From assembly GCA_006503475.1 (NCBI GenBank), contig RSEH01000113.1, positions 62,001 through 126,000 on the forward strand: DNA of 64,000 nucleotides. The letters run 5' to 3'. The notes under the pieces were generated by a model. That model ran no database searches and was not told where the DNA came from. It worked only from the letters and a program-made list of their open reading frames with translations. Every line of letters begins with the position of its first letter. Positions within the stretch are counted from its first letter, which is position 1. The position numbers and the translations under genes are program-made. Origin of the DNA: Stentor roeselii (taxonomy: Eukaryota; Ciliophora; Heterotrichea; Heterotrichida; Stentoridae). Below, one piece after another: positions 1 to 64,000 of the stretch.

Positions 1-282
1 TTCGAACTGCTCAGGAAAGACTTGAGAAAAGATGTCACAATGAGACAACTGGAAAGTCTTTTAAGACTTGCCCAGGCACATGCAAAGTTATGTCAAAGAG
101 AAGAAGTGACTATTTTTGACTGTGTTAGTGTTCTCATGGTCTATGAAAGCAGCTACCGTGGAATCGGAATGACTAAACACATTTCTTTCACTGATCAAAC
201 AGAGTTTCAGAAAGGCTTCGATGAAATCAGTCTCGCCTTAGGTGTTGAGTGTTTTTTAATAGATGATAGCGTGTTTAAATAA
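1..282 (+). CDS. MCM helicase family protein, C-terminal end (MCM9-like), partial
   Basis: The frame is open from base 1 and ends in TAA at 280-282, so this is only the last 93 residues of a longer gene. The visible part matches the C-terminal helical lid of MCM-family AAA+ helicases: a TxRQLESLxRLAQAHAKL helix, then a REEVT strand and an acidic helix. The YESS ending of the lid resembles the MESS of MCM9 better than MCM2-7, so a role in homologous-recombination repair is the likeliest reading, but the AAA+ core is outside the window. Only 12 nt separate its stop from the POP1 start. Confidence 0.6.
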   Translation, partial: FELLRKDLRKDVTMRQLESLLRLAQAHAKLCQREEVTIFDCVSVLMVYESSYRGIGMTKHISFTDQTEFQKGFDEISLALGVECFLIDDSVFK

Positions 283-294
283 TGATTGTAGTTA

Positions 295-2385
295 ATGGCC
301 AGTCGAAAAGCTGCTGCTTTTAAAAGTCGCGCGAAGGAAGAAACTTGTAAGATTCCTGCTTCGGTCTTGTCGGTTCCTCTTCCTCGAAATCTGGACTTGG
401 CTAGTTTTGTTGATGCCCGGATGACTGAATTGAACCATTTTCTTGATATTCTTGCGGATAAGGCCAAAGGAAGGATGTCGACCAAGCGCAACTTTCAGCT
501 GCTTCCGAAACATATGAGAAGACGCGCCATGTCTCACAACGCGCATCGAGTCCCTTCACGTGTAAGGACTGCTAATCAAGAAATCGCTTATTTGAAGAAC
601 CCGTGTCGCAAGTCTCGTCGACATTACGTGAAAATGATGCAAGAATACACGAAGAGAAGTTTGAAGGCCATGTGGCTTGAAACTCATATTTGGCATGCGA
701 AAAGAATGAAAATGATGGAAAAATGGGGATATAAAATTGGGTTTAAATGTAATGATAAAAGTGTCAGGGCAACTTACAGGTTTTCAAGAGATTCAGCTGT
801 TATTTATGATCAGTCTTATTTGGTTTTTTTGGTTATTCAGGATGTGGAAAGGTTTTTTAGATGTTTTGATTTGAAAGCTGTGGAAAATTTTAGAAGTGTT
901 CAAAGACTTGTTCATGTTAAACTTATTGCGAATGTCGAGGTTTATTTTAAAGACTCGTTGCTGGTCGTTTCGATTCATCCTGCAGCTTTTGAAGAGTTTT
1001 CTCAAGTCTTAAATGAACTTCAGATTCCTTATCAGAGCTTCAAAGACCAGGTAACTGTCTTCAAACTTCGAGGCCCTCGAAGTACTGAGTACCTATCCAA
1101 ATCTCTTAACTTCAAAAATGACGAAATCGCGAATTTGATGCGTCAAGTTGGGAAATTTCAAAACTTTCACTTTAAAAACGGGTCAATGATCTGTGTGGAT
1201 GTGATAAAATCTCTTCATTTCTCGAAAAACAACTCGCATGATGACTTGAAAAATTCTGGAGACATGATCCCTGAGCAGCCGAGTATCGATCTTTTGCTTC
1301 AGGTTCAGAATCACAATGGAAAATTTTATGATTCTGCCTTTTGGGACTTTTTAGATCCTGATTTGAATGTCGAGTCAAGAGTTCCTGAAAAAATTACTAC
1401 TAGAAGTGCACGATCAAGGTACCCTGCAAGTCGCAAGACGAAACAAAAATCTTCAGACACAACCGGCGACACTAAAATGAATAAAAATGGAAACCCTTTA
1501 GTCCTTGCAGAAAATAATCTAAAAATCTCAGAAATACCTGAAAATGATGTGGAAATGGCAGATGTAAATAATGAAAAATTCGCAGAAATCACTCAAAATG
1601 ACGTGGAAATGGAAGAAATCACTGAAAATCTGTTAGATGTTAAAAAAATAAATGAAAATCTTTTGAAATCAGGTAGAGTCCTTCTTGTTTATCATCGATC
1701 CAAGCATGGTAGCGGGTGGGACTTGATTTTGAAGTCTGGGTTCAACAACGATATCTGGAGAAGTTTAGTCTATTCAGGGTGTAAAGCTGTTGGTTTGCAA
1801 GAATTCAAATCGATTTCCTTCGAAAGTGGAGACCTCTTCTTCCCAAACGACTTTCCAAGTTCTCAGTCATATGATCACTACTCAAACGAAAAAGCCAAGG
1901 ACCTGATATTAAATTATTTCAAGAAACCCAGTGCAAAACGTATCAATTTCGAAAGAATAAAAAGTCCTTTTCCATTTTACTCTTGTTGGAAACTCGGCAA
2001 CGACATTTCAAGAGATTTCAAACAACTAGTCCCAGTGAAGGTCAAATGTTTCAACAGGTGTCCTAAAGACCTGTCATACATCTGCAAAGCTGAAGAATCC
2101 GACATAATTCTAACAAAATTTAAAGAACCTCTCGGCGATCGAACTGAAAAAAACTCCAACTGGAAGCCAGAACATTTCCTAAACCTCAGCAAAATCAAGA
2201 CCTCCCGTCAAATCATCGGCTTTATCACAACAGGAGGCTTCAGTTACCGAAAACGTCGAGGTTTCGGCCTAGGTCACATAACCTCCGAGTCCTCAACAGC
2301 CCTTCCCTTCAAGGCCTTATTCCGTAACCCATCATCTCAATTCTACCATTTATGTTTATTGAAACAACTAAAAAGCAATTCATAA
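295..2385 (+). CDS. POP1: Ribonuclease P/MRP subunit POP1
   Basis: 696 residues without an intron. The N-terminal basic block (about residues 60-110) carries LPKHMRRRAMSHNAHRVP, the signature of POP1, the large scaffold protein of RNase P and RNase MRP that mature tRNA 5' ends and pre-rRNA. A POPLD-type region lies near the middle to C-terminal part. The C-terminus has a Gly-rich strand, IGFITTGGFSYRKRRGFGLG, typical of the last POP1 domain, which folds like aminomethyltransferases. A low-complexity acidic insert (about 380-450) is probably lineage specific. The start is the first ATG after the upstream stop. The protein should be nucleolar/nuclear. Confidence 0.93.
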   Translation: MASRKAAAFKSRAKEETCKIPASVLSVPLPRNLDLASFVDARMTELNHFLDILADKAKGRMSTKRNFQLLPKHMRRRAMSHNAHRVPSRVRTANQEIAYLKNPCRKSRRHYVKMMQEYTKRSLKAMWLETHIWHAKRMKMMEKWGYKIGFKCNDKSVRATYRFSRDSAVIYDQSYLVFLVIQDVERFFRCFDLKAVENFRSVQRLVHVKLIANVEVYFKDSLLVVSIHPAAFEEFSQVLNELQIPYQSFKDQVTVFKLRGPRSTEYLSKSLNFKNDEIANLMRQVGKFQNFHFKNGSMICVDVIKSLHFSKNNSHDDLKNSGDMIPEQPSIDLLLQVQNHNGKFYDSAFWDFLDPDLNVESRVPEKITTRSARSRYPASRKTKQKSSDTTGDTKMNKNGNPLVLAENNLKISEIPENDVEMADVNNEKFAEITQNDVEMEEITENLLDVKKINENLLKSGRVLLVYHRSKHGSGWDLILKSGFNNDIWRSLVYSGCKAVGLQEFKSISFESGDLFFPNDFPSSQSYDHYSNEKAKDLILNYFKKPSAKRINFERIKSPFPFYSCWKLGNDISRDFKQLVPVKVKCFNRCPKDLSYICKAEESDIILTKFKEPLGDRTEKNSNWKPEHFLNLSKIKTSRQIIGFITTGGFSYRKRRGFGLGHITSESSTALPFKALFRNPSSQFYHLCLLKQLKSNS

Positions 2386-2411
2386 TCTCTTATAATTTAT
2401 TTGTGAAAAGC

Positions 2412-3035
2412 TTAACAACAACCTTTTTTCCCTCCTTCAGGTTTTTTTTGATTCGATAATACGACAGGTGTAGTTTCTTTCGGCACTTCACTGATTTTCT
2501 TCTGTTGTTTTTTCGCATGTAAGACCTCAGCGACTTTAACAAATACTTCAGATACATGTTCAGCGGTCTTAGCAGAGGCCTCGATGAACCCGTCGAGTTT
2601 CTTTTCATTTGCGAATTTTGAAGCGGCTTCAGTGGTGACTTCGCGTTCTTCATCTGCCAGGTCCAGCATGTTGCCGACTAAGTAAATGACTGCGTCGGGG
2701 TCTGAATTGAGTCGAATTTCTCGAAGCCAATCGTCGAGGTTGTCGAAACTTTCGGCGCGGGTCAAGTCGTACATCAGGATCACTCCGTTCGCGTTGCGGT
2801 AGAAACTTCGGGTTATTGCTCGGAATGACTCTTGACCTGCTGTGTCCCATATTTGAAGCTTTATTTGTTTTCCGGCTGCTGTCACTGTTTTCGCACCGTA
2901 TTCAACACCGATCGTTACGTTGTGGTCTTCTTTAAAATCACCGTCTATGAATTGAAGGAGAAAACAGGACTTTCCTACTCCTGAGTCACCGATTATTAGA
3001 AGTTTGAACAGGGAATCTGGCTGTGCTTCTGACAT
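2412..3035 (-). CDS. Rab-family small GTPase (Rab2/Rab4-like)
   Basis: 207 residues. P-loop GDSGVGKS at 16-23, switch I with TIGVEYGAK, switch II WDTAGQESFR with DTAGQ at 64-68, SAK near 153, and a C-terminal GCC for double geranylgeranylation. TIGVEYGAK and KLQIWDTAGQESFR point to the Rab2/Rab4/Rab14 group that works at ER-Golgi or endosomal membranes. The guanine-specificity motif NKxD is replaced by NMLD (122-125), which is unusual for a Rab and could weaken or alter nucleotide binding. The gene is convergent with POP1, with 26 nt between the stops. Confidence 0.9.
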   Translation of the reverse strand: MSEAQPDSLFKLLIIGDSGVGKSCFLLQFIDGDFKEDHNVTIGVEYGAKTVTAAGKQIKLQIWDTAGQESFRAITRSFYRNANGVILMYDLTRAESFDNLDDWLREIRLNSDPDAVIYLVGNMLDLADEEREVTTEAASKFANEKKLDGFIEASAKTAEHVSEVFVKVAEVLHAKKQQKKISEVPKETTPVVLSNQKKPEGGKKGCC

Positions 3036-3237
3036 TTATTTATTCAACTATAGACATCTTGCTTTAGTAGGACGTGGTTTGGGGTTGGAGGTGATTTTTT
3101 TTTGGGTTGAGAAGTTTTATGGGTTTAGAGATTATTAGATCTCTCAGTTAGTCCAGTTAGTTTCAATACTTGATCTTTTCTCTTTATACAAATAAAAGCG
3201 ATCTCCTTATATCTATTCATTCCTAAAACATTGAAAC

Positions 3238-3726
3238 TTAAACATTAGTTAATTTTTCCTTCTTTAATAAGCTCGAGCTGGTTTTCTTAACCAATTTAGA
3301 TGTACTTGAAAAAGTTTTATCAATCTTTTTCTTCGAAGTTAAAGCATTGCTGATCTTTTTCCGCACATCTCTAGGTGAGAAAGCTTTGATAGTATCTTGT
3401 TTTTTAATAGATTTTGACTTGGATTTGTTTTTTTTATTAGAAGGACTTTTTAGATCCTTTATTTTTCCCGGATTCAAACTGAGATCCGTATTCTTTTTAA
3501 AGACATCAATTTTATGTTTCTTCGAAGAATCATCTCTTTTCAGTTTGACACTTTCAGTAGAAAATACTCGAGTCTTCGGAGATTTCGCTTCTGACCTTCT
3601 CTGGGCTTTCTGAACTTTAAGCAATCTCGAGCAAAGATCTTCATAATCAAAGTGAACCCCATAAATGTTTTCCACTTTTTCCTCAGTTCTTTTAAGAGTT
3701 TTATGACTTGAGTGTTTTTTCATCAT
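3238..3726 (-). CDS. Hypothetical Lys/Ser-rich basic protein
   Basis: 162 residues, starting with two Met codons at 3726. Not recognised. It is strongly basic, with repeated Lys-Ser-Lys runs from about residue 50 to the end and no predicted membrane segment. An N-terminal segment around YGVHFDYEDLCSRLLKVQKAQRR looks like a short amphipathic helix, and the rest is probably disordered. Such composition fits a nucleic-acid- or microtubule-binding tail, but no family can be named. It shares orientation with the Rab gene, with about 200 nt of AT-rich DNA between them. Confidence 0.6.
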   Translation of the reverse strand: MMKKHSSHKTLKRTEEKVENIYGVHFDYEDLCSRLLKVQKAQRRSEAKSPKTRVFSTESVKLKRDDSSKKHKIDVFKKNTDLSLNPGKIKDLKSPSNKKNKSKSKSIKKQDTIKAFSPRDVRKKISNALTSKKKIDKTFSSTSKLVKKTSSSLLKKEKLTNV

Positions 3727-3830
3727 ACTTTTTCTATTACATGTCTTGAAGTTTAATATGAACTATGCTAAATGATTAACAATAAACTGCGGCAAGTGCT
3801 TATTAAATTAATAATTACAGTCATCCAAGG

Positions 3831-4394
3831 TTAAAACTGCTTTTTTCCTTTCGGATAGACAGTCATTGTGTACCCGGAAATGCTCGGAGGCTGCTTCTGG
3901 TGAATCAAGAAAGTCTCTTCAAAAAACCTTGGAAGTCGTGAACGGTTCAGCTTTTCAGGACTCTGTGATTTTAACCTTCTGCCACCATTAGAAGTGTGAA
4001 GTTTGACGCTGACTACTTCAAGTTTCTTTTGTTTTTCAAGGATTTTTCCTTTGCGAGTCATGATGCTAGGGTTTCTCGCTATGAGGGAGTTGATGTAGCT
4101 TGTGAAGGTTGGAGTTCCTTTATGGAAAATATTGAAGTTTGAACGTCTGTCTTCAATCAATTCTAAAGGACGGTCTTTCGCGGGCTTTGGCTGTAGTGGC
4201 TTGTCGTATCTTCGGCGGAGCTTTGGACTGGGTTTTAGTGAAGAATAAGGAACTGCTGTTGAAATTTTTCTGGATCCTGATTCAAGTTTTGGATCTGTGC
4301 TCCAGGCGGATAGGTCTCCTAATTCGTTTGAAGTTAATGGAGTTTTTGAACTCTCTGCATCGAGGGCAAGAATAAAATCGTCTTCTAGACTCAT
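3831..4394 (-). CDS. Hypothetical protein, probably ciliate specific
   Basis: 187 residues, intact from ATG at 4394 to TAA. No recognised domain. The N-terminus is acidic (MSLEDDFILALDAE), followed by a Pro/Lys/Arg-rich disordered middle and a conserved-looking block with SNFNIFHKGTPTFTSYINSL near residues 85-105. No signal peptide, membrane helix or coiled coil is visible. The coding nature is supported by frame length, a proper start and codon composition like that of its neighbours rather than of the intergenic DNA. Confidence 0.55.
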   Translation of the reverse strand: MSLEDDFILALDAESSKTPLTSNELGDLSAWSTDPKLESGSRKISTAVPYSSLKPSPKLRRRYDKPLQPKPAKDRPLELIEDRRSNFNIFHKGTPTFTSYINSLIARNPSIMTRKGKILEKQKKLEVVSVKLHTSNGGRRLKSQSPEKLNRSRLPRFFEETFLIHQKQPPSISGYTMTVYPKGKKQF

Positions 4395-4806
4395 TGTTTA
4401 CAATATGGATTGTAGTATATTGGAATCATTTGGTGAATGTTTTAATTTATTGAATTTGTTGTTTATGTTTAAGGGTTTGGGGTGGTTTGTATTTGGGTTA
4501 TTTTGATGTGAATTTTGGGAAAATTTGAAAATTTTTATGGTTTGGTTTAAGTTTTTTAGGTTATTGTTAAATTAGGGAAATATGTTCATGTATTGTAGTC
4601 TTTACTTCTATAAATTCTAGTTTTATTAGAAAATAATGGAAGTTCAATTGAAAATTACTAAAATAATTGCATATTACAAGTAATCAAAAGAAAAAATCTC
4701 CATTTCCATCTTTTGTATCAATCTGCTTTTATAAAAATTTTTTTTTATATGAGTATATATCCATGTGGGTAAATTTTACTTTAATCAAGCTAGTTTATAT
4801 AGTAAA
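4395..4806. repeat. Intergenic stretch holding a decayed copy of the next gene's 3' end
   Basis: The AT-rich gap contains, at about 4637-4725, a degenerate copy of the last part of the minus-strand gene that ends at 4807. Read on the minus strand the copy gives KMEMEIFSFDYL, a stop, then YAII. The true gene end reads NMKMETFSFNYLCFAII. The copy lies about 165 bp beyond the real stop and is not open. The remaining DNA (4395-4630) is T/G rich on the + strand, the usual composition upstream of a minus-strand gene here. Confidence 0.6.
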
Positions 4807-5517
4807 TTAAGGAAATGCAACTAAAAGACTACTAGAAATAATTGCAAAACACAAGTAATTAAAAGAAAAGGTCTCCATTTTCATATTTCTAATCAAAAAC
4901 ACAAAATAGCAAGTCCACGGAATCAACATCAAAACCACCGCTTTTCTCCTATCTTCACTAATGCAATCTAAAAGAACTAAAGAATAAAACAAAATCTGAA
5001 GCAAAGTAAACATTTTATAACTTTCATATCTTCCTAAAGCCCTGGCAAGAGTTTTTTTATCATTTTTGATATCTTCTGAAAAACTACTGAGTTCTCGAAT
5101 AAGCATCCAAGAAAGAAACAAAACTTCAAAGTTCAATATCTTAAAAAAAACTTTAAAAAAATCCTTTTCCTGCAAATAAAAAAACATTCCAATCTGAGCC
5201 GTGATCAGATTCACTCCTCGAAGAAAAGTCTCAAAATTTCTCACAAAACCGATCATCTTATAAAAGACCCAAATCACCAAAAACTGCATCAAAAACCCAA
5301 AAACCTGAAAATTTTCTTGCATGTTTAAAAGAACCAAAGCAAAACCAAAGAACCAAGTAAAAAAAGTACAGTTTTTCACTAAAAAGGCAAAAATGACTAA
5401 AGCTCCAGAATGAATCACTAAGAATGCAAGCATATTCCAACTAATTCTGCAACAAAAGTACAGAAAAAGTGCCTGAACAGCTAAGACATGTAAAAACTCT
5501 TCAAAAAAGAACCTCAT
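4807..5517 (-). CDS. Multi-pass membrane protein, UbiA-prenyltransferase-like
   Basis: 236 residues, very hydrophobic and aromatic, with about seven probable transmembrane helices. A hydrophilic loop reads IRELSSFSEDIKNDKKTLARALG (about residues 140-162 in two overlapping blocks). This resembles the second Asp-rich loop of UbiA-type aromatic prenyltransferases (REx..D..D..KTL...LG), in which the Asp residues bind Mg-diphosphate. The first NDxxDxxxD loop is not visible, and the protein is shorter than the usual 280-300 residues, so it is either a divergent or degenerate UbiA member or a chance match. Localisation would be ER or mitochondrial membrane. A decayed copy of its 3' end lies just downstream. 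Confidence 0.4.
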   Translation of the reverse strand: MRFFFEEFLHVLAVQALFLYFCCRISWNMLAFLVIHSGALVIFAFLVKNCTFFTWFFGFALVLLNMQENFQVFGFLMQFLVIWVFYKMIGFVRNFETFLRGVNLITAQIGMFFYLQEKDFFKVFFKILNFEVLFLSWMLIRELSSFSEDIKNDKKTLARALGRYESYKMFTLLQILFYSLVLLDCISEDRRKAVVLMLIPWTCYFVFLIRNMKMETFSFNYLCFAIISSSLLVAFP

Positions 5518-5565
5518 TTATGTATTCTAATGATTAAAACATGATGATTTTTTACTCATTTTATA

Positions 5566-6588
5566 ATGTGGGTGCTTCTTCCATTATTGGCTGCAAGTTC
5601 TTCATGCCCTTCATTCACCTGTGGAACTTTGACTGATAATCTCTGCATTCAAGTAGGTCAGAAAATTTTATTTCAACCCTGCGAGTCTGAAGAGTTTCCT
5701 TACTGTCCTTATACTGATTTTTCAACGAGCAGTCAATGCATTTCATTAGCTCCTTCTCCTATTGGTACTGCTTATCCTGGAGACCCTTGCTCTAGTAACT
5801 TGACTTGCCTTTATTCTAATTGCAAGGATGGGATTTGTCAGGGACTACTCACGTCTGCGCCTTGCACTGATACTGGACAATGCAGTCCAGGTAATCGATG
5901 TGAATATGGAAAGTGCAGAATTCTACTGGATCTTGGTCCAAGTGATGGTTCAGGCACAGATGGGAACTGCACAGTCGACAGTGACTGTGTAAACAATGGA
6001 GTTTGTGACTCAGGAAATTGTTATGAGTACTTCTCAAAGAGCGAAACCGAGCCAGTCCAAGATTGCCAGAATGGAGTGAATCTCGTTTGTAAAAGTGGAC
6101 TCTGCTATAAAGGGTACTGTCTCTCAGAAGATATGAAAACAAAGGATGAGGATGAATATGAATGCGATTCAGATGAGGATTGTGTTTCAAATTATTACAA
6201 TACAAAACCTCATTTTCTTAAATTCTCTTCTGGCTGTAAATGCGGCATGAGTCCCAAAGGCAAGTCGTTTTGTGGACTCTTCCCTGGCGATAAATGGATG
6301 AAAAAATATGTCAAATTGTTTAAGGAGTGGATCAACAGCTCTGATTGCAAAAAGTGCCACTCTTATAGCAGGAGTAGTTATAATTGCATTCGTCATCATT
6401 GGGATAAAGACAAGGCTGACACATTGGCTTATTATATGTTTAAAGTGAATAATTGGAGAAATTTACAAGATGTTTCTAGTTGTGTGAGTAAAATCGTGTA
6501 CTTTAATTATGAAAAAGGATCAGATGATGAATCAAGTCATGGCTCTTGGATTACTTTCTCAATCTTTACCCTTCTTTCGTTCTGGTAA
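5566..6588 (+). CDS. Secreted or GPI-anchored cysteine-rich surface protein
   Basis: 340 residues. A short hydrophobic N-terminus (MWVLLPLLAAS) is a signal peptide. Residues 20-200 hold many Cys pairs in short modules such as CTDTGQCSPGNRCEYGKC and CTVDSDCVNNGVCDSGNC, resembling the Dickkopf/EB-type disulfide modules common in ciliate surface proteins. N-glycosylation sequons (NLT, NCT, NSS) are present. The last 15 residues (WITFSIFTLLSFW) are hydrophobic after a Ser/Gly/acidic stretch, which fits a GPI-anchor signal. Function is unknown: a cell-surface or extracellular-matrix protein. The ATG follows a TTATA stretch, as in many genes here. Confidence 0.7.
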   Translation: MWVLLPLLAASSSCPSFTCGTLTDNLCIQVGQKILFQPCESEEFPYCPYTDFSTSSQCISLAPSPIGTAYPGDPCSSNLTCLYSNCKDGICQGLLTSAPCTDTGQCSPGNRCEYGKCRILLDLGPSDGSGTDGNCTVDSDCVNNGVCDSGNCYEYFSKSETEPVQDCQNGVNLVCKSGLCYKGYCLSEDMKTKDEDEYECDSDEDCVSNYYNTKPHFLKFSSGCKCGMSPKGKSFCGLFPGDKWMKKYVKLFKEWINSSDCKKCHSYSRSSYNCIRHHWDKDKADTLAYYMFKVNNWRNLQDVSSCVSKIVYFNYEKGSDDESSHGSWITFSIFTLLSFW

Positions 6589-6621
6589 TAACTTGAATCT
6601 AGTTAGTTAATATCTATAACA

Positions 6622-7851
6622 TTAATATCCTTTCAAGGAGTACTCCCTGATCTTTGCAAGTAGTTCAGGACTCATAGTTTCCACCTGCTCAACACAAGCT
6701 TCTAAAGTAGTCACATAATAACCCATAGACCCATTCTGAACAATTTTTCTTCCAAACTCGCAAATCATCTTTATATGTCCACTCAAGTCAGGAATGCGAG
6801 CCTTGAATACAATGAACAAGAATATGCTTAAAATCTGATCAGCACTAATGACCAAGTCATCCTTAGACACTCCAGGTTCATCCTTCCAGTACTCATCCAC
6901 ACATTCACAAAGTGTCCTAGAGCACTGCACAATGACTGCTAACTTCCTCAACGGCGAGAACTGTTTTTCTATTTCCCTCAACTTTTCAATAGCCTTCGAA
7001 TAAGCTTTGATCCCTTTTCCAATATCAACATCAAGCTGAAAATACCGATGAATCCCCAGATCAGCACATTTAATCCTCGAGTACTCTTCAAGTTTATCCG
7101 CATATCTTTCTTCCCCTATTTTATTAACAAGTCGATAAGCCTGTAGCAGACAAAGTTGAAGCTGATCACTAAAAACTTCCTCAATCATCAAATCATACAT
7201 CTCCCCAGGTTTTTCCTCAATAGTCTTCGCAACGACTCCTCCATAATAATGAACCATAGCCTGAAGTGTAAGCAAGACGAATTCCCTGACATCTTCGCAC
7301 ATTCCCTTCAAGTACTGTTCAGGAGCATCAAAAATTTCATCTTTAAGAGTTCCTTGAAACAAGTACTGCCCGACGAAGGCTTGATTGAACTTAAGGATCA
7401 TTGCAGCGATGCAGTGTTCTTGCGTGTTCTGGAAGTGAACGTGCAAAAAGTCGATCAAACTCTGAGCTTCGAATGAGTTGGTGTACTCCACGTTGCCCTG
7501 CGGAAGACTGATGGTCGTGACAGGCGTGGGGTCTTGCGGGGTGTTGTCTTTGTAGCTCTGCAGGTAGTCGTACCACAGAACGTTCGAACGCCATTTGTAG
7601 TCCTTTACAGTGTTCCAGTCCTCGACTAGTTCAGAGATCTGCAAAGGCCAGGCCTTGTTTGGAAGTTTTTCTTGAACGAGAAAGATTTCTTGTTGGATGA
7701 ATTCTTTCCAGTTCTATTTAAGACTTACTTTAAAATCGCTGGAATTTAGAAGTTCCTCGTTTTTTTTGTAGTACTCTTGTTTCTTTGATTTTATGATTTT
7801 CAGGTAACCTTGCTTGACTTTGTCTCGCTGTTGTGACTGCTTTGGACCCAT
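6622..7851 (-). CDS. VPS9-domain protein, putative Rab5-type GEF
   Basis: One 15-nt intron (7714-7728) splits the gene; the spliced product has 404 residues. The N-terminal 45 residues are basic and helical (MGPKQSQQRDKVKQGYLKII). The C-terminal third matches the VPS9 domain: a DDLVISADQILSIFLFIVFKA helix, then IPDLSGHIKMICEF and a GYYVTTLEACVEQV helix. VPS9 domains exchange nucleotide on Rab5-family GTPases on early endosomes. The start ATG (7851-7849) directly follows the SKP1 stop (7854-7852) with no base between, so its 5' UTR, if any, lies in SKP1 coding sequence. The exact effector partner cannot be told. Confidence 0.8.
7714..7728 (-). other. 15-nt intron (VPS9 gene)
   Basis: The minus strand reads GTAAGTCTTAAATAG. 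It is phase 0 and, if retained, ends the frame with its own TAG. Removing it joins SSDFK to NWKEFI in frame with the VPS9 protein. Confidence 0.9.
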
Positions 7852-8334
7852 TTATTGATTATTATTTTTCCTATTTAAGGACCAGGGATTCGCCTGAAGG
7901 ATTCGTTGGTCTTCTTCTTCAGTGTACTCCGCTGTGATTCCGAAGCGCTTTTTGATTGACTCGAAGGGAAGTGAAGTCTGTTCCCAGGCAACGAAAGCGA
8001 AAAGAAGGTCTAAAAGGCCTTCGACGTCGAGGAACACAACAGACAAGAGCAGCTCAGTGACTGACTTTTTTACTCTTTCGAGAAATTCACGGTCCCAAGG
8101 GTCTTTGAAGACCTGCTCAAAGGGCTTCCCTGAGACAGGTCTTTCTATTCTGACAATTTGGTAGTTGTGATGCTCGCAGTAGTCTTTTATGAGATGAAGA
8201 TGAGGCATTGGAAGCTGCACCTGGACCTCTCCAGGGAAGTCTTCAATTGCGTGTTTCACGAAGTTGCTCATTTGGCTGAACTGACTGGAAAACTGGATTT
8301 TTCCTTCTTCAGTTGTTAGAATGATTGACTCCAT
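7852..8334 (-). CDS. SKP1: SKP1 family protein (SCF ubiquitin ligase adaptor)
   Basis: 160 residues, the usual SKP1 length. The N-terminal BTB-like half has an ILTTEEGKIQF strand and a LPMPHLHLIKDYCEHHN helix, the typical cullin-binding region. The middle has PWDREFLE and a LDVEGLLDLLFAFVA helix. The F-box-binding C-terminus reads FESIKKRFGITAEYTEEEDQ, followed by NPW (ENxW in most SKP1s). It links cullin-1 to F-box proteins for ubiquitination of cell-cycle and other substrates. The tail LNRKNNNQ departs from the usual WC(E/D)-type ending. The stop codon abuts the next gene's ATG. The divergent partner starts at 8477. Confidence 0.93.
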   Translation of the reverse strand: MESIILTTEEGKIQFSSQFSQMSNFVKHAIEDFPGEVQVQLPMPHLHLIKDYCEHHNYQIVRIERPVSGKPFEQVFKDPWDREFLERVKKSVTELLLSVVFLDVEGLLDLLFAFVAWEQTSLPFESIKKRFGITAEYTEEEDQRILQANPWSLNRKNNNQ

Positions 8335-8351
8335 TTCAGGTAAATTTTTCT

Positions 8352-8512
8352 ATAATCTTGTTCGAACACTTTCATATGAATTCTTAGTAAAAATGGAAAA
8401 TACGAGGAATTGTCTTTCAAAAACTCATTTCTTCCATAATCTTATTTGAACACTTTCATATGAATTCTTAGTAAAAATGGAAAATACGAAGAATTGTCTT
8501 TCAAAAACTCAT
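8352..8512 (+). repeat. Tandem duplication of a gene's upstream region, start codon and first codons
   Basis: Two 77-bp copies, 8352-8428 and 8436-8512, differ at three positions. Each contains AAAATGGAAAATACG, so the upstream ATG (8393-8395) is a copy of the true start at 8477. The first copy's frame closes after about 18 codons. The gap separates divergent SKP1 and the 8477 gene. Confidence 0.92.
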
Positions 8513-10243
8513 AAAAATCTTAAACAGGTTGAAAGGAACCACTCAGCCTGTAGTACCCGGAAAAGGCTTCTTGACCAGGTCTTTGAAAAGGAAAGGTCCC
8601 AGTCAAGAAACAGTTCAGCTCCAAGAAAACCTGAATTCAAAACGATTTCAAAAAACTCAACAGTGACTCTCAAGACTTCCAAAGAAAACCTGAAAATTCA
8701 ATCAACTCAAACGAACCCAAAATACTCAAATGATAAAAAAAGTCGTTCTCGGTCACCTGCTTGTATAAAGAGAGACTTCAGTGAAGACTTAACAAAAACT
8801 CGCATTCTTCGAGACAAGAGTCTTGAAAAAAAAAGTCTTCCTCAGACTCGACCTGTCAAAAGGCCGGCTTCGACATCGAAACAAAACCCGCAGATTGAAA
8901 CTTTGACGAAGTTGGTTTCTCAGTTTTCCGTGCAGAAGATTCAGGTATTTTTCAAGTAGGATCTTAAAAATCTTGCTGTTGTTGGAAATGAAGATATCGG
9001 GAAAGTCTTGATTTTACTGTTGAAAGAAGTTGATCATCATTTACAGGACTTGAAAATCGTTTTTCCTGATATTTTGAATGAATATTTGACTAGCCCTGGA
9101 ATTGTTGTGCAAAGTATTAAAAATTTTAATGGGTTTCTTTTAGCTGGAAAGGTTCCGGAAAGTAAAGTTTATTTAGAGGTTTTTAGTAAGGCTCATGAAA
9201 TTTATGTCAAGGTTGAGGCGGTTAGTAATACTTTTGGACATCAACATTTGGTTAAATATTTGGAGAATGTTTTTAGGTTCAAAAAATTATCTACTAAGTT
9301 TATCAGATTTTTACAGCCTTTTGAAGTTGAGATTTTGAAACAGGAGAGGAAGGAAAGAATTGAAAAAGAGAAAATTGAAAAGGAAAAGTTAGAAAAAATA
9401 GAGAAGATTGAAAAGCAAACAATTCACTATCGTTCAATAACCCGATCAAAGCTCTGCCCATCAATTCCCAACTTTTCCTCTTCTCTAAAGCCTGAAGCCC
9501 TTTTAAAACCCGAGTTAAAAACCCACACAAAGACAGAAAGCTGCAGCATTCCATCAGACCACACAAAGCTCGAAATTCCCTCCAACAACTCCTTCGAAAC
9601 AACCGAAAAACTTGCAGATTCCTTCGACATCCGAGAGTCATTCCAAGACTCCAAAAAGTTCCTTCTCGACAAGTTCTTCAACAAAATGATAAACCCAGGT
9701 CTTCCCGGAAGTCTTCAAGAAAAGCTTCCATTAACTGAAGTGAAAAACCTGAACCTTGAAGACTGCAGAAGGGAAAAAGACTGCAAAAGTGCCAGTCGAA
9801 CTTCTTCGACTCCTCGTCCAGAGTCGACTTCAGAGCCTCGATCTTCAGAGTCCTCGAAAATGACTGAATCGAAAGGAAAACACGAGGAACTGAAAAGGAA
9901 AAATTTCATGGTTGGGACAAGATTTTATAAGAAAATCGATGAAAAATTTGTTAAGATGCTTGTGGAAAAAATGAAAAAGGATCCAAAAGAACTCGGAAAA
10001 TTGAAACTGAAAAGTTTAGAAGAATATTCTGAGAAAAAAACAGAGTTTATCAGGGCTAATAAAGAAATTTGGGTCAAGGAAATTGTTGATGTGTTGGTTG
10101 AAAGTGAAAAAGTGAATGATGAAAATGAAGCTATTCAGGCTATTAAGCAGAGTGCTTTGAATGAGTATTTAGGGCAAGAACGGGTAATCAAGACGATTGT
10201 TGCTCGGGCTGAACAGCTGGAGTCTTCATATCGTAAGCTTTAG
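8477..10243 (+). CDS. Hypothetical charged protein with coiled-coil segment
   Basis: Two exons joined by a 15-nt intron at 8945-8959; spliced length is 583 residues. Not recognised. The first 150 residues are Ser/Lys/Arg-rich and disordered. A compact helical region follows (about 155-280, around FPDILNEYLTSPGIVVQSIKNFN). Then come a Lys/Glu coiled coil (KEKIEKEKLEKIEKIEK), a Ser/Pro-rich linker and a C-terminal helical block ending in QLESSYRKL. This layout (disordered arms around a helical core) is common in ciliate cytoskeletal or basal-body proteins, but that is only a guess. The start lies in the second copy of a duplicated 5' end. Confidence 0.75.
8945..8959 (+). other. 15-nt intron
   Basis: GTATTTTTCAAGTAG, phase 0. 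It joins SVQKIQ to DLKNLAVVG. One of the two introns here that begin GTAT rather than GTAA. Confidence 0.9.
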
Positions 10244-10405
10244 GAGATTGTTAATGTTAATAAGTTTAGGTTTATCATTTCTTGTCTCTTTTTCAATTAA
10301 ATTTTAGGATATTTTTTGATAACGTGATCAAGACTATAACATGCTGCTCATTAATCAATAAATAATCATTATTAATTCTCCTTCTTTTAAAATAACCCTA
10401 ATCCT

Positions 10406-11833
10406 TTACTTTCTATAATTATTCGCGATATTCTGAATATAATCAGTATTTTCTGAAGGTTCTTTTAAAACCTCTAAATTTAATCTTGGCAAAGCAGGAG
10501 CAGAGGGTGGTCTTGACATAGGCTGCAAGTTGCAAGAAAGTATTTCTTGCATTCTGTCCTCAACAACAGCCTGCAACTCCAAATAAAGGCTACTGACCAT
10601 GCTATTGATATTATGCTCCATTTCCTGCACGATAAACTGAGTGATCTGCTGCACCCTGGCTGTTACTTCTTCCTTTATTTGAAGAGTGCTGATTGTATCA
10701 AGTTTCTGGGAAAGTCCTTCAATTTCCATATCGATAAACTCATAAAGTTCGCTTTCAAGTTCTTCAGCTGTTTGGCAGGTCTCCTTGAAACCAGAACCTT
10801 TTATTGGAGCTTTGATTAGCTTGTCGTAAACTCGTCCGTAGTTTTGAGGAGGAAGTTTTGGAGGACCTCTCTTGGCGTGGACTGGCAGCTGCAGAGCCTG
10901 CAACTGATACTCAGGAGGAATATTCAATCCATTATTCCTGCAGTTTCCTTCCAAATCCGCCAGAAGTTTTCTTGCCATCGAGTTGTACATATCTTTAATA
11001 TGATGATTAAGATCACTAAGTGCATTTTCATAAAGTTTTTCATAGGCCTTGTTCATTTCAGTAGAAAGACTGCGTCTTAATTTATTCATGCAGTCCTCAG
11101 CAGCATGACAGGCAAGTGTAGTAGTACTAGCAGTGATATGTCTTTCAAGTTCATCCTTAAATTTAAAAAACTTTTCATCTCCTTTCTTTTCAAAATTACT
11201 AGAAACAAAAGCCGTAGGTGTTAAAGTCATTTTTTTCCCTTCAGATGTTTTAACAATTCGATTCTTAGAAGGTGTTATTTCTCGAGACTTAGAAGATTTA
11301 AGAGGAGACTTTGGCTTCTCAACCTTTGCCATCAGAAGGTCTCTGATTTCAGAAGACTTGCACCTTGAAACACAGTCCTTTCCAAACTAATTAGAACTTA
11401 CAGAGTCCTTATGCCTCGGATTCGCTCCGTTGTCCAAAAGGATTTTAACGACTTTAGCATGGTTGTGGTAAACTGAAATCATCAAAGGAGTCCATCCTCG
11501 CTGGTCATAAGCGTCGACTTCTGAACCACTTCGAATCAGGTCTAAAACTATCTCGTCGTGGTTGTACCAACAAGCCAGGAATAACACTGACTGTCCAGCC
11601 TGATTTTATTTTACGTTGTTTCTAGAGTTTTGGTCACTTCCTTGCTTTAGAAGCTCTTGAACTACTTCTGACTTTCCTGATTTCACTGCTAGGGCAAGCG
11701 CTGTGTAGCCTGAGTCGTTTTTTTGGTTGATTTGGGATTTGGGGATGTATTGACGGACTCTGGATAGGTTTCCTTCTTCAGCTGCCATCATTAGAGGAGT
11801 GTAGCCTCCTGTTACATATCCGAGTTTAGACAT
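10406..11833 (-). CDS. Ankyrin-repeat protein with C-terminal helical domain
   Basis: Three exons with introns at 11600-11614 and 11387-11401; spliced length is 465 residues. Residues 1-145 form about four ankyrin repeats (GYTPLMMAAEEGNLSRV, GYTALALAVKSGKSEVV, LFLACWYNHDEIVLDLI, GWTPLMISVYHNHAKVV with a closing DNGANPRHKD). After a short linker and a Ser/Lys-rich disordered stretch comes a mostly helical region from about residue 190, with coiled-coil character (EFIDMEIEGLSQKLDTISTL). Ankyrin repeats bind proteins; the partner is unknown. Without the second intron the C-terminal part could be mistaken for a separate gene starting at 11332. Confidence 0.82.
11387..11401 (-). other. 15-nt intron (ankyrin gene, second)
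   Basis: The minus strand reads GTAAGTTCTAATTAG, phase 0. It contains CTAAT, a good match to the branch sequence that pairs with U2 GUAGUA. It joins the ankyrin part (RHKDS) to FGKDCVSRC and the C-terminal domain. Confidence 0.88.
11600..11614 (-). other. 15-nt intron (ankyrin gene, first)
   Basis: The minus strand reads GTAAAATAAAATCAG and ends CAG. It joins NSRNN to AGQSVLFLACW, restoring the third ankyrin repeat. Confidence 0.9.
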
Positions 11834-12015
11834 TTATGATGAAAATTTATTATTCTTAGAGTTTTTTATTCAAGTTTTCAATAGTTTTAGAAAATCATTG
11901 AAAATTTATGGTTTAGATATTAATGATGAAAATTTATTATAATTGTTAGAGTTTTTTCTTAAAGCTTTCAATAGTTTTAGAAAATCATTGAAAATTTATG
12001 GTTTAAATATTTTTG
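11831..12015 (-). repeat. Direct repeat built from the ankyrin gene's 5' end
   Basis: A unit of about 87 bp starting at the gene's first codons (GTTTAGACATTTATGATG on the + strand, 11824-11840) is repeated at 11911-11928 as GTTTAGATATTAATGATG, and begins again near 12001. In the copy the start codon has become ATA. The repeats fill most of the gap to the divergent CK1 gene at 12130. Confidence 0.75.
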
Positions 12016-12129
12016 AATCAAGAGTTTTCGAATAATGATTTTGATAAATTTTCATGAATTCTAAATCTCTAGAAAATATCCTCGTTCAATAAAATCCAAA
12101 AATCCTCAATAATCACTAATTCTTTAAAA

Positions 12130-13383
12130 ATGCATTCAAAAGGAACCATTATTGGAAACCGTTTTAAAATCCGCAAAAAACTTGGAGAAGGTTCATTCGG
12201 ATGTGTATTCAAAGCGAAAGACTTAACCACAAAGCATCTGGTAGCATTGAAGATCGATTCAAAACTTTCATCCCAACTTCAACTATCAAACGAAATCCAC
12301 GCATACGAAAGCCTTTCAGGTCTAACAGGAATTCCGAAGCTATTATCCTCAGGTCGTGGAAACGACTTCCTCTACTGTGCAATCGAATTACTATCAAAGA
12401 CCTTATCCCATCAATTAAAGAAAAAGCGAAACCTTTCATTAGGTTGCGTGATCGAAGTTTCTCTTCAACTATTACAAAGACTTGAAGAAATCCACGAGTC
12501 TTGCTACATCCACCGCGACATCAAGCCAAGCAACTTAATGACAGGTAAGAAAAAAGACAAGAAAACATTATTTTTGATTGACTTCGGCCTGTCGAAGAAG
12601 TACCGAGACCCAGTCACGAAGCAACACTCGATGTACGGCGAGGACCGCCAGATGATCGGTAATGTCAAATACGCTTCGCTTAACTCGCACTTGGGCATCG
12701 AGCAAAGCCGAAGAGACGACTTGGAGTCCTGGATCTTGCTCGCCATCGATCTCGTCATAGGCAAGTTGCCCTGGGACGACAGCAGGAATAACCTCGTCAG
12801 TTACGTCGCGCTTAGGATGAAGTCAAGTCTTTCCATTGACCAGTTGTGTGAAGGCTGCCCTTCAGAGTTCAATGAAATTTTCAAGTATATCAGAAGTCTT
12901 CATTTTGAGGAAAAACCGAATTATGAAGTTATTAGAACAAGTCTTTGTAATCTTTCTCAGAAATATTCACTTCTTTTGAGATTTGACTGGATTGTTAGAA
13001 GTCCGAGAAGACTTAGTAATGCTCATCTTGCTGTTAGGAAACCAAAGGAACGGAGAAGAGGGTCTGAAAATCTTGAAGCGGAACAACTTGCTTTTATTGT
13101 AAATGTTTTAAATGAAAATCACAGTGAAAAAAGCGCTTCTAGCTTTGAAGATAGTTCTTCAATTGGCTCTGGGATTTTATTTGAAACTCAAAAGACTCCT
13201 GAGCATTCTCCTCAGTCTAGCAAAGGCTTGACCTGCACATTTAGCCGACTTGCGATACCTGAAATAAAAGAAGGTGTTGCAGATGAGGAAGACTGTAAAA
13301 TGCTTGAAAGAGTTGATACAATAAAACACATTTACCCTGAATTTCGCAATAAGCGGGTTCATATTAGAGTAATTTCTGAGTAA
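12130..13383 (+). CDS. Casein kinase 1 family Ser/Thr kinase
   Basis: 417 residues. Kinase domain about 8-285: Gly loop LGEGSFGCVFKAKD, Lys in VALKID, catalytic loop YIHRDIKPSNLM, DFGLSKKYRDP, and the CK1 signature NVKYASLNSHLGIEQSRRDD in place of APE. All catalytic residues are present. The C-terminal tail (about 290-417) is Ser-rich and acidic, as in CK1 enzymes regulated by tail autophosphorylation. Substrates cannot be inferred; ciliates have many CK1 paralogues. It is followed after 31 nt by the TTLL gene in the same direction. Confidence 0.93.
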   Translation: MHSKGTIIGNRFKIRKKLGEGSFGCVFKAKDLTTKHLVALKIDSKLSSQLQLSNEIHAYESLSGLTGIPKLLSSGRGNDFLYCAIELLSKTLSHQLKKKRNLSLGCVIEVSLQLLQRLEEIHESCYIHRDIKPSNLMTGKKKDKKTLFLIDFGLSKKYRDPVTKQHSMYGEDRQMIGNVKYASLNSHLGIEQSRRDDLESWILLAIDLVIGKLPWDDSRNNLVSYVALRMKSSLSIDQLCEGCPSEFNEIFKYIRSLHFEEKPNYEVIRTSLCNLSQKYSLLLRFDWIVRSPRRLSNAHLAVRKPKERRRGSENLEAEQLAFIVNVLNENHSEKSASSFEDSSSIGSGILFETQKTPEHSPQSSKGLTCTFSRLAIPEIKEGVADEEDCKMLERVDTIKHIYPEFRNKRVHIRVISE

Positions 13384-13414
13384 AGTAAAATTAGTATGAA
13401 ATACTCATAATTTG

Positions 13415-14947
13415 ATGGAAAATGAGAAAATTAGGATCAATATTTCTAACACCCAGTATGAAGTAATTCAAGACCTCGCACGTGACCTTGGATTTGTTGT
13501 TAATGATGAAATTGAGGATAAAGACTCGGATATCTTCTGGATTGATAATGCACTTACACCTGACCAGCTTTCGGCTTTAACTTCTTATCAGAGGATTAAC
13601 CATTTCCCTGGGATTTATTGTATTTCTAGGAAGGATCATCTGGGGAAAAATCTTAAGGCTATGAGAGCTGCTTTTCCTGATGCTTATAACTTTTTTCCAC
13701 CGACTTGGGTGTTGCCGAAGGATTTGTCTGATTTTAAGTTGCAGTTTAATGAGAAAAGAGCTAAAACCTTCATCTGCAAGCCCGAGAACCTATCACAAGG
13801 CAAAGGAATATTCCTAACCCGTAAACTAGAAGAAGTTCCAGAAAGATGCGTAGTTCAAAGATACCTTCACAAGCCATACCTACTCGACGGTTTAAAATTC
13901 GATCTAAGAGTATACGTGCTACTAATATCCTGCGACCCCTTACGAGTATACATCCACAAAGAAGGTCTAGTGCGACTAGCAACAGAGCCTTACATAACGC
14001 CAACTCCAAGCAACCTTGACAACATCTGCATGCATTTAACAAACTACGCAATCAACAAATTCAGTTCAAAGTTCGTTTTTAACCAAGACGCTGAAAAGTC
14101 ATTCGCAGGTCACAAAAGAAGTTTATCTGCATTTCTATCAAATTTAAAAGAATCAGGCGAAAACACTGAAAAACTCTGGATAGATATTTCAGATATTGTA
14201 ATGAAAACACTTTGTGTCGCTCAGCCGTTACTTGCTCATCTTTATCGGTCAAGCCAGCCGAATGATTTGAGCAACTCGATTTGCTTTCAGATTCTTGGAT
14301 TTGATATTTTTTTAGATGACAGGCTCAGGCCTTACTTGCTGGAAGTCAATCATACCCCAAGCTTTACTACTGATACCCCTTTGGACTTGAAAGTTAAAAA
14401 AATGGTCATTGGGGATGCGTTGAGAATGCTTGGAATTAATAAGAAAATGGAATTTGACTTGAAAATTCCGAGGTCCACTAGGGGTGTTAAGGTCTTGAGA
14501 AATGTTAGGAATGAAATCAAGGAAAAGTGGAATTATAGCAGAATTCTTGTTGAGGATCAGGAAAGAGGTGGGTATTCTAGGATTTTTCCTGCCGTTGGAC
14601 AGGAGGTTTATGAGGAATATATGACTGCTGCTAGGGATGTTTGGATGACTAATTTGGGAATTAGGAAAAAATATAATCGGGAAGGATCGGCTGGACCTGT
14701 TAAATTGTCTCCTGTTGTTGCACATAAGTCTAATTTATCTTCTTTAGGGCAGAGGTCTTGCAATCACAAAGTAGGATCTCCTGTATTTTTAGCTGATTCT
14801 CGACAAGCCTACTCACCAAATAAGTCTCAAGTTAAAAAATTGCCAGCGATTAAATTAGCGTATGGAAATTATTTGCATCCAAGGGTGTTTGATTTTAATG
14901 ATTATTGTCATACTATCATCAATAAAGATATTGAGAAACAAGGATAG
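13415..14947 (+). CDS. Tubulin tyrosine ligase-like protein (TTLL, probable polyglutamylase)
   Basis: The first ATG in frame is 13415, giving 510 residues. ATP-grasp TTL domain about 50-380: FICKPENLSQGKGIFL, VVQRYLHKPYLLDGLKFDLR, YVLLISCDPLRVYIHKEGL, NICMHLTNYAINK and FDIFLDDRLRPYLLEVNHTPSF. The KFDLR and LEVNHTPSF motifs carry the nucleotide and Mg ligands. The family adds Glu (or Tyr/Gly) chains to tubulin in cilia and cortical microtubules; YLLDGLKFDLRVYVLL is closest to TTLL6/7/13-like glutamylases. The tail after 400 is basic. Synonymous codon composition changes abruptly near 13757 and back near 14165. Confidence 0.92.
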   Translation: MENEKIRINISNTQYEVIQDLARDLGFVVNDEIEDKDSDIFWIDNALTPDQLSALTSYQRINHFPGIYCISRKDHLGKNLKAMRAAFPDAYNFFPPTWVLPKDLSDFKLQFNEKRAKTFICKPENLSQGKGIFLTRKLEEVPERCVVQRYLHKPYLLDGLKFDLRVYVLLISCDPLRVYIHKEGLVRLATEPYITPTPSNLDNICMHLTNYAINKFSSKFVFNQDAEKSFAGHKRSLSAFLSNLKESGENTEKLWIDISDIVMKTLCVAQPLLAHLYRSSQPNDLSNSICFQILGFDIFLDDRLRPYLLEVNHTPSFTTDTPLDLKVKKMVIGDALRMLGINKKMEFDLKIPRSTRGVKVLRNVRNEIKEKWNYSRILVEDQERGGYSRIFPAVGQEVYEEYMTAARDVWMTNLGIRKKYNREGSAGPVKLSPVVAHKSNLSSLGQRSCNHKVGSPVFLADSRQAYSPNKSQVKKLPAIKLAYGNYLHPRVFDFNDYCHTIINKDIEKQG

Positions 14948-15329
14948 TTAGAATTGTTTAAATAAATACTTAGATTAATGTAAAATGATGAATAATTGAT
15001 TGGATATATTGTTGAAATTGAGAATTTTATCGATTATACCTTATTTTAATGATCTAGAATTGAATAAATTCATTATTTACCCAGTAAGTATTTCATTCGT
15101 TCAGTTCACTTAAACAAGACTCTTCATTCTCCAAAAATTGAATAAATTTAACTGGTTGGCAATTATTAATTTTTTATCGTTTTACTCAAATTATGCATTT
15201 TGCTAGTATTTTATCTTTCATATTCTTATAATTATGTAAAGAAATTTAGATGGATATGAATATTTTAATGATTAAGTCAGAGCAATAGAGTTTTTCTCAA
15301 ATAACTCAATTCCAAGCAATTTACTTATG

Positions 15330-16440
15330 TGCAATAATACAATGATAAAGCTCTTTATTCTCAATGTTCCAAAAATAAACTTTTTTCTCTTCTACTCTAA
15401 AGCAGGCGATTTTTCTGTTTGTTGCGAACTTGACAGAATCAACATCACCTGCAAGACCTTCGAAAAGTAAAATTTCTTTAAAACTGAGCAAGTCCCACAA
15501 TCTGACAGTTGATTAAAAATCCCCTGAGATGGCCATTTTTTTATTCAAAATATCAACACAAAATACAGAATCCTGATGCTCACTCAGAAAGCGAAACTTG
15601 GAAGATTTCAAATTCAAGACAATCAAGTTTTCCTTCCCCCCTCCTGAGGCATTAATAACCAGATTCATACCTGGTAAAAGCTCGCTGCCTTAATCAACCG
15701 CTAAAGCTCTTCAGTGCACTTTTGTTCTTGGGATAATACCCTGTCTACATGATATTTATGAAAATCAAACTTATGGACTTTAGATTGTTTTTTTAGGTCT
15801 TGTCATTGGACCCGGATTTAAATCTTTATTTTCAGTTGTTGAAACTGAATTAATTCTTTTATATGACCTTAAGAGTTGCGTGGTGTGGTATTGGATCTGT
15901 TTTAACTTATTTTTCATCTGGACATGCTATTTTATATTTCTTGTTTAGCTTATAGTTATTGAATTGTGATTTAAATTATGGGCTTCTAAGCTCAGTATTT
16001 AAGTATATTAATCAATGACATCAAAATGGTTTCCAATATCTAAATAAAACATGTTTTTCAAGGCGATTAGCACACATCTTTAATTATTTGTCTCTCGCAC
16101 CGAGCTGATTCAGTATCCCAAACAAAATTTTCATAGTTTCCATTTCTGACACAATAAAACTAATGTTTTTTTGAGTTCAACAGCAAAAGCAGCTTCCAAG
16201 TGTTCAAAGTAAACCTCGCTAAAACATTCTTTCAAATATCCCAGTCTTATCCAAGATCCAGAAACTGCAAAAGCTCCATCTCTAGAAATATCTTAACATT
16301 AAACAGTGGATCTATGAATCAAACAAGTTAGCTTAGAACTAGTCTCAATATCCCAAATCCTGATAAAAGTATCTTCCAACCCAGTGAGAAGAGTCCATAA
16401 ATCAATTGACACTTTTAAACCCTTCGTTGTGAGACTCTTG
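15330..16440 (-). pseudogene. Decayed WD40-repeat gene
   Basis: In the 2.1-kb gap 14948-17075, two minus-strand stretches still read as WD40 repeats. 16440-16130 gives LEDTFIRIWDIETSSKLTCL, then two stops, then DISRDGAFAVSGSW. 15780-15330 gives HQDSVFCVDILNKKMAISGDF, a stop, STVRLWDLLSFKEILLFEG, then VKFATNRKIACFRVEEKKVYFWNIENKELYHCII and further stops. The WD dipeptides and blade spacing are unmistakable, but several stops, which are not explained by 15-nt introns, and lost frame between the parts show a dead gene. It may be related to the intact WD40 gene at 17076. The rest of the gap (14948-15330, 16441-17075) is AT-rich with nothing recognisable. Confidence 0.75.
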
Positions 16441-17075
16441 GAATTTTTTTTATATACTGCGCTTTGATTCTATTCGATTAGTAATGACTAGGAATAATTA
16501 TTCTAAAATTTAGGTAACATTGATTAGCATCTTTATAATAAGAAGATGAAGAAAATCCCAAGGACTATACTTAAACTTTACATTACTCAAAAAGCTAAAA
16601 TTATTAATTTTCATTTCTAAAATTTAACTTTTCAAATCACTTTCAAATTATTATCTATCTGATTCAGTATTTTCTTTGTAGAGATAAATTCCTTTTTTGG
16701 CCAGAGGATTTTACCAACTAAAAAAAAATATAATGTCTTACTTACTAGCGCACTGAAAATTGATAATCTTTTCTATCGAATAAGAATTTTTATGCATTAA
16801 AACTATGAATAAGCCACAAAAATCGCTTTCCATAGACTGATTATCGTACCAAGATCATAAGAATAACAAAATTTACAAAAATGCATTTCAAGTCTAAAAA
16901 ATGTCATCAGAGGATGACTATCAGATTTAAGACACAGATTATTTTATTTAATCTGAAATAATTTAAGAATTTGAACTTTCTTCAATATCTCTCATAAAAC
17001 TTGGATTAACTGGTAATCATCCTACCTCGATTTTGTGAATTTTGAAGTATTTATAGATGAAATACAATTATATAA

Positions 17076-20000
17076 ATGGACTTCTCTTTGGTTTATGAAG
17101 AAAACTTGCTAGAAAATGATAAAGTGCAAGATTTATCCAGAACAAATGATGAGATGTCAAACTTGGAGTGGATACCGAATTACTACTTACTTTATGAGGG
17201 AAATTCTGGAAAGTTATTTGAAAATAATAGCTCATGGCCAAAGAAGGGAGATAAGGGAGGATTTATTATTCAAAGACTGGCATTTTCTCCCTGTCAAAAA
17301 TATTTAGCAACATTTTGCAACTGGTCAATAAAAGTATGGGATATAGATGCGAAGACTAAAGCGTTTTCTATAAAATCTAATGAAATTGAGTTGAAGTTCA
17401 GATTTTTATTCAAAGATCATCAATATAAGTATTCTTCTGTATTTTCCTATTCCAAGGATGGAATTTTTTTAATAGCCTTTGATAACAGTTGTGGCCTGAT
17501 AGTATGGAATTTACAAGAGCGAAAAGTAGACTATTCAATTGCAGTAGATAAAAAAAGTATTTTATCATTATCTTTAGATCTTAAAAGATTAGCTATTGGG
17601 TTCGAAAACAATATAACAATCTGGAATTTATATACTAAAACCGAAGAATTAATTCTTCTAGAACGCCCATTTATTCAATTGCAACTTTCATCAGATTCTA
17701 AATACTTAATACTTTTAAATGATAAAAACAATCTAATCTATTGGAACATAAAAAAAAATATTGAAGAGTTTATCCTGAATATTCGGAGTCCTCCTCAAAA
17801 AAGCAGTTTCCCAAAACCTAAATTTTCAAATGATGGAAATTTTTTCTATATTTTATACCTTGAAGAAGAAATAAGCCAAACCTCACGCTGGCTTCAAGGC
17901 GAAGTTTTCCAAATCAATACTAAAATTTTGCTTTGGGATTTAGTCGAAAAAGTTGAAGTATTTTGTAGTGGAATTTTCTCAGACATAAACAATATTATCA
18001 TCCTTTTTTCACCTGATAGAAAATTTATTATCACTCAAAATAGTTATGATTATTCACACATATATAATTTAAAGACATCAAAAAATGAGTTAATTATTGA
18101 TACATCCTTTAATCATAAACAAATAAAGTTTTTAATGTTTTCACCTGATAGCAGTCGAATTTTAATAAATATTGGTGGAAATATTTCACTACGAAATCTA
18201 GAAAATTTAAAAAAGAAGTCAATAATAGATCTAAATGGTGCTTCAGCTGAATATATGGTGTTTAGTTCAGATAATCGACACATCGCCACAATAGGACCTC
18301 AAGAAGAAATAAAAATTTTAAATCTATTCAACTCAAAAACTTATTTGAATTTAAGCAAAAATTGTCAATCATCTTCTTTTCTTATAAACCCAAGATACTT
18401 AAATTACTTATCACAAAATAATAAACAAAAGTATAAACATCTTAATACTTTTGATTGTTTTCAATTGAAAAACCGTGCAAAACAGAATAATAAAAAAAAA
18501 TCAGATAAAAATTGGTTTGATAAAACAGAAAAGTTTTACAGAACTGATAACAATAAGCACTTTCATTATATAGACGAAATACATATTCAACAAAATAGAT
18601 TATTTGAAGTTAAAAGTAAAATTGAAAACTCAGATTGCGTTGGAAGCTCTGATTTGGTTGAAGTTCATGAATTATCCCAAACTGGAAAATTTTCATTGAT
18701 TCGATTCCAAAGGCTAACAGCGAAAATTTGGAATATTTATAAAAACTGTCAAGAGTTTCCACCAAAAGAAAATTCTGACGTTTTAAGATGCTTAGCACTT
18801 TCTTCTAATCTTCAAATCGCTGTAGTCCAATGTGTTGATGGAGTTATAAGTGTTTGGAACATCTCTGAAAAAAGAGCAGAGTTTACATTAGATCAGACAT
18901 TTCCTATTATTTACACTTCTCTTTCTGTTAACGGAGAATTTGTTTCCATTCAATATGAAAACGGAGTTCTGAGTGTTTGGAATGTGAAAAGTAAAGAGGA
19001 AGAAATAAAGTTTTGTGATAAAAAAATTCAATCTTTTGAGTTCAGCCCTGATGGAAAGTTGTTTTCAGTGGCTTTTAGAGATGGTATAAAAATATTTAAT
19101 TTGATACAAAGAGTAGAAGAGAATTTTATTGTGTATGATGAAAGTTTTCAAATTTTTAGACATAAATCGCTCTTGTTTTCAACTTTTGGAAGGTTTTTAG
19201 CGATAAGGTTTAAAAATCAAGCTATAAAGGTTTTGAACTTGAATGATATGACAGAAATTATGATAAAAGATATAGGTCAATATCAACATTCAGTCTTTAG
19301 TCCAGATGACAAATTTTTAGCAATTTCATTTAAATCAGAAGTACCCAATCAAAATTTATCTACTATTGCACTTTGGAACCTTCAAACAAGTACTCAAGAT
19401 CATTTTTGGAATTTTGAAATGGAAGTGAGAAAGTTTTCTTTTACATTATTTAATAAAATCGTTCTATCTCTCAATGATGTGTTGGTTTATTTGGACTTGA
19501 AAGACAAGAAAGTGCTGAATACAAAAATAAAGACTTTTGGAAATTGTGAAGATATTTATATTTTTCCAAAAGAAAAAAGATTGACTGCAGTTTCTATTAA
19601 TGGAGTAGTTTCATTTGATTTTCAAAAGTCTGAAAAAGAGGAATTTTACTTTGATTTGATGGAAAATGATACAAATTACATACTAAATGAAAAAACTGAA
19701 TCGTTTTCTATTTCAAGTGATGGACAATATATATTAATGAAGACTTGGAAATACTGTTTTGAAATCTGGAATATGCAAAACATTAGAAGACAATCAATTA
19801 TAAATGATTCATTTAAGAGATGTAGTGATTTTAAATTTTCTCATGATGAGATGATCATGGTATCTCATTCAAGAGATGATAAAGTTATTTATATATGGAA
19901 TGTAGCAGATTGGAGCATTAAATTTATTCTCAATAGTCAAAATAATCATATTTCTTTTTATTTTTCTGACATGAATTTCTTTCTTGCATCAATAGGTAAT

Positions 20001-20300
20001 GATTTTACAGAAATATGGAATTTAAATGATAAGAGTCTCTCCTTAACAATTAATGATACTTTATTGTCGATAACCTTTAGTCCAGACAGTGCGTTTTGTG
20101 TCGCAGGCTCAAATAAAGATATAAAAATATTTAGTATTCAAACTAAAAGAGTTATAATGAAACTGCTATACCAAATAACCCCATTGAAATTATCATTTAC
20201 TCATAAAGGTCAATTTTTATGGTTATTAAGCTATGATGCAACATTTAAAATTTCATTTTCGAACAAATATAGGTTGATTGAAAATTCCTATAGATATTAA
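17076..20300 (+). CDS. Large WD40-repeat protein
   Basis: 1074 residues without an intron. Blades recur through the whole length: SIKVWDIDAKTK, GLIVWNLQERK, NITIWNLYTKTEE, KILLWDLVEK, GVISVWNISEKRA, GVLSVWNVKSKEE, CFEIWNMQN, VIYIWNVADWS, FTEIWNLND and others, each preceded by FSPD-type strands. At least 14 blades imply two propellers. No other domain is visible. Ciliates and bacteria use such proteins as scaffolds or sensor halves of STAND ATPases, but no NTPase domain is present here. Codons are markedly more A/T rich than in flanking genes. Start ATG follows TATAA. Confidence 0.85.
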   Translation: MDFSLVYEENLLENDKVQDLSRTNDEMSNLEWIPNYYLLYEGNSGKLFENNSSWPKKGDKGGFIIQRLAFSPCQKYLATFCNWSIKVWDIDAKTKAFSIKSNEIELKFRFLFKDHQYKYSSVFSYSKDGIFLIAFDNSCGLIVWNLQERKVDYSIAVDKKSILSLSLDLKRLAIGFENNITIWNLYTKTEELILLERPFIQLQLSSDSKYLILLNDKNNLIYWNIKKNIEEFILNIRSPPQKSSFPKPKFSNDGNFFYILYLEEEISQTSRWLQGEVFQINTKILLWDLVEKVEVFCSGIFSDINNIIILFSPDRKFIITQNSYDYSHIYNLKTSKNELIIDTSFNHKQIKFLMFSPDSSRILINIGGNISLRNLENLKKKSIIDLNGASAEYMVFSSDNRHIATIGPQEEIKILNLFNSKTYLNLSKNCQSSSFLINPRYLNYLSQNNKQKYKHLNTFDCFQLKNRAKQNNKKKSDKNWFDKTEKFYRTDNNKHFHYIDEIHIQQNRLFEVKSKIENSDCVGSSDLVEVHELSQTGKFSLIRFQRLTAKIWNIYKNCQEFPPKENSDVLRCLALSSNLQIAVVQCVDGVISVWNISEKRAEFTLDQTFPIIYTSLSVNGEFVSIQYENGVLSVWNVKSKEEEIKFCDKKIQSFEFSPDGKLFSVAFRDGIKIFNLIQRVEENFIVYDESFQIFRHKSLLFSTFGRFLAIRFKNQAIKVLNLNDMTEIMIKDIGQYQHSVFSPDDKFLAISFKSEVPNQNLSTIALWNLQTSTQDHFWNFEMEVRKFSFTLFNKIVLSLNDVLVYLDLKDKKVLNTKIKTFGNCEDIYIFPKEKRLTAVSINGVVSFDFQKSEKEEFYFDLMENDTNYILNEKTESFSISSDGQYILMKTWKYCFEIWNMQNIRRQSIINDSFKRCSDFKFSHDEMIMVSHSRDDKVIYIWNVADWSIKFILNSQNNHISFYFSDMNFFLASIGNDFTEIWNLNDKSLSLTINDTLLSITFSPDSAFCVAGSNKDIKIFSIQTKRVIMKLLYQITPLKLSFTHKGQFLWLLSYDATFKISFSNKYRLIENSYRY

Positions 20301-20595
20301 TGATTCATATATACTAAAAGATCTTATGAATGAATAAAGTTAGAACTAGATAGTAAGGAATGATTCCCGAAGGTTGGTATAGTTATCATTCAAATCTTCC
20401 AGGTAATATTTTAAGTTTCAGTATTACTCTATGCTATTTTTTTTATATCAAAACTGCCTGCAATAAACTAAAGTGATAAATATATAACTTGTTGTTTGAA
20501 CAAGAATTTGAATCAATTTATTAAAAATAGACCTTAATGATGATATATATCTTTATCTAGTAGAATGGTTTCTTGAGTCAAACAAATTATGCTAT

Positions 20596-21915
20596 ATGCT
20601 AGACGAAAATTTGGCAAATCTTGTTAGACAAAAGGAAAATATTAAAGAAATTTTTGATGATTCAGTTATAGCTTTAAAATTGTTTGAATACGATAATCAT
20701 TATTACAAAAGCAAGTGCAAGTCTACTAAAAAATTCATTGAAATAGCATCAAAATTATTTATTGATTACTCTATTACAAAGCATAGTCATCTTGCTCTCT
20801 TACTATCAACATATATATTACAATTTGCAAAAATAGGCATAAATTTGAATTATCTCAATTTCCATGCTTGTAAAATTTTAATAAATTATTTAAATAACGT
20901 GAAAGTCTTAGAAGAATATGTAGGTGACAACTACAATTTTCATATTTTGAATTATTTGATCGGATCTATCAATGAAATTGAAGTAATTAACATACTAAAA
21001 GAGCACAAATATCAGTTAACTTTAATTTCTTATTCAAAATCTAAAGAACTTCAGAAATCAGTTAATCCAAACCCTCAGAAAAAAATCAAAGAAGAAAATT
21101 TACTGTATAAAAATTTCTATAATACAATAAATGAAAACTTCTACGATATCCAATACTTCAAGTCCAATTACTACACAAGAAAAGTAATAATAAAAAAGTA
21201 TTTACTTCTCTCTGATATTTCTCAAGAAACCAAAGAATCATTAATGAAAATTTTCCAAAAAGAAGCGAAATGTAATGAAATACTTAAAAACACAATCTGC
21301 AACTATCAAGGTTTTATTCAATCTAAAAACAGCTTTTCTTTAGTCATTGAAGATAATGGGATAACTCTTCATGAATTTCTAATAAAAAATCGTACCAGCA
21401 GAGTTATAAGGAACCATTTACATGGAAATTGGGACAAAATGAAGACAATTTATTATTTAATCCAATATTTTGCCTTTGCAGCTGAAAAAAATATTCTACA
21501 TAGATGGATTTGTCCTTCATCATTAATTATGAACGAAAATCATATCATAAAAGTTACTGATTTTATTTTTGCATCGATTAAAACTGGTGATTTTTGGGAT
21601 ACTACTGAAAAGACACTGCTTCCAAAATTTCCTGAATTTTACAGATCACCTGAAGAAGAAAATTTTCAAGGGGAAAAATTAGATTTAGAGAAATGTGATG
21701 TTTATTCTTTGGGTCTTGTTATACTTGAAATTATTTGTTTAGAAGAAATTTCTAAGATAAAACAAAGCCTTGACTTTTATTTGAATCAAGTTAAAGAATA
21801 TAATCAAGGCAGCATCTATGAATTATTAAAGAATATGCTGTGTGAAAGACCTCAAGATCGCTTAAGTCTAAGAGAAATATCATATTTAAATTTCTATAAA
21901 TCATATGAAGACTAA
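20596..21915 (+). CDS. Protein kinase-like protein, probable pseudokinase
   Basis: 439 residues. The C-terminal half (about 170-435) follows a protein kinase C-lobe: ILHRWICPSSLIMN at the catalytic loop, VTDFIFA at the DFG position, FPEFYRSPEE at the APE position, DVYSLGLVILEIICL and RPQDRLSLREISYLNF. The catalytic HRD Asp is Trp (H302-R303-W304) and DFG is DFI (322-324), so phosphotransfer is unlikely. An N-lobe VAIK Lys is not clear; EDNGITLHEFL marks the hinge. The N-terminal 160 residues are helical and unrecognised. Same AT-rich codon style as the WD40 gene upstream. A short missing 5' exon cannot be excluded. Confidence 0.75.
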   Translation: MLDENLANLVRQKENIKEIFDDSVIALKLFEYDNHYYKSKCKSTKKFIEIASKLFIDYSITKHSHLALLLSTYILQFAKIGINLNYLNFHACKILINYLNNVKVLEEYVGDNYNFHILNYLIGSINEIEVINILKEHKYQLTLISYSKSKELQKSVNPNPQKKIKEENLLYKNFYNTINENFYDIQYFKSNYYTRKVIIKKYLLLSDISQETKESLMKIFQKEAKCNEILKNTICNYQGFIQSKNSFSLVIEDNGITLHEFLIKNRTSRVIRNHLHGNWDKMKTIYYLIQYFAFAAEKNILHRWICPSSLIMNENHIIKVTDFIFASIKTGDFWDTTEKTLLPKFPEFYRSPEEENFQGEKLDLEKCDVYSLGLVILEIICLEEISKIKQSLDFYLNQVKEYNQGSIYELLKNMLCERPQDRLSLREISYLNFYKSYED

Positions 21916-22433
21916 AGATATGATAATAGTTAGAAGATTTAGATATTGTTTTTTAAGTTAGCTCATCACTCTACACATTGTATATTAAATCATCTCTGAA
22001 ATTTTATTCTTTATTAAGGATTCAAGTATAAGGTGTGAATTTCGAAACTTAGAGATTAATAATAGAGTTTATTATTTAATTATTTCAAGTCTAATATTCA
22101 TTATTCTTGCTACAATTATAATTCTCTCTTGAATTTATCAATAGATTCGTAGTTTTTGTTATTCCATAACATAACTTAAATTTTTATTATTTAAACAAAG
22201 GATTAATATTATTGTATCAGACAGGCCATATATCAATTCATTCAGATAACCTCCTCTGACTTACCAATAAACCATCCACTTAAAACCTAAAACAAATCCA
22301 AATAAAAAATCCCAAAATCCATATAAAACCCATCCTAAAAAAAACATACTTCATCAATATTTAAAACTTTTCCAAAAGCCCAACCAGCTAATTTCAACAA
22401 AAATCATTAATCAAACTTCAAAATCCTACTAAC
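21916..22433. other. AT-rich intergenic region
   Basis: 518 bases between the pseudokinase gene (+) and the end of the SDR gene (-), which converge. No frame, repeat, hairpin or RNA-like segment was recognised. From about 22210 the + strand turns A/C rich towards the SDR gene's 3' end. Confidence 0.6.
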
Positions 22434-23330
22434 TTAATCTAACTTAACGAGACTTTCACCATCTCTAAGAATGTTATACCTAGGAACGAATCCAAGTTCG
22501 ACTCTGCCTCTTTTCGGCTCAACAGCCTGATACAAGCTAAGTCCAAACAAAGTAAAACTATAACTTCCAATAAGCGGCCAAATATTCTCAACCCTTTCCA
22601 CCTCCTGCACTCCAGTAAGTCTTTTCGCCAATTCAACCAAATCATTCAAATCCGTTCCCGAGTCTTCCCCAGCAGCAAAAATTCCATTAGCATAGTTTTC
22701 AACCAAAAGTCTATAAAAATTTCCAAGATCAAGTTTATGAATGAGTAAAAGTCTTCCATTTCCTTGAGGAACAACGATTTTTCCATTTTTCTTACAAGCA
22801 GAGAACCATGCATCGACATGACTTCCTCCATAAACAAAGACAGGGCGAATGACACTGACATTAAGATTGCCTCCAGCAGCGGCGAGGGCTTGTTCTTCAT
22901 GTGCAAGTCGGAACTTCAGGAAACTTACAGCGTTTTCCGAACCAGCTTCGTCGTCCGGAGTCACTTTTTCCATTGGTCCGTAGAGAAGACACCCTGTTGT
23001 GAACACAAGGCTGACCTTTTCGTTGGCTGCTGTCGCTTTGGCGGAATCAAGAAGACCTCTCAACACGTTTGATTCCTTTTCAGCATCTTCGGCACTTCCA
23101 ACGAAGCCCGTATGGATAATGCTGGAAAAACCTTGGGAAAGATGAAGGAATTTCGTGTAGTCGTCTTGTGAGTCGTTTATCTCGACGTAGTGGATCAATG
23201 GGTTTGCACCTGCGTCTGAGATCTTTGAAAGAGAACGGACTGGACAGGTCACTTCGTGACCGTGGTCTACGAGCACCTGGAGCACTCCACTTCCGATTGA
23301 ACCAGTTGCGCCAGTAAGGAATATTCTCAT
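22434..23330 (-). CDS. NAD(P)-dependent epimerase/dehydratase (extended SDR)
   Basis: 298 residues, typical for extended short-chain dehydrogenases. The Rossmann glycine motif GATGSIGSG is at residues 7-15, followed by VTCPVRSLSK as the cofactor-specificity strand and SSIIHTGFVG. A VFTTGCLLYG strand carries the position of the catalytic Ser/Thr. The usual YxxxK is not seen: the matching helix reads SFLKFRLAHEEQAL, with FxxxR at best. VIRPVFVYGG is the conserved substrate-loop strand. Reduced or altered catalysis is possible. Substrate unknown; the family acts on nucleotide sugars, flavonoids and steroids. Cytosolic, no signal peptide. Confidence 0.85.
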   Translation of the reverse strand: MRIFLTGATGSIGSGVLQVLVDHGHEVTCPVRSLSKISDAGANPLIHYVEINDSQDDYTKFLHLSQGFSSIIHTGFVGSAEDAEKESNVLRGLLDSAKATAANEKVSLVFTTGCLLYGPMEKVTPDDEAGSENAVSFLKFRLAHEEQALAAAGGNLNVSVIRPVFVYGGSHVDAWFSACKKNGKIVVPQGNGRLLLIHKLDLGNFYRLLVENYANGIFAAGEDSGTDLNDLVELAKRLTGVQEVERVENIWPLIGSYSFTLFGLSLYQAVEPKRGRVELGFVPRYNILRDGESLVKLD

Positions 23331-23679
23331 TTTATTACGAACTATTATTTCAACAAATATGGAAGATTCAGCAGGAAGGGATTTTTAAAGGGTTTTTGGG
23401 TTTTTCTTCAGGTCGAGGTTTTTTATGGATTTTTGAGGAATTTCAGATTTTGAGTTTTTGGGGATTTTTTCAAGTTGTTTAGTTCTTGGGTTGAAGGAGA
23501 TAATTATAATGGTTTAATTTTAATAAGATTTTGGTTGATTGGAAAGTTTATCTACTCAGTTTTTGATTTGATTATAATCTCAGATTATCTCAATCTTTTA
23601 CAATCATAATCAAATTATCCCAAATAAATCTTAAAATGCTTTTCAAAGTCACAAAAAATTAATTTATTACTTTCTTATA
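23331..23679. promoter_or_regulatory. Divergent promoter region, composition switches across it
   Basis: 349 bases between the divergent SDR gene (-) and the secreted-protein gene (+). The left part (23340-23510) is G/T rich on the + strand, which is C/A rich on the SDR coding strand. The right part is A/T rich with C/A stretches. A TTATAATG element covers the start at 23680. No other motif could be supported. Confidence 0.45.
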
Positions 23680-24186
23680 ATGTATTTTTGTTTTTTATTC
23701 CAACTAACAGCAAGAGCAGCAGATTGTCCAGTAAGTGAAAGTCAAACGTTTAAACTTCACGTGAAAAGTGATACTCTTGTTTGGGTTGTAGGGCCAAATT
23801 ATCCTAATGGGGCTTATGCTTCATTAATGGACGGAAATTACAAACCAAATACTTATACCGGAGGTTTCAATATCTGGGAAACCTCGACTATTGATTCATC
23901 TACATATGGAAAAAATCTAACTTTTATTAAAACATTTTATGTACCTGGAGATTTGAACTCTGCAACTATTTATTTCAATGTTGATGATAAGGGATACTTT
24001 TACATCAATGACAAATATACATATTGTTATTCAGACTATTGGTTTGATAGTTATGCTATGGCTTGTGATGTCCTGAGTTATATATCAGTAGGATCAAATA
24101 CTTTGAAAGCTTATGTAATGAATGATAATGGTCAAGCATTATTTAGCTATAGACTTGAGTTAGAATTAGTAATTAAAGGATTATAA
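23680..24186 (+). CDS. Small secreted beta-rich protein
   Basis: 168 residues. The N-terminal hydrophobic stretch MYFCFLFQLTARAADC fits a signal peptide. The mature part is rich in aromatic, Asn, Asp and Thr residues, with alternating strands (TFIKTFYVPGDLNSATIYFN, DDKGYFYIND), the pattern of galactose-binding-like jelly-roll lectin domains, in which a DDxxxxYIND loop is common. There are four or five Cys. Probably an extracellular or secretory-granule protein. Family assignment by eye is weak. Sits in the AT-rich part of the window next to a 212-nt featureless gap. Confidence 0.6.
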   Translation: MYFCFLFQLTARAADCPVSESQTFKLHVKSDTLVWVVGPNYPNGAYASLMDGNYKPNTYTGGFNIWETSTIDSSTYGKNLTFIKTFYVPGDLNSATIYFNVDDKGYFYINDKYTYCYSDYWFDSYAMACDVLSYISVGSNTLKAYVMNDNGQALFSYRLELELVIKGL

Positions 24187-24398
24187 TAATTCATAGATCA
24201 TTAGAGTAATTATTGCTCTTTTTATCATGTTTTTTAGGTATGAGATTAAATCTCAATTAATATGAAATAATCTCAATCAAATTCATCAGACAGATCAATA
24301 TCTCTATTGATTCAGTTGATAAAATTAATAATTCACCATTCTCATCATAAATATACCTCAATCCTGAAATAAAAACCTCAATTCCATAATCCTAAATT

Positions 24399-25619
24399 TC
24401 AAGCCAAACTAATCTCCTTAGCTAATTTTTCTCCCATAAACTTTAAAGAAAACTCGCGACAAGCATATTCCTTAGCAAACCTGCTAATCTCATTCCTCTC
24501 CATTTCATTATCTTTAATCCTGTTCATAACCCTAGTCCAATTACCCGGATCCTTATCCAACAAAAACCCACTTTTCAAATGTCTGACACTTTCAGTAGGT
24601 CCTCCAGAGTTACTTGCAACAACAGGTGTTCCTCTAGCCATAGCTTCAACAGGAACGATTCCAAAGTGTTCTGTTTATCCGATACCATTTTCAGGCGTAT
24701 ACAAAACAGCGAGTGCATTTTGAAGAGCTTCTTCCTTTTGCCTATCATTTAAATTTTTCACAAAATAAACCTGGTACCCTGGAAGTGGTTTTTCCCAGTC
24801 GTTGACTTCAGTGAAAGAAAGTCCGAATTTCGTGCAAAGTTGAAAAAGTTCAATTAAATGTTCTCTGTTTTCAGCAAGATCCGGGTCGTAACCGCCTCCA
24901 ATCAACAGTTTCACTGATTTTTCTTGCATTTGTGAATAAGCCTCCACTGCCAGGCCGATGTTTTTTTTGCGTTCGTATCGGTTTAAAGAGAAAAAAAAAC
25001 TGGAATTTGATAGAAAAGCTGGAGATTTTGAAACTTCTGGGAAATTTAGGTTTATGCATGGGTAAAGTACTTTTAATTCACGGGTTGAAAGTGATTTGAA
25101 TGTGGATTGAGTTATTTTCTTGGTGAAATTACTGTTCACGTAGATAAGATCTGCCTTTAAAATGCCGAGTTCTTCGATTTTGTCGAGGAAAAAACGGTAG
25201 ATGCGCTTTAAGGCACTTTCACGTTCTGTGCATAGAAGTTGGTCTGGGTAGTGACAATAAAAAATCACTTTACTCGATGAAAACCAGAAGATTGGCAAGA
25301 CTGCAGAGACCTGATCAACAATAACATAATCAAAATGTCCTGCAAAGAAAACAACATAAAGACTCGCCAACAACATCCTAACCAGACTACAAAAGGCAGT
25401 GCCCTTGCCCATGACCTTTGCTGGAAAGACACTTCCTCTAACCTCAACAGGAATAGTCCCATCTCTTGTTTCCTTAAAGCATCTGGTCCTATCATGTCGA
25501 GGTGTAAAAATAGTGACTTTATGACCAGTCATCTGCAGTCCAAGTGCTAAATTAACAACAAGCTGCTCTGCTCCTCCGATGCCAAGGTCAGGATGTATGA
25601 TGGCGACATGTTTTTCCAT
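24399..25619 (-). CDS. ALG2: ALG2-type alpha-1,3/1,6-mannosyltransferase
   Basis: Two exons with a 15-nt intron at 24671-24685; spliced length is 401 residues. GT-B glycosyltransferase of family GT4. The N-terminal HPDLGIGGAEQLVVNLA is the ALG2 signature, followed by VDQVSAVLPIFWF and IFYCHYPDQLL. The C-terminal donor site is restored by splicing to TPENEHFGIVPVEAMARGTP and ASNSGGPTESV, with the E-x7-E motif. It adds the second and third mannoses to the dolichol-linked N-glycan precursor on the cytosolic ER face. The stop is TGA, evidence that TGA is not a sense codon here. Its ATG lies 2 nt after the stop of the upstream C2 gene. Confidence 0.93.
24671..24685 (-). other. 15-nt intron (ALG2)
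   Basis: The minus strand reads GTATCGGATAAACAG, phase 1. It splits the conserved PENEHFGI motif between PEN and EHFGI; retention gives TAA in frame. Confidence 0.95.
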
Positions 25620-25621
25620 TA

Positions 25622-26929
25622 TTAAACAATTTTCGTATTTAAAAAAGTGAATTCAACCATCTCAGGCTCTACAGTTTTTCCATAGTCCCTGGCAGTACTC
25701 TGCAAGGCACCTAGTCGAATATTTTGTGTTTTTGAAGGATTTTCAACAGTTGATTCATGGAAAGTTCTTCTTTTTGATGTGAATTTGTGCATCTGGATTG
25801 AAGTTCCATAAGCGATGCAGACTTTCATGTAACATACTTCGCAGCCTTTCCCTGGAGAGACGATTGGGACGTAGTCATCACAAATGACTGTCGGGTATAA
25901 GCTGAGTGGGTAAATTGGTGATAATCCTGTTAATGAAACTTTTCCAAGTCCTAGTAAATCTTCTTTTGTTTGAGTTTTAACCCATACTTCGAAAATCAGG
26001 GATTTTTGGCTTAGTCTCGCTACGAGTTGAGGACTGGGCAAGAGGATCTCGTGGTCTATTGACTGGCCTGAATAGTTCCATAGTACTTTGCTTTTAAGAA
26101 CTTGCTTGTCTATTGGGGACTTGTATTGGATGTAAAGGCTTGGGGTTCCTTCGAGGCGGTATATGTGGTCTAATGATATTAAAAGAATGTCGGGAACTCG
26201 TGGGTCGGAATCTGAGGTTAGCGGACGGTCTTGTGAAAATTTTAACTTTAGGGTTCCTTTTAGAGATTCTTCGTGGTAGAGAGGGATAGTGTATATGGTC
26301 TTTTTTGAGTCGTTTGAAATTATCTCCTCCCAAGGCAAGATACCATCACCAATCAACTCTTCATCATTCAAAGCCCTCCTCAAGTAAAACTCAATCTGAA
26401 AATCCCGAAGTTCAACATTTTTACACTGAACAACATCCAAAGAATGAACAGTTTTCGAGTCAAAACTCAGCATTTGCTCATTTTTCCCACAATTCGAAAT
26501 CGTGAAAGAATCCGGAAAAAATTCATGAACATTATTAAAAGCAGGTCGATAAAGCCAAGTTTCAAGTAAAACCCGATCAAAAAACTCTTTCTCTTCAGGA
26601 ACAAAAGCCAAAATTTTCAGTTTAAACTTATGATTGAAGCTATTCATGATTAAATTCATTTCATCAACTTGCTTCACTTGTCCTTCAGTTGTTTTTAAGC
26701 CTGTGTCTAAATCTTTCTTTTCCCTTGATTGAATCTCGCTTTCTGGACTAGGGCTCTTCGGCTTTGAAGTCTGGTATATTGCTGGGGTCGGAATTTTTTT
26801 GAGACTGCTTTTTCGGACTTTCACTGTTTTCATGCCTGGCTTGGGAAGAGGAGTGTTTTCGACTTCTTGCATTGTGAGCAACTCGAGTCTTTGAAAACTT
26901 TGAAGAACTTCAGAATCGGGTCTTTTCAT
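25622..26929 (-). CDS. C2-domain protein, possibly C2CD3-like
   Basis: 435 residues. The first 95 are basic, Ser/Pro-rich and disordered. Residues about 100-225 and 240-370 look like two C2-type beta sandwiches: FKLKILAFVPEEKEF, QIEFYLRRALNDEELIGDGI, then PSLYIQYKSPIDKQVLKSKV, SLIFEVWVKTQTKEDLLGLG and KVSLTGLSP. The WNYSGQSIDHEILLP pattern (x-N-P-x-F-like strand order) is common in centriolar C2 proteins such as C2CD3, so a basal-body role is plausible but unproven. Ca-binding Asp clusters are not obvious. The stop overlaps the promoter space of ALG2, with only 2 nt between genes. Confidence 0.6.
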   Translation of the reverse strand: MKRPDSEVLQSFQRLELLTMQEVENTPLPKPGMKTVKVRKSSLKKIPTPAIYQTSKPKSPSPESEIQSREKKDLDTGLKTTEGQVKQVDEMNLIMNSFNHKFKLKILAFVPEEKEFFDRVLLETWLYRPAFNNVHEFFPDSFTISNCGKNEQMLSFDSKTVHSLDVVQCKNVELRDFQIEFYLRRALNDEELIGDGILPWEEIISNDSKKTIYTIPLYHEESLKGTLKLKFSQDRPLTSDSDPRVPDILLISLDHIYRLEGTPSLYIQYKSPIDKQVLKSKVLWNYSGQSIDHEILLPSPQLVARLSQKSLIFEVWVKTQTKEDLLGLGKVSLTGLSPIYPLSLYPTVICDDYVPIVSPGKGCEVCYMKVCIAYGTSIQMHKFTSKRRTFHESTVENPSKTQNIRLGALQSTARDYGKTVEPEMVEFTFLNTKIV

Positions 26930-27315
26930 ATTTATAGGTTAATTTTTTAAAGGATTTTGGAATTGTGGGGTTTGGATTGTTTTTTTTGGAATTTGAGAGT
27001 TTTTGGGAAAATTGATTATTTGAGAATTTTGATAAAAGATGTTATTTGGAGATGGTGATTGGATGATGAGGAAAGGAAGAAAAAAGATGATTTCTGAAAT
27101 TATGAGATTAGAAAAGTATTAAAACTTAAAATACTATTCAACTTTATCAAAATTATCTAAAAATCTTCATCAATTCTTAATTTTTTTCGAATAAGATTCT
27201 TGATAACTTATAAAAACCATCTAAATTTTCAAATTTAATTAAAAATATAAACCACTCCAAATCCACCCATAAAACCCAAACCACAAACTATGTGATCCTC
27301 AAACCTAAATAAAAA
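26930..27315. promoter_or_regulatory. Divergent promoter region with sharp strand asymmetry
   Basis: 386 bases between divergent genes. From 26930 to about 27080 the + strand is G/T/A with almost no C. From about 27230 to 27310 it is C/A with almost no G. Each half is therefore C/A rich on the coding strand of its own gene. No motif beyond this and AT runs was found. Confidence 0.5.
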
Positions 27316-27837
27316 ATGAGTTTTATATATAAAACTCAAGACATCGATTCACAGTACCAAAAAATCCTAAACACCCAAAAAGACCTAATCAAAAACAACA
27401 AATACATGCGAGAACTAGAACAAAAATACCAAAGATACAGTCGTCGAAAAACCCGGTCCCACCTTCCCAAGAAGCCAATGACCGAATTAAAAACTCACGA
27501 CTGGCCAATCGACAATTCAATGTTCACAAACATCCTAAAGCAAAAGCTCGAAAGTGTTTTTCCATCCCGAGCGAATTCGCATCAACTTTCTTCTCCAAAG
27601 CGTAGCCAATCACGTCCAAAAACAAGAAATTCCGAACTTCCTAAAATGTTATCAAAACAAGTGATGGTCTCTTCAAACATGAACAACGGTGAAAGCATAT
27701 CAAGAAAAATTCGTTTAGCAAAGAAGAACTCAAGTGAAGTTCCCTATTCAAGACTAAGTCTTGATAACAGTTTGGACTACGTGAATGACGAGGAAGTCCG
27801 AGAACAGCATATAATAAGGATTCCTAGGTACTTTTAA
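27316..27837 (+). CDS. Hypothetical basic protein
   Basis: 173 residues. Not recognised. The N-terminus is helical and charged (about 10-45, DSQYQKILNTQKDLIKNNKY then a Tyr/Arg/Lys block). The middle is Pro/Ser/Lys-rich with THDWPIDNSMFTNILKQKLE, and the end is Arg/Ile-rich. No membrane segment. Its TAA stop (27835-27837) is immediately followed by the complement of the next gene's TAA, so the two convergent reading frames abut with no base between. Confidence 0.6.
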   Translation: MSFIYKTQDIDSQYQKILNTQKDLIKNNKYMRELEQKYQRYSRRKTRSHLPKKPMTELKTHDWPIDNSMFTNILKQKLESVFPSRANSHQLSSPKRSQSRPKTRNSELPKMLSKQVMVSSNMNNGESISRKIRLAKKNSSEVPYSRLSLDNSLDYVNDEEVREQHIIRIPRYF

Positions 27838-28473
27838 TTACTTAAACCCTTTCCTAGTGATCAACATGCCGAATAATGCGAGAAAGAACTGAAGGATAAT
27901 CAAACAGACATATAAAATAAGTCCTGCTTTCCATTCAAAGTCATTTGGAGATTTTTTCTGAATCTTTTCATTGGAGACTGAATCAATTTTAACGAAGCCT
28001 GAAATAAAGTAATACCCCAGAAATGCCACGAATTGCAAACAAAATGATAAAAGAATCAAACATGTTATTGACCTGAACTTGAAATCTCCTCGACGGTATC
28101 TTAAAAGGTGGTAGAACATTGAAAATACCTGTGGAATCACTGAAACGATACTAACGAATAATATCAATGCTCCTGCTACTTCGAACCTTGTTGGGTAGTC
28201 GCAGAACTTTGGGCATTCGTTTTGGATCTCGTCTTTAAGACCGTGACATGAGTCTTTTCGCACGTCTGCGATTGTGTCTTCGTTTTTAAAGGCTGAGTCT
28301 TTTAAGATTGTTGAAGCTTTTGTCAGCCCGAAGTCCCAGTAGCAGTAAGTGAACCAGTCTTCTAGTGATATCGTTGTGATGGTTAGAGCGGTGAGAAGTA
28401 AACTGCTAATGATGTATATTAGCAAATAGACCTTTCTGACGTGAGTTGATTTCTTAATAAAGCCGTCTTCCAT
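27838..28473 (-). CDS. Four-helix membrane protein
   Basis: From the first ATG (28473-28471) the product is 211 residues. Four hydrophobic helices: VYLLIYIISSLLLTALTI (about 15-37), VAGALILFVSIVSVIPQVF (about 100-120), CLILLSFCLQFVAFLGYYF (about 142-160) and GLILYVCLIILQFFLALFG (about 180-200). The first loop is long and carries several Cys (CYWD, SCHG, ECPKFCDY), giving a tetraspan layout of claudin/PMP22 type, but no signature of a named family is present. The start codon lies only 2 nt from the divergent ALG6-fusion ATG. Confidence 0.7.
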   Translation of the reverse strand: MEDGFIKKSTHVRKVYLLIYIISSLLLTALTITTISLEDWFTYCYWDFGLTKASTILKDSAFKNEDTIADVRKDSCHGLKDEIQNECPKFCDYPTRFEVAGALILFVSIVSVIPQVFSMFYHLLRYRRGDFKFRSITCLILLSFCLQFVAFLGYYFISGFVKIDSVSNEKIQKKSPNDFEWKAGLILYVCLIILQFFLALFGMLITRKGFK

Positions 28474-28475
28474 AT

Positions 28476-30320
28476 ATGGAGCAAATTTCTCAGACCCGAA
28501 TAACAAAAGAACTAGAAATTCTCAGCAGGATGGAGTCAAAACACATAAAAATCCACTTTTCCGACGACCACAAAAGTTTAGAAATAAACCATTCAGTGAA
28601 AGGAATCGCTATAACTTTTTACATAACATTACCAGAAAGATACCCATTCCTTCCTCCAAAGTTGACAGCCGACATCCCTTCAGATTTACAATCAATATTC
28701 CAAGACTCCGGAGATTTACTAAACCTAGTCCTCGACGACAGCTGGACTCCAGCAATAAGTCTTTCAACTCTAATCGAAAAAGTGATTCTCTTCAGCAACT
28801 ATTCTCTAACCACTACAAAATTTCACGTTTTAGGCAAAATAAATCTTCTATCAATCATTTTAATCGCTGCCACTTTCCGATTCGCACTTTTCAGTCAAAG
28901 TTACTCAGGCCACTGGACCCCTCCCTTATACGGCGACTACGAAGCACAGCGACATTGGATGGAACTGACGACGAACTACCCTGTCGAAGACTGGTACAAA
29001 GCCGAGGCGGACTACTGGAAACTAGACTACCCGCCACTAACAGCTTGGCATTCTTTCATATTTGGACTTCTTTCAAAGCTCTGGGAGGCTGACTCAATGG
29101 AACTCGGCAAGTCTCGAGGGTACTACTCGCCTTCACATCTCGTCTTTATGCGACTTTCAGTCATGATAAGTGAAATTTTAATCTACTTACCCGCAATTTT
29201 GCTTTACTTTTACAGAACTCATGGACAGGTGAATGAAAAGATTAGGAATGTTGCTTTAATCGCGGTGCTTTTAGCACCGCCTTTCGTGTTAATTGACTAT
29301 GGACATTTCCAGTATAACAATGTCATGCTTGGATTTGCTTTGATGTCTGTTGTCTTCACTAATGCCGGGTCGTTTTCAATGGCGGCAGCGGGTCTAGCGC
29401 TGAGTTTTAACTTCAAGATAATGGGACTTTATTACTTTTTTCCTCTGGTTTGCTATTGGGTGGCTGGGGTTTATGATAGAAGTTATCGAGGAAGGCTTAG
29501 GAATGGCCCAGGACTTGCAGTTCCAACACAATTTTACCTTTTTTTGTCAGGGTTTTTCGCTGTCGCCGGCGCAGGATTCGTCGTCAGCTGCCTCATATGG
29601 ACACCTTGGCTTAGCTGGGAAGAAGGCCTCGAGGTCCTGGGCAGGGTCTTTCCTTTGGACCGAGGAGTGTTTGAAGACAAAGTTGCTACTTTTTGGTGTG
29701 TTTCTTCAGTGGTCGTTAAATACAAGAAGTTATTTTCAGTAAGGACGATGACGGCTTTGACGACTTTTGTGACTATTGTTTTAAGTGCACCTTGGCTTTA
29801 TTTGACAGTTTTAAAGAGAAAGATGAAGAAAAGTCTTGTTTTTGGAACTGCTGGAGTCGCTTTGACGTTTTTTTTGTTTTCTTATCATGTGCATGAAAAA
29901 ACTATTCTGGTGCCTTTGATGCCGGTGATGCTTGTGACTGTTTTTGACTACCCGGACTTGTTTGAAGTGATGATTGTGACGAGTACTTTCAGCATGTATC
30001 CTCTTCTTGCTCTTGACCGTCTAAAAATGCCTTATTTTGTGTTCCAGGTAGGTTTTCTTGCTCTTTCTAAAGTAAACAAGGACAACTTGAAGGCTTGGGT
30101 GCAGGTCAGGACTACAAAATGGATTTACCTGGTAATGACCCTTGTTCACTTGACAGAATTCATCGATGTTCCTGGATATCCTTATTTTTTTGAACTGGTC
30201 ATTGCTGGGTGTTCTTTTCTTGTTTTTTCAGTGATTTGGGGAGTTTTACTTGTACAGTTCTGGAAATTAAAACATGAAACTGAACTGTTGGGCAAGACTT
30301 TCAAGGATAAGACCAGGTAG
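28476..30320 (+). CDS. ALG6: E2/UEV-like domain fused to ALG6-type glucosyltransferase
   Basis: 614 residues, one open frame. Residues 1-110 look like a ubiquitin-conjugating-fold domain: N-terminal helix RITKELEILSR, strand ITFYITLP, the YPFLPPKL motif, and WTPAISLSTLIEKVI. The position of the catalytic Cys (GxxCL before the W-P-A turn) is GDLLNL, so it is a UEV-like, inactive form lacking the last helices. From about 120 the protein is ALG6: SYSGHWTPPLYGDYEAQRHW, DYPPLTAWHS, RGYYSP, LIDYGHFQYNN, FPLDRGVFEDKVATFWC and SYHVHEKTIL, with about 11 membrane helices. ALG6 adds the first glucose to the lipid-linked N-glycan in the ER. No Met lies between the two parts, so ALG6 has no start of its own. 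Confidence 0.9.
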   Translation: MEQISQTRITKELEILSRMESKHIKIHFSDDHKSLEINHSVKGIAITFYITLPERYPFLPPKLTADIPSDLQSIFQDSGDLLNLVLDDSWTPAISLSTLIEKVILFSNYSLTTTKFHVLGKINLLSIILIAATFRFALFSQSYSGHWTPPLYGDYEAQRHWMELTTNYPVEDWYKAEADYWKLDYPPLTAWHSFIFGLLSKLWEADSMELGKSRGYYSPSHLVFMRLSVMISEILIYLPAILLYFYRTHGQVNEKIRNVALIAVLLAPPFVLIDYGHFQYNNVMLGFALMSVVFTNAGSFSMAAAGLALSFNFKIMGLYYFFPLVCYWVAGVYDRSYRGRLRNGPGLAVPTQFYLFLSGFFAVAGAGFVVSCLIWTPWLSWEEGLEVLGRVFPLDRGVFEDKVATFWCVSSVVVKYKKLFSVRTMTALTTFVTIVLSAPWLYLTVLKRKMKKSLVFGTAGVALTFFLFSYHVHEKTILVPLMPVMLVTVFDYPDLFEVMIVTSTFSMYPLLALDRLKMPYFVFQVGFLALSKVNKDNLKAWVQVRTTKWIYLVMTLVHLTEFIDVPGYPYFFELVIAGCSFLVFSVIWGVLLVQFWKLKHETELLGKTFKDKTR

Positions 30321-30344
30321 ATATTATTAGAAAGTTTTATTAAT

Positions 30345-31487
30345 ATGGCTAGGATACTGCTTGCTTGCTCTGGGTTTAAAGATGTTCTTAATGGCACTGA
30401 GGTCTGTCAGGCACTTAAAAAAGGGTTTTTGGCTGCTGATTCTACAGTCAATGTCACTTGTCTTCCCCTTAGTGATGGTGGGGAAGGATTTTTAGATGCT
30501 TTGAGAAGATCATCGCTTTCTGGGAATATTGAAATTCATAAAGTTCTTGTCACTGGACCTCTTGGATTTACTGTGGAAGGAGAGTATGGAATTTTTGAAA
30601 ATGGGAATAATCGGGTTGGGATCATTGAAATGGCTCGGCTCTCGGGGATTGAAAAAGTTCCTGTTGAAATGAGGAATCCTTATCATACGACTAGTCATGG
30701 CACTGGAGAGGTTATTCAACTACTTTATTCAAGAGGGATTAATGAGTTTTATATTGGACTTGGAGGCAGCGCAACAACAGACGGTGGTCTAAGTGTTCTC
30801 TACGCTTTAAAAGCCTTCAAATTCGAATTTTCCAGTCACTCAGACTACTCCTCAACCCCTCCAGCCTACCTGACAGGTTCAATGCTAAGCAGCATAAAAT
30901 CCATTACTTCCACAGACCCATCAATGTCCGAGTCTCTTTCCCTAACAATAGCCTGCGACGTGAAAAACCCAATGTTAGGTCCATCAGGTTCAGTAAAAGT
31001 TTTCGGCCCACAAAAAGGAATTCTTCCAGAAATGGAAGAAGACTACGAAAAAATCATGGAAAACGTGAATCACCTTCTTTCTGGAATAAGAGGAGTCAGC
31101 ATCGGCCACTCAGAATTTTCAGGAGCTGCTGGAGGAATCTCAGGAGGACTTTTGGCTGCTTTTTCAAAATGCTCAGTCGTCAGAGGCGTGGATCTCGTTG
31201 CTCAGGCCTCGGGACTCACGCAGCTTGTTGAACAGGCGGACTTGGTCATCAGTGGAGAAGGATCTTTTGATGCTCAGACAAAGGGTGGAAAAGTTGTGAG
31301 TAAAGTTTTGGAAATTTGTCCTCGGGCGGTTGTGGTTTGTGGAATTGTCAAGGGTGTTGATTATCGAAATGTTTATGATTTGGTTAGTCGATTTGGGAAT
31401 AGAAGTGTTAGTCATGTGAAAGAATGCCTGGAAATTGTTGCTTTGGAAATTTTTGAGAAAGAAATTTTGAATGGGCGCAGAGGTTAA
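30345..31487 (+). CDS. Glycerate kinase (GlxK/GarK type)
   Basis: 380 residues, the usual length of the bacterial-type glycerate kinase family (type I). Signatures: ACSGFKDVLNGTEV, LPLSDGGEGFLDAL, TGPLG, GIIEMARLSG, TTSHGTGEVI, GLGGSATTDGG, ACDVKNPMLGPSG, FGPQKG, GAAGGISGG and ISGEGSFDAQTKGGK. These line the glycerate and ATP sites. It phosphorylates D-glycerate (2-phosphoglycerate in this family), linking glyoxylate or serine breakdown to glycolysis. No targeting peptide. This family is chiefly bacterial but found in several protists; codon use is like its neighbours, so any transfer is old. It follows the ALG6 fusion by 24 nt. Confidence 0.93.
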   Translation: MARILLACSGFKDVLNGTEVCQALKKGFLAADSTVNVTCLPLSDGGEGFLDALRRSSLSGNIEIHKVLVTGPLGFTVEGEYGIFENGNNRVGIIEMARLSGIEKVPVEMRNPYHTTSHGTGEVIQLLYSRGINEFYIGLGGSATTDGGLSVLYALKAFKFEFSSHSDYSSTPPAYLTGSMLSSIKSITSTDPSMSESLSLTIACDVKNPMLGPSGSVKVFGPQKGILPEMEEDYEKIMENVNHLLSGIRGVSIGHSEFSGAAGGISGGLLAAFSKCSVVRGVDLVAQASGLTQLVEQADLVISGEGSFDAQTKGGKVVSKVLEICPRAVVVCGIVKGVDYRNVYDLVSRFGNRSVSHVKECLEIVALEIFEKEILNGRRG

Positions 31488-31529
31488 TTTTATTTGTGGA
31501 TGAATACTACATTTAACTAATCTAGCAAC

Positions 31530-32117
31530 TTATATCCTCAATGATGGGACATGCGAGTTTAGCAAAGTTTTATTCATAAAACTCAATATTCTGAACCGGC
31601 CTCTAAGAAAAGCCAAAAAAATTTCTCTGCTGTATCCAATTTCGGTTACTTTGAGTTGATAGTCGCTGACAGACATCAAGCTACTCGCAAAATCAGAATT
31701 TCCGAAATTTGGAGGAACAGGTGAAATCATATGCCTGGGACTATCATTGAAGTTCAAAACCGAGTTTTGGTTTATAATTGAAGTGGTGATACTCTCGGCA
31801 CCGTTGTTAAGACTTCCAAGCATTTCTTTTAACTTTTCAGGAGGATGCTTTTCAGTTTGAATGACTTGGCCTACACTTTCGATTTCTTTGGTTTGTAGCT
31901 CTAAGAGCTTCTTCAATTGGTCAATATAATCGAGTAAAAGAATTCCGCTGCTATTAGGAGATAGTTCAAAAGAAGAGTCATTAAATGTTTGAGTATTCGA
32001 TATAGAATCTTCCCTTTTAATCGACTTGGAAAAAGTTTCAGCAACAAGTTCATTTGAGTCCTTAAATAAATCATAAAAACTATCCTTCGGCCTGGATCGA
32101 GTTTTTATTTCATTCAT
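31530..32117 (-). CDS. Hypothetical protein
   Basis: The first ATG is 32117 (MNEIKTRSRPK), giving 195 residues. Not recognised. It is Ser/Asn-rich, with a helical stretch near 65-105 (LLLDYIDQLKKLLELQTKEI) that could be a short coiled coil, and a C-terminal hydrophobic/basic block (FLAFLRGRFRILSFMNKTLL) that is amphipathic rather than a membrane span. It ends convergent with glycerate kinase (42 nt), and its start is 30 nt beyond the stop of the 32148 gene in the same direction. Confidence 0.6.
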   Translation of the reverse strand: MNEIKTRSRPKDSFYDLFKDSNELVAETFSKSIKREDSISNTQTFNDSSFELSPNSSGILLLDYIDQLKKLLELQTKEIESVGQVIQTEKHPPEKLKEMLGSLNNGAESITTSIINQNSVLNFNDSPRHMISPVPPNFGNSDFASSLMSVSDYQLKVTEIGYSREIFLAFLRGRFRILSFMNKTLLNSHVPSLRI

Positions 32118-32147
32118 ATTTATAGACAAATACCCAAAAGTTATAAT

Positions 32148-32870
32148 TTAATAATTATTCTTGAAAGAACTAACTGTACTAAACAAGATATTCTGTGTCG
32201 ATTCCCTTTTCTTCCCTGGAATTCTATCTTTTTTAACCAGCTGATCATGAGCCTCCTTCAACCTTTCCTCAAAATCGTTCATACTAGCAGATTTACCAAT
32301 TTTTTCCAGATTTTTTGTGAGAATATTGTTAATAACTGCTCTTTTTTCCAAAAAAACCGTGGCCATTTTCAAAGTCTTTCTTGATTTCTTATTATCTTCC
32401 AATATCTGCTTGCAAGAGGCATTTAAAAACGCATGAGAATCAACAGTTTTCTGCTTCTTTAATTGCTGAGTCAAAGACTTTGGCTCAAGCTTCAAGATTG
32501 GTGTGTAAAAAAAATCTTTTTCTCTTTCTGAATCTGACCATTTTTCTGACTTTCGAGGTTGAAAATAAAGATTTTCAGTCAATCTTTCAATCACATCAGC
32601 TGGAGTTGATAAAAATTGAGAGGGCAGAAGACGAGACTTGTAAAGATTTGAAAGTTTTTCTTTGTGCTCGGTCACTGCTTTTAAAGACTCGACAGGTCTT
32701 AATTGGTCGAAGTAAGTTGACTTCTGGGATCTGGAAACGGATGAACCTTGCTTTAAGGTTTGAGAGTTTAGTGAGAAGATACTTGGGGATTGTTTCAGAT
32801 TGGAGACTGTTTTTTTCTTTTTGAGAGAGTAAATGCTTTTTAGGAGTTTATTGGATTTTTGTGTTTCCAT
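32148..32870 (-). CDS. Hypothetical basic protein
   Basis: 240 residues. Not recognised. Lys/Ser-rich with likely disorder at 1-60, a central part around PADVIERLTENLYFQPRKSE, and a helical C-terminal half (ILEDNKKSRKTLKMATVFLE and MNDFEERLKEAHDQLVKK). No membrane segment or signal peptide. Its 5' end, including the start codon region, has been copied twice into the upstream gap. Confidence 0.6.
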   Translation of the reverse strand: METQKSNKLLKSIYSLKKKKTVSNLKQSPSIFSLNSQTLKQGSSVSRSQKSTYFDQLRPVESLKAVTEHKEKLSNLYKSRLLPSQFLSTPADVIERLTENLYFQPRKSEKWSDSEREKDFFYTPILKLEPKSLTQQLKKQKTVDSHAFLNASCKQILEDNKKSRKTLKMATVFLEKRAVINNILTKNLEKIGKSASMNDFEERLKEAHDQLVKKDRIPGKKRESTQNILFSTVSSFKNNY

Positions 32871-33115
32871 TATTAGAGTTATTAGAGAAGTTATTTTAAA
32901 TGATTTGGGATTTTTTTAGATTGCAGATGTTTTTTCTATTGAGAGTCAAGATTTTTAAGGAGTTAATCAGATTTTTGTGTTTATAATATTAGGATAATTA
33001 GAGTAATTATTTAAAATGACTTGAGATTCTTTTAGACTGTTTTTTTCTATTGGGATCAACACTTCTCAGGAATTAATAAAATTTTAGTGTTTACATTATT
33101 AGAGTATTTATTATA
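32785..33115 (-). repeat. Three degenerate copies of the 32148-32870 gene's 5' end
   Basis: A unit of about 115 bp covering roughly the first 25 codons, the start and 35 bases upstream (32785-32900) recurs at about 32905-33020 and 33021-33115. Shared landmarks on the + strand are ACTGTTTTTTTCT, GGAGTTTATTGGATTTTTGTGTTT and ATTATTAGAG. The middle copy has lost the ATG. The third keeps an ATG followed at once by TAA. Confidence 0.75.
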
Positions 33116-33131
33116 AACTGAAAAATTGATT

Positions 33132-33782
33132 TCACTGGTTATTCTCTGTACCAATTTCCTGAAACTTTTTAAAAAACCCTACTGAGCATTTATTTTGGTC
33201 AGCTTTTTGCATGAGTTTTCGTTTCTGCACAAGTAAATATTCCTTGAACTTCTGCTCTTCAACTTTTTTCAAGTTTTCAAGTCCTTCATTTTTTTCGATG
33301 ATTTTTTTCTTGATCTGTTCAATTTTTGTTTTGTATTCTTCAAGTTTTTTCTTCTGGTTCTGAGCATGTCTTGTTCTTTTTTTCTCTAACATCAAAGCTT
33401 GCACCCGGCTTTCTTCTTCTTTTTCCCTGATTTTTTGAAGTGATTCTAAATCTTGGCTTATTCGATTTTCTCTAAATTTTTCAATCTTTTCAAGTTTTTC
33501 AAGACTTGTGACTGGCACTGAGAGTTCTCGAGAATGGACTTTCCAGTAACTTTGTTTTTTTATTTGGAGAAAGGATGATTCTGGTGCCTTTTGAATGTGT
33601 TTGCAGGGAAGTTTCAGGGTGCAGATTAAACATCTTCCTTGAGATGGTAGACTGGATTCAAGGCTTTGTACGAAGAATTTCATTTCTTTTGATAGCCTTT
33701 CATCTACTTTTTCAATGAGTGAGATGTAGTCGTCAGGGATTACTTCTTGAATGAATGTTTGCATGGACTTTAAGCTTTCCAT
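33132..33782 (-). CDS. Coiled-coil protein with a small Cys/His cluster
   Basis: 216 residues. Residues 50-63 read GRCLICTLKLPCKH, a compact C-x2-C-x5-C-x-H cluster that could bind one zinc. From about 95 to 200 the protein is a long Lys/Glu coiled coil (ESLQKIREKEEESRVQALML, KKLEEYKTKIEQIKKKIIEK). No named family. The layout is reminiscent of ciliary or centrosomal coiled-coil proteins, but that is only suggestive. The start codon marks the beginning of a 76-bp tandem repeat upstream. Confidence 0.65.
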   Translation of the reverse strand: MESLKSMQTFIQEVIPDDYISLIEKVDERLSKEMKFFVQSLESSLPSQGRCLICTLKLPCKHIQKAPESSFLQIKKQSYWKVHSRELSVPVTSLEKLEKIEKFRENRISQDLESLQKIREKEEESRVQALMLEKKRTRHAQNQKKKLEEYKTKIEQIKKKIIEKNEGLENLKKVEEQKFKEYLLVQKRKLMQKADQNKCSVGFFKKFQEIGTENNQ

Positions 33783-33936
33783 GGCAGTTTATGGAATATT
33801 AAGATTTTTAGTAGAGGAAATTTTAAGTGGAGGTAGGTGGATTGAAATTAAGAATTATGACAGTTTGTGAAATATTAAGATTTTTAGTAGAGGGAATTTT
33901 AATTTGAGGTAGGTGGATTGAAAACTAAGAATTAAT
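33780..33936 (-). repeat. 76-bp direct repeat starting at a start codon
   Basis: Copy 1 (33781-33856) and copy 2 (33857-33934) share ATGRCAGTTTRTGRAATATT, then TTTTTAGTAGAGG and GAGGTAGGTGGATTGAAA. Copy 1 begins exactly at the complement of the ATG of the 33782 gene; in copy 2 the CAT has become TAT. A third copy begins (ATGACT) near 33935 but fades. Confidence 0.75.
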
Positions 33937-34297
33937 GACTCTGGTTTTATTGATATATTTTAGGAACTAGAGGAGTATACAGTAGGTGCCATTTACAGTT
34001 TATCTAAAAATTTATTGAATATTTAATCCTATCAAATGATCCTACTAATAATTCATTAACTTTTCCATGAGTTTAATTTTCCAATTTTCCAAAAAAAAAT
34101 TACAATTTTTAATCTTCATTCATAAATCTTCTAAAACTTTCCCCGAAATCATCTCAAATCCATCAAAACCTCAGTACCTAAAAAAAAACCAAGCTACTCC
34201 TGATCCATCCTTAAAAATCCAATCTCCAAACATCCCAAAACCACAAAACTTCACAACCAACCCCTAATCCCTGCAGTCTCTCAAAGATCTTCTATAA
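33937..34297. promoter_or_regulatory. Divergent promoter region upstream of the Ran-like gene
   Basis: 361 bases. The last 200 bases before the Ran-like ATG are C/A rich with very few G on the + strand, as upstream of other + genes here. TCTATAAATG covers the start. A 66-codon open stretch inside (34067-34267) has the composition of this leader and is not counted as a gene. Confidence 0.5.
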
Positions 34298-34939
34298 ATG
34301 GAACGTCAGACTCCCGAATTCAAAATCCTGATGGTAGGTGACAGTGGAGTAGGTAAAACCTGTTTCATAAAAAAACACTTAACCGGCGAGTTCGATCGAA
34401 AATATTCCCCCACAAGTTCAGTCGAGGTTCACCCGATAAAGTTTTACACAAATCACGGTCCGATAGTCTTCAACGTCTGGGACGTGGCAGGTCAAAACGA
34501 CGAGTCAATGCTGAAAGAAGCTTATTTTATCGGAAGTCAAGGCGGCATCATCATGTTTGACGTGACTGACCGGGCGAGTTATAAAAGTGTTCCGCGTTGG
34601 CATCGAGATATTTTTAAAATTTGTGAAAGGATTCCGCTTGTTTTGGCGGGAAATAAAGTCGAAGTCAAGGAAAGAAAAGTTCAGGGAAAACAGATTATTT
34701 ATCATAAAAGACATGAACTGCAGTATTTCGATGTTTCTGCGAAAATCAGCTATCAGTATGAAAAACCTTTCATTTGGCTTGCTAGAAAAGTCACCAATTG
34801 GCCTGATCTTACTTTTGTTGAAGCACCGGCTATGCCTCCTCCTGAAATTGTTTATGGGTCTGAAGTCTTGCTTAGCTTCAGTGGAAATCATTTGGATATT
34901 GTCAGTGAAGCTGCGGAATTTGGAGTGAATGAAGAGTAG
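34298..34939 (+). CDS. Divergent Ran-family GTPase
   Basis: 213 residues, the length of Ran. Ran signatures are clear: EVHPIKFYTNHGPIVFNVWD, IIMFDVTDRASYKSVPRWHRD, IPLVLAGNKV, ERKVQGKQIIYHKRHELQYFDVSAK and EKPFIWLARKV. But several near-invariant positions differ: P-loop GDSGVGKT instead of GDGGTGKT, DVAGQ (62-66) instead of DTAGQ, QNDESM in place of QEKFGG in switch II, and NKVE (119-122) instead of NKxD. The C-terminus lacks the acidic DEDDDL tail. It is therefore probably a specialised Ran paralogue, perhaps with altered nucleotide cycling, rather than the main transport Ran. Confidence 0.85.
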   Translation: MERQTPEFKILMVGDSGVGKTCFIKKHLTGEFDRKYSPTSSVEVHPIKFYTNHGPIVFNVWDVAGQNDESMLKEAYFIGSQGGIIMFDVTDRASYKSVPRWHRDIFKICERIPLVLAGNKVEVKERKVQGKQIIYHKRHELQYFDVSAKISYQYEKPFIWLARKVTNWPDLTFVEAPAMPPPEIVYGSEVLLSFSGNHLDIVSEAAEFGVNEE

Positions 34940-34941
34940 AA

Positions 34942-35724
34942 TTAATCTATTTTAACGTTGTTTTTCACCTTTTTCAACTCGTTCTTTAATTTGGCATACA
35001 AAACCACATCACCTCTCTTCAAGTTATTTTTCAATTCAACAATCGACAACCAAGGATGACGTTTCACAACTTCTATCAACGGCGCAACACTTTTAATACT
35101 CAACTCATTAAAGCTCAAGTACAAGCAAGTGATTCTAGACTGATCAATCGGTTCAATTAAAATTCCTAATCCCAAATCAGTCAAATCACAACTTTTCAAA
35201 TCAAGACTAGTCAAAGCAGAGTTCCTAAAAATCAACCCTTTTAAAGCCTCAGCAGCACCAGGTCCAACTTTCGACCCACTCAAGTCAACATGAACCAAAT
35301 TAACAAAAACCGAAAAAACGACTTCAAACTGAAGCCTATTAATTTTTGGAAGTTCTAAAATCTTCAAATTCGCGCAAAAGCTTAAAAGTCTCATCAAGTC
35401 CTCATCATCAAGTTCTTCACAATTCATATGATTTTTAAGTGTACAGCAAAGAATAACCTCTCTACTAAAAGAAGGTCCTTTTACTTTATCTTCAAGTTTA
35501 CATGAAAATTTTTCAGGACTTGCCAGGTAAAGATTATTCCAAAAGCTTGACATGTCCTGAGACTCGCTGAGGATTGATTCGATGTTGGCCAAGCCGAAGG
35601 CTTGGCTTCTTGAGCAGATTTCTCGAATGGAAGTGATGTAAACACCTGAGAGGTCCTCGATGTACCCTGAGTACATCGCGAGGAGGTCGTAGCAGTACTG
35701 TTGAAGACTGGGAACTTCATCCAT
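34942..35724 (-). CDS. Leucine-rich-repeat protein (RI type)
   Basis: 260 residues. Residues about 125-250 contain four LRRs of the ribonuclease-inhibitor type: LKILELPKINRLQFEVVFSV, LVHVDLSGSKVGPGAAEALK, LTSLDLKSCDLTDLGLGILI and ITCLYLSFNELSIKSVAPLI. The N-terminal half is helical, with Cys residues but no recognised domain. LRRs form a binding surface; partner unknown. The stop is 2 nt from that of the convergent Ran-like gene, so the 3' UTRs must overlap. The ATG is 11 nt after the FAM136A-like stop. Confidence 0.8.
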   Translation of the reverse strand: MDEVPSLQQYCYDLLAMYSGYIEDLSGVYITSIREICSRSQAFGLANIESILSESQDMSSFWNNLYLASPEKFSCKLEDKVKGPSFSREVILCCTLKNHMNCEELDDEDLMRLLSFCANLKILELPKINRLQFEVVFSVFVNLVHVDLSGSKVGPGAAEALKGLIFRNSALTSLDLKSCDLTDLGLGILIEPIDQSRITCLYLSFNELSIKSVAPLIEVVKRHPWLSIVELKNNLKRGDVVLYAKLKNELKKVKNNVKID

Positions 35725-35735
35725 TTTAGATTAGT

Positions 35736-36113
35736 TTAATTGGATAAGGACTTTTCTATGTTTTCAAAGAGACTTTGAGATTTGAACCAGTCGGATAAAG
35801 AGTTAATGCAGGAAAGGTGGCAACTTTGAAAGTCTTTTTTTAAGGAACAGGATTCTTTGCAGGTTTCAAAGTTTTCTAAACGGGTTTTAAAAGTGGTTTC
35901 AATGACTTTAAAGAAATTTTGATGGTTCAAGTCGCATTGGTCGATGCAGTCTTGGTTTATTGAAAGACTTTCAAGACATTTAAGGGTGCATTTGCTGGTT
36001 TGTGACTTGATGGTTTTTATCTTTTCTTTCAGTTTTTTCATGAAAAGGTCGTCGTATTCTGAATCAAGACTTTTTTCCACTTGTGCCGAGTTGAAGAAAA
36101 TGCGATTTTCCAT
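35736..36113 (-). CDS. FAM136A-like protein with CX3C motifs
   Basis: 125 residues. Four CX3C motifs (CTLKC, CIDQC, CKESC, CHLSC) are spaced as in FAM136A (DUF842), with the helix FFKVIETTFKTRLENFETC between the second and third. In animals FAM136A is a mitochondrial intermembrane-space protein whose Cys pairs form disulfides; its function is poorly known. Length and motif order agree with the family. The start is 11 nt from that of the divergent GST-like gene, so the two share one tiny promoter. Confidence 0.75.
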   Translation of the reverse strand: MENRIFFNSAQVEKSLDSEYDDLFMKKLKEKIKTIKSQTSKCTLKCLESLSINQDCIDQCDLNHQNFFKVIETTFKTRLENFETCKESCSLKKDFQSCHLSCINSLSDWFKSQSLFENIEKSLSN

Positions 36114-36124
36114 TTGTTATAAAA

Positions 36125-36856
36125 ATGCAAGTCGAACTGATGATTAACCCGATGTGTCCCTTTGCACAGAGGTGTCTTTATGTCCTTAGCTTTAAAAGAG
36201 CTGCGGTGAAAGTAAGAAATGTTGACTTGTCTGATAAACCTTCTTGGTTTTTAGAAGAAAATCCTTCGAAGTACCTTCCTGCTTTGCTTGTTTGGAATAA
36301 TGGGACTAAGATTATTATTCATGAGTCGATTATTATTTCTCAGTTCTTGGATGCTTTACCTGGAATTTCTATTTATCCTAAAGGAGAATGCTTTTTAACT
36401 AATGCGGCTCAGAAAGCTGTCATTGATATGAAGGTCGCTACTGATGTGGAACCTCTTAGGAGGGCTGTTAGGATGGCTTATTGGAAAAGTCAACCTAATG
36501 ATCGAGAGGTTTTAAGCTTTAAGAGGATTGTCAAGAATGTTAATGATATGGTTTTGAATGGCTGCTATTTTGAGTTTCAGATTTTTGGAAGGGATGTTTT
36601 GGGATTTATTGACTTGATGGCCCTACCTCTAATAGAGCGAATAATAGCATTCAAAGACCTCGGTCTGAAATATTACGAAAACCTCCGTCTAGACGACTTA
36701 TTAAAATGGTATTCTCGTATCAGCCAAATCCACTTTATAAAGGCCCACTCAATGCCTTTAACCCGATATATAAACCTGCGAAAGCAGATGCAGTTAAATA
36801 AATACCGAGGTCTGGTCTTACCCGCAGAAGCCTACGACGTAGAAGCTAAACTCTAG
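36125..36856 (+). CDS. Glutathione S-transferase-like protein (omega/CLIC type)
   Basis: 243 residues. The N-terminal thioredoxin-like fold has a CPFAQRCLYVL active site (residues 11-21), the catalytic-Cys pattern of omega GST, CLIC and dehydroascorbate reductases. LPALLVWNNGTKIIIHESIIISQFLD supplies the cis-Pro (LPAL) and the glutathione-binding E-S. The C-terminal part is the all-helical GST domain (about 90-220). Likely a thiol transferase or DHAR-like enzyme. Synonymous codons change sharply near 36620 from T/G-ending to A/C-ending. The ATG is 11 nt from that of the divergent FAM136A-like gene. Confidence 0.85.
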   Translation: MQVELMINPMCPFAQRCLYVLSFKRAAVKVRNVDLSDKPSWFLEENPSKYLPALLVWNNGTKIIIHESIIISQFLDALPGISIYPKGECFLTNAAQKAVIDMKVATDVEPLRRAVRMAYWKSQPNDREVLSFKRIVKNVNDMVLNGCYFEFQIFGRDVLGFIDLMALPLIERIIAFKDLGLKYYENLRLDDLLKWYSRISQIHFIKAHSMPLTRYINLRKQMQLNKYRGLVLPAEAYDVEAKL

Positions 36857-36866
36857 GAAATAATAA

Positions 36867-37454
36867 ATGGAATACGAAGGCATTGAAAACCACTTGAAAA
36901 ACGTCTCAAATGCTTACGCTCATTTCACCTTATTCGAAACAACAGCAGAGTTCACTTTAATAAGTTCATCATTAGAAAGCATTCTCAGAAGTTCTTCTTC
37001 TTTAGAAGGTTTCAATGAAACCTTGAAGTTGATTTTATCAACTTTAATAGACTCAATCTGGGTAAACCTTTCTAACCCTAAACAATCAGGAGAAGTACAA
37101 ATCACTGAACATTTGAAAGAAATGACTAAAGAGCACAAGCCTGAGATCAAAGATCTCAAAGGAAGTCAAAAGTCTCTCTCAAGATGCGATTCCAGATACG
37201 AGCCTCTGAGATATCAAGACCTTCAACTTGTAAGTAAAAGTGAAGAACATCACTTTTCAACTGAAAGTATTCATTTAAAGTACGCAAGAGAAAAAAGGTT
37301 TTTAGGACATCGACGAGAAAGTAGTCACAATTTTTCTGACCCTTATAACAACATCGACTATGTCCTTCCAGCAAGTCCTAAAATTTCATTTCCTAGAGAA
37401 GCCAGAAAGTTCAGTTTAGGAAATCCAGTCATTAAAGCAGGGAAGTTCGGATAG
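36867..37454 (+). CDS. Hypothetical Ser-rich protein
   Basis: 195 residues. Not recognised. The first 75 residues are helical and hydrophobic enough to fold (YAHFTLFETTAEFTLISSSL, LEGFNETLKLILSTLIDSIW). The rest is Ser/Lys/Arg-rich and disordered, with several RxxS-like sites that kinases could use. The start lies 10 nt after the GST stop within GAAATAATAAATGG. Confidence 0.6.
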   Translation: MEYEGIENHLKNVSNAYAHFTLFETTAEFTLISSSLESILRSSSSLEGFNETLKLILSTLIDSIWVNLSNPKQSGEVQITEHLKEMTKEHKPEIKDLKGSQKSLSRCDSRYEPLRYQDLQLVSKSEEHHFSTESIHLKYAREKRFLGHRRESSHNFSDPYNNIDYVLPASPKISFPREARKFSLGNPVIKAGKFG

Positions 37455-37481
37455 TGTTTATAATAATTTTCTAGAAAAGTC

Positions 37482-37994
37482 TTAAGTGTTTATATTAGAG
37501 CCAAAATTACGAGTTTTCTTCTCGAAAAACTCGTCAACTACTGACATTTGAGAGTTATTTGAACTTTTTCGGATGTTGCATCTTGAGTTGGATTCTGAGT
37601 CTTCTTTTTTACGTGATTGGCTTGAAATGGCTGAGAATGGACGACGGTTGAGACGAAGTGGAATGTCTTTTAGAACTGAGTTTATTATTATTGACTTTGG
37701 AACTGTGTTGAGAAGAAGGTCGTTTACTTGGATTATTGATTTACTTCCGCAGTGGGTGTCGACTTGTTTGAGTCGTTTTTTGGCCGGTCTTGAAGCGGGT
37801 TGGTTTGAGGACTTTAATGAGGTTATTAGGATTTTTAAATCGTTTTGGGATTTTTTCTCTTGAGACTTTAAAGAAACGTCTAATGATCGCTGGTAATTGT
37901 ATCTTTTTGATCTTGATATTCGCGGCTTTGATTTGAAACCGTCTATTGTTAGGTTGAAGTATCGGATAGGGTATTGTTTCGGAGACTTATTCAT
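37482..37994 (-). CDS. Hypothetical basic protein
   Basis: 170 residues. Not recognised. It is rich in Ser, Lys, Arg and Asn; short hydrophobic segments IIQVNDLLL and IIINSVLKDIPLRLN near 90-115 are the only parts likely to fold. No signal or membrane segment. Converges with the preceding gene (27 nt between stops). Confidence 0.55.
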   Translation of the reverse strand: MNKSPKQYPIRYFNLTIDGFKSKPRISRSKRYNYQRSLDVSLKSQEKKSQNDLKILITSLKSSNQPASRPAKKRLKQVDTHCGSKSIIQVNDLLLNTVPKSIIINSVLKDIPLRLNRRPFSAISSQSRKKEDSESNSRCNIRKSSNNSQMSVVDEFFEKKTRNFGSNINT

Positions 37995-38783
37995 TGAGAA
38001 GTAACGTTTGGATTAATTATCATTAGATTTTAAATAGTTTTAAAGTACTTGGGTTTTGTTTGGGAGGATTATTATTAGAGAAAATATTAGAGATATGATT
38101 TTTTAGAGATTTTTTTTGATTTTTTGGTAGGATTCTTTACTAGAAAATAAATAATATATGAAATAAAATAATATTGACATCATAACTCAATCTAGTAGAT
38201 ATAAACTAGTGTATAAATTAAAATTAGAAATAGCCTTATTTTTATCAACCCAAATAGACCTTAGAGGTTATAAAAATGAAAGTAAGTTTTTTTTACCCGG
38301 CATCTTCTATTTTTGTATTAAATCTTTTCTATTTCGATCGAAAATAATTTCATGAACCTGATATTTAATTAGGTATAATATTAGAGGAATCTAAGATTAT
38401 CAATTCACAAATTACTCCTTACACTTAATTAAGAATATAAATAAATTCAAATGTCTAATTCAACATGTATCTTAACATATTGATTTAAGCTCATCGTTGA
38501 GTTTTACTATTAGCATCTTTCACATGACTCTGATTAAATTGTGTTTTTAAAATTAAAGGCTTTATGACTCTTTCTTAGAAATGACTCATAATTGTAATAA
38601 GGTTCGAAAGGTATTTAAACAAGAGCACACAAAAAAAATTCCATAATTAGCTTTTTAATTAATTTCTTTTGATAAAGTTTAATAATCTTCTAGAAGAAAA
38701 TTTCAAAAGATTAATTCTTTTGAAGGAATAGGCTAAACAAACACAAACCCCAATCCAATCCAAAATTTAAAAAATCCTTATAA
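37995..38783. other. AT-rich intergenic region
   Basis: 789 bases between divergent genes. The left 110 bases are T/G rich (leader of the minus gene). The middle is about three-quarters A/T with no frame, repeat or RNA-like hairpin recognised. The last 50 bases are C/A rich and contain AAACCCCAATCCAA at 38745-38758, also found upstream of the 54196 gene. CTTATAAATGGG covers the kinase start. Confidence 0.55.
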
Positions 38784-39917
38784 ATGGGCTCGATTTGTCA
38801 ATGTTTCAAGCCAACCCCTTCTCAACCAGAAGCCGAGGACATAGACGAGCCCTTTATCTCGAAAGACGAGCCGACCCCTTCAAGTCCTATAAGCCTTGAT
38901 TCATTTCAAGTAGAAAAGCAACTCGGCAAAGGAACCTTCGGAAAGGTGATGCTCGTCCGAAAGAAAGACAACGGCAAGATTTTCGCGATGAAAATAATTA
39001 AAAAAGCTCTGATCGAGAAGTACAAACACGTCGACCATACTAAAACAGAAAGAAAAGTCCTTGAAGAGCTCAGTCATCCTTTTCTAGTAAAACTTAGATA
39101 CGCGTTTCAGTCAAAAACAAAACTTTACATGGTCATGGACTTTATCAATGGAGGAGAATTGTTTTATCATTTGAAGAAATCAAGAGTTTTTTCTGTTGAT
39201 CGAGCAAGATTTTACGCTGCTGAGATACTCATCGCGCTTGAGTATCTACATTCTCAAGGAGTTGTTTATAGGGACTTGAAGGCTGAGAATATCTTGATTG
39301 ATACTTCTGGTCATATTAAATTAACTGATTTTGGACTTAGCAAAAAGTTCTTCGCTCCTGAGAACTTTAAAACTTACTCATTTTGTGGAACTCCTGAGTA
39401 CCTTGCACCTGAAATTCTCTTAGGTGTTGGACATGATAAATCTGTTGATTACTGGAGCCTTGGAGTGCTTATATTTGAAATGCTCTCTGGAGAACTTCCT
39501 TTTTTCAACCCTAATAAGCAGGAGCTTTACAAAAGCATTGTTAAGGCTGAGTATCAAATGAAGACTTACTTTTCACCTGACAGTCAAGACCTGATTCAGA
39601 AACTGTTAGAACCGAATGTAAGGAGTACTTAGCAAGTTGATAGATTGAATCAGTTTGAAGTTGTGAAAAATCATTCCTTCTTTAAAGGAGTTGATTGGGT
39701 AAAAATGAAGAATCTCATGATTGACCCACCATTCAGACCTCGAGTGAGAAATGAAGAAGATATAACTAACTTTGAAAAGCTAATCACTGATGAAAAAATC
39801 CAAGAAAGTATCACTTCAAATCTTGTCGGGTCAGGCCAGTTCATCAAATTTGATGATTTCACCTACAACCAAAGTCCAAAGTTCGAAATGACAGAAGAAG
39901 TAAAAACCCAAAACTAA
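38784..39917 (+). CDS. AGC-family protein kinase with acylated N-terminus (AKT/SGK/S6K-like)
   Basis: Two exons with a 15-nt intron at 39618-39632; spliced length is 372 residues. MGSICQC at the N-terminus fits N-myristoylation at Gly2 plus palmitoylation of Cys5/Cys7. Kinase domain about 42-300: LGKGTFGKVMLV, FAMKIIKK, VVYRDLKAENILI, LTDFGLSKKF, T-loop YSFCGTPEYLAPEI. After splicing, LLEPNQVDRLNQFEVVKNHSFF is the canonical end of the domain. The tail holds IKFDDFTY, a hydrophobic motif F-x-x-F-T-Y phosphorylated in AKT/SGK/S6K. No PH domain: membrane recruitment would be by lipidation instead. Catalytic residues are intact. Confidence 0.92.
39618..39632 (+). other. 15-nt intron (AGC kinase)
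   Basis: GTAAGGAGTACTTAG, phase 0 with TAG in frame. Its removal restores the conserved EPNQVDRLN segment at the end of the kinase domain, making this the clearest proof of intron length in the window. Confidence 0.97.
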
Positions 39918-39952
39918 TGTCATCTAGTTAGCGCCAAATTTTTGATATAAAA

Positions 39953-40570
39953 ATGACTGAAATTTCTTACGCGCGAGATTTTGAGACTCCAGAAAAATCC
40001 CTTCGAGGTAAATCAAAACGAGGCGAAATTCAAGTGATTTACGGTCCAATGTTTTCAGGTAAATCAACAGAACTACTGAGAAGAATCCGAAGATTCCGTG
40101 TAAGAAACGATTCTTGCATATTATTGAAGACTAAAGACAACCGATACATAGACGATGATGCAAAAGTAGTCACTCATGATCAGTTCAACTTCTTAGAAGC
40201 CCTTTCTTGTGATTATTTATTTGAAAAAATCGAGGAGGCTAAAAATTATGACGTGATTGGAATTGATGAAGGACAGTTTTTTAAGGATATTATTCAGTTT
40301 TGTGAATCTTTAGCGAATATTGGAAAAATCGTAATTGTGGCATGTCTTGACTCGGACTTTCGAAGAGAACCTTTTGGGAATATTTGTGAGTTGATTGCCA
40401 AGGCGGAGAAAATTACTAAGTTGAGTAGTATTTGTCATTATTGCAAAGATGATGCTTCTTTTAGTGCCCGAATCACTTCAGAAACAGCGATTAAGGTCAT
40501 TGGTGGAAGGGATAAATATAGACCGGTTTGTAGAAGTTGCTATTCTGATATAGTTCAGCAGGAAGTTTAA
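39953..40570 (+). CDS. TK: Thymidine kinase (TK1 type)
   Basis: 205 residues. P-loop GPMFSGKST at 31-39, Walker-B-like IGIDEGQFF, the lasso-loop zinc site with CHYC and CRSC, and the thymidine-binding ARITSE and VIGGRDKYRPVCR strands, all as in type II (TK1-like) thymidine kinases. It phosphorylates deoxythymidine for salvage in the cytosol. The C-terminus is short (ends 10 residues after CRSC) and lacks the KEN-box tail of animal TK1, so mitotic APC/C control of that kind is not expected. All active-site residues are present. Starts 35 nt after the kinase gene. Confidence 0.95.
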   Translation: MTEISYARDFETPEKSLRGKSKRGEIQVIYGPMFSGKSTELLRRIRRFRVRNDSCILLKTKDNRYIDDDAKVVTHDQFNFLEALSCDYLFEKIEEAKNYDVIGIDEGQFFKDIIQFCESLANIGKIVIVACLDSDFRREPFGNICELIAKAEKITKLSSICHYCKDDASFSARITSETAIKVIGGRDKYRPVCRSCYSDIVQQEV

Positions 40571-40599
40571 CAAATAAAGTAAAATAATATATGAGAAGA

Positions 40600-41070
40600 T
40601 TTAAGTTTGAAGAATTCTCAAAACTTTCCTTATTATTACAGAATTTTTCTATTCATTCACTTTTAAACCTTGAATTATTCTCAAACATTTCCCATTATTC
40701 CAGAATTTTCCCGAAGACTTTCCCAATTATTATAGAATTTTTTATTCATTCACTTTTAAACCTTAAATAATTCTAAAACCTTTCCCATTATTACAAATTT
40801 TTCTATTCACTAACTTTAAAATCTTCAATAATTCTAAAACCTTTCCCATTATTACAAATTTTTCTATTCACTAACTTTAAAATCTTCAATAATTCTAAAA
40901 CCTTTCCCATTATTACAAATTTTTCTATTCACTAACTTTAAAATCTTCAATAATTCTAAAACCTTTCCCATTATTACAGAATATTTCCATTAAATCATTT
41001 TAAACCTTGAATAATTCTCAAACCTTCCCATAATTACAGAATATTTCCATTCACTCACTTGAAACTCAAA
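40600..41070. repeat. Tandem repeat array, about 61-bp unit
   Basis: The gap between the TK and PH-domain genes (40571-41122) is filled by about seven units containing AATAATTCTAAAACCTTTCC, CATTATTACA and TTCTATTCACT. Three central units (about 40801-40980) are almost identical at 61 bp; outer units are diverged. No open frame and no resemblance to either flanking gene's coding ends was seen. Confidence 0.88.
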
Positions 41071-41122
41071 TAAATAATTAACCAGTTCTCTCCCGCAGTA
41101 CTTTAATTGCCAATCTCAATAA

Positions 41123-42049
41123 ATGTCAAATGAATCCCAAGTCCGAAGCCACTCAGCAGTGCCTGAAGGACCCTCAGACAAATCCGGGTGGCTCATGAAG
41201 CAATCCTCGAACCTTCTACGAACATTCCGGAAACGATTCATCGTTCTCGAGTCAAGACACTTATTAATCTTCGTAGACGAGTCCCGTAAAGACTTAAAAG
41301 CCGTCTTAAACTTCGACCAAATCGAGTCAAAAGCTTTTATCCACCCAAAAGACTCAAGCAAACTCGTCATTTCCTTTCCATCCTCGTCCACATCAATGAT
41401 TCTCAAAGGAAAGAAAGACGAGTTGCTCCAATGGGAAAAGTCAATTTCAGCTTCAATCTCCTTATCAAGGCCATCATCTTCATTCAACTCTCTGACCTCT
41501 GAGAAAAAATTCTGGAAATTTTTCTATATCTCTGAAAACGACTTCAGAAAAAACGCTCAAACCGGCGACATTCTTTTATTTAAAGGAAAAAGTAAAATTT
41601 CTACAGCTCTTCGAGGAATATTGAACTGTGATTTTGATCATATTGCAGTGATTTACCTGTTAAATGAGTATATTTATTTATTTGAAAGTACTAGAAGTAC
41701 TGGAGTTGTTTTAACAAGTTGGGATGAGTTTATTGAAAGGAAATGGTTTGAGATGTATCAACGAGTTACTTACCGAAGACTGATAATGGAAAGAAATCAG
41801 AGGTTTTCAGAACTGGCTCATGAGTTTGTAGTAGAAGCTGAAGGAAAACCTTATAAATTGATGAAATTTCTTGGAAATGCTGATGAAGGGTATTTTTGTT
41901 CTGAACTTGTTGCTGAATTTTATCGGAAAACTGGAGTAATTTACCAAAATATGCCTGCCAAGAAGTTTATGCCGAAACATTTTGTAAGCATGGAACTGAA
42001 TATTATACAAGCTGAGTTAGACCTGCTGAAAGATATCAGGTTTCATTAA
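41123..42049 (+). CDS. PH domain fused to permuted NlpC/P60-like papain-fold domain
   Basis: 308 residues. Residues 18-112 form a PH domain (KSGWLMKQSSNLLRTFRKRF, IVLESRHLLIF, ending LLQWEKSI). Residues 140-290 match the circularly permuted NlpC/P60 (YiiX/LRAT-like) fold: TGDILLFKG, FDHIAVIY with His173, FESTRSTGVVLTSW, GKPYKLMKF and YFCSELVAEFY with Cys259. His before Cys is the order expected for the permuted family, whose eukaryotic members act on lipids or peptides (acyltransferase, amidase or phospholipase). A PH domain would bring it to phosphoinositide membranes. Intact active-site candidates suggest an enzyme. Confidence 0.82.
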   Translation: MSNESQVRSHSAVPEGPSDKSGWLMKQSSNLLRTFRKRFIVLESRHLLIFVDESRKDLKAVLNFDQIESKAFIHPKDSSKLVISFPSSSTSMILKGKKDELLQWEKSISASISLSRPSSSFNSLTSEKKFWKFFYISENDFRKNAQTGDILLFKGKSKISTALRGILNCDFDHIAVIYLLNEYIYLFESTRSTGVVLTSWDEFIERKWFEMYQRVTYRRLIMERNQRFSELAHEFVVEAEGKPYKLMKFLGNADEGYFCSELVAEFYRKTGVIYQNMPAKKFMPKHFVSMELNIIQAELDLLKDIRFH

Positions 42050-42090
42050 TGTCCTATTAAATTATTGATTTTTATGGGTAGGGTTTATAA

Positions 42091-42522
42091 ATGTATAGTG
42101 ATTTGTATACCAAACTCTCTGTTGATGAAAGAAAAGTGCTTGAAAATTATCATAAAAAACTCGCTTTGTCTAAACAGAGCACTCCTAAGTCATCTTCTCA
42201 AGTAGTCGCTCCGAATACCACGAAAAATCAAGTAGTTAAAAAAAAATCACTTTCTAAGCAGAATTCTTCTAAAGTGTTTAAAAACAAGGGGACTTTAAGA
42301 AGAGCTTCTTCGAAAACTAGTGCGTCATCAAATAGAAGTTTTTTGAAAAAGGATGAGAATGATGAGAGGACTAATGTCAAGTATGAGGTTGAAAGGCTTT
42401 TAAGAGCATTGTATCGACATTCGGTTATTTGTCCTGAGTTTAAAGAAGAGCTTAAGGCGATTGGAGGCATTGGGTTGTTGGATGAATATCTTAAGTATCG
42501 AGAACTTAAGTCTTTAGAATAA
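42091..42522 (+). CDS. Hypothetical small protein
   Basis: 143 residues. Not recognised. An N-terminal helix (YTKLSVDERKVLENYHKKLA), a Ser/Lys-rich disordered middle (30-90), and a C-terminal helical block (VKYEVERLLRALYRHSVICP, then FKEELKAIGGIGLLDEYL) that looks conserved and foldable. The ATG sits in GTTTATAAATG. It follows the PH-domain gene by 41 nt in the same direction. Confidence 0.6.
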   Translation: MYSDLYTKLSVDERKVLENYHKKLALSKQSTPKSSSQVVAPNTTKNQVVKKKSLSKQNSSKVFKNKGTLRRASSKTSASSNRSFLKKDENDERTNVKYEVERLLRALYRHSVICPEFKEELKAIGGIGLLDEYLKYRELKSLE

Positions 42523-42852
42523 TGAGTAAGGGTTTGGCTTATGGTTTATCTGGAGTTTTCATATTTTTAGGTAATTTATGAAATGAAGGTAATAGTTAAA
42601 TCTTTGTTTATTTCTTGTGGGTTGGAAGTTATATCATTTAGAATAGTTTTATGATATTTGTTATTTAGATACGGTGAACATAGATAATTTTAGGAATTGA
42701 TTAAATTTTTTTTATTCAATATCTCTACATAGATAGTAACTGGATCATTTTATTTCAAGGGTTCAAGTTGCACTTAAAATTTGAATATCTTAAGATTTGG
42801 ATTAACTTAAATAATGATCACAATTAAGAATTTCTAACCACCAAATCTATAA
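42523..42852. other. AT-rich intergenic region
   Basis: 330 bases with no recognisable gene, repeat or RNA. It ends in CTATAAATGGGC covering the next start. Confidence 0.55.
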
Positions 42853-43860
42853 ATGGGCTGCGATCAAAGTGCCTGCAGTGAGTTACCTGATTCCCTAAAC
42901 TCAGACCTAATTCTCAAGAATCCCTCTCAAATCTCCCAGATGAACGACAAGTCAACAAACCTTTCAAACAACTCACTAACCCAACGAGAAGCAGATTCAA
43001 AGACCTATCAACCTCTTCTCTCTCTAATCGAATACTATTTAGAAAGTAATTCAAACTACTCCGATCTCTTAAAACTAAGTCAAATCTGGCTTCACGAGTT
43101 GATTTTTTTCCTAAACCATTCAAATCTAAGTCCAGACAACATAAGAACAACTTTAACTCTCGATTCATGCGGAAAGTCTCTTCACATTCGACATGAAGTT
43201 GATGGAATCACTACTTTCGAGTTCATCAAATTCGTATCCGCGAAATTTTCTCTGATATTCCAAAAAGATATCAAAGACTTACACGAAATCGAAAAAAACT
43301 TGAAGTCTCTTCATTCATTAACCTGCATTTTTTACATTCGACTTGGAGAAAACTTCGATTTTGGCTTTGGGGTTGAAAAAATGCTGGATTTAAAACAACT
43401 CACATTTGAAAAATCTGAAGATATCTGCAGGATTATTGAATGGAATAATCAAAACAATCAACCAGTTCCGACATCGGTTTTAGTTTCAGTTTTAGAAAAC
43501 ACGAAAATTATCAATTTTTACATTTTTGATGGATTTCGAAGGCAAAATGTTGAAAAAGCTTTTGCGTTGTTTCAGATGTTTGGAAGACCTTTGATGTATA
43601 AAGCGGAAGAGTTGTTTAATTCGGGGTTTTGTGATGATGTTAACTGCTCGGTTTTGATTCGAGATGGAAGGGTGGAAAAGGTTTGTCTTCAGGTGCATTG
43701 CAATGTCGTTAGCTTGGAAGTAGTGAAAAGTCTGGGTTTTTATGTTGATGAGATCAAGTGGGACGAGGTGAGGACGAAAGGAATCTTTCGCGGTCTTGAA
43801 CTGGAGATGAATTCAGAAGGGTACTCATTGAGTCAGGTGTTACTATATTATCCTAATTAA
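42853..43860 (+). CDS. Hypothetical protein with acylation-type N-terminus
   Basis: 335 residues. MGCDQSACSE at the N-terminus fits N-myristoylation (Gly2) with palmitoylatable Cys3 and Cys8, so membrane attachment is likely. The remainder has no named domain. It is a mixed alpha/beta protein, with SCGKSLHIRHEVDGITTFEF near 110-130, FYIRLGENFDFGFGVEKML near 165 and a strand-rich C-terminus (VLIRDGRVEKVCLQVHCNVV). Its last codons and TAA are the seed of a downstream tandem array. Confidence 0.65.
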   Translation: MGCDQSACSELPDSLNSDLILKNPSQISQMNDKSTNLSNNSLTQREADSKTYQPLLSLIEYYLESNSNYSDLLKLSQIWLHELIFFLNHSNLSPDNIRTTLTLDSCGKSLHIRHEVDGITTFEFIKFVSAKFSLIFQKDIKDLHEIEKNLKSLHSLTCIFYIRLGENFDFGFGVEKMLDLKQLTFEKSEDICRIIEWNNQNNQPVPTSVLVSVLENTKIINFYIFDGFRRQNVEKAFALFQMFGRPLMYKAEELFNSGFCDDVNCSVLIRDGRVEKVCLQVHCNVVSLEVVKSLGFYVDEIKWDEVRTKGIFRGLELEMNSEGYSLSQVLLYYPN

Positions 43861-44490
43861 AGAGAACTTAATTTTCATTACAAAAACTTGAAATTTTTCT
43901 TATAAGGTAAGAGAAAGGTAGTCATTGTTACTATATTATCCTAATTAAAGAGAACTTAATTTTCATTGAAATTTTTCTTATAAGGTAAGAGAAAGGTAGT
44001 CATTGTTACTATATTATCCTAATTAAAGAGAACTTAATTTTCATTGAAATTTTTCTTATAAGGTAAGAGAAAGGTAGTCATTGTTACTATATTATCCTAA
44101 TTAAAGAGAACTTAATTTTCATTGAAATTTTTCTTATAAGGTAAGAGAAAGGTAGTCATTGTTACTATATTATCCTAATTAAAGAGAACTTAATTTTCAT
44201 TGAAATTTTTCTTATAAGGTAAGAGAAAGGTAGTCATTGTTACTATATTATCCTAATTAAAGAGAACTTAATTTTCATTACAAAAAACTTGAAATTTTTC
44301 TTATAAGGTAAAGAGGAAGTGTACTCATTGAGTTAGGTGTTACTAAATTATCCTAATTAATATCATTACAAAAACCTTGAAATTTTTTTTATAAGATAAA
44401 GAGGAAGGGTAGTCATTGAGTCAGGTGTTAATATATTATTCCGAAATAAAGAGAACTTAATTATCATTACAAAAACCTCGAAATTTCTCT
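43838..44490. repeat. Tandem array made from the 3' ends of two convergent genes
   Basis: Eight units carry TTATCCTAATTAA or a variant, ending at 43860 (the gene's own stop), 43948, 44026, 44104, 44182, 44260, 44360 and about 44449. Spacing is 88, then four of 78, then 100 and 89 bp. The 78-bp units are near identical. Each unit starts with the last codons and TAA of the + gene. Each also contains CATTACAAAAAC or CATTGAAATTTTTCTTATAAG, matching the last codons and TAA of the minus-strand Kelch gene (44467-44500). The ancestral unit was thus the convergent 3'-end junction itself. Confidence 0.93.
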
Positions 44491-45384
44491 TATCAAGTAA
44501 AGTGGAAGAGGAATTTTCCACTCTGCGAATTTTAAAGTAAATAAAAAAACCTTTTTTCTCTTCCAGATCTTTTTGTAAAATAATTCAAATTCTGCTTCTT
44601 TTTTCAGTTTTAACCAACTAACCTGGTGCAAATCGCCACGATGGTCCATAAGACTTAAAGTCTCCTGTTGAACAGTCCAAGACCAAAACATTTCAACGAA
44701 ATTAAACCCTTTTAACACCTTGCGAGTGAGACTTTTCGCATTAAGCACATTAACCTTATTGTTAAACTTGCAGTCCTTCAGCCAGCCCCCAAACAAAACA
44801 ACGAATTTTTCCTGAAAAGCGATTAAAACAGGCCTAATCGCAGGAATCGCATTTTTTTCTTGTCCAATAGTCCACTTCTTATCTTCCAAGTCATAAAAAA
44901 AAACATTTTCATTGTATCTTCCTTGAGCTTTATACCCTCCTCCTACAAAAATCTTGTCACCAGCGACACAAGTTGAGTGAAGTTTTACTGGAAAAGGCAT
45001 TGAACAAAGTAAAACACTTTCCATTGAAATCGTGTCAAAGACTTCAACTAAATCAGTCAACGAGTTGTTGTCAGAACCTCCCAGGGTGTAAATTTTTTGG
45101 AAGTGAATACAACTTGAATGAGAAGTTCTTAAAAAAATCATTTTTCCGATAATTGTGGAACAGTCTTCAAGATTTGATGATGAAGTGACTAAAGATTTCA
45201 AGTCTATCAAAAAAATATCAGGGGATAAAATTGTCGAGGCTTGACCTCCGAGAATGTAGAGAAAATTTGAATCGATTACTATGGCTGGATGGAAAATTTT
45301 CATTGATACTCGAATTGTGTGACTTCCGTGGTATATGAAAAGATCGCCGCCGAGTACTCTGAATAAGTAACTCGAACTGTTCAT
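44467..45384 (-). CDS. Kelch-repeat protein
   Basis: 305 residues. Kelch blades with GG pairs: FLYILGGQAS, QKIYTLGGSDN, DKIFVGGGYKAQGRYNENVF and EKFVVLFGGWLKDCKFNNKV, with matching DLVEVFDT and FFYDLEDKKW strands, spanning about 1-230. This is a partial or five-bladed propeller. The basic C-terminus (LFYKKIWKRKKVFLF) is separate. Kelch propellers bind actin or substrates of ligases; partner unknown. The stop is part of the tandem array downstream. The start is 5 nt from the divergent SEC24 ATG. Confidence 0.8.
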   Translation of the reverse strand: MNSSSYLFRVLGGDLFIYHGSHTIRVSMKIFHPAIVIDSNFLYILGGQASTILSPDIFLIDLKSLVTSSSNLEDCSTIIGKMIFLRTSHSSCIHFQKIYTLGGSDNNSLTDLVEVFDTISMESVLLCSMPFPVKLHSTCVAGDKIFVGGGYKAQGRYNENVFFYDLEDKKWTIGQEKNAIPAIRPVLIAFQEKFVVLFGGWLKDCKFNNKVNVLNAKSLTRKVLKGFNFVEMFWSWTVQQETLSLMDHRGDLHQVSWLKLKKEAEFELFYKKIWKRKKVFLFTLKFAEWKIPLPLYLIREISRFL

Positions 45385-45389
45385 TATTA

Positions 45390-47306
45390 ATGGAATTCAT
45401 TAGGACTAGTGCTAGCAGATTTGGAAATAGTAAAAACTCTTGTAGAGCTGCTGGTGTTCCTGTTGTTTGTACGGTTGAACCTCGGTTTGACTGTTTTTTG
45501 CCGAGAACCCAGTTCGGTGAAGGTGAAATCGTCAGATGTTTATACTGCAAAGCTTTCATCAGTTTATTCTGTGAAGTCATCTCAAATGAGTTCAAATGGC
45601 GATGTGCTTTATGTTTAAGGTTCAACTCGATATCCCCTGGGTATTCTCGACTATTAAATTCCCAAAGAAACGAACTCGAACATTCTAACTACGAAATTTA
45701 TGCTGATGAAAATTATATGAAAAAAACTCCTGCTTCTCCTAATTTCTTGTTTTTAGTCGATGTTTCTGATGGGTTTGAAAGCTTGAATAGTGATACTTTG
45801 GAAATTATTTCCCAGGGGATTTTAAATGTTATTGAAAACTCCAGCTTTTGTGAAAGGACTCAGGTTTGCTTTTTGCTGTTTGATGAAAATTTGCATTTTG
45901 TGGACTTGAAACAAGGTGGAAGAATTATTTCTGTACCGGCTGGAGAGGTTTGGATTCCTTTGACTGGACTTTTGGCTAATCTGCAGGAATGCTTGAAGAA
46001 TGTTTTAATTGTTTTAGAAGCACTTCCTAAGTTTAGAGGAAGTCAGAGCTGTTCATTGAGACCAGCTTTGGAAGCAGCCTCTGAATTACTCCTCGAAAGT
46101 GGTGGTAAAGTATTTCTCTTTCTATTCAACCATTACCTAGAAGCAGGTCATCCACGAGAGCTGTCACTACAACCAACAAGCGACTATTTCCATTCTCTAT
46201 CAGAAGTATACCTAAAACTCAACATAAGCCTCGACATTTTCACATCATCCCTAGCCTATTCAGGTCTAGTAAACCTTAGCAATCTCTCATCAAAGACAGG
46301 AGGCGAGGTTTATTTCTACAAAGAACTAATCACATCTCAACTATTATCAGATATATCCCAATCCATATCAAAGCCAAGAGTATTTGAAGTATTAGCAAAG
46401 TTAAGAACAAGTACAGACTGGCGAGTTTCTTCAATTTTCGGGAACTTCTCATTAAAAAACGACGTTTTAGTCATTCCTGACCTGACCGACCAGTCCTTTA
46501 CATACGAACTTTCCCTTGTAAATGAAATTGCATCAAGTCAGTTCATTTTCTTGCAATTTTCAATGATTTTCACTTCTTTTGACGGCATCAGGCTGATCCG
46601 AGTGCTGAACTTAAAACTCCCTCTTACAAATTCACATCAAATCATACTTGAAAGCCTGAATCAAGACGTTTTAATCAACTTTTTCCTAAAGCAAGGCGCT
46701 TCTCTCATGTACAAGCGAGATTCCCTCATCGCCGGGCAGAAATACCTGAAAATTCGACATTCCGAAATAAAAAAAGCTTTTTCATTAATTTCCGGTGAAT
46801 CTTCTAAATCTTTTCAAGACTTTTCAAGGAAAATGGCAGGACTTAAACGACATGAATTATTTAAAAACACGATATTTCCTTGTAATGTTTAAAAAGACGG
46901 GATAGAACTCGATTTTTTCCACTTTTTAAGACTAAAAGCTTCAAGTCTTTCAATTTTTTTCACTGATGTCTGGCTTTGTCCCCATCTTTTTCGTGTGGAA
47001 GGCGAGGACCTCATTTCACTGAATCTCGAAAAGCAAGAGTTAAAATCAGAAAGTCTTCACCTTCTCGATGACGGCCTCGAAATCCTTGTCCGGGCAGGTA
47101 AGATCTAATCATGTCTTGGAAGGTTTTCAGCTTTGAACGACTCAGAAGTTTTAGAAATCGCTTCAGAAGGGATCAGAAAAATTATCAGGTCTGGAGGAAT
47201 AACGCAAAAAGTGATAGTTTTAAGAGAAAATACAGGATTGGATAGATTGTAAGTCGTGATTAGACTTTTTCAACATAGAATGAAGATGGAGGGTTGGAAT
47301 GATTAG
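45390..47306 (+). CDS. SEC24: SEC24 COPII coat subunit
   Basis: Four exons with canonical 15-nt introns at 46882-46896 and 47249-47263 and a less certain one at 47098. If all three are 15 nt, the product is 623 residues. Zinc finger IVRCLYCKAFIS...WRCALCLRFN (about 48-80), trunk domain with FLFLVDVSDGFESLNSDTLE and LEALPKFRGSQSCSLRPALE, beta and helical parts, then a gelsolin-like end SLHLLDDGLEILVRAG and VIVLRENTGLDRLLFQ. SEC24 selects cargo on COPII vesicles leaving the ER. The usual long Pro/Gln N-terminal extension is missing. The stop is 6 nt before the next gene's ATG. Confidence 0.88.
46882..46896 (+). other. 15-nt intron (SEC24, first)
   Basis: GTAATGTTTAAAAAG, phase 1, ending AAG. 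It joins IFP to YGIELDFFHFL and keeps the SEC24 C-terminal frame. Confidence 0.88.
47098..47112 (+). other. Candidate non-canonical 15-nt intron (SEC24, second)
   Basis: The frame is closed by TAA just after LVRAG and resumes at ALNDSEVLEIA. Removing 15 nt from GTAAG restores the frame (RAGLGRFSALND), but the interval ends CAT rather than AG. A GT-AG alternative of 33 nt (47098-47130) also restores it (RAALND). Confidence 0.5.
47249..47263 (+). other. 15-nt intron (SEC24, third)
   Basis: GTAAGTCGTGATTAG, phase 2. It joins TGLDRL to LFQHRMKMEGWND and the stop at 47304-47306. Confidence 0.82.
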
Positions 47307-47312
47307 AATTTA

Positions 47313-48044
47313 ATGTCGGCTTTTAAAGTATTTCACAAAGGGTCTTACTATCGCTTGTCTGCTCAGCCTGTTTCTTTTAAACATCTGGGAAAGGTTCTGC
47401 AGAAAATCACTGACGGGGAAAGTGCTTTGGGTTACTTTTTTGATGATTTTAATGTGCCTAGGGAAATGAAGAATGAAGAAGATTTCAAAGAATTTATTAG
47501 TGAAAGGACTGATGAAAAAGTAGTTTATACTGAAATGCCTACTCGTGAACTTGCTGATTATATCGACTTAAAGAAAAGCATTTTAATTAACCCTGGACAA
47601 GCTCTCACAGAACTGATCAGACAAGAAATATTAAAACAATCTCAGGTCCTACCATCAGGTCCTGTTCACAAAGGGTCAGTATGTTCTAACTGTTCAGAAA
47701 GTCCAATAGTCGGAATCAAATACACTTGCCAATCATGCAAAATCGATTTCTGTGAAAAATGCGAAGAAATAAGCCAAGTCCATTCTCACCCTCTTTTAAA
47801 ATTCCGAAGTGAAAATCAATCCAAAAGTCCATCTTCCCAAATCCAATTAAACCCATTTCCTCCCCCAAAAAATCCTAACCCAAAGCCTTCTCTTCAAGAA
47901 AAGCAATTCGGAGCCAAGAAGTTCGAAGCAGCGAAGACTTTAAAAGACCTTGGTTTCCAAGATGACCGTGTGAATCTAGAAGCTTTAGAATGTAATGACT
48001 ACGAGATAGAAGCAGCAATAGACTACATTTTAATGCGTCAATAA
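47313..48044 (+). CDS. Compact NBR1/p62-like autophagy receptor (PB1-ZZ-UBA)
   Basis: 243 residues. Residues 1-75 look like a PB1 domain (FKVFHKGSYYRLS, then acidic YFFDDFNVPREMKNEEDFKE). Residues about 118-163 are a ZZ zinc finger: HKGSVCSNCSESPIVGIKYT, CQSCKIDFCEKC, HSHPLLKF. Residues about 205-243 are a UBA domain: AAKTLKDLGFQDDRVNLEAL, YEIEAAIDYIL. This order is that of NBR1 and SQSTM1/p62, which bind ubiquitinated cargo and Atg8. The NBR1 FW domain is absent, and no clear LIR motif is visible, so the Atg8 link is inferred. Half the size of animal p62. Its stop is 9 nt from that of the convergent CorA gene. Confidence 0.8.
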   Translation: MSAFKVFHKGSYYRLSAQPVSFKHLGKVLQKITDGESALGYFFDDFNVPREMKNEEDFKEFISERTDEKVVYTEMPTRELADYIDLKKSILINPGQALTELIRQEILKQSQVLPSGPVHKGSVCSNCSESPIVGIKYTCQSCKIDFCEKCEEISQVHSHPLLKFRSENQSKSPSSQIQLNPFPPPKNPNPKPSLQEKQFGAKKFEAAKTLKDLGFQDDRVNLEALECNDYEIEAAIDYILMRQ

Positions 48045-48053
48045 TAAATTACA

Positions 48054-49256
48054 TTAAATCCAGCCATTTTTCTTTAGATAGACGACCCCGACGATGAAAT
48101 AAAAGACAAGTACTGAAAACATGCAGTAAAAAGTATCAAGTCTGACTTCGTCGCCAATGGGAAGCTTGAAGTTAGTCCCCCAGAGTCCAGTCATTAAAGC
48201 AGGAGGAAGGAATAAAGCTGTGAGTCCCGAGTAAAACTTTGCTAAATTCCCTGAACTAAACTGTGAAGTAGTCAATTTATCATCACAGCAGGTCCTGTAA
48301 AGTACTTTCGCTTGTTTTAACAGTTGTTTTCCTGTGAAGTTTAACTGGTTCATCTTACCAATGCGACCTTTTAAACAACGAATGTAAATTCTAAGTTGTT
48401 TCTTGCTTTTCGCTAAAACTTTTAAAGATTTCATGATTTCTAGCTTTGGCTTTATAAGTTGGGAAAAGTAAATTAAGGACTTTTCTGAGACACTTACTCG
48501 TACCAGGTACTCGACACGTTCTTTGTAAGAGATTTCAGTTGAATAACACATGCAGGTCTGGCATTCGATCAACAGCGCGAAGAGGATTTTTTCGTATCGG
48601 GAAATCATTGATTCTAGGATCTTGTGAAGGTAAATCTCGATAAAAGAACCGTCTTCTAAAGATATGCTTTTTGATGAACGTACTTCTTGGGTTTCAAGGT
48701 CTCGGTTACCTGTTATCAGGTATAGACCTTCGTCTGGGTCGATGAATTGAGGGAAGTTTGAAAAGTTTAAATCGTTTTTGAATAGGTTTTCAATGAAATA
48801 AGCTTTTTCGAAGGTTATTACGATCATGAAGTCGGGGTAGACTAACATTTTCACTTGGATTGGGTTTTCGATGTCTTCGTTTATGGAACAGTCTGAGATT
48901 GAGATGAAGAAACAGTTTTCGAAGTACATGACATAGTCTTTTTCTTTAAAACTCCACTCACAGCACTCAGTTTGAATCAAAGGGTTGAATTTGTAAACTT
49001 GAAAAAGTTGTTCAATAGTTTCTTTCTTGTCTACTTTTAGATAAAGGATGCAGGGCTTTCTTGAAAAAATAGTCGAGGTTGTCAGAATTTCAGTCAATGT
49101 CAATGATCGACATGTTTTGCACGCAAGGTCAAAAAGGATGAATATCGCAGAAGAATCAGTAGGAAATGTTTCGATTTTTTGTGTTTCATCTGTAAGTTTA
49201 TTAACCGCATTTGCCACATCTGTAATAGTAACACTTTTAGAGCGAAGTTCTTTCAT
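48054..49256 (-). CDS. CorA-family divalent metal transporter with GTN motif
   Basis: 400 residues. The C-terminus has the CorA arrangement of two helices: LYSGLTALFLPPALMTGLWG-type pore helix (FYSGLTALFLPPALMTGLWG), then TN, and YCMFSVLVFYFIVGVVYL with a basic KKNGWI end. The ion-selectivity signature GMN is GTN here (360-362). The long N-terminal cytosolic part has the alpha/beta funnel layout, with YHKILESMISRYEK-type helices. CorA/MRS2/ALR proteins import Mg; GIN variants (ZntB) move Zn. GTN may shift selectivity. Plasma-membrane or mitochondrial location cannot be decided; no targeting peptide is obvious. Confidence 0.82.
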   Translation of the reverse strand: MKELRSKSVTITDVANAVNKLTDETQKIETFPTDSSAIFILFDLACKTCRSLTLTEILTTSTIFSRKPCILYLKVDKKETIEQLFQVYKFNPLIQTECCEWSFKEKDYVMYFENCFFISISDCSINEDIENPIQVKMLVYPDFMIVITFEKAYFIENLFKNDLNFSNFPQFIDPDEGLYLITGNRDLETQEVRSSKSISLEDGSFIEIYLHKILESMISRYEKILFALLIECQTCMCYSTEISYKERVEYLVRVSVSEKSLIYFSQLIKPKLEIMKSLKVLAKSKKQLRIYIRCLKGRIGKMNQLNFTGKQLLKQAKVLYRTCCDDKLTTSQFSSGNLAKFYSGLTALFLPPALMTGLWGTNFKLPIGDEVRLDTFYCMFSVLVFYFIVGVVYLKKNGWI

Positions 49257-50367
49257 TTAGTGTAATAATCTAAATAAATATAACTATTTACTTATATCTT
49301 TACAACTTCCATAATATGACCAATATTTTATTGAACCATAAAATACTGAGTATTTAAACAAAATGATGTTTCTTGGTAAAATTTAAATAAATCTAAGATT
49401 TACATTTAGATTTTTTTTTAAATTTGTTTATGAGACTTCTGAATTTCTATTCAAAGATGTAGAGATCAATATGATTAACTAAGGCTTAATTATTATTTAG
49501 AAAACTTTAAGTTCCTTGATATAAGTTTCTATATTAATAAGGTCAAGTATATGATAAAGAAAAAGTTCACTCAAAGAATTATAGTTAATCCTAAGTCTAT
49601 TTTTAAATTTATTAATCATCGTCTAATCGAAACGCACTCATGGCTTTTCTATCTAGAAAAAAAACTTCTAAAGTTTTGATTCACTTCTTGTTTAAAAAAT
49701 TATTTTAGTAGTCGATATTCAAAACAACATCATTATTTATCAATAATTTATCTGTGTTTCTATTAAATCTTTCAAAAGGTTACCTGGATTAGTTGATCAT
49801 ATAAATTTGTTGAAATATTGAAGAAAACTACAGAAATTTTAAAAAATTTAGCACTTCAATCATTTCTTCTGAAAGAACTAGAAATTCTGAAATATTTTAT
49901 AAGTCTATTGTGCAGGAGGCTTAAAAGCACACTTTTGAATCATGAAAATCTGAAATTTTTCAATAGTTTATACCTTTGAAACCATGAGAGTACTTGAATT
50001 TCTTATCATTTTGAATCAAAACTACCTAGAAATCAATATTTGTGACTTAATTTATCTTGACTCACATAAAATCTGAGTTTGTCTTTTAAACAGAGAGAAT
50101 ATATTTACTAGTTAAAAAAGTGATGAGAGAATAATCGAAGGATTAAGGTTCTGATTTTCTTTTTTAAATACTGGTTTGTGCAAACCTAATCTCATAAATT
50201 GCTTCATTTCATCAAATAAAAAATCATTAGAAACCACATCCTATCTAAAGAAAATCAAATTCAAAAACAATCCCTTTCGACTATCCATGAATTCCTAAGC
50301 AATCATCAATGCCAGCTCTTCTTCAAGTAAATAATTCAAATGACTGAAATACTCTTATAATTCATAA
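49257..50367. other. AT-rich intergenic region
   Basis: 1.1 kb between divergent genes, the longest gap in the window with no recognised content. No frame of note, repeat array, tRNA-like or snRNA-like fold was seen. The last 150 bases become C/A rich before the start at 50368, which lies in TTCATAAATGG. Confidence 0.6.
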
Positions 50368-51525
50368 ATGGTCTCACTTTTGTTCTCAACCAGTCTGAAC
50401 TCCTTTAAAGAAATCCAAAAGTCCTTATCTCTAAAGCACAAAGAACTCTTCAACATCATCAAAGGAATCGATTCCAGAGCAGTTTCAGTAAAAGCCACTC
50501 AGGACTCAAGTAAAAAGTTCCCAGCAGACAACAACACGATAGACCAGCTATTAAAACTATCAGGTCAGATGCAAGAACTTAACCAGAAGTCCTTTCAAAA
50601 CATTCAAATTTTACAAGAAAAATTCAAGAAACTAGAAACTTTGAAACTTCTGATCAAACCAGTTAAACTTCAGCTGGTTCAGACGGAAAAGACTGTCTTA
50701 AAAGAGCTGAAATTGTTTGAAAATATGATAAAAGATACGATTTCGACTTTTAAACCGAAAAAATCGCAAAGTTTTGAATTTCTTGATATTCGGACTAGAT
50801 TGGTTTCGGTACTTAAAGGACTTGTGCATGAAGATACTGTTAAGGTCTTTGCGTCGGGTCTTAAACCAAATTATCCTGTTCATTTGATGAAGGATTTTTA
50901 TTTGGATTTACTGACGGAAGAACCGGAAATTGAGATTAATTGTGAAAGCGAGAATAAAAAAATTATTCATCATCTTAGGTTTCTGATTAAAAGTATTGAA
51001 AATATCACTGAACCGCTTTTAAAACTTTTAAGAGAGGTTTCTTTGAAGTGTTCTCCTTCTCAAGAGAAAAATGAAGAACTACCGTATTTTATGAGTGTCA
51101 CCCCATCTGAGTTAAAAGTCCTAAAACTAAAAATAAACCGTTTACATAACCGCGGAAGCCTAACCGATGAAGAAGCTCGAAACATGTTAGGAAAAATCAG
51201 CATCATTCCAGTTTCCCCAAACAACCAAGAAACCGACCTAATCTTCAAAAACCCATTCGAGAACTCAATCGACGAATTCGACGAAGGAGAGCCAGTAACT
51301 GCGACATACGAAAAGCAAACCAACGCTCTCGGCAAGTCTTTTTCTAAAGATCTAGGCAAAAGACTGAAATCAACTAAAAAGCTCAGCAAACGAAATAGCA
51401 CCCCAGGTAAAAAAATTGTGAGAAATACCAGCTTGCCCAAAGCAATGATTCTTGGAAAAGCGAATTTTAAGGAAAAATCGAAACAAGTTAAGATCAAGTC
51501 GAAGTCTCCGCATTCGTTTTTGTAG
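50368..51525 (+). CDS. Hypothetical helical protein
   Basis: 385 residues. Not recognised. About 1-235 is mostly helical with heptad-like segments (IDQLLKLSGQMQELNQKSFQ, then LQEKFKKLETLKLL). A SVTPSELKVLKLKINRLHNR block follows near 245. The last 90 residues are Lys/Ser-rich and disordered. No signal peptide or membrane span. Synonymous codons turn A/C-rich between about 51100 and 51350. Confidence 0.65.
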   Translation: MVSLLFSTSLNSFKEIQKSLSLKHKELFNIIKGIDSRAVSVKATQDSSKKFPADNNTIDQLLKLSGQMQELNQKSFQNIQILQEKFKKLETLKLLIKPVKLQLVQTEKTVLKELKLFENMIKDTISTFKPKKSQSFEFLDIRTRLVSVLKGLVHEDTVKVFASGLKPNYPVHLMKDFYLDLLTEEPEIEINCESENKKIIHHLRFLIKSIENITEPLLKLLREVSLKCSPSQEKNEELPYFMSVTPSELKVLKLKINRLHNRGSLTDEEARNMLGKISIIPVSPNNQETDLIFKNPFENSIDEFDEGEPVTATYEKQTNALGKSFSKDLGKRLKSTKKLSKRNSTPGKKIVRNTSLPKAMILGKANFKEKSKQVKIKSKSPHSFL

Positions 51526-51772
51526 AAATATGTAATCAAAGTCTAATTTAGATTATTTTAGTTGTGTTGAGGTGGAAAGAGGGTAGGATTAATGATTAAT
51601 ATTTAAAGTTTCAGTTGAGAAGAAGGATTATTTAGAAAGGATTATTTTTGGAGGATGTTGTTGAAAGATTTAGCGTTTTGGGAAGATTTTTTAAAGGAAA
51701 AATTTGATGAAGTGATTTTTTGATGTTTTTAGAAGATTTTTAATTAATAGATTTTTTCTGACAATAATAGAT

Positions 51773-52327
51773 ATGGGAGGGATACTTTCAAGATTTTTCT
51801 GGAGATTTCAAAGACATAGTTGTAATGCTAATTTGAGGATACCTATGCTGGGACTAGATGCTGCTGGGAAAACGACTTTACTTTATCGTCTTAAAATGGG
51901 GGAGACAGTGACAACAATTCCTACAATCGGTTTCAACGTAGAATCCCTGCAAATAAAAAACCTTCATCTAACCATCTGGGACGTAGGAGGGCAAGAAAAA
52001 ATCCGTCCTTTATGGAAGTTTTACCTCGACAACATCCAAGGGCTGATCTTCGTGCTAGACTCTTCAGACACATCCCGTCTAACCGAGGTAAAAGAAGAGT
52101 TAAATTCAATCCTATCAATGGACTCATTAAAAAACGTTCCCCTTCTAATCCTCTGCAACAAGCAAGACATTCCACACGCGCTTCCATCATCAGAAATTGC
52201 GAAAATCCTTCAAATCAACTCAAAACGAAACAAATGGACAACAAAAGACTGTTGCGGTCTTTCAGGTTCAGGTCTTTCAGAAGCTTTTGACTGGTTAGCC
52301 GAAGAAATATCAAAGCGAAAATCATGA
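51773..52327 (+). CDS. ARF-family GTPase
   Basis: 184 residues. MGGILSRFF gives an N-myristoylatable Gly2 and amphipathic helix. GLDAAGKTTLLYRL P-loop, TIPTIGFNVE switch I, WDVGGQEKIRPLW switch II and NKQD are all intact, as in ARF1-6 class GTPases that recruit coats and activate lipid enzymes at Golgi and plasma membranes. An insert RFQRHSCNANLRI before the P-loop lengthens the N-terminal region by a few residues compared with ARF1. The stop is TGA. Converges with the 52352 gene (24 nt). Confidence 0.93.
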   Translation: MGGILSRFFWRFQRHSCNANLRIPMLGLDAAGKTTLLYRLKMGETVTTIPTIGFNVESLQIKNLHLTIWDVGGQEKIRPLWKFYLDNIQGLIFVLDSSDTSRLTEVKEELNSILSMDSLKNVPLLILCNKQDIPHALPSSEIAKILQINSKRNKWTTKDCCGLSGSGLSEAFDWLAEEISKRKS

Positions 52328-52351
52328 TTTGTACTTTATTAATTAATCTTA

Positions 52352-54196
52352 TTACAAGTCCTTATAAAAACTCTTTTCCATTAATTTGTCCTTCGCCGCG
52401 ACTCGAGGTAAAGAAATCGCTTTTCCATCAGGAAGACTTTTAAGCCAAGCCGAGTCGATTTTTCTTGGAGACTCTTTCTGGCAAAAACGACTTTTCAATG
52501 AAGTTTCAGGAGTTTCGCAGTGTCTGCGACCTGTTCGAGCTGCTCTTTCTGAATAACGATTCGCGTATTCGATCACTTCAGGGTTTTCACTGAGACTTCT
52601 ACTTGCAGCTTTAAATGAGTATTCCTCGACTATCGCCCTGAAGAGCTCTTGATGTCTTCTAACTTCTTCATATAAAACTAAGTTTTCTCGCTTTTGGTCT
52701 GATATCAGGTCAACTAATGGAGAGTTCAAGTTTTTCACTTTTAATGAAAAATCTGAGAAATTTGATTCTGTTGTTTTTATGTTTCTTTCTACTGAATTTG
52801 CTAGATTTTCAAGGTCTTTCGCTACTTTTGATTTAAAATCGTCGAAAGTCTTTAAGTTGATGATGATTTCGTTGATTTTTTCTTTGTAGAACTTTTTGAA
52901 AAGATGTGTTTCTGAAGAAATTTTTTCTAGGTCGGTCTCGAGGATTATCAGTCTTTTAAACTTTTCTTCGATTTTCTTGTCGATTGATTCAAGGTCTTTA
53001 CGGGAAAGTTTTGAAGGAGAAGTTTCTTTTGGCTTTGATTTTTTGTCAAGACCATTACGGCGAAGAGCTCGGATGAAGGAAGTTTCCATCGTTTGGAGGG
53101 TGTTGTGCATGTTTTTTATGTTGTTTTCTAGCTCGTCGATGTAGGATTTACTGCTGTTTAAGTTGTTTTCGACGATTTTTGTGTAGCTTTTTGAGTCTTC
53201 TAAATCGGTTCGGGTTGTTTCGAGTTCTTTTTGAAGGGAGATTAGTTTACGGTTTATTTGCTTTAAACCTCCTGCTCCTAGAGTGCGACTGGCAGCGATA
53301 CTTGACTCTTTACTCCCCCTCCTCTGCATAGTTTTCGAGTCTCCCCCAATAGAGCTTCCTCTAGCCCGTGACTGTCTCGAGACAGGTTTTTCAAATTCTC
53401 TAATTTTCGGACTTTCAGTTTTTTTATCCTCAACAAAATGATCCAAATTATTCGTCTCGACCCTGAGCGAGACATCACTTTTAGCAACCACAGAAGTTTC
53501 AAGGTCCGGACTGGTACTTTGTTCAACTTCCGCTTCATTCGATGCAGTTTCTTCCCTCTTCGCAACGACATCAATATCCTCCATCATATTATCCATTTCC
53601 TCCTGACTATCATACTCATCATCTTGCATAGCATCATCTTCCATAAACAATTCTTCAAGTTTCTGCTCCATCACTACAAGTTTATTCTTCATTTGAGCGA
53701 AGTCTTCATTATTCACCTCAAGTGACTTTGACTCACTTGCTTTGCTGGCAAGTTCAAGTTTCATCTTCGTCTTGAAACCTTCAAAGTCAGAATAAATGTG
53801 TTTGTCAACTCTGGACTGAAGAAGAGAGACTTGTTGAGAAATCGAGGAAAATTGACTCCAGCCTACTTTTGTTTGAAGAAGATGGTCAAAAGTCTCATTT
53901 GATACTTTTTGGTCGAGTTGGTTGCAGAAGATTTGAGAAAAATCGTTGAACTTTTGACTTAGAAGTTTTTCTATTGTTGATAGAAAGTCCTCGAGTTTTA
54001 AGGAGAGGAAGGAAGAGGTTATGAATGATGAACATGAAATGCGTAAGTGATTTAGGTCTTGCTCGTATTTTTCTAGCTGGTGCTCGATTTTCTCTGACTT
54101 TTGAAATGCGGTTTTTACCATTTCGAGTTGGTTTACAGCGTCTGCTATTGAGATCTTTGATGATGTGATTTTAGAGATTTCGTTGGATAACTCCAT
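52352..54196 (-). CDS. Coiled-coil protein
   Basis: 614 residues. Coiled coils at about 15-190 and 325-520, separated by an acidic, Met/Asp/Glu-rich linker (DDAMQDDEYDSQEEMDNMM) and a Ser/Arg/Gly-rich stretch (RQSRARGSSIGGDSKTMQRR). The C-terminus (520-614) is Arg-rich with SERAARTGRRHCETPE. No motor, EF-hand or membrane segment is seen. Long coiled-coil proteins of this kind abound among ciliate basal-body and cortical fibre proteins; that is only a general expectation. Confidence 0.7.
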   Translation of the reverse strand: MELSNEISKITSSKISIADAVNQLEMVKTAFQKSEKIEHQLEKYEQDLNHLRISCSSFITSSFLSLKLEDFLSTIEKLLSQKFNDFSQIFCNQLDQKVSNETFDHLLQTKVGWSQFSSISQQVSLLQSRVDKHIYSDFEGFKTKMKLELASKASESKSLEVNNEDFAQMKNKLVVMEQKLEELFMEDDAMQDDEYDSQEEMDNMMEDIDVVAKREETASNEAEVEQSTSPDLETSVVAKSDVSLRVETNNLDHFVEDKKTESPKIREFEKPVSRQSRARGSSIGGDSKTMQRRGSKESSIAASRTLGAGGLKQINRKLISLQKELETTRTDLEDSKSYTKIVENNLNSSKSYIDELENNIKNMHNTLQTMETSFIRALRRNGLDKKSKPKETSPSKLSRKDLESIDKKIEEKFKRLIILETDLEKISSETHLFKKFYKEKINEIIINLKTFDDFKSKVAKDLENLANSVERNIKTTESNFSDFSLKVKNLNSPLVDLISDQKRENLVLYEEVRRHQELFRAIVEEYSFKAASRSLSENPEVIEYANRYSERAARTGRRHCETPETSLKSRFCQKESPRKIDSAWLKSLPDGKAISLPRVAAKDKLMEKSFYKDL

Positions 54197-54618
54197 GATT
54201 TTATTTGGTGGGTTTTTTTTTGGTGTTTTGAAAGAGTTGGATTGGGGTTTAGGTTTAGTGATTTTTGAAGGAGTATCGGGTGTTTAGAGATGGTTGAAGA
54301 TAATTTGGTTATTGAATTTGAAACTGTTTAGTTTAGATTTGTTATTTAGAATAATAAATCGGCTTTTTTAGAGGAAATAATTAAATTTTGGATTAAACTT
54401 TATTAATCACTTCAACCTTGTCATTTATTCAATTGAAGTATAGATCCATAAAAGTAACAGGAAATATTCTCTAAAAAATATCAAGCCTTTCTCTAATAAC
54501 AACACAATCAACTCTACAACAATAACTAAAAAATAACACCAATCAACAAACGACCAAATAATCAAAAAATAACAAATCTTCAAAAAAGAAGACAAATTTT
54601 AAATAAAAGTTTTGTCAG
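54197..54618. promoter_or_regulatory. Leader of the coiled-coil gene and intergenic DNA
   Basis: The first 130 bases are G/T rich on the + strand (C/A rich on the gene's strand) and include the complement of AAACCCCAATCCAA at 54237-54250. From about 54400 the + strand becomes A/C rich. Nothing else was recognised before the hairpin at 54619. Confidence 0.45.
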
Positions 54619-54636
54619 GTGCTGCATTTGCAGCAC
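54619..54636 (-). terminator. Perfect 7-bp hairpin downstream of U2
   Basis: The minus strand reads GTGCTGC-AAAT-GCAGCAC, followed by CTGACAAAACTTTTATTT. A run of seven T lies just before it on the same strand (complement of 54643-54649). The stem is far more GC-rich than its surroundings. It may help end the U2 transcript or be part of another small RNA. Confidence 0.45.
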
Positions 54637-54662
54637 TTAACCAAAAAAACTCAATAAATGTA

Positions 54663-54673
54663 GCGGAATCCGC
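54663..54673 (-). other. Short GC inverted repeat 3' of U2
   Basis: The minus strand reads GCGG-ATT-CCGC, starting about 24 nt after the probable U2 3' end. A possible 3'-end processing element. Confidence 0.4.
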
Positions 54674-54696
54674 AAAATTCTGTTAATTAAGAAGGG

Positions 54697-54887
54697 AAGG
54701 GTGAGCCACCTCTTGAGGTTAGTGCAATACAAGGGCGACTCATTGCAAGGTTCTCAGCCAGCCGAGAATCTCTCGCTCCCATCAAGAAATTAATGTGAAA
54801 TACGCCACTCAGTAGAGTGGATACCAGTTTTCACACTGATAAGAACAGATACTACACTTGATCTTAGCCAAAAAGCCGAGAAGGTAT
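54697..54887 (-). ncRNA. U2: U2 spliceosomal snRNA
   Basis: The minus strand begins ATACCTTCTCGGCTTTTTGG and continues CTAAGATCAAGTGTAGTATC and TGTTCTTATCAG, nearly identical to the 5' domain of all U2 RNAs, including the GUAGUA branch-site recognition element. Next come a stem-loop CCACTC-TACT-GAGTGG (IIb), an Sm-like site AATTTCTTG, stem-loop III TTCTCGGCTGGCTGAGAA, and stem-loop IV ending in TTGTATTGCACTAACCTC and GGTGGCTCACCC. Length is about 191 nt. The 5' end is placed by alignment to U2; the 3' end after CACCC is approximate. U2 selects intron branch points; here it must work on 15-nt introns. Confidence 0.96.
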
Positions 54888-55495
54888 GAAAGTAAATCTT
54901 TTTACTAGTTTAAGTAGTCTTTTTTTTCTTTTTTAATATGGGAGCCTTATATTAAAAATGTCTAAATCGAAACTCAAATTTAAAAATCATCTTTTACAAA
55001 TTCACTGGCTTGCTGGCACTGTAACCAAAATTTAATAAACTTAGAATATACATTCGAAAGTAGGTTATAAAAGAATTAATATTTCAAAATTATATTTTTG
55101 CATGAATTTGGTTTAAATCCTAATATCGGTGTTTTATAATTACTTTAGCTTAAGATTATTTGATTCTGTCCTGAAAAGTCTGCATTAGAAATGTGAAATA
55201 TATAAAATAATATAGAATTAACTAAAATAATAGTAATCTCTATTCATCACAATTAGTGCAGATCTTTGAATCTCACCTTAGTAAAACATGATAAAGTGAT
55301 AAATAGATTAAAACAAATTATTTGATAATATCAATTCTACCATCTCTAATTTCAACTACAAAAAATCACAAAAAAACCCTTTTCCTCTAAAATCAAAAAA
55401 ATCCTGATATTCTTTACCCTCATAAAAATGAGAAAATGATCGATTAATAAATATTCTAAAAACCAAAAATAATCCTCCAAACTTCCCAAATTAAA
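54888..55495. promoter_or_regulatory. U2 upstream region and AT-rich spacer
   Basis: About 100 bases upstream of U2 on the minus strand contain an A-rich tract and GGCTCCCATATTAAA (complement of 54943-54957), candidate snRNA promoter elements; no conserved element could be proven. The rest (55000-55495) is AT-rich with nothing recognised. Confidence 0.35.
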
Positions 55496-56995
55496 TCAAT
55501 TAATTCTAAAATTACCACAAAAAGCATCTCCCTCATTAGCATTTTCCATAAAATCCATCAACTGCTGAGCATGATTCTGAATCCTAAGATTCCGACTAAG
55601 TACCAATTTTTGCACTTTCTCATAAAACCCCGACAAGTTCATCAAATGAACAACTTCAAATCGATCATTGACCTTTAAACTCGAGTAAACTTTAATCAAC
55701 GTTTCAATTAACTTAAAAGTCAATTCTCCTTCAATAAAATTGCTTAAAAACCCAGAAGCTTCTTTTAAAAACCCGATATTAATCAAAGCCCAGACACTTT
55801 CATGCTTTCCAAGAGAAGCGATATTAAAAACACTAATAATTGCTTCTTTTCTGATGTTTTCATCACAGTCATTGACCGATTTGATGATTTTCATGAGAAT
55901 AGGATGAGCGACAATGATTGCGATTTGATTTCGAGTGCCTGCCGATAAGTTGCTAAGAGTCCAGCAGAGATACTTCTTGATTTTCGAGTTTCCTGAAAAA
56001 CTCTCGAAAAGTTTGTAAAGCTTGTCAAGGATTTCTCTATCAAAAAGTGCCTGAGTCTCTTCAACAGTCCCTGCTGAGATGTTTCCGACTGACCGTAAAG
56101 CAGGTAAAATTACTTTCGGATTAGAAGAGTCTAGTGACTTGATTATAAAATGAAAACATTTACTTTTCACTAACTGGGTAATGTTGTTACTTTTATCAGT
56201 GATCAGAGATAACGCCCAGAGACTGTGAATAAAAATCTTTTTGTTTTTTTGCCTTAAAACTGAAGACAGGGTGTTAAGGACCCTGCTTAACAACCCTGCC
56301 TCAAGCGAGTCTTTCCCTTCTAAAACATTTCTCAAGGTCCAGATGATCAGTTCTTGAAGACCTGGAAACTGTTCAAATATTTCCAGTAAGACTAAAACAG
56401 TCCCTTTTTTTATCATCTTTTCTCGTAACTTCAAACTGTCAACTGACAAGTTGCTTAAACACCAAATCGCATTTTCTACAATGTTTACATCGAAGTGACC
56501 GAGAAGATTTATGCAGAAGTCGTCAATGTTCTGCAAAAGCAAATCACTTGTTATAAACTCTGGACCTGAGGAAAGACTTTGAATGCAAAGAAGAGTCGCT
56601 TGGAACTCTTCTGAAGACTGAGGCATTGATTTTAAAGTTTCTGATAAAGTCTTTACTAGACCTAGTTCTTTTGAAAGCTTTAGTGAAAGGCTTCGGTCCT
56701 TTTGTTTCATTTTAGAGTGAAGGAAAAGCACTGTTGTTAGGAAAAAAGAAGACTCTGGACCTTCTTGTAGAGTTTTTTTGATGTTTTGGAAAGTTTCACG
56801 TGTTGTTGGAACCGGGCTTTCGATTGAAGTGGTTTCTGAGGCTTTTTGACGCTTTTTTGTGATGAAGTCTTTTCGTTTTTGCTTGCGGAGAGAAATTGCG
56901 AAGGTTTCTGGCTGGTGGAGAGTTGAGCTGGTTGATAAGAAGTTTTGGTTGCGGGCTTGAAGTCTCTCTAGAGTGAAAAAAGCATTTAGTGCCAT
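55496..56995 (-). CDS. Importin-alpha-like armadillo protein
   Basis: 499 residues. The N-terminus has a basic importin-beta-binding-like segment (LRKQKRKDFITKKRQK at about 36-51). From about 85 to 480 there are ARM repeats with the importin-alpha Trp/Asn ladder: VENAIWCLSNLSVDS, LQELIIWTLRNVLEG, FIHSLWALSLITDKS, VILPALRSVGNISAGT, IKKYLCWTLSNLSAGT and IRKEAIISVFNIAS. Importin-alpha carries NLS cargo with importin-beta. Several ladder positions are changed, so this is a divergent paralogue. The first codons have been copied repeatedly into the upstream gap. Confidence 0.85.
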   Translation of the reverse strand: MALNAFFTLERLQARNQNFLSTSSTLHQPETFAISLRKQKRKDFITKKRQKASETTSIESPVPTTRETFQNIKKTLQEGPESSFFLTTVLFLHSKMKQKDRSLSLKLSKELGLVKTLSETLKSMPQSSEEFQATLLCIQSLSSGPEFITSDLLLQNIDDFCINLLGHFDVNIVENAIWCLSNLSVDSLKLREKMIKKGTVLVLLEIFEQFPGLQELIIWTLRNVLEGKDSLEAGLLSRVLNTLSSVLRQKNKKIFIHSLWALSLITDKSNNITQLVKSKCFHFIIKSLDSSNPKVILPALRSVGNISAGTVEETQALFDREILDKLYKLFESFSGNSKIKKYLCWTLSNLSAGTRNQIAIIVAHPILMKIIKSVNDCDENIRKEAIISVFNIASLGKHESVWALINIGFLKEASGFLSNFIEGELTFKLIETLIKVYSSLKVNDRFEVVHLMNLSGFYEKVQKLVLSRNLRIQNHAQQLMDFMENANEGDAFCGNFRIN

Positions 56996-57560
56996 ATCTT
57001 AGTATATTATTTTAGTTAGAGGGGAATTTCTTCGAATATGCAAAGGGAAATGATGAATGAACTTTGATTTAGAATCTGATTAAGTCTCTTTAGAGTGAAA
57101 AAAACATTTAGTGCTGTATCTTAGGATATTATTTTAGTTAGAGGGGAATTTCTTCAAATATGCTAAGAAAAATGATGAATGAACTTTTATTAAGAATCTG
57201 ATTAAGTCTCTTTGAGTGAAAAAAACATTTAGTGATATAAATTAGTATATAATGTGACTTGAGAGGGAATTTCTTCAAATATGTAAAATAAATTTATGAA
57301 TTAACTTTGATTAACAATGTAATTTAACTCTCTTTAGAGTGAAAAAACATTTAGTGCCATATCTTAGTATATTATGTGACTTGAGAGGGAATTTCTTCAA
57401 ATATGCAAAGTAAGTGATGAATGAACTTTGAATAACAATGTAATTAATTCTCTTTAGAGTGAAAAAAAACATTTAGTGCTATATCTTAGTATATAATATG
57501 ACTTAGAGGGGAATTTCTTCAAATATCTAAACTAAAATGATAAATGAATTTTGATTTCCC
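56965..57560 (-). repeat. About five tandem copies of the importin-alpha-like gene's 5' end
   Basis: A unit of about 120 bp begins in the coding region. The complement of ATGGCACTAAATGC and TTTTTTCACTCTA (56969-56995) recurs near 57092, 57213, 57336 and 57456, each followed by TTAGTATATTAT or variants, GAGGGGAATTTCTTC and AAATATGCAAA. The ATG is retained in some copies, but each copy's frame is altered. Confidence 0.88.
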
Positions 57561-57880
57561 ATCTAATTAAATCACTCCAGCTGTACTTCAAAATTTTCTA
57601 TAAAAAATCCATGAATCTTATAACTTAATATCTTTCATATCCTTTCCAATTCAAATCAACAACCAACTCATAAATTCTCATCCTTCTCCAAAACACCCAG
57701 CTAAAAAACCTGCTAAAAACTCCCAAAACCCTAAAAAAAACCATTCCTTAAATCACCCGTTAAAACCTGCTAAAATCCCAAAACTTAAAACCAATAAATC
57801 CCAAATTCTCTTCCCAATCTTTTCCAAAAATCAAAAAAATTCCATCCACATTTACCTTCCATTTGAATTCAAACAAATAA
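57561..57880 (+). promoter_or_regulatory. C/A-rich leader of the large coiled-coil gene
   Basis: 320 bases, A/C rich with very few G on the + strand (several CCTGCTAAAA and CCCAAAA runs), ending in AAACAAATAAATG at the start. No other motif recognised. Confidence 0.5.
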
Positions 57881-60800
57881 ATGATCGGTTCTCCAACAGT
57901 AAGAGACCTGAAGCAAGAAAAGCCACTGAACTTGAAGATCACTCCAAAACAGACGGTAACCCGCATTCAGAGAATCAGCGAGTTGAAACTCGACCTGGAC
58001 TCCCCGTCGAAGTTGTCAACAGACCGAAAATCTTCACTAAAGTCTGTTTTGACCCCTACTCCACAGTCCAGACGTTCAGATGTGAACCCTATTCTTTCAC
58101 CTTCGGCAAAACTCATAAGTTTACCGACAAAAATTGAAAATTTGTTAACACAGTCCAAATTTGACATCGAAGAAATTTATTACTCGTCAGAAGGACTTTG
58201 GGCTTTCAAAAAGAAAATTTCTGAATGTTTTGATCAACTTCGAAAAGCACTTCTTGAAGAAATTCAGATAAAAGTTGTCAAGGGAAGAAATTTTAATGAT
58301 AAGTTTCAGGCCACTACTCCGGAAGTCAAGAATGTTATTAAGGATTTGAGTAGGTCGAAAGGGATCGTTTGTAGTTTGAGCAGGGATCTTGAAAAAAAGT
58401 TACCGGTTATTGGAGAGTATGAAAAAAAAATTAGGGAAATGAGTGATGACCTAGAGCTAGAAAAGACCAAAAACACAGAACTAAGTTTCAAACTCTCTAA
58501 AATAGAAATCGAAAGAGACGCACTAATGAACACGAACACAAGCATCCTAAACTCTCTTCGAAACAGTCGAAACGAGTCAAAAGAAATCCTAGAAATTCTC
58601 GACCATTCTCCACTATCCTCTCCAAAGCAATCAGCATTCAGCAAAAAGCATTTAAGTTTTTTTTCCTCAAAAAGCGACCAAGACGAGAGCGTAGTGATTC
58701 TTTCATCTCTTTCCAAAGAAAACGAGGAACTAAAAAGAAACTTAGAGTTAATAATCCACAACTACGACACCCTATGCACTAAAATGAAAATCCAAAGAGA
58801 AGACTTCCAAAGATACCGTGACCAAATGGAAGAAAACAAGTTTTTTCACGAGGTTAAAGTAAAAGACTTGTTTTTCGACCTCTACCTGAAAATCTTTCCA
58901 GAAGAAGAAAATAAACTTCGAATAAATTCACAGTTTTCAAGTCATCCACAGACTTTCTTCAGTGAAGTTCTAGGAAAATATGAGAAACTCAAGGAAAATC
59001 GAGAAATTCAAGACTTTTTACTAGAAAAGTCTCAGGAAGAGAACAAAAATCTTTTATCGAAAATCGCTGGTGACAAGGAATTTAACTTTAAACTTGAAAA
59101 GGAAATTAAGTCGCAGGTTTCAAATGAACTTGCCCTGGCAAAATGTGAAATTGTCAGACAAAAGGAAAAAAAAAGGAATTTTAAGCAGAAGTTAAATGAA
59201 ACAGTTAACAACTTTCAAGTAAAGTACTTGGAAAATCAAAGTTTATCTGAAGAAATTCAAATGATTCAGTCTCAAGAATCTCGAATTCATGAAGAATTTC
59301 AAAATAAAAATCGTGAAATTGAAGAGATTTCCAAAGAAAACGACTTGAAATTCTCCCAGATTCAAGAACTTAAAAGAATGTTAAAAGAAAAAGACCAGGA
59401 AATGCAAGAACTACGAATAAGTCTCTCAAAAATCAATAAATTTGAAATAGAGAAAGAAAAAGAGTTCCTAGCCTCGAAGCACTTGATTGAAAACCTACAG
59501 AATCAGCTAAGTTCAACAAAAAAGCTTCTTGAAGGCCAGGAGGTAAAAATTCAAGCTTTAGAATACAACCTGAAGCTAAAAGACGCTGAAATCAAAGGAG
59601 TTGAAAGTAAACTCGCCCTTCAAGTCAGCATCAACGAGCGGCTTAAAGAATCTTCTCAATCCTCAAAACTAGAAATAATAAAAAAGTACCAAGAAAAACT
59701 CGAAGAAAAAGAAAAAATCTTCCAAGAGACCCAAGAGTTAAACGAAAGTCTCGCGAAACGTCTTGAAAACTACTCGAAAACCATTCAAAACTACGAGCAA
59801 AAAACTCGTGACTCTGAAAATTCACAGGTTTTAAGAAAAGAAATAAATGATTCCAAGATGATGATGCAAACACTTATCACCCGATTATCCGCTAGGACCG
59901 GGGAAAGCTTTTTAGATCCTTTAGGCACACTTAAAGACTGTATTCGAATTATTGACTCTTTAAGCATCATTCTTATCAACAACCTCGACTCTGCTAACAC
60001 CCAAGTCAAATTAGCAAATGCGGAAAGTTTAAAGATGCAAGAAGATATTCACAAGTACCAACTCACTGTTCAAGAACTTTCATTAAAATCAGCGAGTTTT
60101 GAAACTTCTCTTAAATCTGCTGAAACTGACAAGTTTTTCTTAAAGGAAAAATGTAGTACTCGTAAAAATTCCTTGATTTCTGTTGAAGGGCAACTTAAGG
60201 ATAAGGAAATGATTCATTTGCAAACTTTGCAGAATTTAAAAGAAAAGTTTTCGGTGAAAAAGGAAAAGTTGAAGGAAAGGATTAGAAGTAAAGAAAATGA
60301 AATTATTGAGTTGAAGAAAAGAAATGAAGAGGGTGTTAAAAGTGAAACTCTTTTGTTGATTCAAGAAAGAGAAAAAAATTTGAAAGTTGCTTTGGATGAG
60401 GCTTGTTTTAAGGTTAATGGTTTGAATGAGGAATTGTTAAAGGCTAGGAAAATTAAGGAGGATGATGAGAAATTGATTTATAAGCAGAATAAGTCGATTA
60501 TTAAATTAGAAGCAATTAGGGATGAACTGATGAAAAGTGAAGCTAATTTGAAAATGGAAAAAGATATGGTTTTGAAGGAAAGTAATGAAAAAATCAGAGG
60601 ATTGCAGGAAAGTTTGAACTTGGTGCAGCTTAAAAAACAGGAAGAGGATGAAGATAGTTTAAAGGAAGATAGTGATGAGTATGGCGAAGAACATGTTTCG
60701 AAGTTGTTTAAACAGATACAGGAAAAAGAAGCTATCATCAAAAAAGCTAATAAAAGGATCATGGAACTTCAATGGGCTCATCGTGATGTTATTGATCAGT

Positions 60801-62125
60801 GCAAAGAAAATGAAGAAAAATACTTGGCGCAATTAGAAATTCAGGAAAAAATGACTGAAGAGAATGATAGGCTTAATACTGTAATAAACTCCCTAAACGA
60901 AAAAATCACAGATCACCAAAAAACCGAAGAAGACCAACGAGAAAAACTAAAACAATTCCGAGAATCCGAATCATCCTTCAAAAAATTAGAAATTCAATAC
61001 AAAGACACAATCGAGGAGCTAAAAATAAAATGTTTAAACTTCGAAGACGAGTAACAAAAACATAGGATTTCCGGTCTCCAAAGCGAAAACAACGAATACC
61101 AACAAATCTTAAAAAACTACGCCGACGAAAACTCAAACCTTGCCGTTACAAACAGGACCCAAGCAGATCAACTAAAGCGACAAAGAGAAGAAATCGAAGA
61201 CCAAATCCGTGAAAAACAACATTTTTCATCATCAATCTCAAAACTTAAACAAGAACTCATCAGCAAAGAAACCCTTTTCGACGTTGAACGAGAAAACTTC
61301 GATAAGTTAAGAGAAGTCCTTGAAAAGGAAAAAAATAATTTAGAACTTCTCGTCAATCGTCTTCAGGGACAACATGAAAATGACGACGAACAAATAAAAA
61401 TTTTAAATGAAGAAATGAAAAAACTTGGAGAACGTCGAAATAGTTTAAGACAAACTTCTGAATCACTTGAAAAAGTTGAAGGTATTGAAAAGCTTCATGA
61501 TCAGTTACATGAAAAAACTCAGGATTTACTTGAAGCACAAGAAATGTGCAGTGATTTGCAGAAGGAAATCGATGATCTTCAGAATGACTTTTCAATAAAA
61601 GAACTTACTTTAAATGAAAGTATTTTGAAAGCAAGTCAAGAAGTTTTGAGTCTTAAAAACCAGGTAAAGGTTTTAAAGAAAGAGAAGAAAAGACTTGAGG
61701 GGTTGATGGAGGATATGAAAAAGTCTCTTGATAGTGTAAAATCGGAAGCTTATGACAGGAACACCCAGATTCAGAAGTTGGAACAAGAGAAAAAATTGAT
61801 GAATGACTATATGAAAGAAAAACTTAATGGAGAAGAACTTGATAGTCTCTTGAAAGTCAAACAAAAAATCACTGACTTGATTGAAGAAAATAGAGTATTG
61901 CAAGAACAACTTACTTCAACCAGGTCGAATTATGAAGAAATCGTGGAAAGTCTTAAACACGAGTTAGGAATGCTTAACAAGTACAAGTCGAGCAGCAATA
62001 AGTCTATGTGGACTCATGTAGATCAGCTGAATAGACAAATTGAAGAAAAATCACGAATGTAAGTTTTAGGTAGGGTTATGAACTTAGAATCCCAGCTCTC
62101 GAGAAAGAGCAGTAAGGAAGACTAG
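57881..62125 (+). CDS. Long coiled-coil protein
   Basis: Three exons with 15-nt introns at 61051-61065 and 62059-62073; spliced length is 1404 residues. Residues 1-90 are basic and Ser/Pro-rich. From about 160 to the end, heptad-rich Lys/Glu/Leu sequence runs almost without break (for example IIELKKRNEEGVKSETLLLI, ELKRMLKEKDQEMQELRISL). Breaks occur near 690, around a segment with GESFLDPLGTLKD and IIDSLSIILINNLDS. No motor head, FHA, GRIP or membrane domain was seen. Likely a structural or tethering protein of cortex, basal body or Golgi. Composition of synonymous codons alternates several times along the gene. Confidence 0.82.
61051..61065 (+). other. 15-nt intron (long coiled-coil gene, first)
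   Basis: GTAACAAAAACATAG, phase 2. It joins NFEDE to ISGLQSENNEYQQ and continues the heptads. Confidence 0.9.
62059..62073 (+). other. 15-nt intron (long coiled-coil gene, second)
   Basis: GTAAGTTTTAGGTAG, phase 2. It joins EEKSRM to VMNLESQLSRKSSKED and the stop at 62123-62125. Confidence 0.82.
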
Positions 62126-62150
62126 GTAATTAATTTTATTCTATTATGAT

Positions 62151-62840
62151 TCACAACTTATTCGACCCTTCATTCGAAACCATATACATCGTGATCGGTT
62201 CTGACTTGGAGTTCAAAATAATCTGATACTTCTCAGCTTCATTCGAAAACAAGTCAGGATCCGGTACTTCTAAAATACTTCCTAAAGGTGCCCTAATCGC
62301 CAAAAGTATTTCATTCTGATTATCAGTAAGACTCGGCAAACTATTAATATCTTCTTGTGTAATAAAAGCAAGATTAGCATATTCCGGTTCTTTAATAAGT
62401 TGATTGAGACTATCTTGCAATTTCTGAGTCCATGCATCAATAACTTCTTCTTCATCTTTCAATTCTTTCATTTCACGTTCATAGTTTTTTATCTCTTGTG
62501 AATAATCTTCACTTGTTTTCGACCCGATCCATCTGATGCGATTTTTGTGTTTTTTTTCGATAAGGCCGATGCCTTCAAGAACGTTTGTAATGTCGTAAAT
62601 TCGACGCTTTTGAACTTGCAAGGTTCGCGTCGCATCATTTATTTCGATGCATTTGTTTGGAGCACTTTGGATCAGTGATACAAATTTTTTTGTAAGGACT
62701 CCAAGTGAACTGTCTGGATGGTAAATCGAGTACTTCTTTGATGAACCGTGACTTTTGTGCTCTGATGATGGGCTGTAAAGCTCTTCGTCTGTTGTAAAGT
62801 CGATGTCGAAGCGCTTTTTTCGAATTCGAGTTAAATTCAT
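62151..62840 (-). CDS. E2F-family transcription factor
   Basis: 229 residues. The winged-helix DNA-binding domain at about 45-108 has [34 protein letters not shown] with the [18 protein letters not shown] signature, and NRIRWIG. A leucine-rich coiled coil (about 112-150) and a short marked-box-like region follow for pairing with DP. E2F/DP heterodimers switch on S-phase genes. It is short for an E2F and lacks an obvious acidic retinoblastoma-binding tail. Converges with the coiled-coil gene (25 nt between stops). Confidence 0.94.
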
Positions 62841-63330
62841 TTTATTATTCCCGGGTTGTTTTCAGAAAATGGAAATTTTTTAGGGTTTTTTTTGAAAATT
62901 TTGGAATATTGGGATTTTTTAGGGATTTTTTAGGGGGTTGAGAAGGGTTTAGAATTTTTAGAGATTTGGTGAAAGAGTTTTGGGAAATTGAGGTTTTTTT
63001 GATATGAAGGTTAAGAATTAATTTAAAATTTGAGAAAATTCAGATTTTTTAGAGTTTTTTGGATAAAGTTTGATTTGTACCACCTATTCTGTAAAATTTC
63101 ACTTTAAGTGCCTGTTAATAACTTACTGAAGATAAAACCAAAAATAATTAAAATTTGATCTAATTAAAATATCTTATTTCAAACATCTTCAATTAGGTCC
63201 TCCACATATTTCAATAAAACATTTTCCACCCAAAAGTTAATCCAAAACTTCCAAACTTCCTAACTTCCTTCCCTAAAATTTTTTATCTAATCAAACATCC
63301 TCTGAACCGAGCGATTATTAATCCTTTAAA
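62841..63330. promoter_or_regulatory. E2F gene leader and intergenic DNA
   Basis: The part next to the E2F start (62841-63060) is G/T rich with almost no C on the + strand; the part towards 63330 is A/C rich. The switch falls near 63080-63120. No E2F-like site or other motif could be supported. Confidence 0.45.
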
Positions 63331-64000
63331 CTAAGAACTCAAATCAGTAGCAGTCACAGTGAAATCAATCATTTTTACCTGCTGATTCACAGGAATATCA
63401 ATATTTTTTTTTAGATCCTTACTAGAATACCCTTGAACATCGTTCATTTCAGTGGCCTGGATAACAGTTGTATCCAAATTTATCACATCAGGTCTAACAG
63501 CGACTCCAGGAACGACTTGGACTCCATCATTGACGCCTCTGACCAAATTTCCACTTCGAGCCAATCTCCTGATTTTTCGAATGAAAAAAAGGAAAAAAAC
63601 TTCGAAAAGAAGACCTAAAGCCACAAAGATCAAATCAATAAAGATTGTTTTGAGAGTGATTCGCTGAGAAAGGCAGTAGACAAGAATTGAAATGAACTCG
63701 AAAGTCCAAATCAAAGAAGAGGAAATTTTGTATATGAAATATTTGTTTGTAGGAGAAAAAATTGATGTTGTTTTTTCGAATTGCAGGTAAAGACTTAAGC
63801 TGAAATAAGCTGATGGAATGAAAAGAATTAGGTCTTTTTATAGCTTACTGATTAGGTAGTGGTAGAATAAAATATCTAGGATTCTGTGGAATATGTAAAA
63901 AAGACTCAGGGATAACAGAACGAATATTCGGATTGATTCGTAAATGAGCATTAGTTTTAACACTGGCAAAACATTGAGGCTGATTGGAAAGTACCAGAAG
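63331..64000 (-). CDS. Multi-pass membrane protein, partial
   Basis: The gene runs off the right edge. One 15-nt intron at 63834-63848 joins two exons. The visible part has about four or five hydrophobic helices (SIRIFVLLSLSLFYIFHRIL, LILFIPSAYFSLSLYL, IWTFEFISILVYCL, IFIDLIFVALGLLFEVFFLF), then a basic stretch IRKIRRLAR and a hydrophilic tail of about 80 residues rich in Val, Asp and Asn. The C-terminal tail is probably cytosolic because of the positive residues after the last helix. No family recognised. Confidence 0.65.
63834..63848 (-). other. 15-nt intron (membrane protein gene)
   Basis: The minus strand reads GTAAGCTATAAAAAG, phase 1. It joins FYHYLI to LILFIPSAYF and keeps the frame open to the window edge. 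Confidence 0.85.

Follow-up and report, generated by a model that had tools for sequence, protein, structure and literature searches.

The window, that is the whole stretch of 64,000 nucleotides analysed here, comprises bases 62001–126000 of contig C18 in an assembly of 44.4 Mb and 522 contigs. A U2 spliceosomal RNA at position 54696–54887 marks the window as eukaryotic, and its genes include POP1 (recognized by its Pfam domains), a Ras-family GTPase, a tubulin-tyrosine ligase family protein, ALG6/ALG8, and Sec23/24. The gene models come from our own codon-based finder, which was trained on these data without transcripts and which allows introns of 15 and 16 nt only. Within these limits it predicted 60 introns over 304 kb; 52 have 15 nt and 8 have 16 nt. 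One of them is backed by protein sense, as by our reading the excision of 15 nt from the glycosyltransferase gene 24399–25619 restores a conserved-looking sequence with a motif of that family. The finder also erred in placing a false 96-bp gene (54687–54782) on the U2 RNA, and it overlooks small or unusual genes, so that some of the "spacers" longer than 1 kb may contain genes. The spacers are short, with a median of 86 bp (213 spacers).

The genetic code looks standard. Reading TGA as tryptophan, which would open a copied reading frame at position 8393 (see below), lowers the likelihood from 17139 to 16821, and the read-through TGAs then lie mostly close to gene ends, the exceptions being mainly short predicted frames that are rich in TGAs. 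For these two reasons this reading of TGA was rejected. Overall the genome is ciliate-like, as its introns of 15–16 nt, its compactness and its AT-richness resemble those of heterotrich ciliates. As far as the available part of the report on Blepharisma stoltei goes (PMC9942806), that species has a genome of 41 Mb, introns of 15–16 bp, and UGA read as tryptophan. The present genome is similar to such compact macronuclear genomes of heterotrichs in size (44.4 Mb compared with 41 Mb), AT-richness, gene density, short intergenic regions, and intron length, but differs from the code given for B. stoltei in the same part of the report (PMC9942806) by its standard use of the codon.

Repeats were located with TRF and with a lag scan that records direct repeats at lags of 30–400 bp and is blind to gene positions. 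The loci in the window are collected in Table 1.

Table 1. Tandem and near-tandem repeat loci of the window (positions counted from its first base).
Position	Strand	Feature	Detected by
1510–1664	+	54-bp in-frame tandem duplication within the POP1 gene 295–2385	TRF, lag scan; Pfam POP1 domains
4634–4896	-	decayed near-tandem copy (4634–4721) of the 3' end (4808–4896) of gene 4807–5517(-), lag ~175 bp	alignment score 79; lag-scan cluster 4661–4896; no TRF array
8344–8512	+	84-bp unit, two copies, containing the 5' end of gene 8477–10243(+)	TRF, 94% matches; lag scan
11824–12016	-	87–90-bp unit, ~2 copies, divergent spacer	TRF 11824–12011, 90 bp x 2.1, 90% matches; lag scan
32781–33110	-	116-bp unit, ~3 decayed copies over the 5' end of gene 32148–32870(-)	TRF x 2.8, 76% matches; lag scan
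33781–33939	.	76-bp unit, two copies, divergent spacer	TRF x 2.1, 89% matches; lag scan
40620–41067	.	61-bp unit array entirely within a spacer; absent from the initial annotation	TRF and lag scan
43838–44510	.	78-bp unit array, x 5 at 100% in 43888–44279 plus decayed copies	TRF 43838–44502; lag scan
56960–57580	-	122-bp unit, five copies, over the 5' end of gene 55496–56995(-)	TRF 56960–57570, 85% matches; lag scan
62860–63072	.	weak array entirely within a spacer, lag 39 bp, 32 bits; absent from the initial annotation	lag scan

The initial annotation had listed six spacers that hold copies of the end of the adjoining gene and a seventh repeat that begins at a start codon. By TRF, by inspection of the letters and by alignment, direct tandem or near-tandem copies are indeed present at all seven. 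That gene ends are what is copied holds clearly for five of them; in the array at 11824 the overlap is just 10 bp of gene 10406–11833(-), and in the array at 33781, whose edge lies at the start codon of gene 33132–33782(-), it is merely 2 bp. The spacers of these two arrays score below 30 when compared with the adjoining gene ends. The array at 43838–44510 consists of five identical central copies and of decayed copies towards its right edge, and it covers the 3' end of each of two convergent genes, 42853–43860(+) and 44467–45384(-), leaving a spacer of ~11 bp when it is collapsed to one copy.

When spacers were aligned with the adjoining 150 bp of gene end, 7 of 292 comparisons reached a score of at least 50, and six of these seven lie in the window, across five spacers. 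No such score occurred in 5660 pairings of spacers with the ends of other genes or in 189 comparisons with the middles of the same genes. At a score of at least 38 we found 8 direct matches among 292 comparisons, no inverted match among 292 and no match to the far end of the gene among 246; at a score of at least 34 there were nine direct matches, one inverted (among 292) and none to the far end. At scores of at least 38 the copies are thus direct, head-to-tail and adjacent to their source. These results support the initial annotation in that duplication is recurrent, is of various ages, takes the adjoining DNA as its source and has lengthened the spacers.

Copying through mRNA is not favoured, as the copies are direct and adjacent and as the units at 43838–44510 and at a locus outside the window (L027:3127–3485, where the stop of the left gene and the start of the right gene are duplicated together) span the ends of two neighbouring genes. 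It is scarcely conceivable that the spacers carry a dispersed repeat or a family of small transposons which lies beside genes by chance: no point in favour of this was found, the units include codons of the adjoining gene itself, and in a search that skips very common words and scores the best candidates only, 5 of 5 units from the window matched nothing but their own locus in the whole assembly (the window arrays at 4634, 8344, 40620 and 62860 were left out). For the five units searched, each without copies elsewhere in the assembly, a dispersed element was therefore rejected. Likewise, it is most improbable that the copies were added while a repetitive stretch was being assembled. The number of the five identical 78-bp copies at 43888–44279 could be miscounted in this way, but six of the seven TRF arrays of the window show only 76 to 94% matches, and an assembler does not invent such divergence.

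The remaining question is whether gene ends are preferred. It was addressed on a sample of 324 kb (0.7% of the 44.4 Mb), composed of the window and of 26 stretches of 10 kb, which were taken one per contig except on C18; two of them flank the window. At 28 bits the lag scan gave 145 raw hits in this sample, whereas three dinucleotide-shuffled sets yielded 0, 3 and 0. The hits at 28 bits and above form 30 clusters, of which 13 lie within genes, 10 across a gene end and 7 in a spacer. Outside the window (260 kb) there are three end-crossing and five spacer-only clusters, and such arrays are thus rarer there than within it. The periods of the genic repeats are divisible by three in 13 of 13 cases at 28 bits (6e-7 if random), in 22 of 22 at 26 bits and in 34 of 36 at 24 bits. 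We read this rule as selection on the reading frame; in part, the repeats within genes could be old protein repeats.

For a test of uniform placement each array was collapsed to one copy and its unit was allowed to fall at any position in contact with the same spacer. Sixteen of the 17 non-coding arrays entered the test; the other was dropped as it had no closed spacer. Their units are 36–175 bp long with a median of 81 bp; twelve of the 16 fall within 50–125 bp, and the others measure 36, 39, 49 and 175 bp. Ten of the 16 arrays cross a gene end, whereas 9.58 (sd 1.54) are expected. At thresholds of 24, 26, 28, 32, 36, 40 and 60 bits the end-crossing counts are 13/20, 12/18, 10/16, 10/15, 7/14, 6/13 and 5/11, with expectations of 11.2, 10.2, 9.6, 9.3, 8.0, 7.2 and 6.4; these pooled counts deviate by no more than about 1.1 sd, with an excess over the expectation at low thresholds and a shortfall at high ones. 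When lags shorter than 45 bp are left out, the counts are 9/16 (9.75 expected) and 6/13 (7.25 expected). Arrays spanning the ends of both neighbours, namely 43838–44510 and the locus outside the window described above, amount to 2 of 16 compared with 1.36 expected. A looser count over all spacers gives 10/17 compared with 6.7–8.9 expected; P lies between 0.08 and 0.39, according to whether one keeps the very long spacers or leaves them out. Of 32 array edges, one is at most 2 bp away from a gene terminus, and 0.65 are expected. Hence the repeat that was described as beginning exactly at a start codon (33781) is unremarkable.

Thus, short tandem duplications that arise regardless of gene ends and are then sorted by selection very probably account for the pattern. 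Targeted copying of gene termini, triggered for instance by transcription-linked breaks at gene starts and ends, would likewise duplicate ends and create spacers, and two observations point in its direction. Per 10 kb of possible placements we count 3.3 arrays at gene ends, 1.5 in mid-spacer and 1.7 for in-frame duplications within genes (calculated on the in-frame third), which is about twice as many at ends as in either other class; these rates assume a single unit length of 85 bp and include 7 spacer arrays, one of them without a closed spacer, and the difference between ends and in-frame genic placements has P=0.11, that between non-coding and in-frame genic placements P=0.47. In addition, seven of the nine non-coding arrays of the window are end-crossing. 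The same spacers, however, yield the observed counts under uniform placement, in the window (7/9 compared with 5.83 expected) as well as at the other loci (3/7 compared with 3.75), and at 40 bits the loci outside the window even show a deficit (0/5 compared with 1.88 expected, sd 0.91); nor do the array edges gather at termini. As uniform placement predicts the counts, copying targeted at termini was rejected as the leading reading, and we regard it as improbable. The counts are compatible with an end bias of up to about twofold, and none is demonstrated. A broader proposal is unlikely as well. In it, gene ends would attract tandem duplication to a moderate, roughly twofold degree, perhaps via transcription-linked breaks, and the process would be a main source of new spacer DNA in this ciliate-like genome with its tiny introns and would have regional hot spots such as the window.

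Uniformity along the genome is a different matter. The window, with 22% of the spacer bases in the sample, contains nine of the 17 non-coding arrays (P=0.005), and on 22.5% of the spacers it contains 7 of the 10 end-crossing arrays (P=0.002); TRF on 304 kb likewise places six of seven end-crossing arrays here, the remaining one having a unit of 22 bp. Both P values are post hoc, since the window was chosen after exactly such arrays had been noticed in it. A uniform rate does not predict this excess, and a local hot spot is possible.

The initial annotation had also proposed that the process creates extra start and stop codons from gene termini. Copied ends might be retained to supply spare starts, stops or promoters, and some of these signals are in place. 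The youngest start copy, which lies upstream in the array 8344–8512, has an in-frame ATG at 8393; in the array at 43838 all seven copies retain the TAA of gene 42853–43860, and all three fully aligned copies retain that of gene 44467–45384, four more being aligned in part. The intact TAAs say little, however, because five of the copies are identical. Against a retention of spare codons, the reading frame from the ATG at 8393 meets a stop after 18 codons, and the aligned codon in the decayed copy of the stop of gene 4807–5517 is TTA, a non-stop. Moreover, the ATG is kept in only 3 of 8 aligned extra start copies (1/1 for the start at 8477, 0/1 at 11833, 1/2 at 32870 and 1/4 at 56995), a count which omits rows merely touching the gene's own edge and one match of score 23 (ATG at 34075, outside the array at 33781). 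Copied start codons mostly decay, and a retention as spare signals is very doubtful. Of the earlier interpretation, a recurrent duplication which lengthens spacers is supported, but neither an aim at gene termini nor a role in making start and stop codons is; on the 0.7% of the assembly sampled, the outcome goes largely against it by the annotation's own yardstick, whether tandem copies are commoner at gene ends than within genes or in mid-spacer.

We suggest that the preferred reading, untargeted duplication followed by selection, could work as follows. A unit of 36–175 bp would be duplicated in tandem at a position indifferent to gene ends, the first step probably being that staggered breaks are filled in and their ends joined, a route described in other eukaryotes. 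Where the duplication spans a start or a stop, one complete end would stay on the gene and the other would be pushed into the spacer. Such an event would be harmless and hence tolerated, whereas most duplications within genes would be removed; we infer this difference from the divisibility by three of the genic periods. The displaced copy would then decay as spacer sequence, and slippage or unequal exchange may later have expanded some arrays. As the median unit (81 bp) is nearly as long as the median spacer (86 bp), gene ends are bound to be copied.

Tandem arrays with homogeneous centres and decayed edges are typical of minisatellites. The array at 43838–44510 with its five identical central and its decayed outer copies is like them; in contrast to minisatellites, the arrays found here are AT-rich and, apart from that one, have mostly two to five copies. 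Short tandem duplications have reportedly been treated by Vaughn and Bennetzen in 2014 and by Messer and Arndt in 2007. In mouse and human cells, according to the available part of the report, breaks with 3' overhangs that undergo fill-in and then end joining give rise to short tandem duplications (PMC8355091). As far as the available parts of two reports on rice, mouse and human cells describe such products of break repair (PMC7971508, PMC8355091), the arrays studied here share with them direct, adjacent and locally unique copies, units of mostly 49–122 bp, and the lack of an insertion element. Unlike the duplications in these parts of the reports (PMC7971508, PMC8355091), ours are accumulated traces in one assembly and not new insertions between strains; as most copies have diverged, the exact junctions are hard to place. 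A strict literature query on gene-end duplication in compact genomes matched no paper, and we do not claim that the pattern is unpublished.

Taken together, the pattern is real and its cause is very probably ordinary, namely short tandem duplication and selection in a gene-dense genome. A simple null model that takes into account the collapsed spacer length and the unit length should precede any claim of duplications being drawn to gene ends. No special machinery is needed for a compact genome to acquire spacer DNA, and as duplications that span a spacer and the edges of its genes belong to the survivors, the gene ends look copied.

The spacer between the genes 52352–54196 and 55496–56995 contains a U2 spliceosomal RNA gene (see the table). 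Elsewhere in the window a single open frame (28476–30320, +) joins a short N-terminal stretch, which has a weak ubiquitin-conjugating-enzyme-like match under the Pfam cut-off, to an ALG6/ALG8 glucosyltransferase. This frame may be a fusion of two genes or may conceal an overlooked tiny spacer or intron.

The positions 16000–24000 are AT-rich (GC 0.28–0.31 vs about 0.35); this stretch, which adjoins a 2.1-kb spacer, contains a gene for a protein kinase and a long gene with WD40 repeats. The 10-kb stretch L032:1–10000 (contig C150), with a GC of 0.27 and a predicted coding fraction of just 0.18, differs from the remaining sample. Furthermore, two predicted genes carry long in-frame repeat arrays with periods that are multiples of 3.

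Coordinates of the U2 RNA gene and of the in-frame repeat arrays
Feature	Position	Strand	Details
U2 spliceosomal RNA gene	54696–54887	−	Rfam RF00004, 142.6 bits, full length
Long in-frame repeat array in predicted gene	L026:5482–6380		best period 147 bp
Long in-frame repeat array in predicted gene	L012:5578–7571		best period 378 bp, also 114-bp lag

In the 324-kb sample, which comprises the window and the stretches L009–L034, 21 of the 205 closed genes end with TGA, whereas TAG terminates 59 genes. TGA is seldom used as a gene stop although it outnumbers TAG in the spacers of this sample (3420 vs 2180, both strands).
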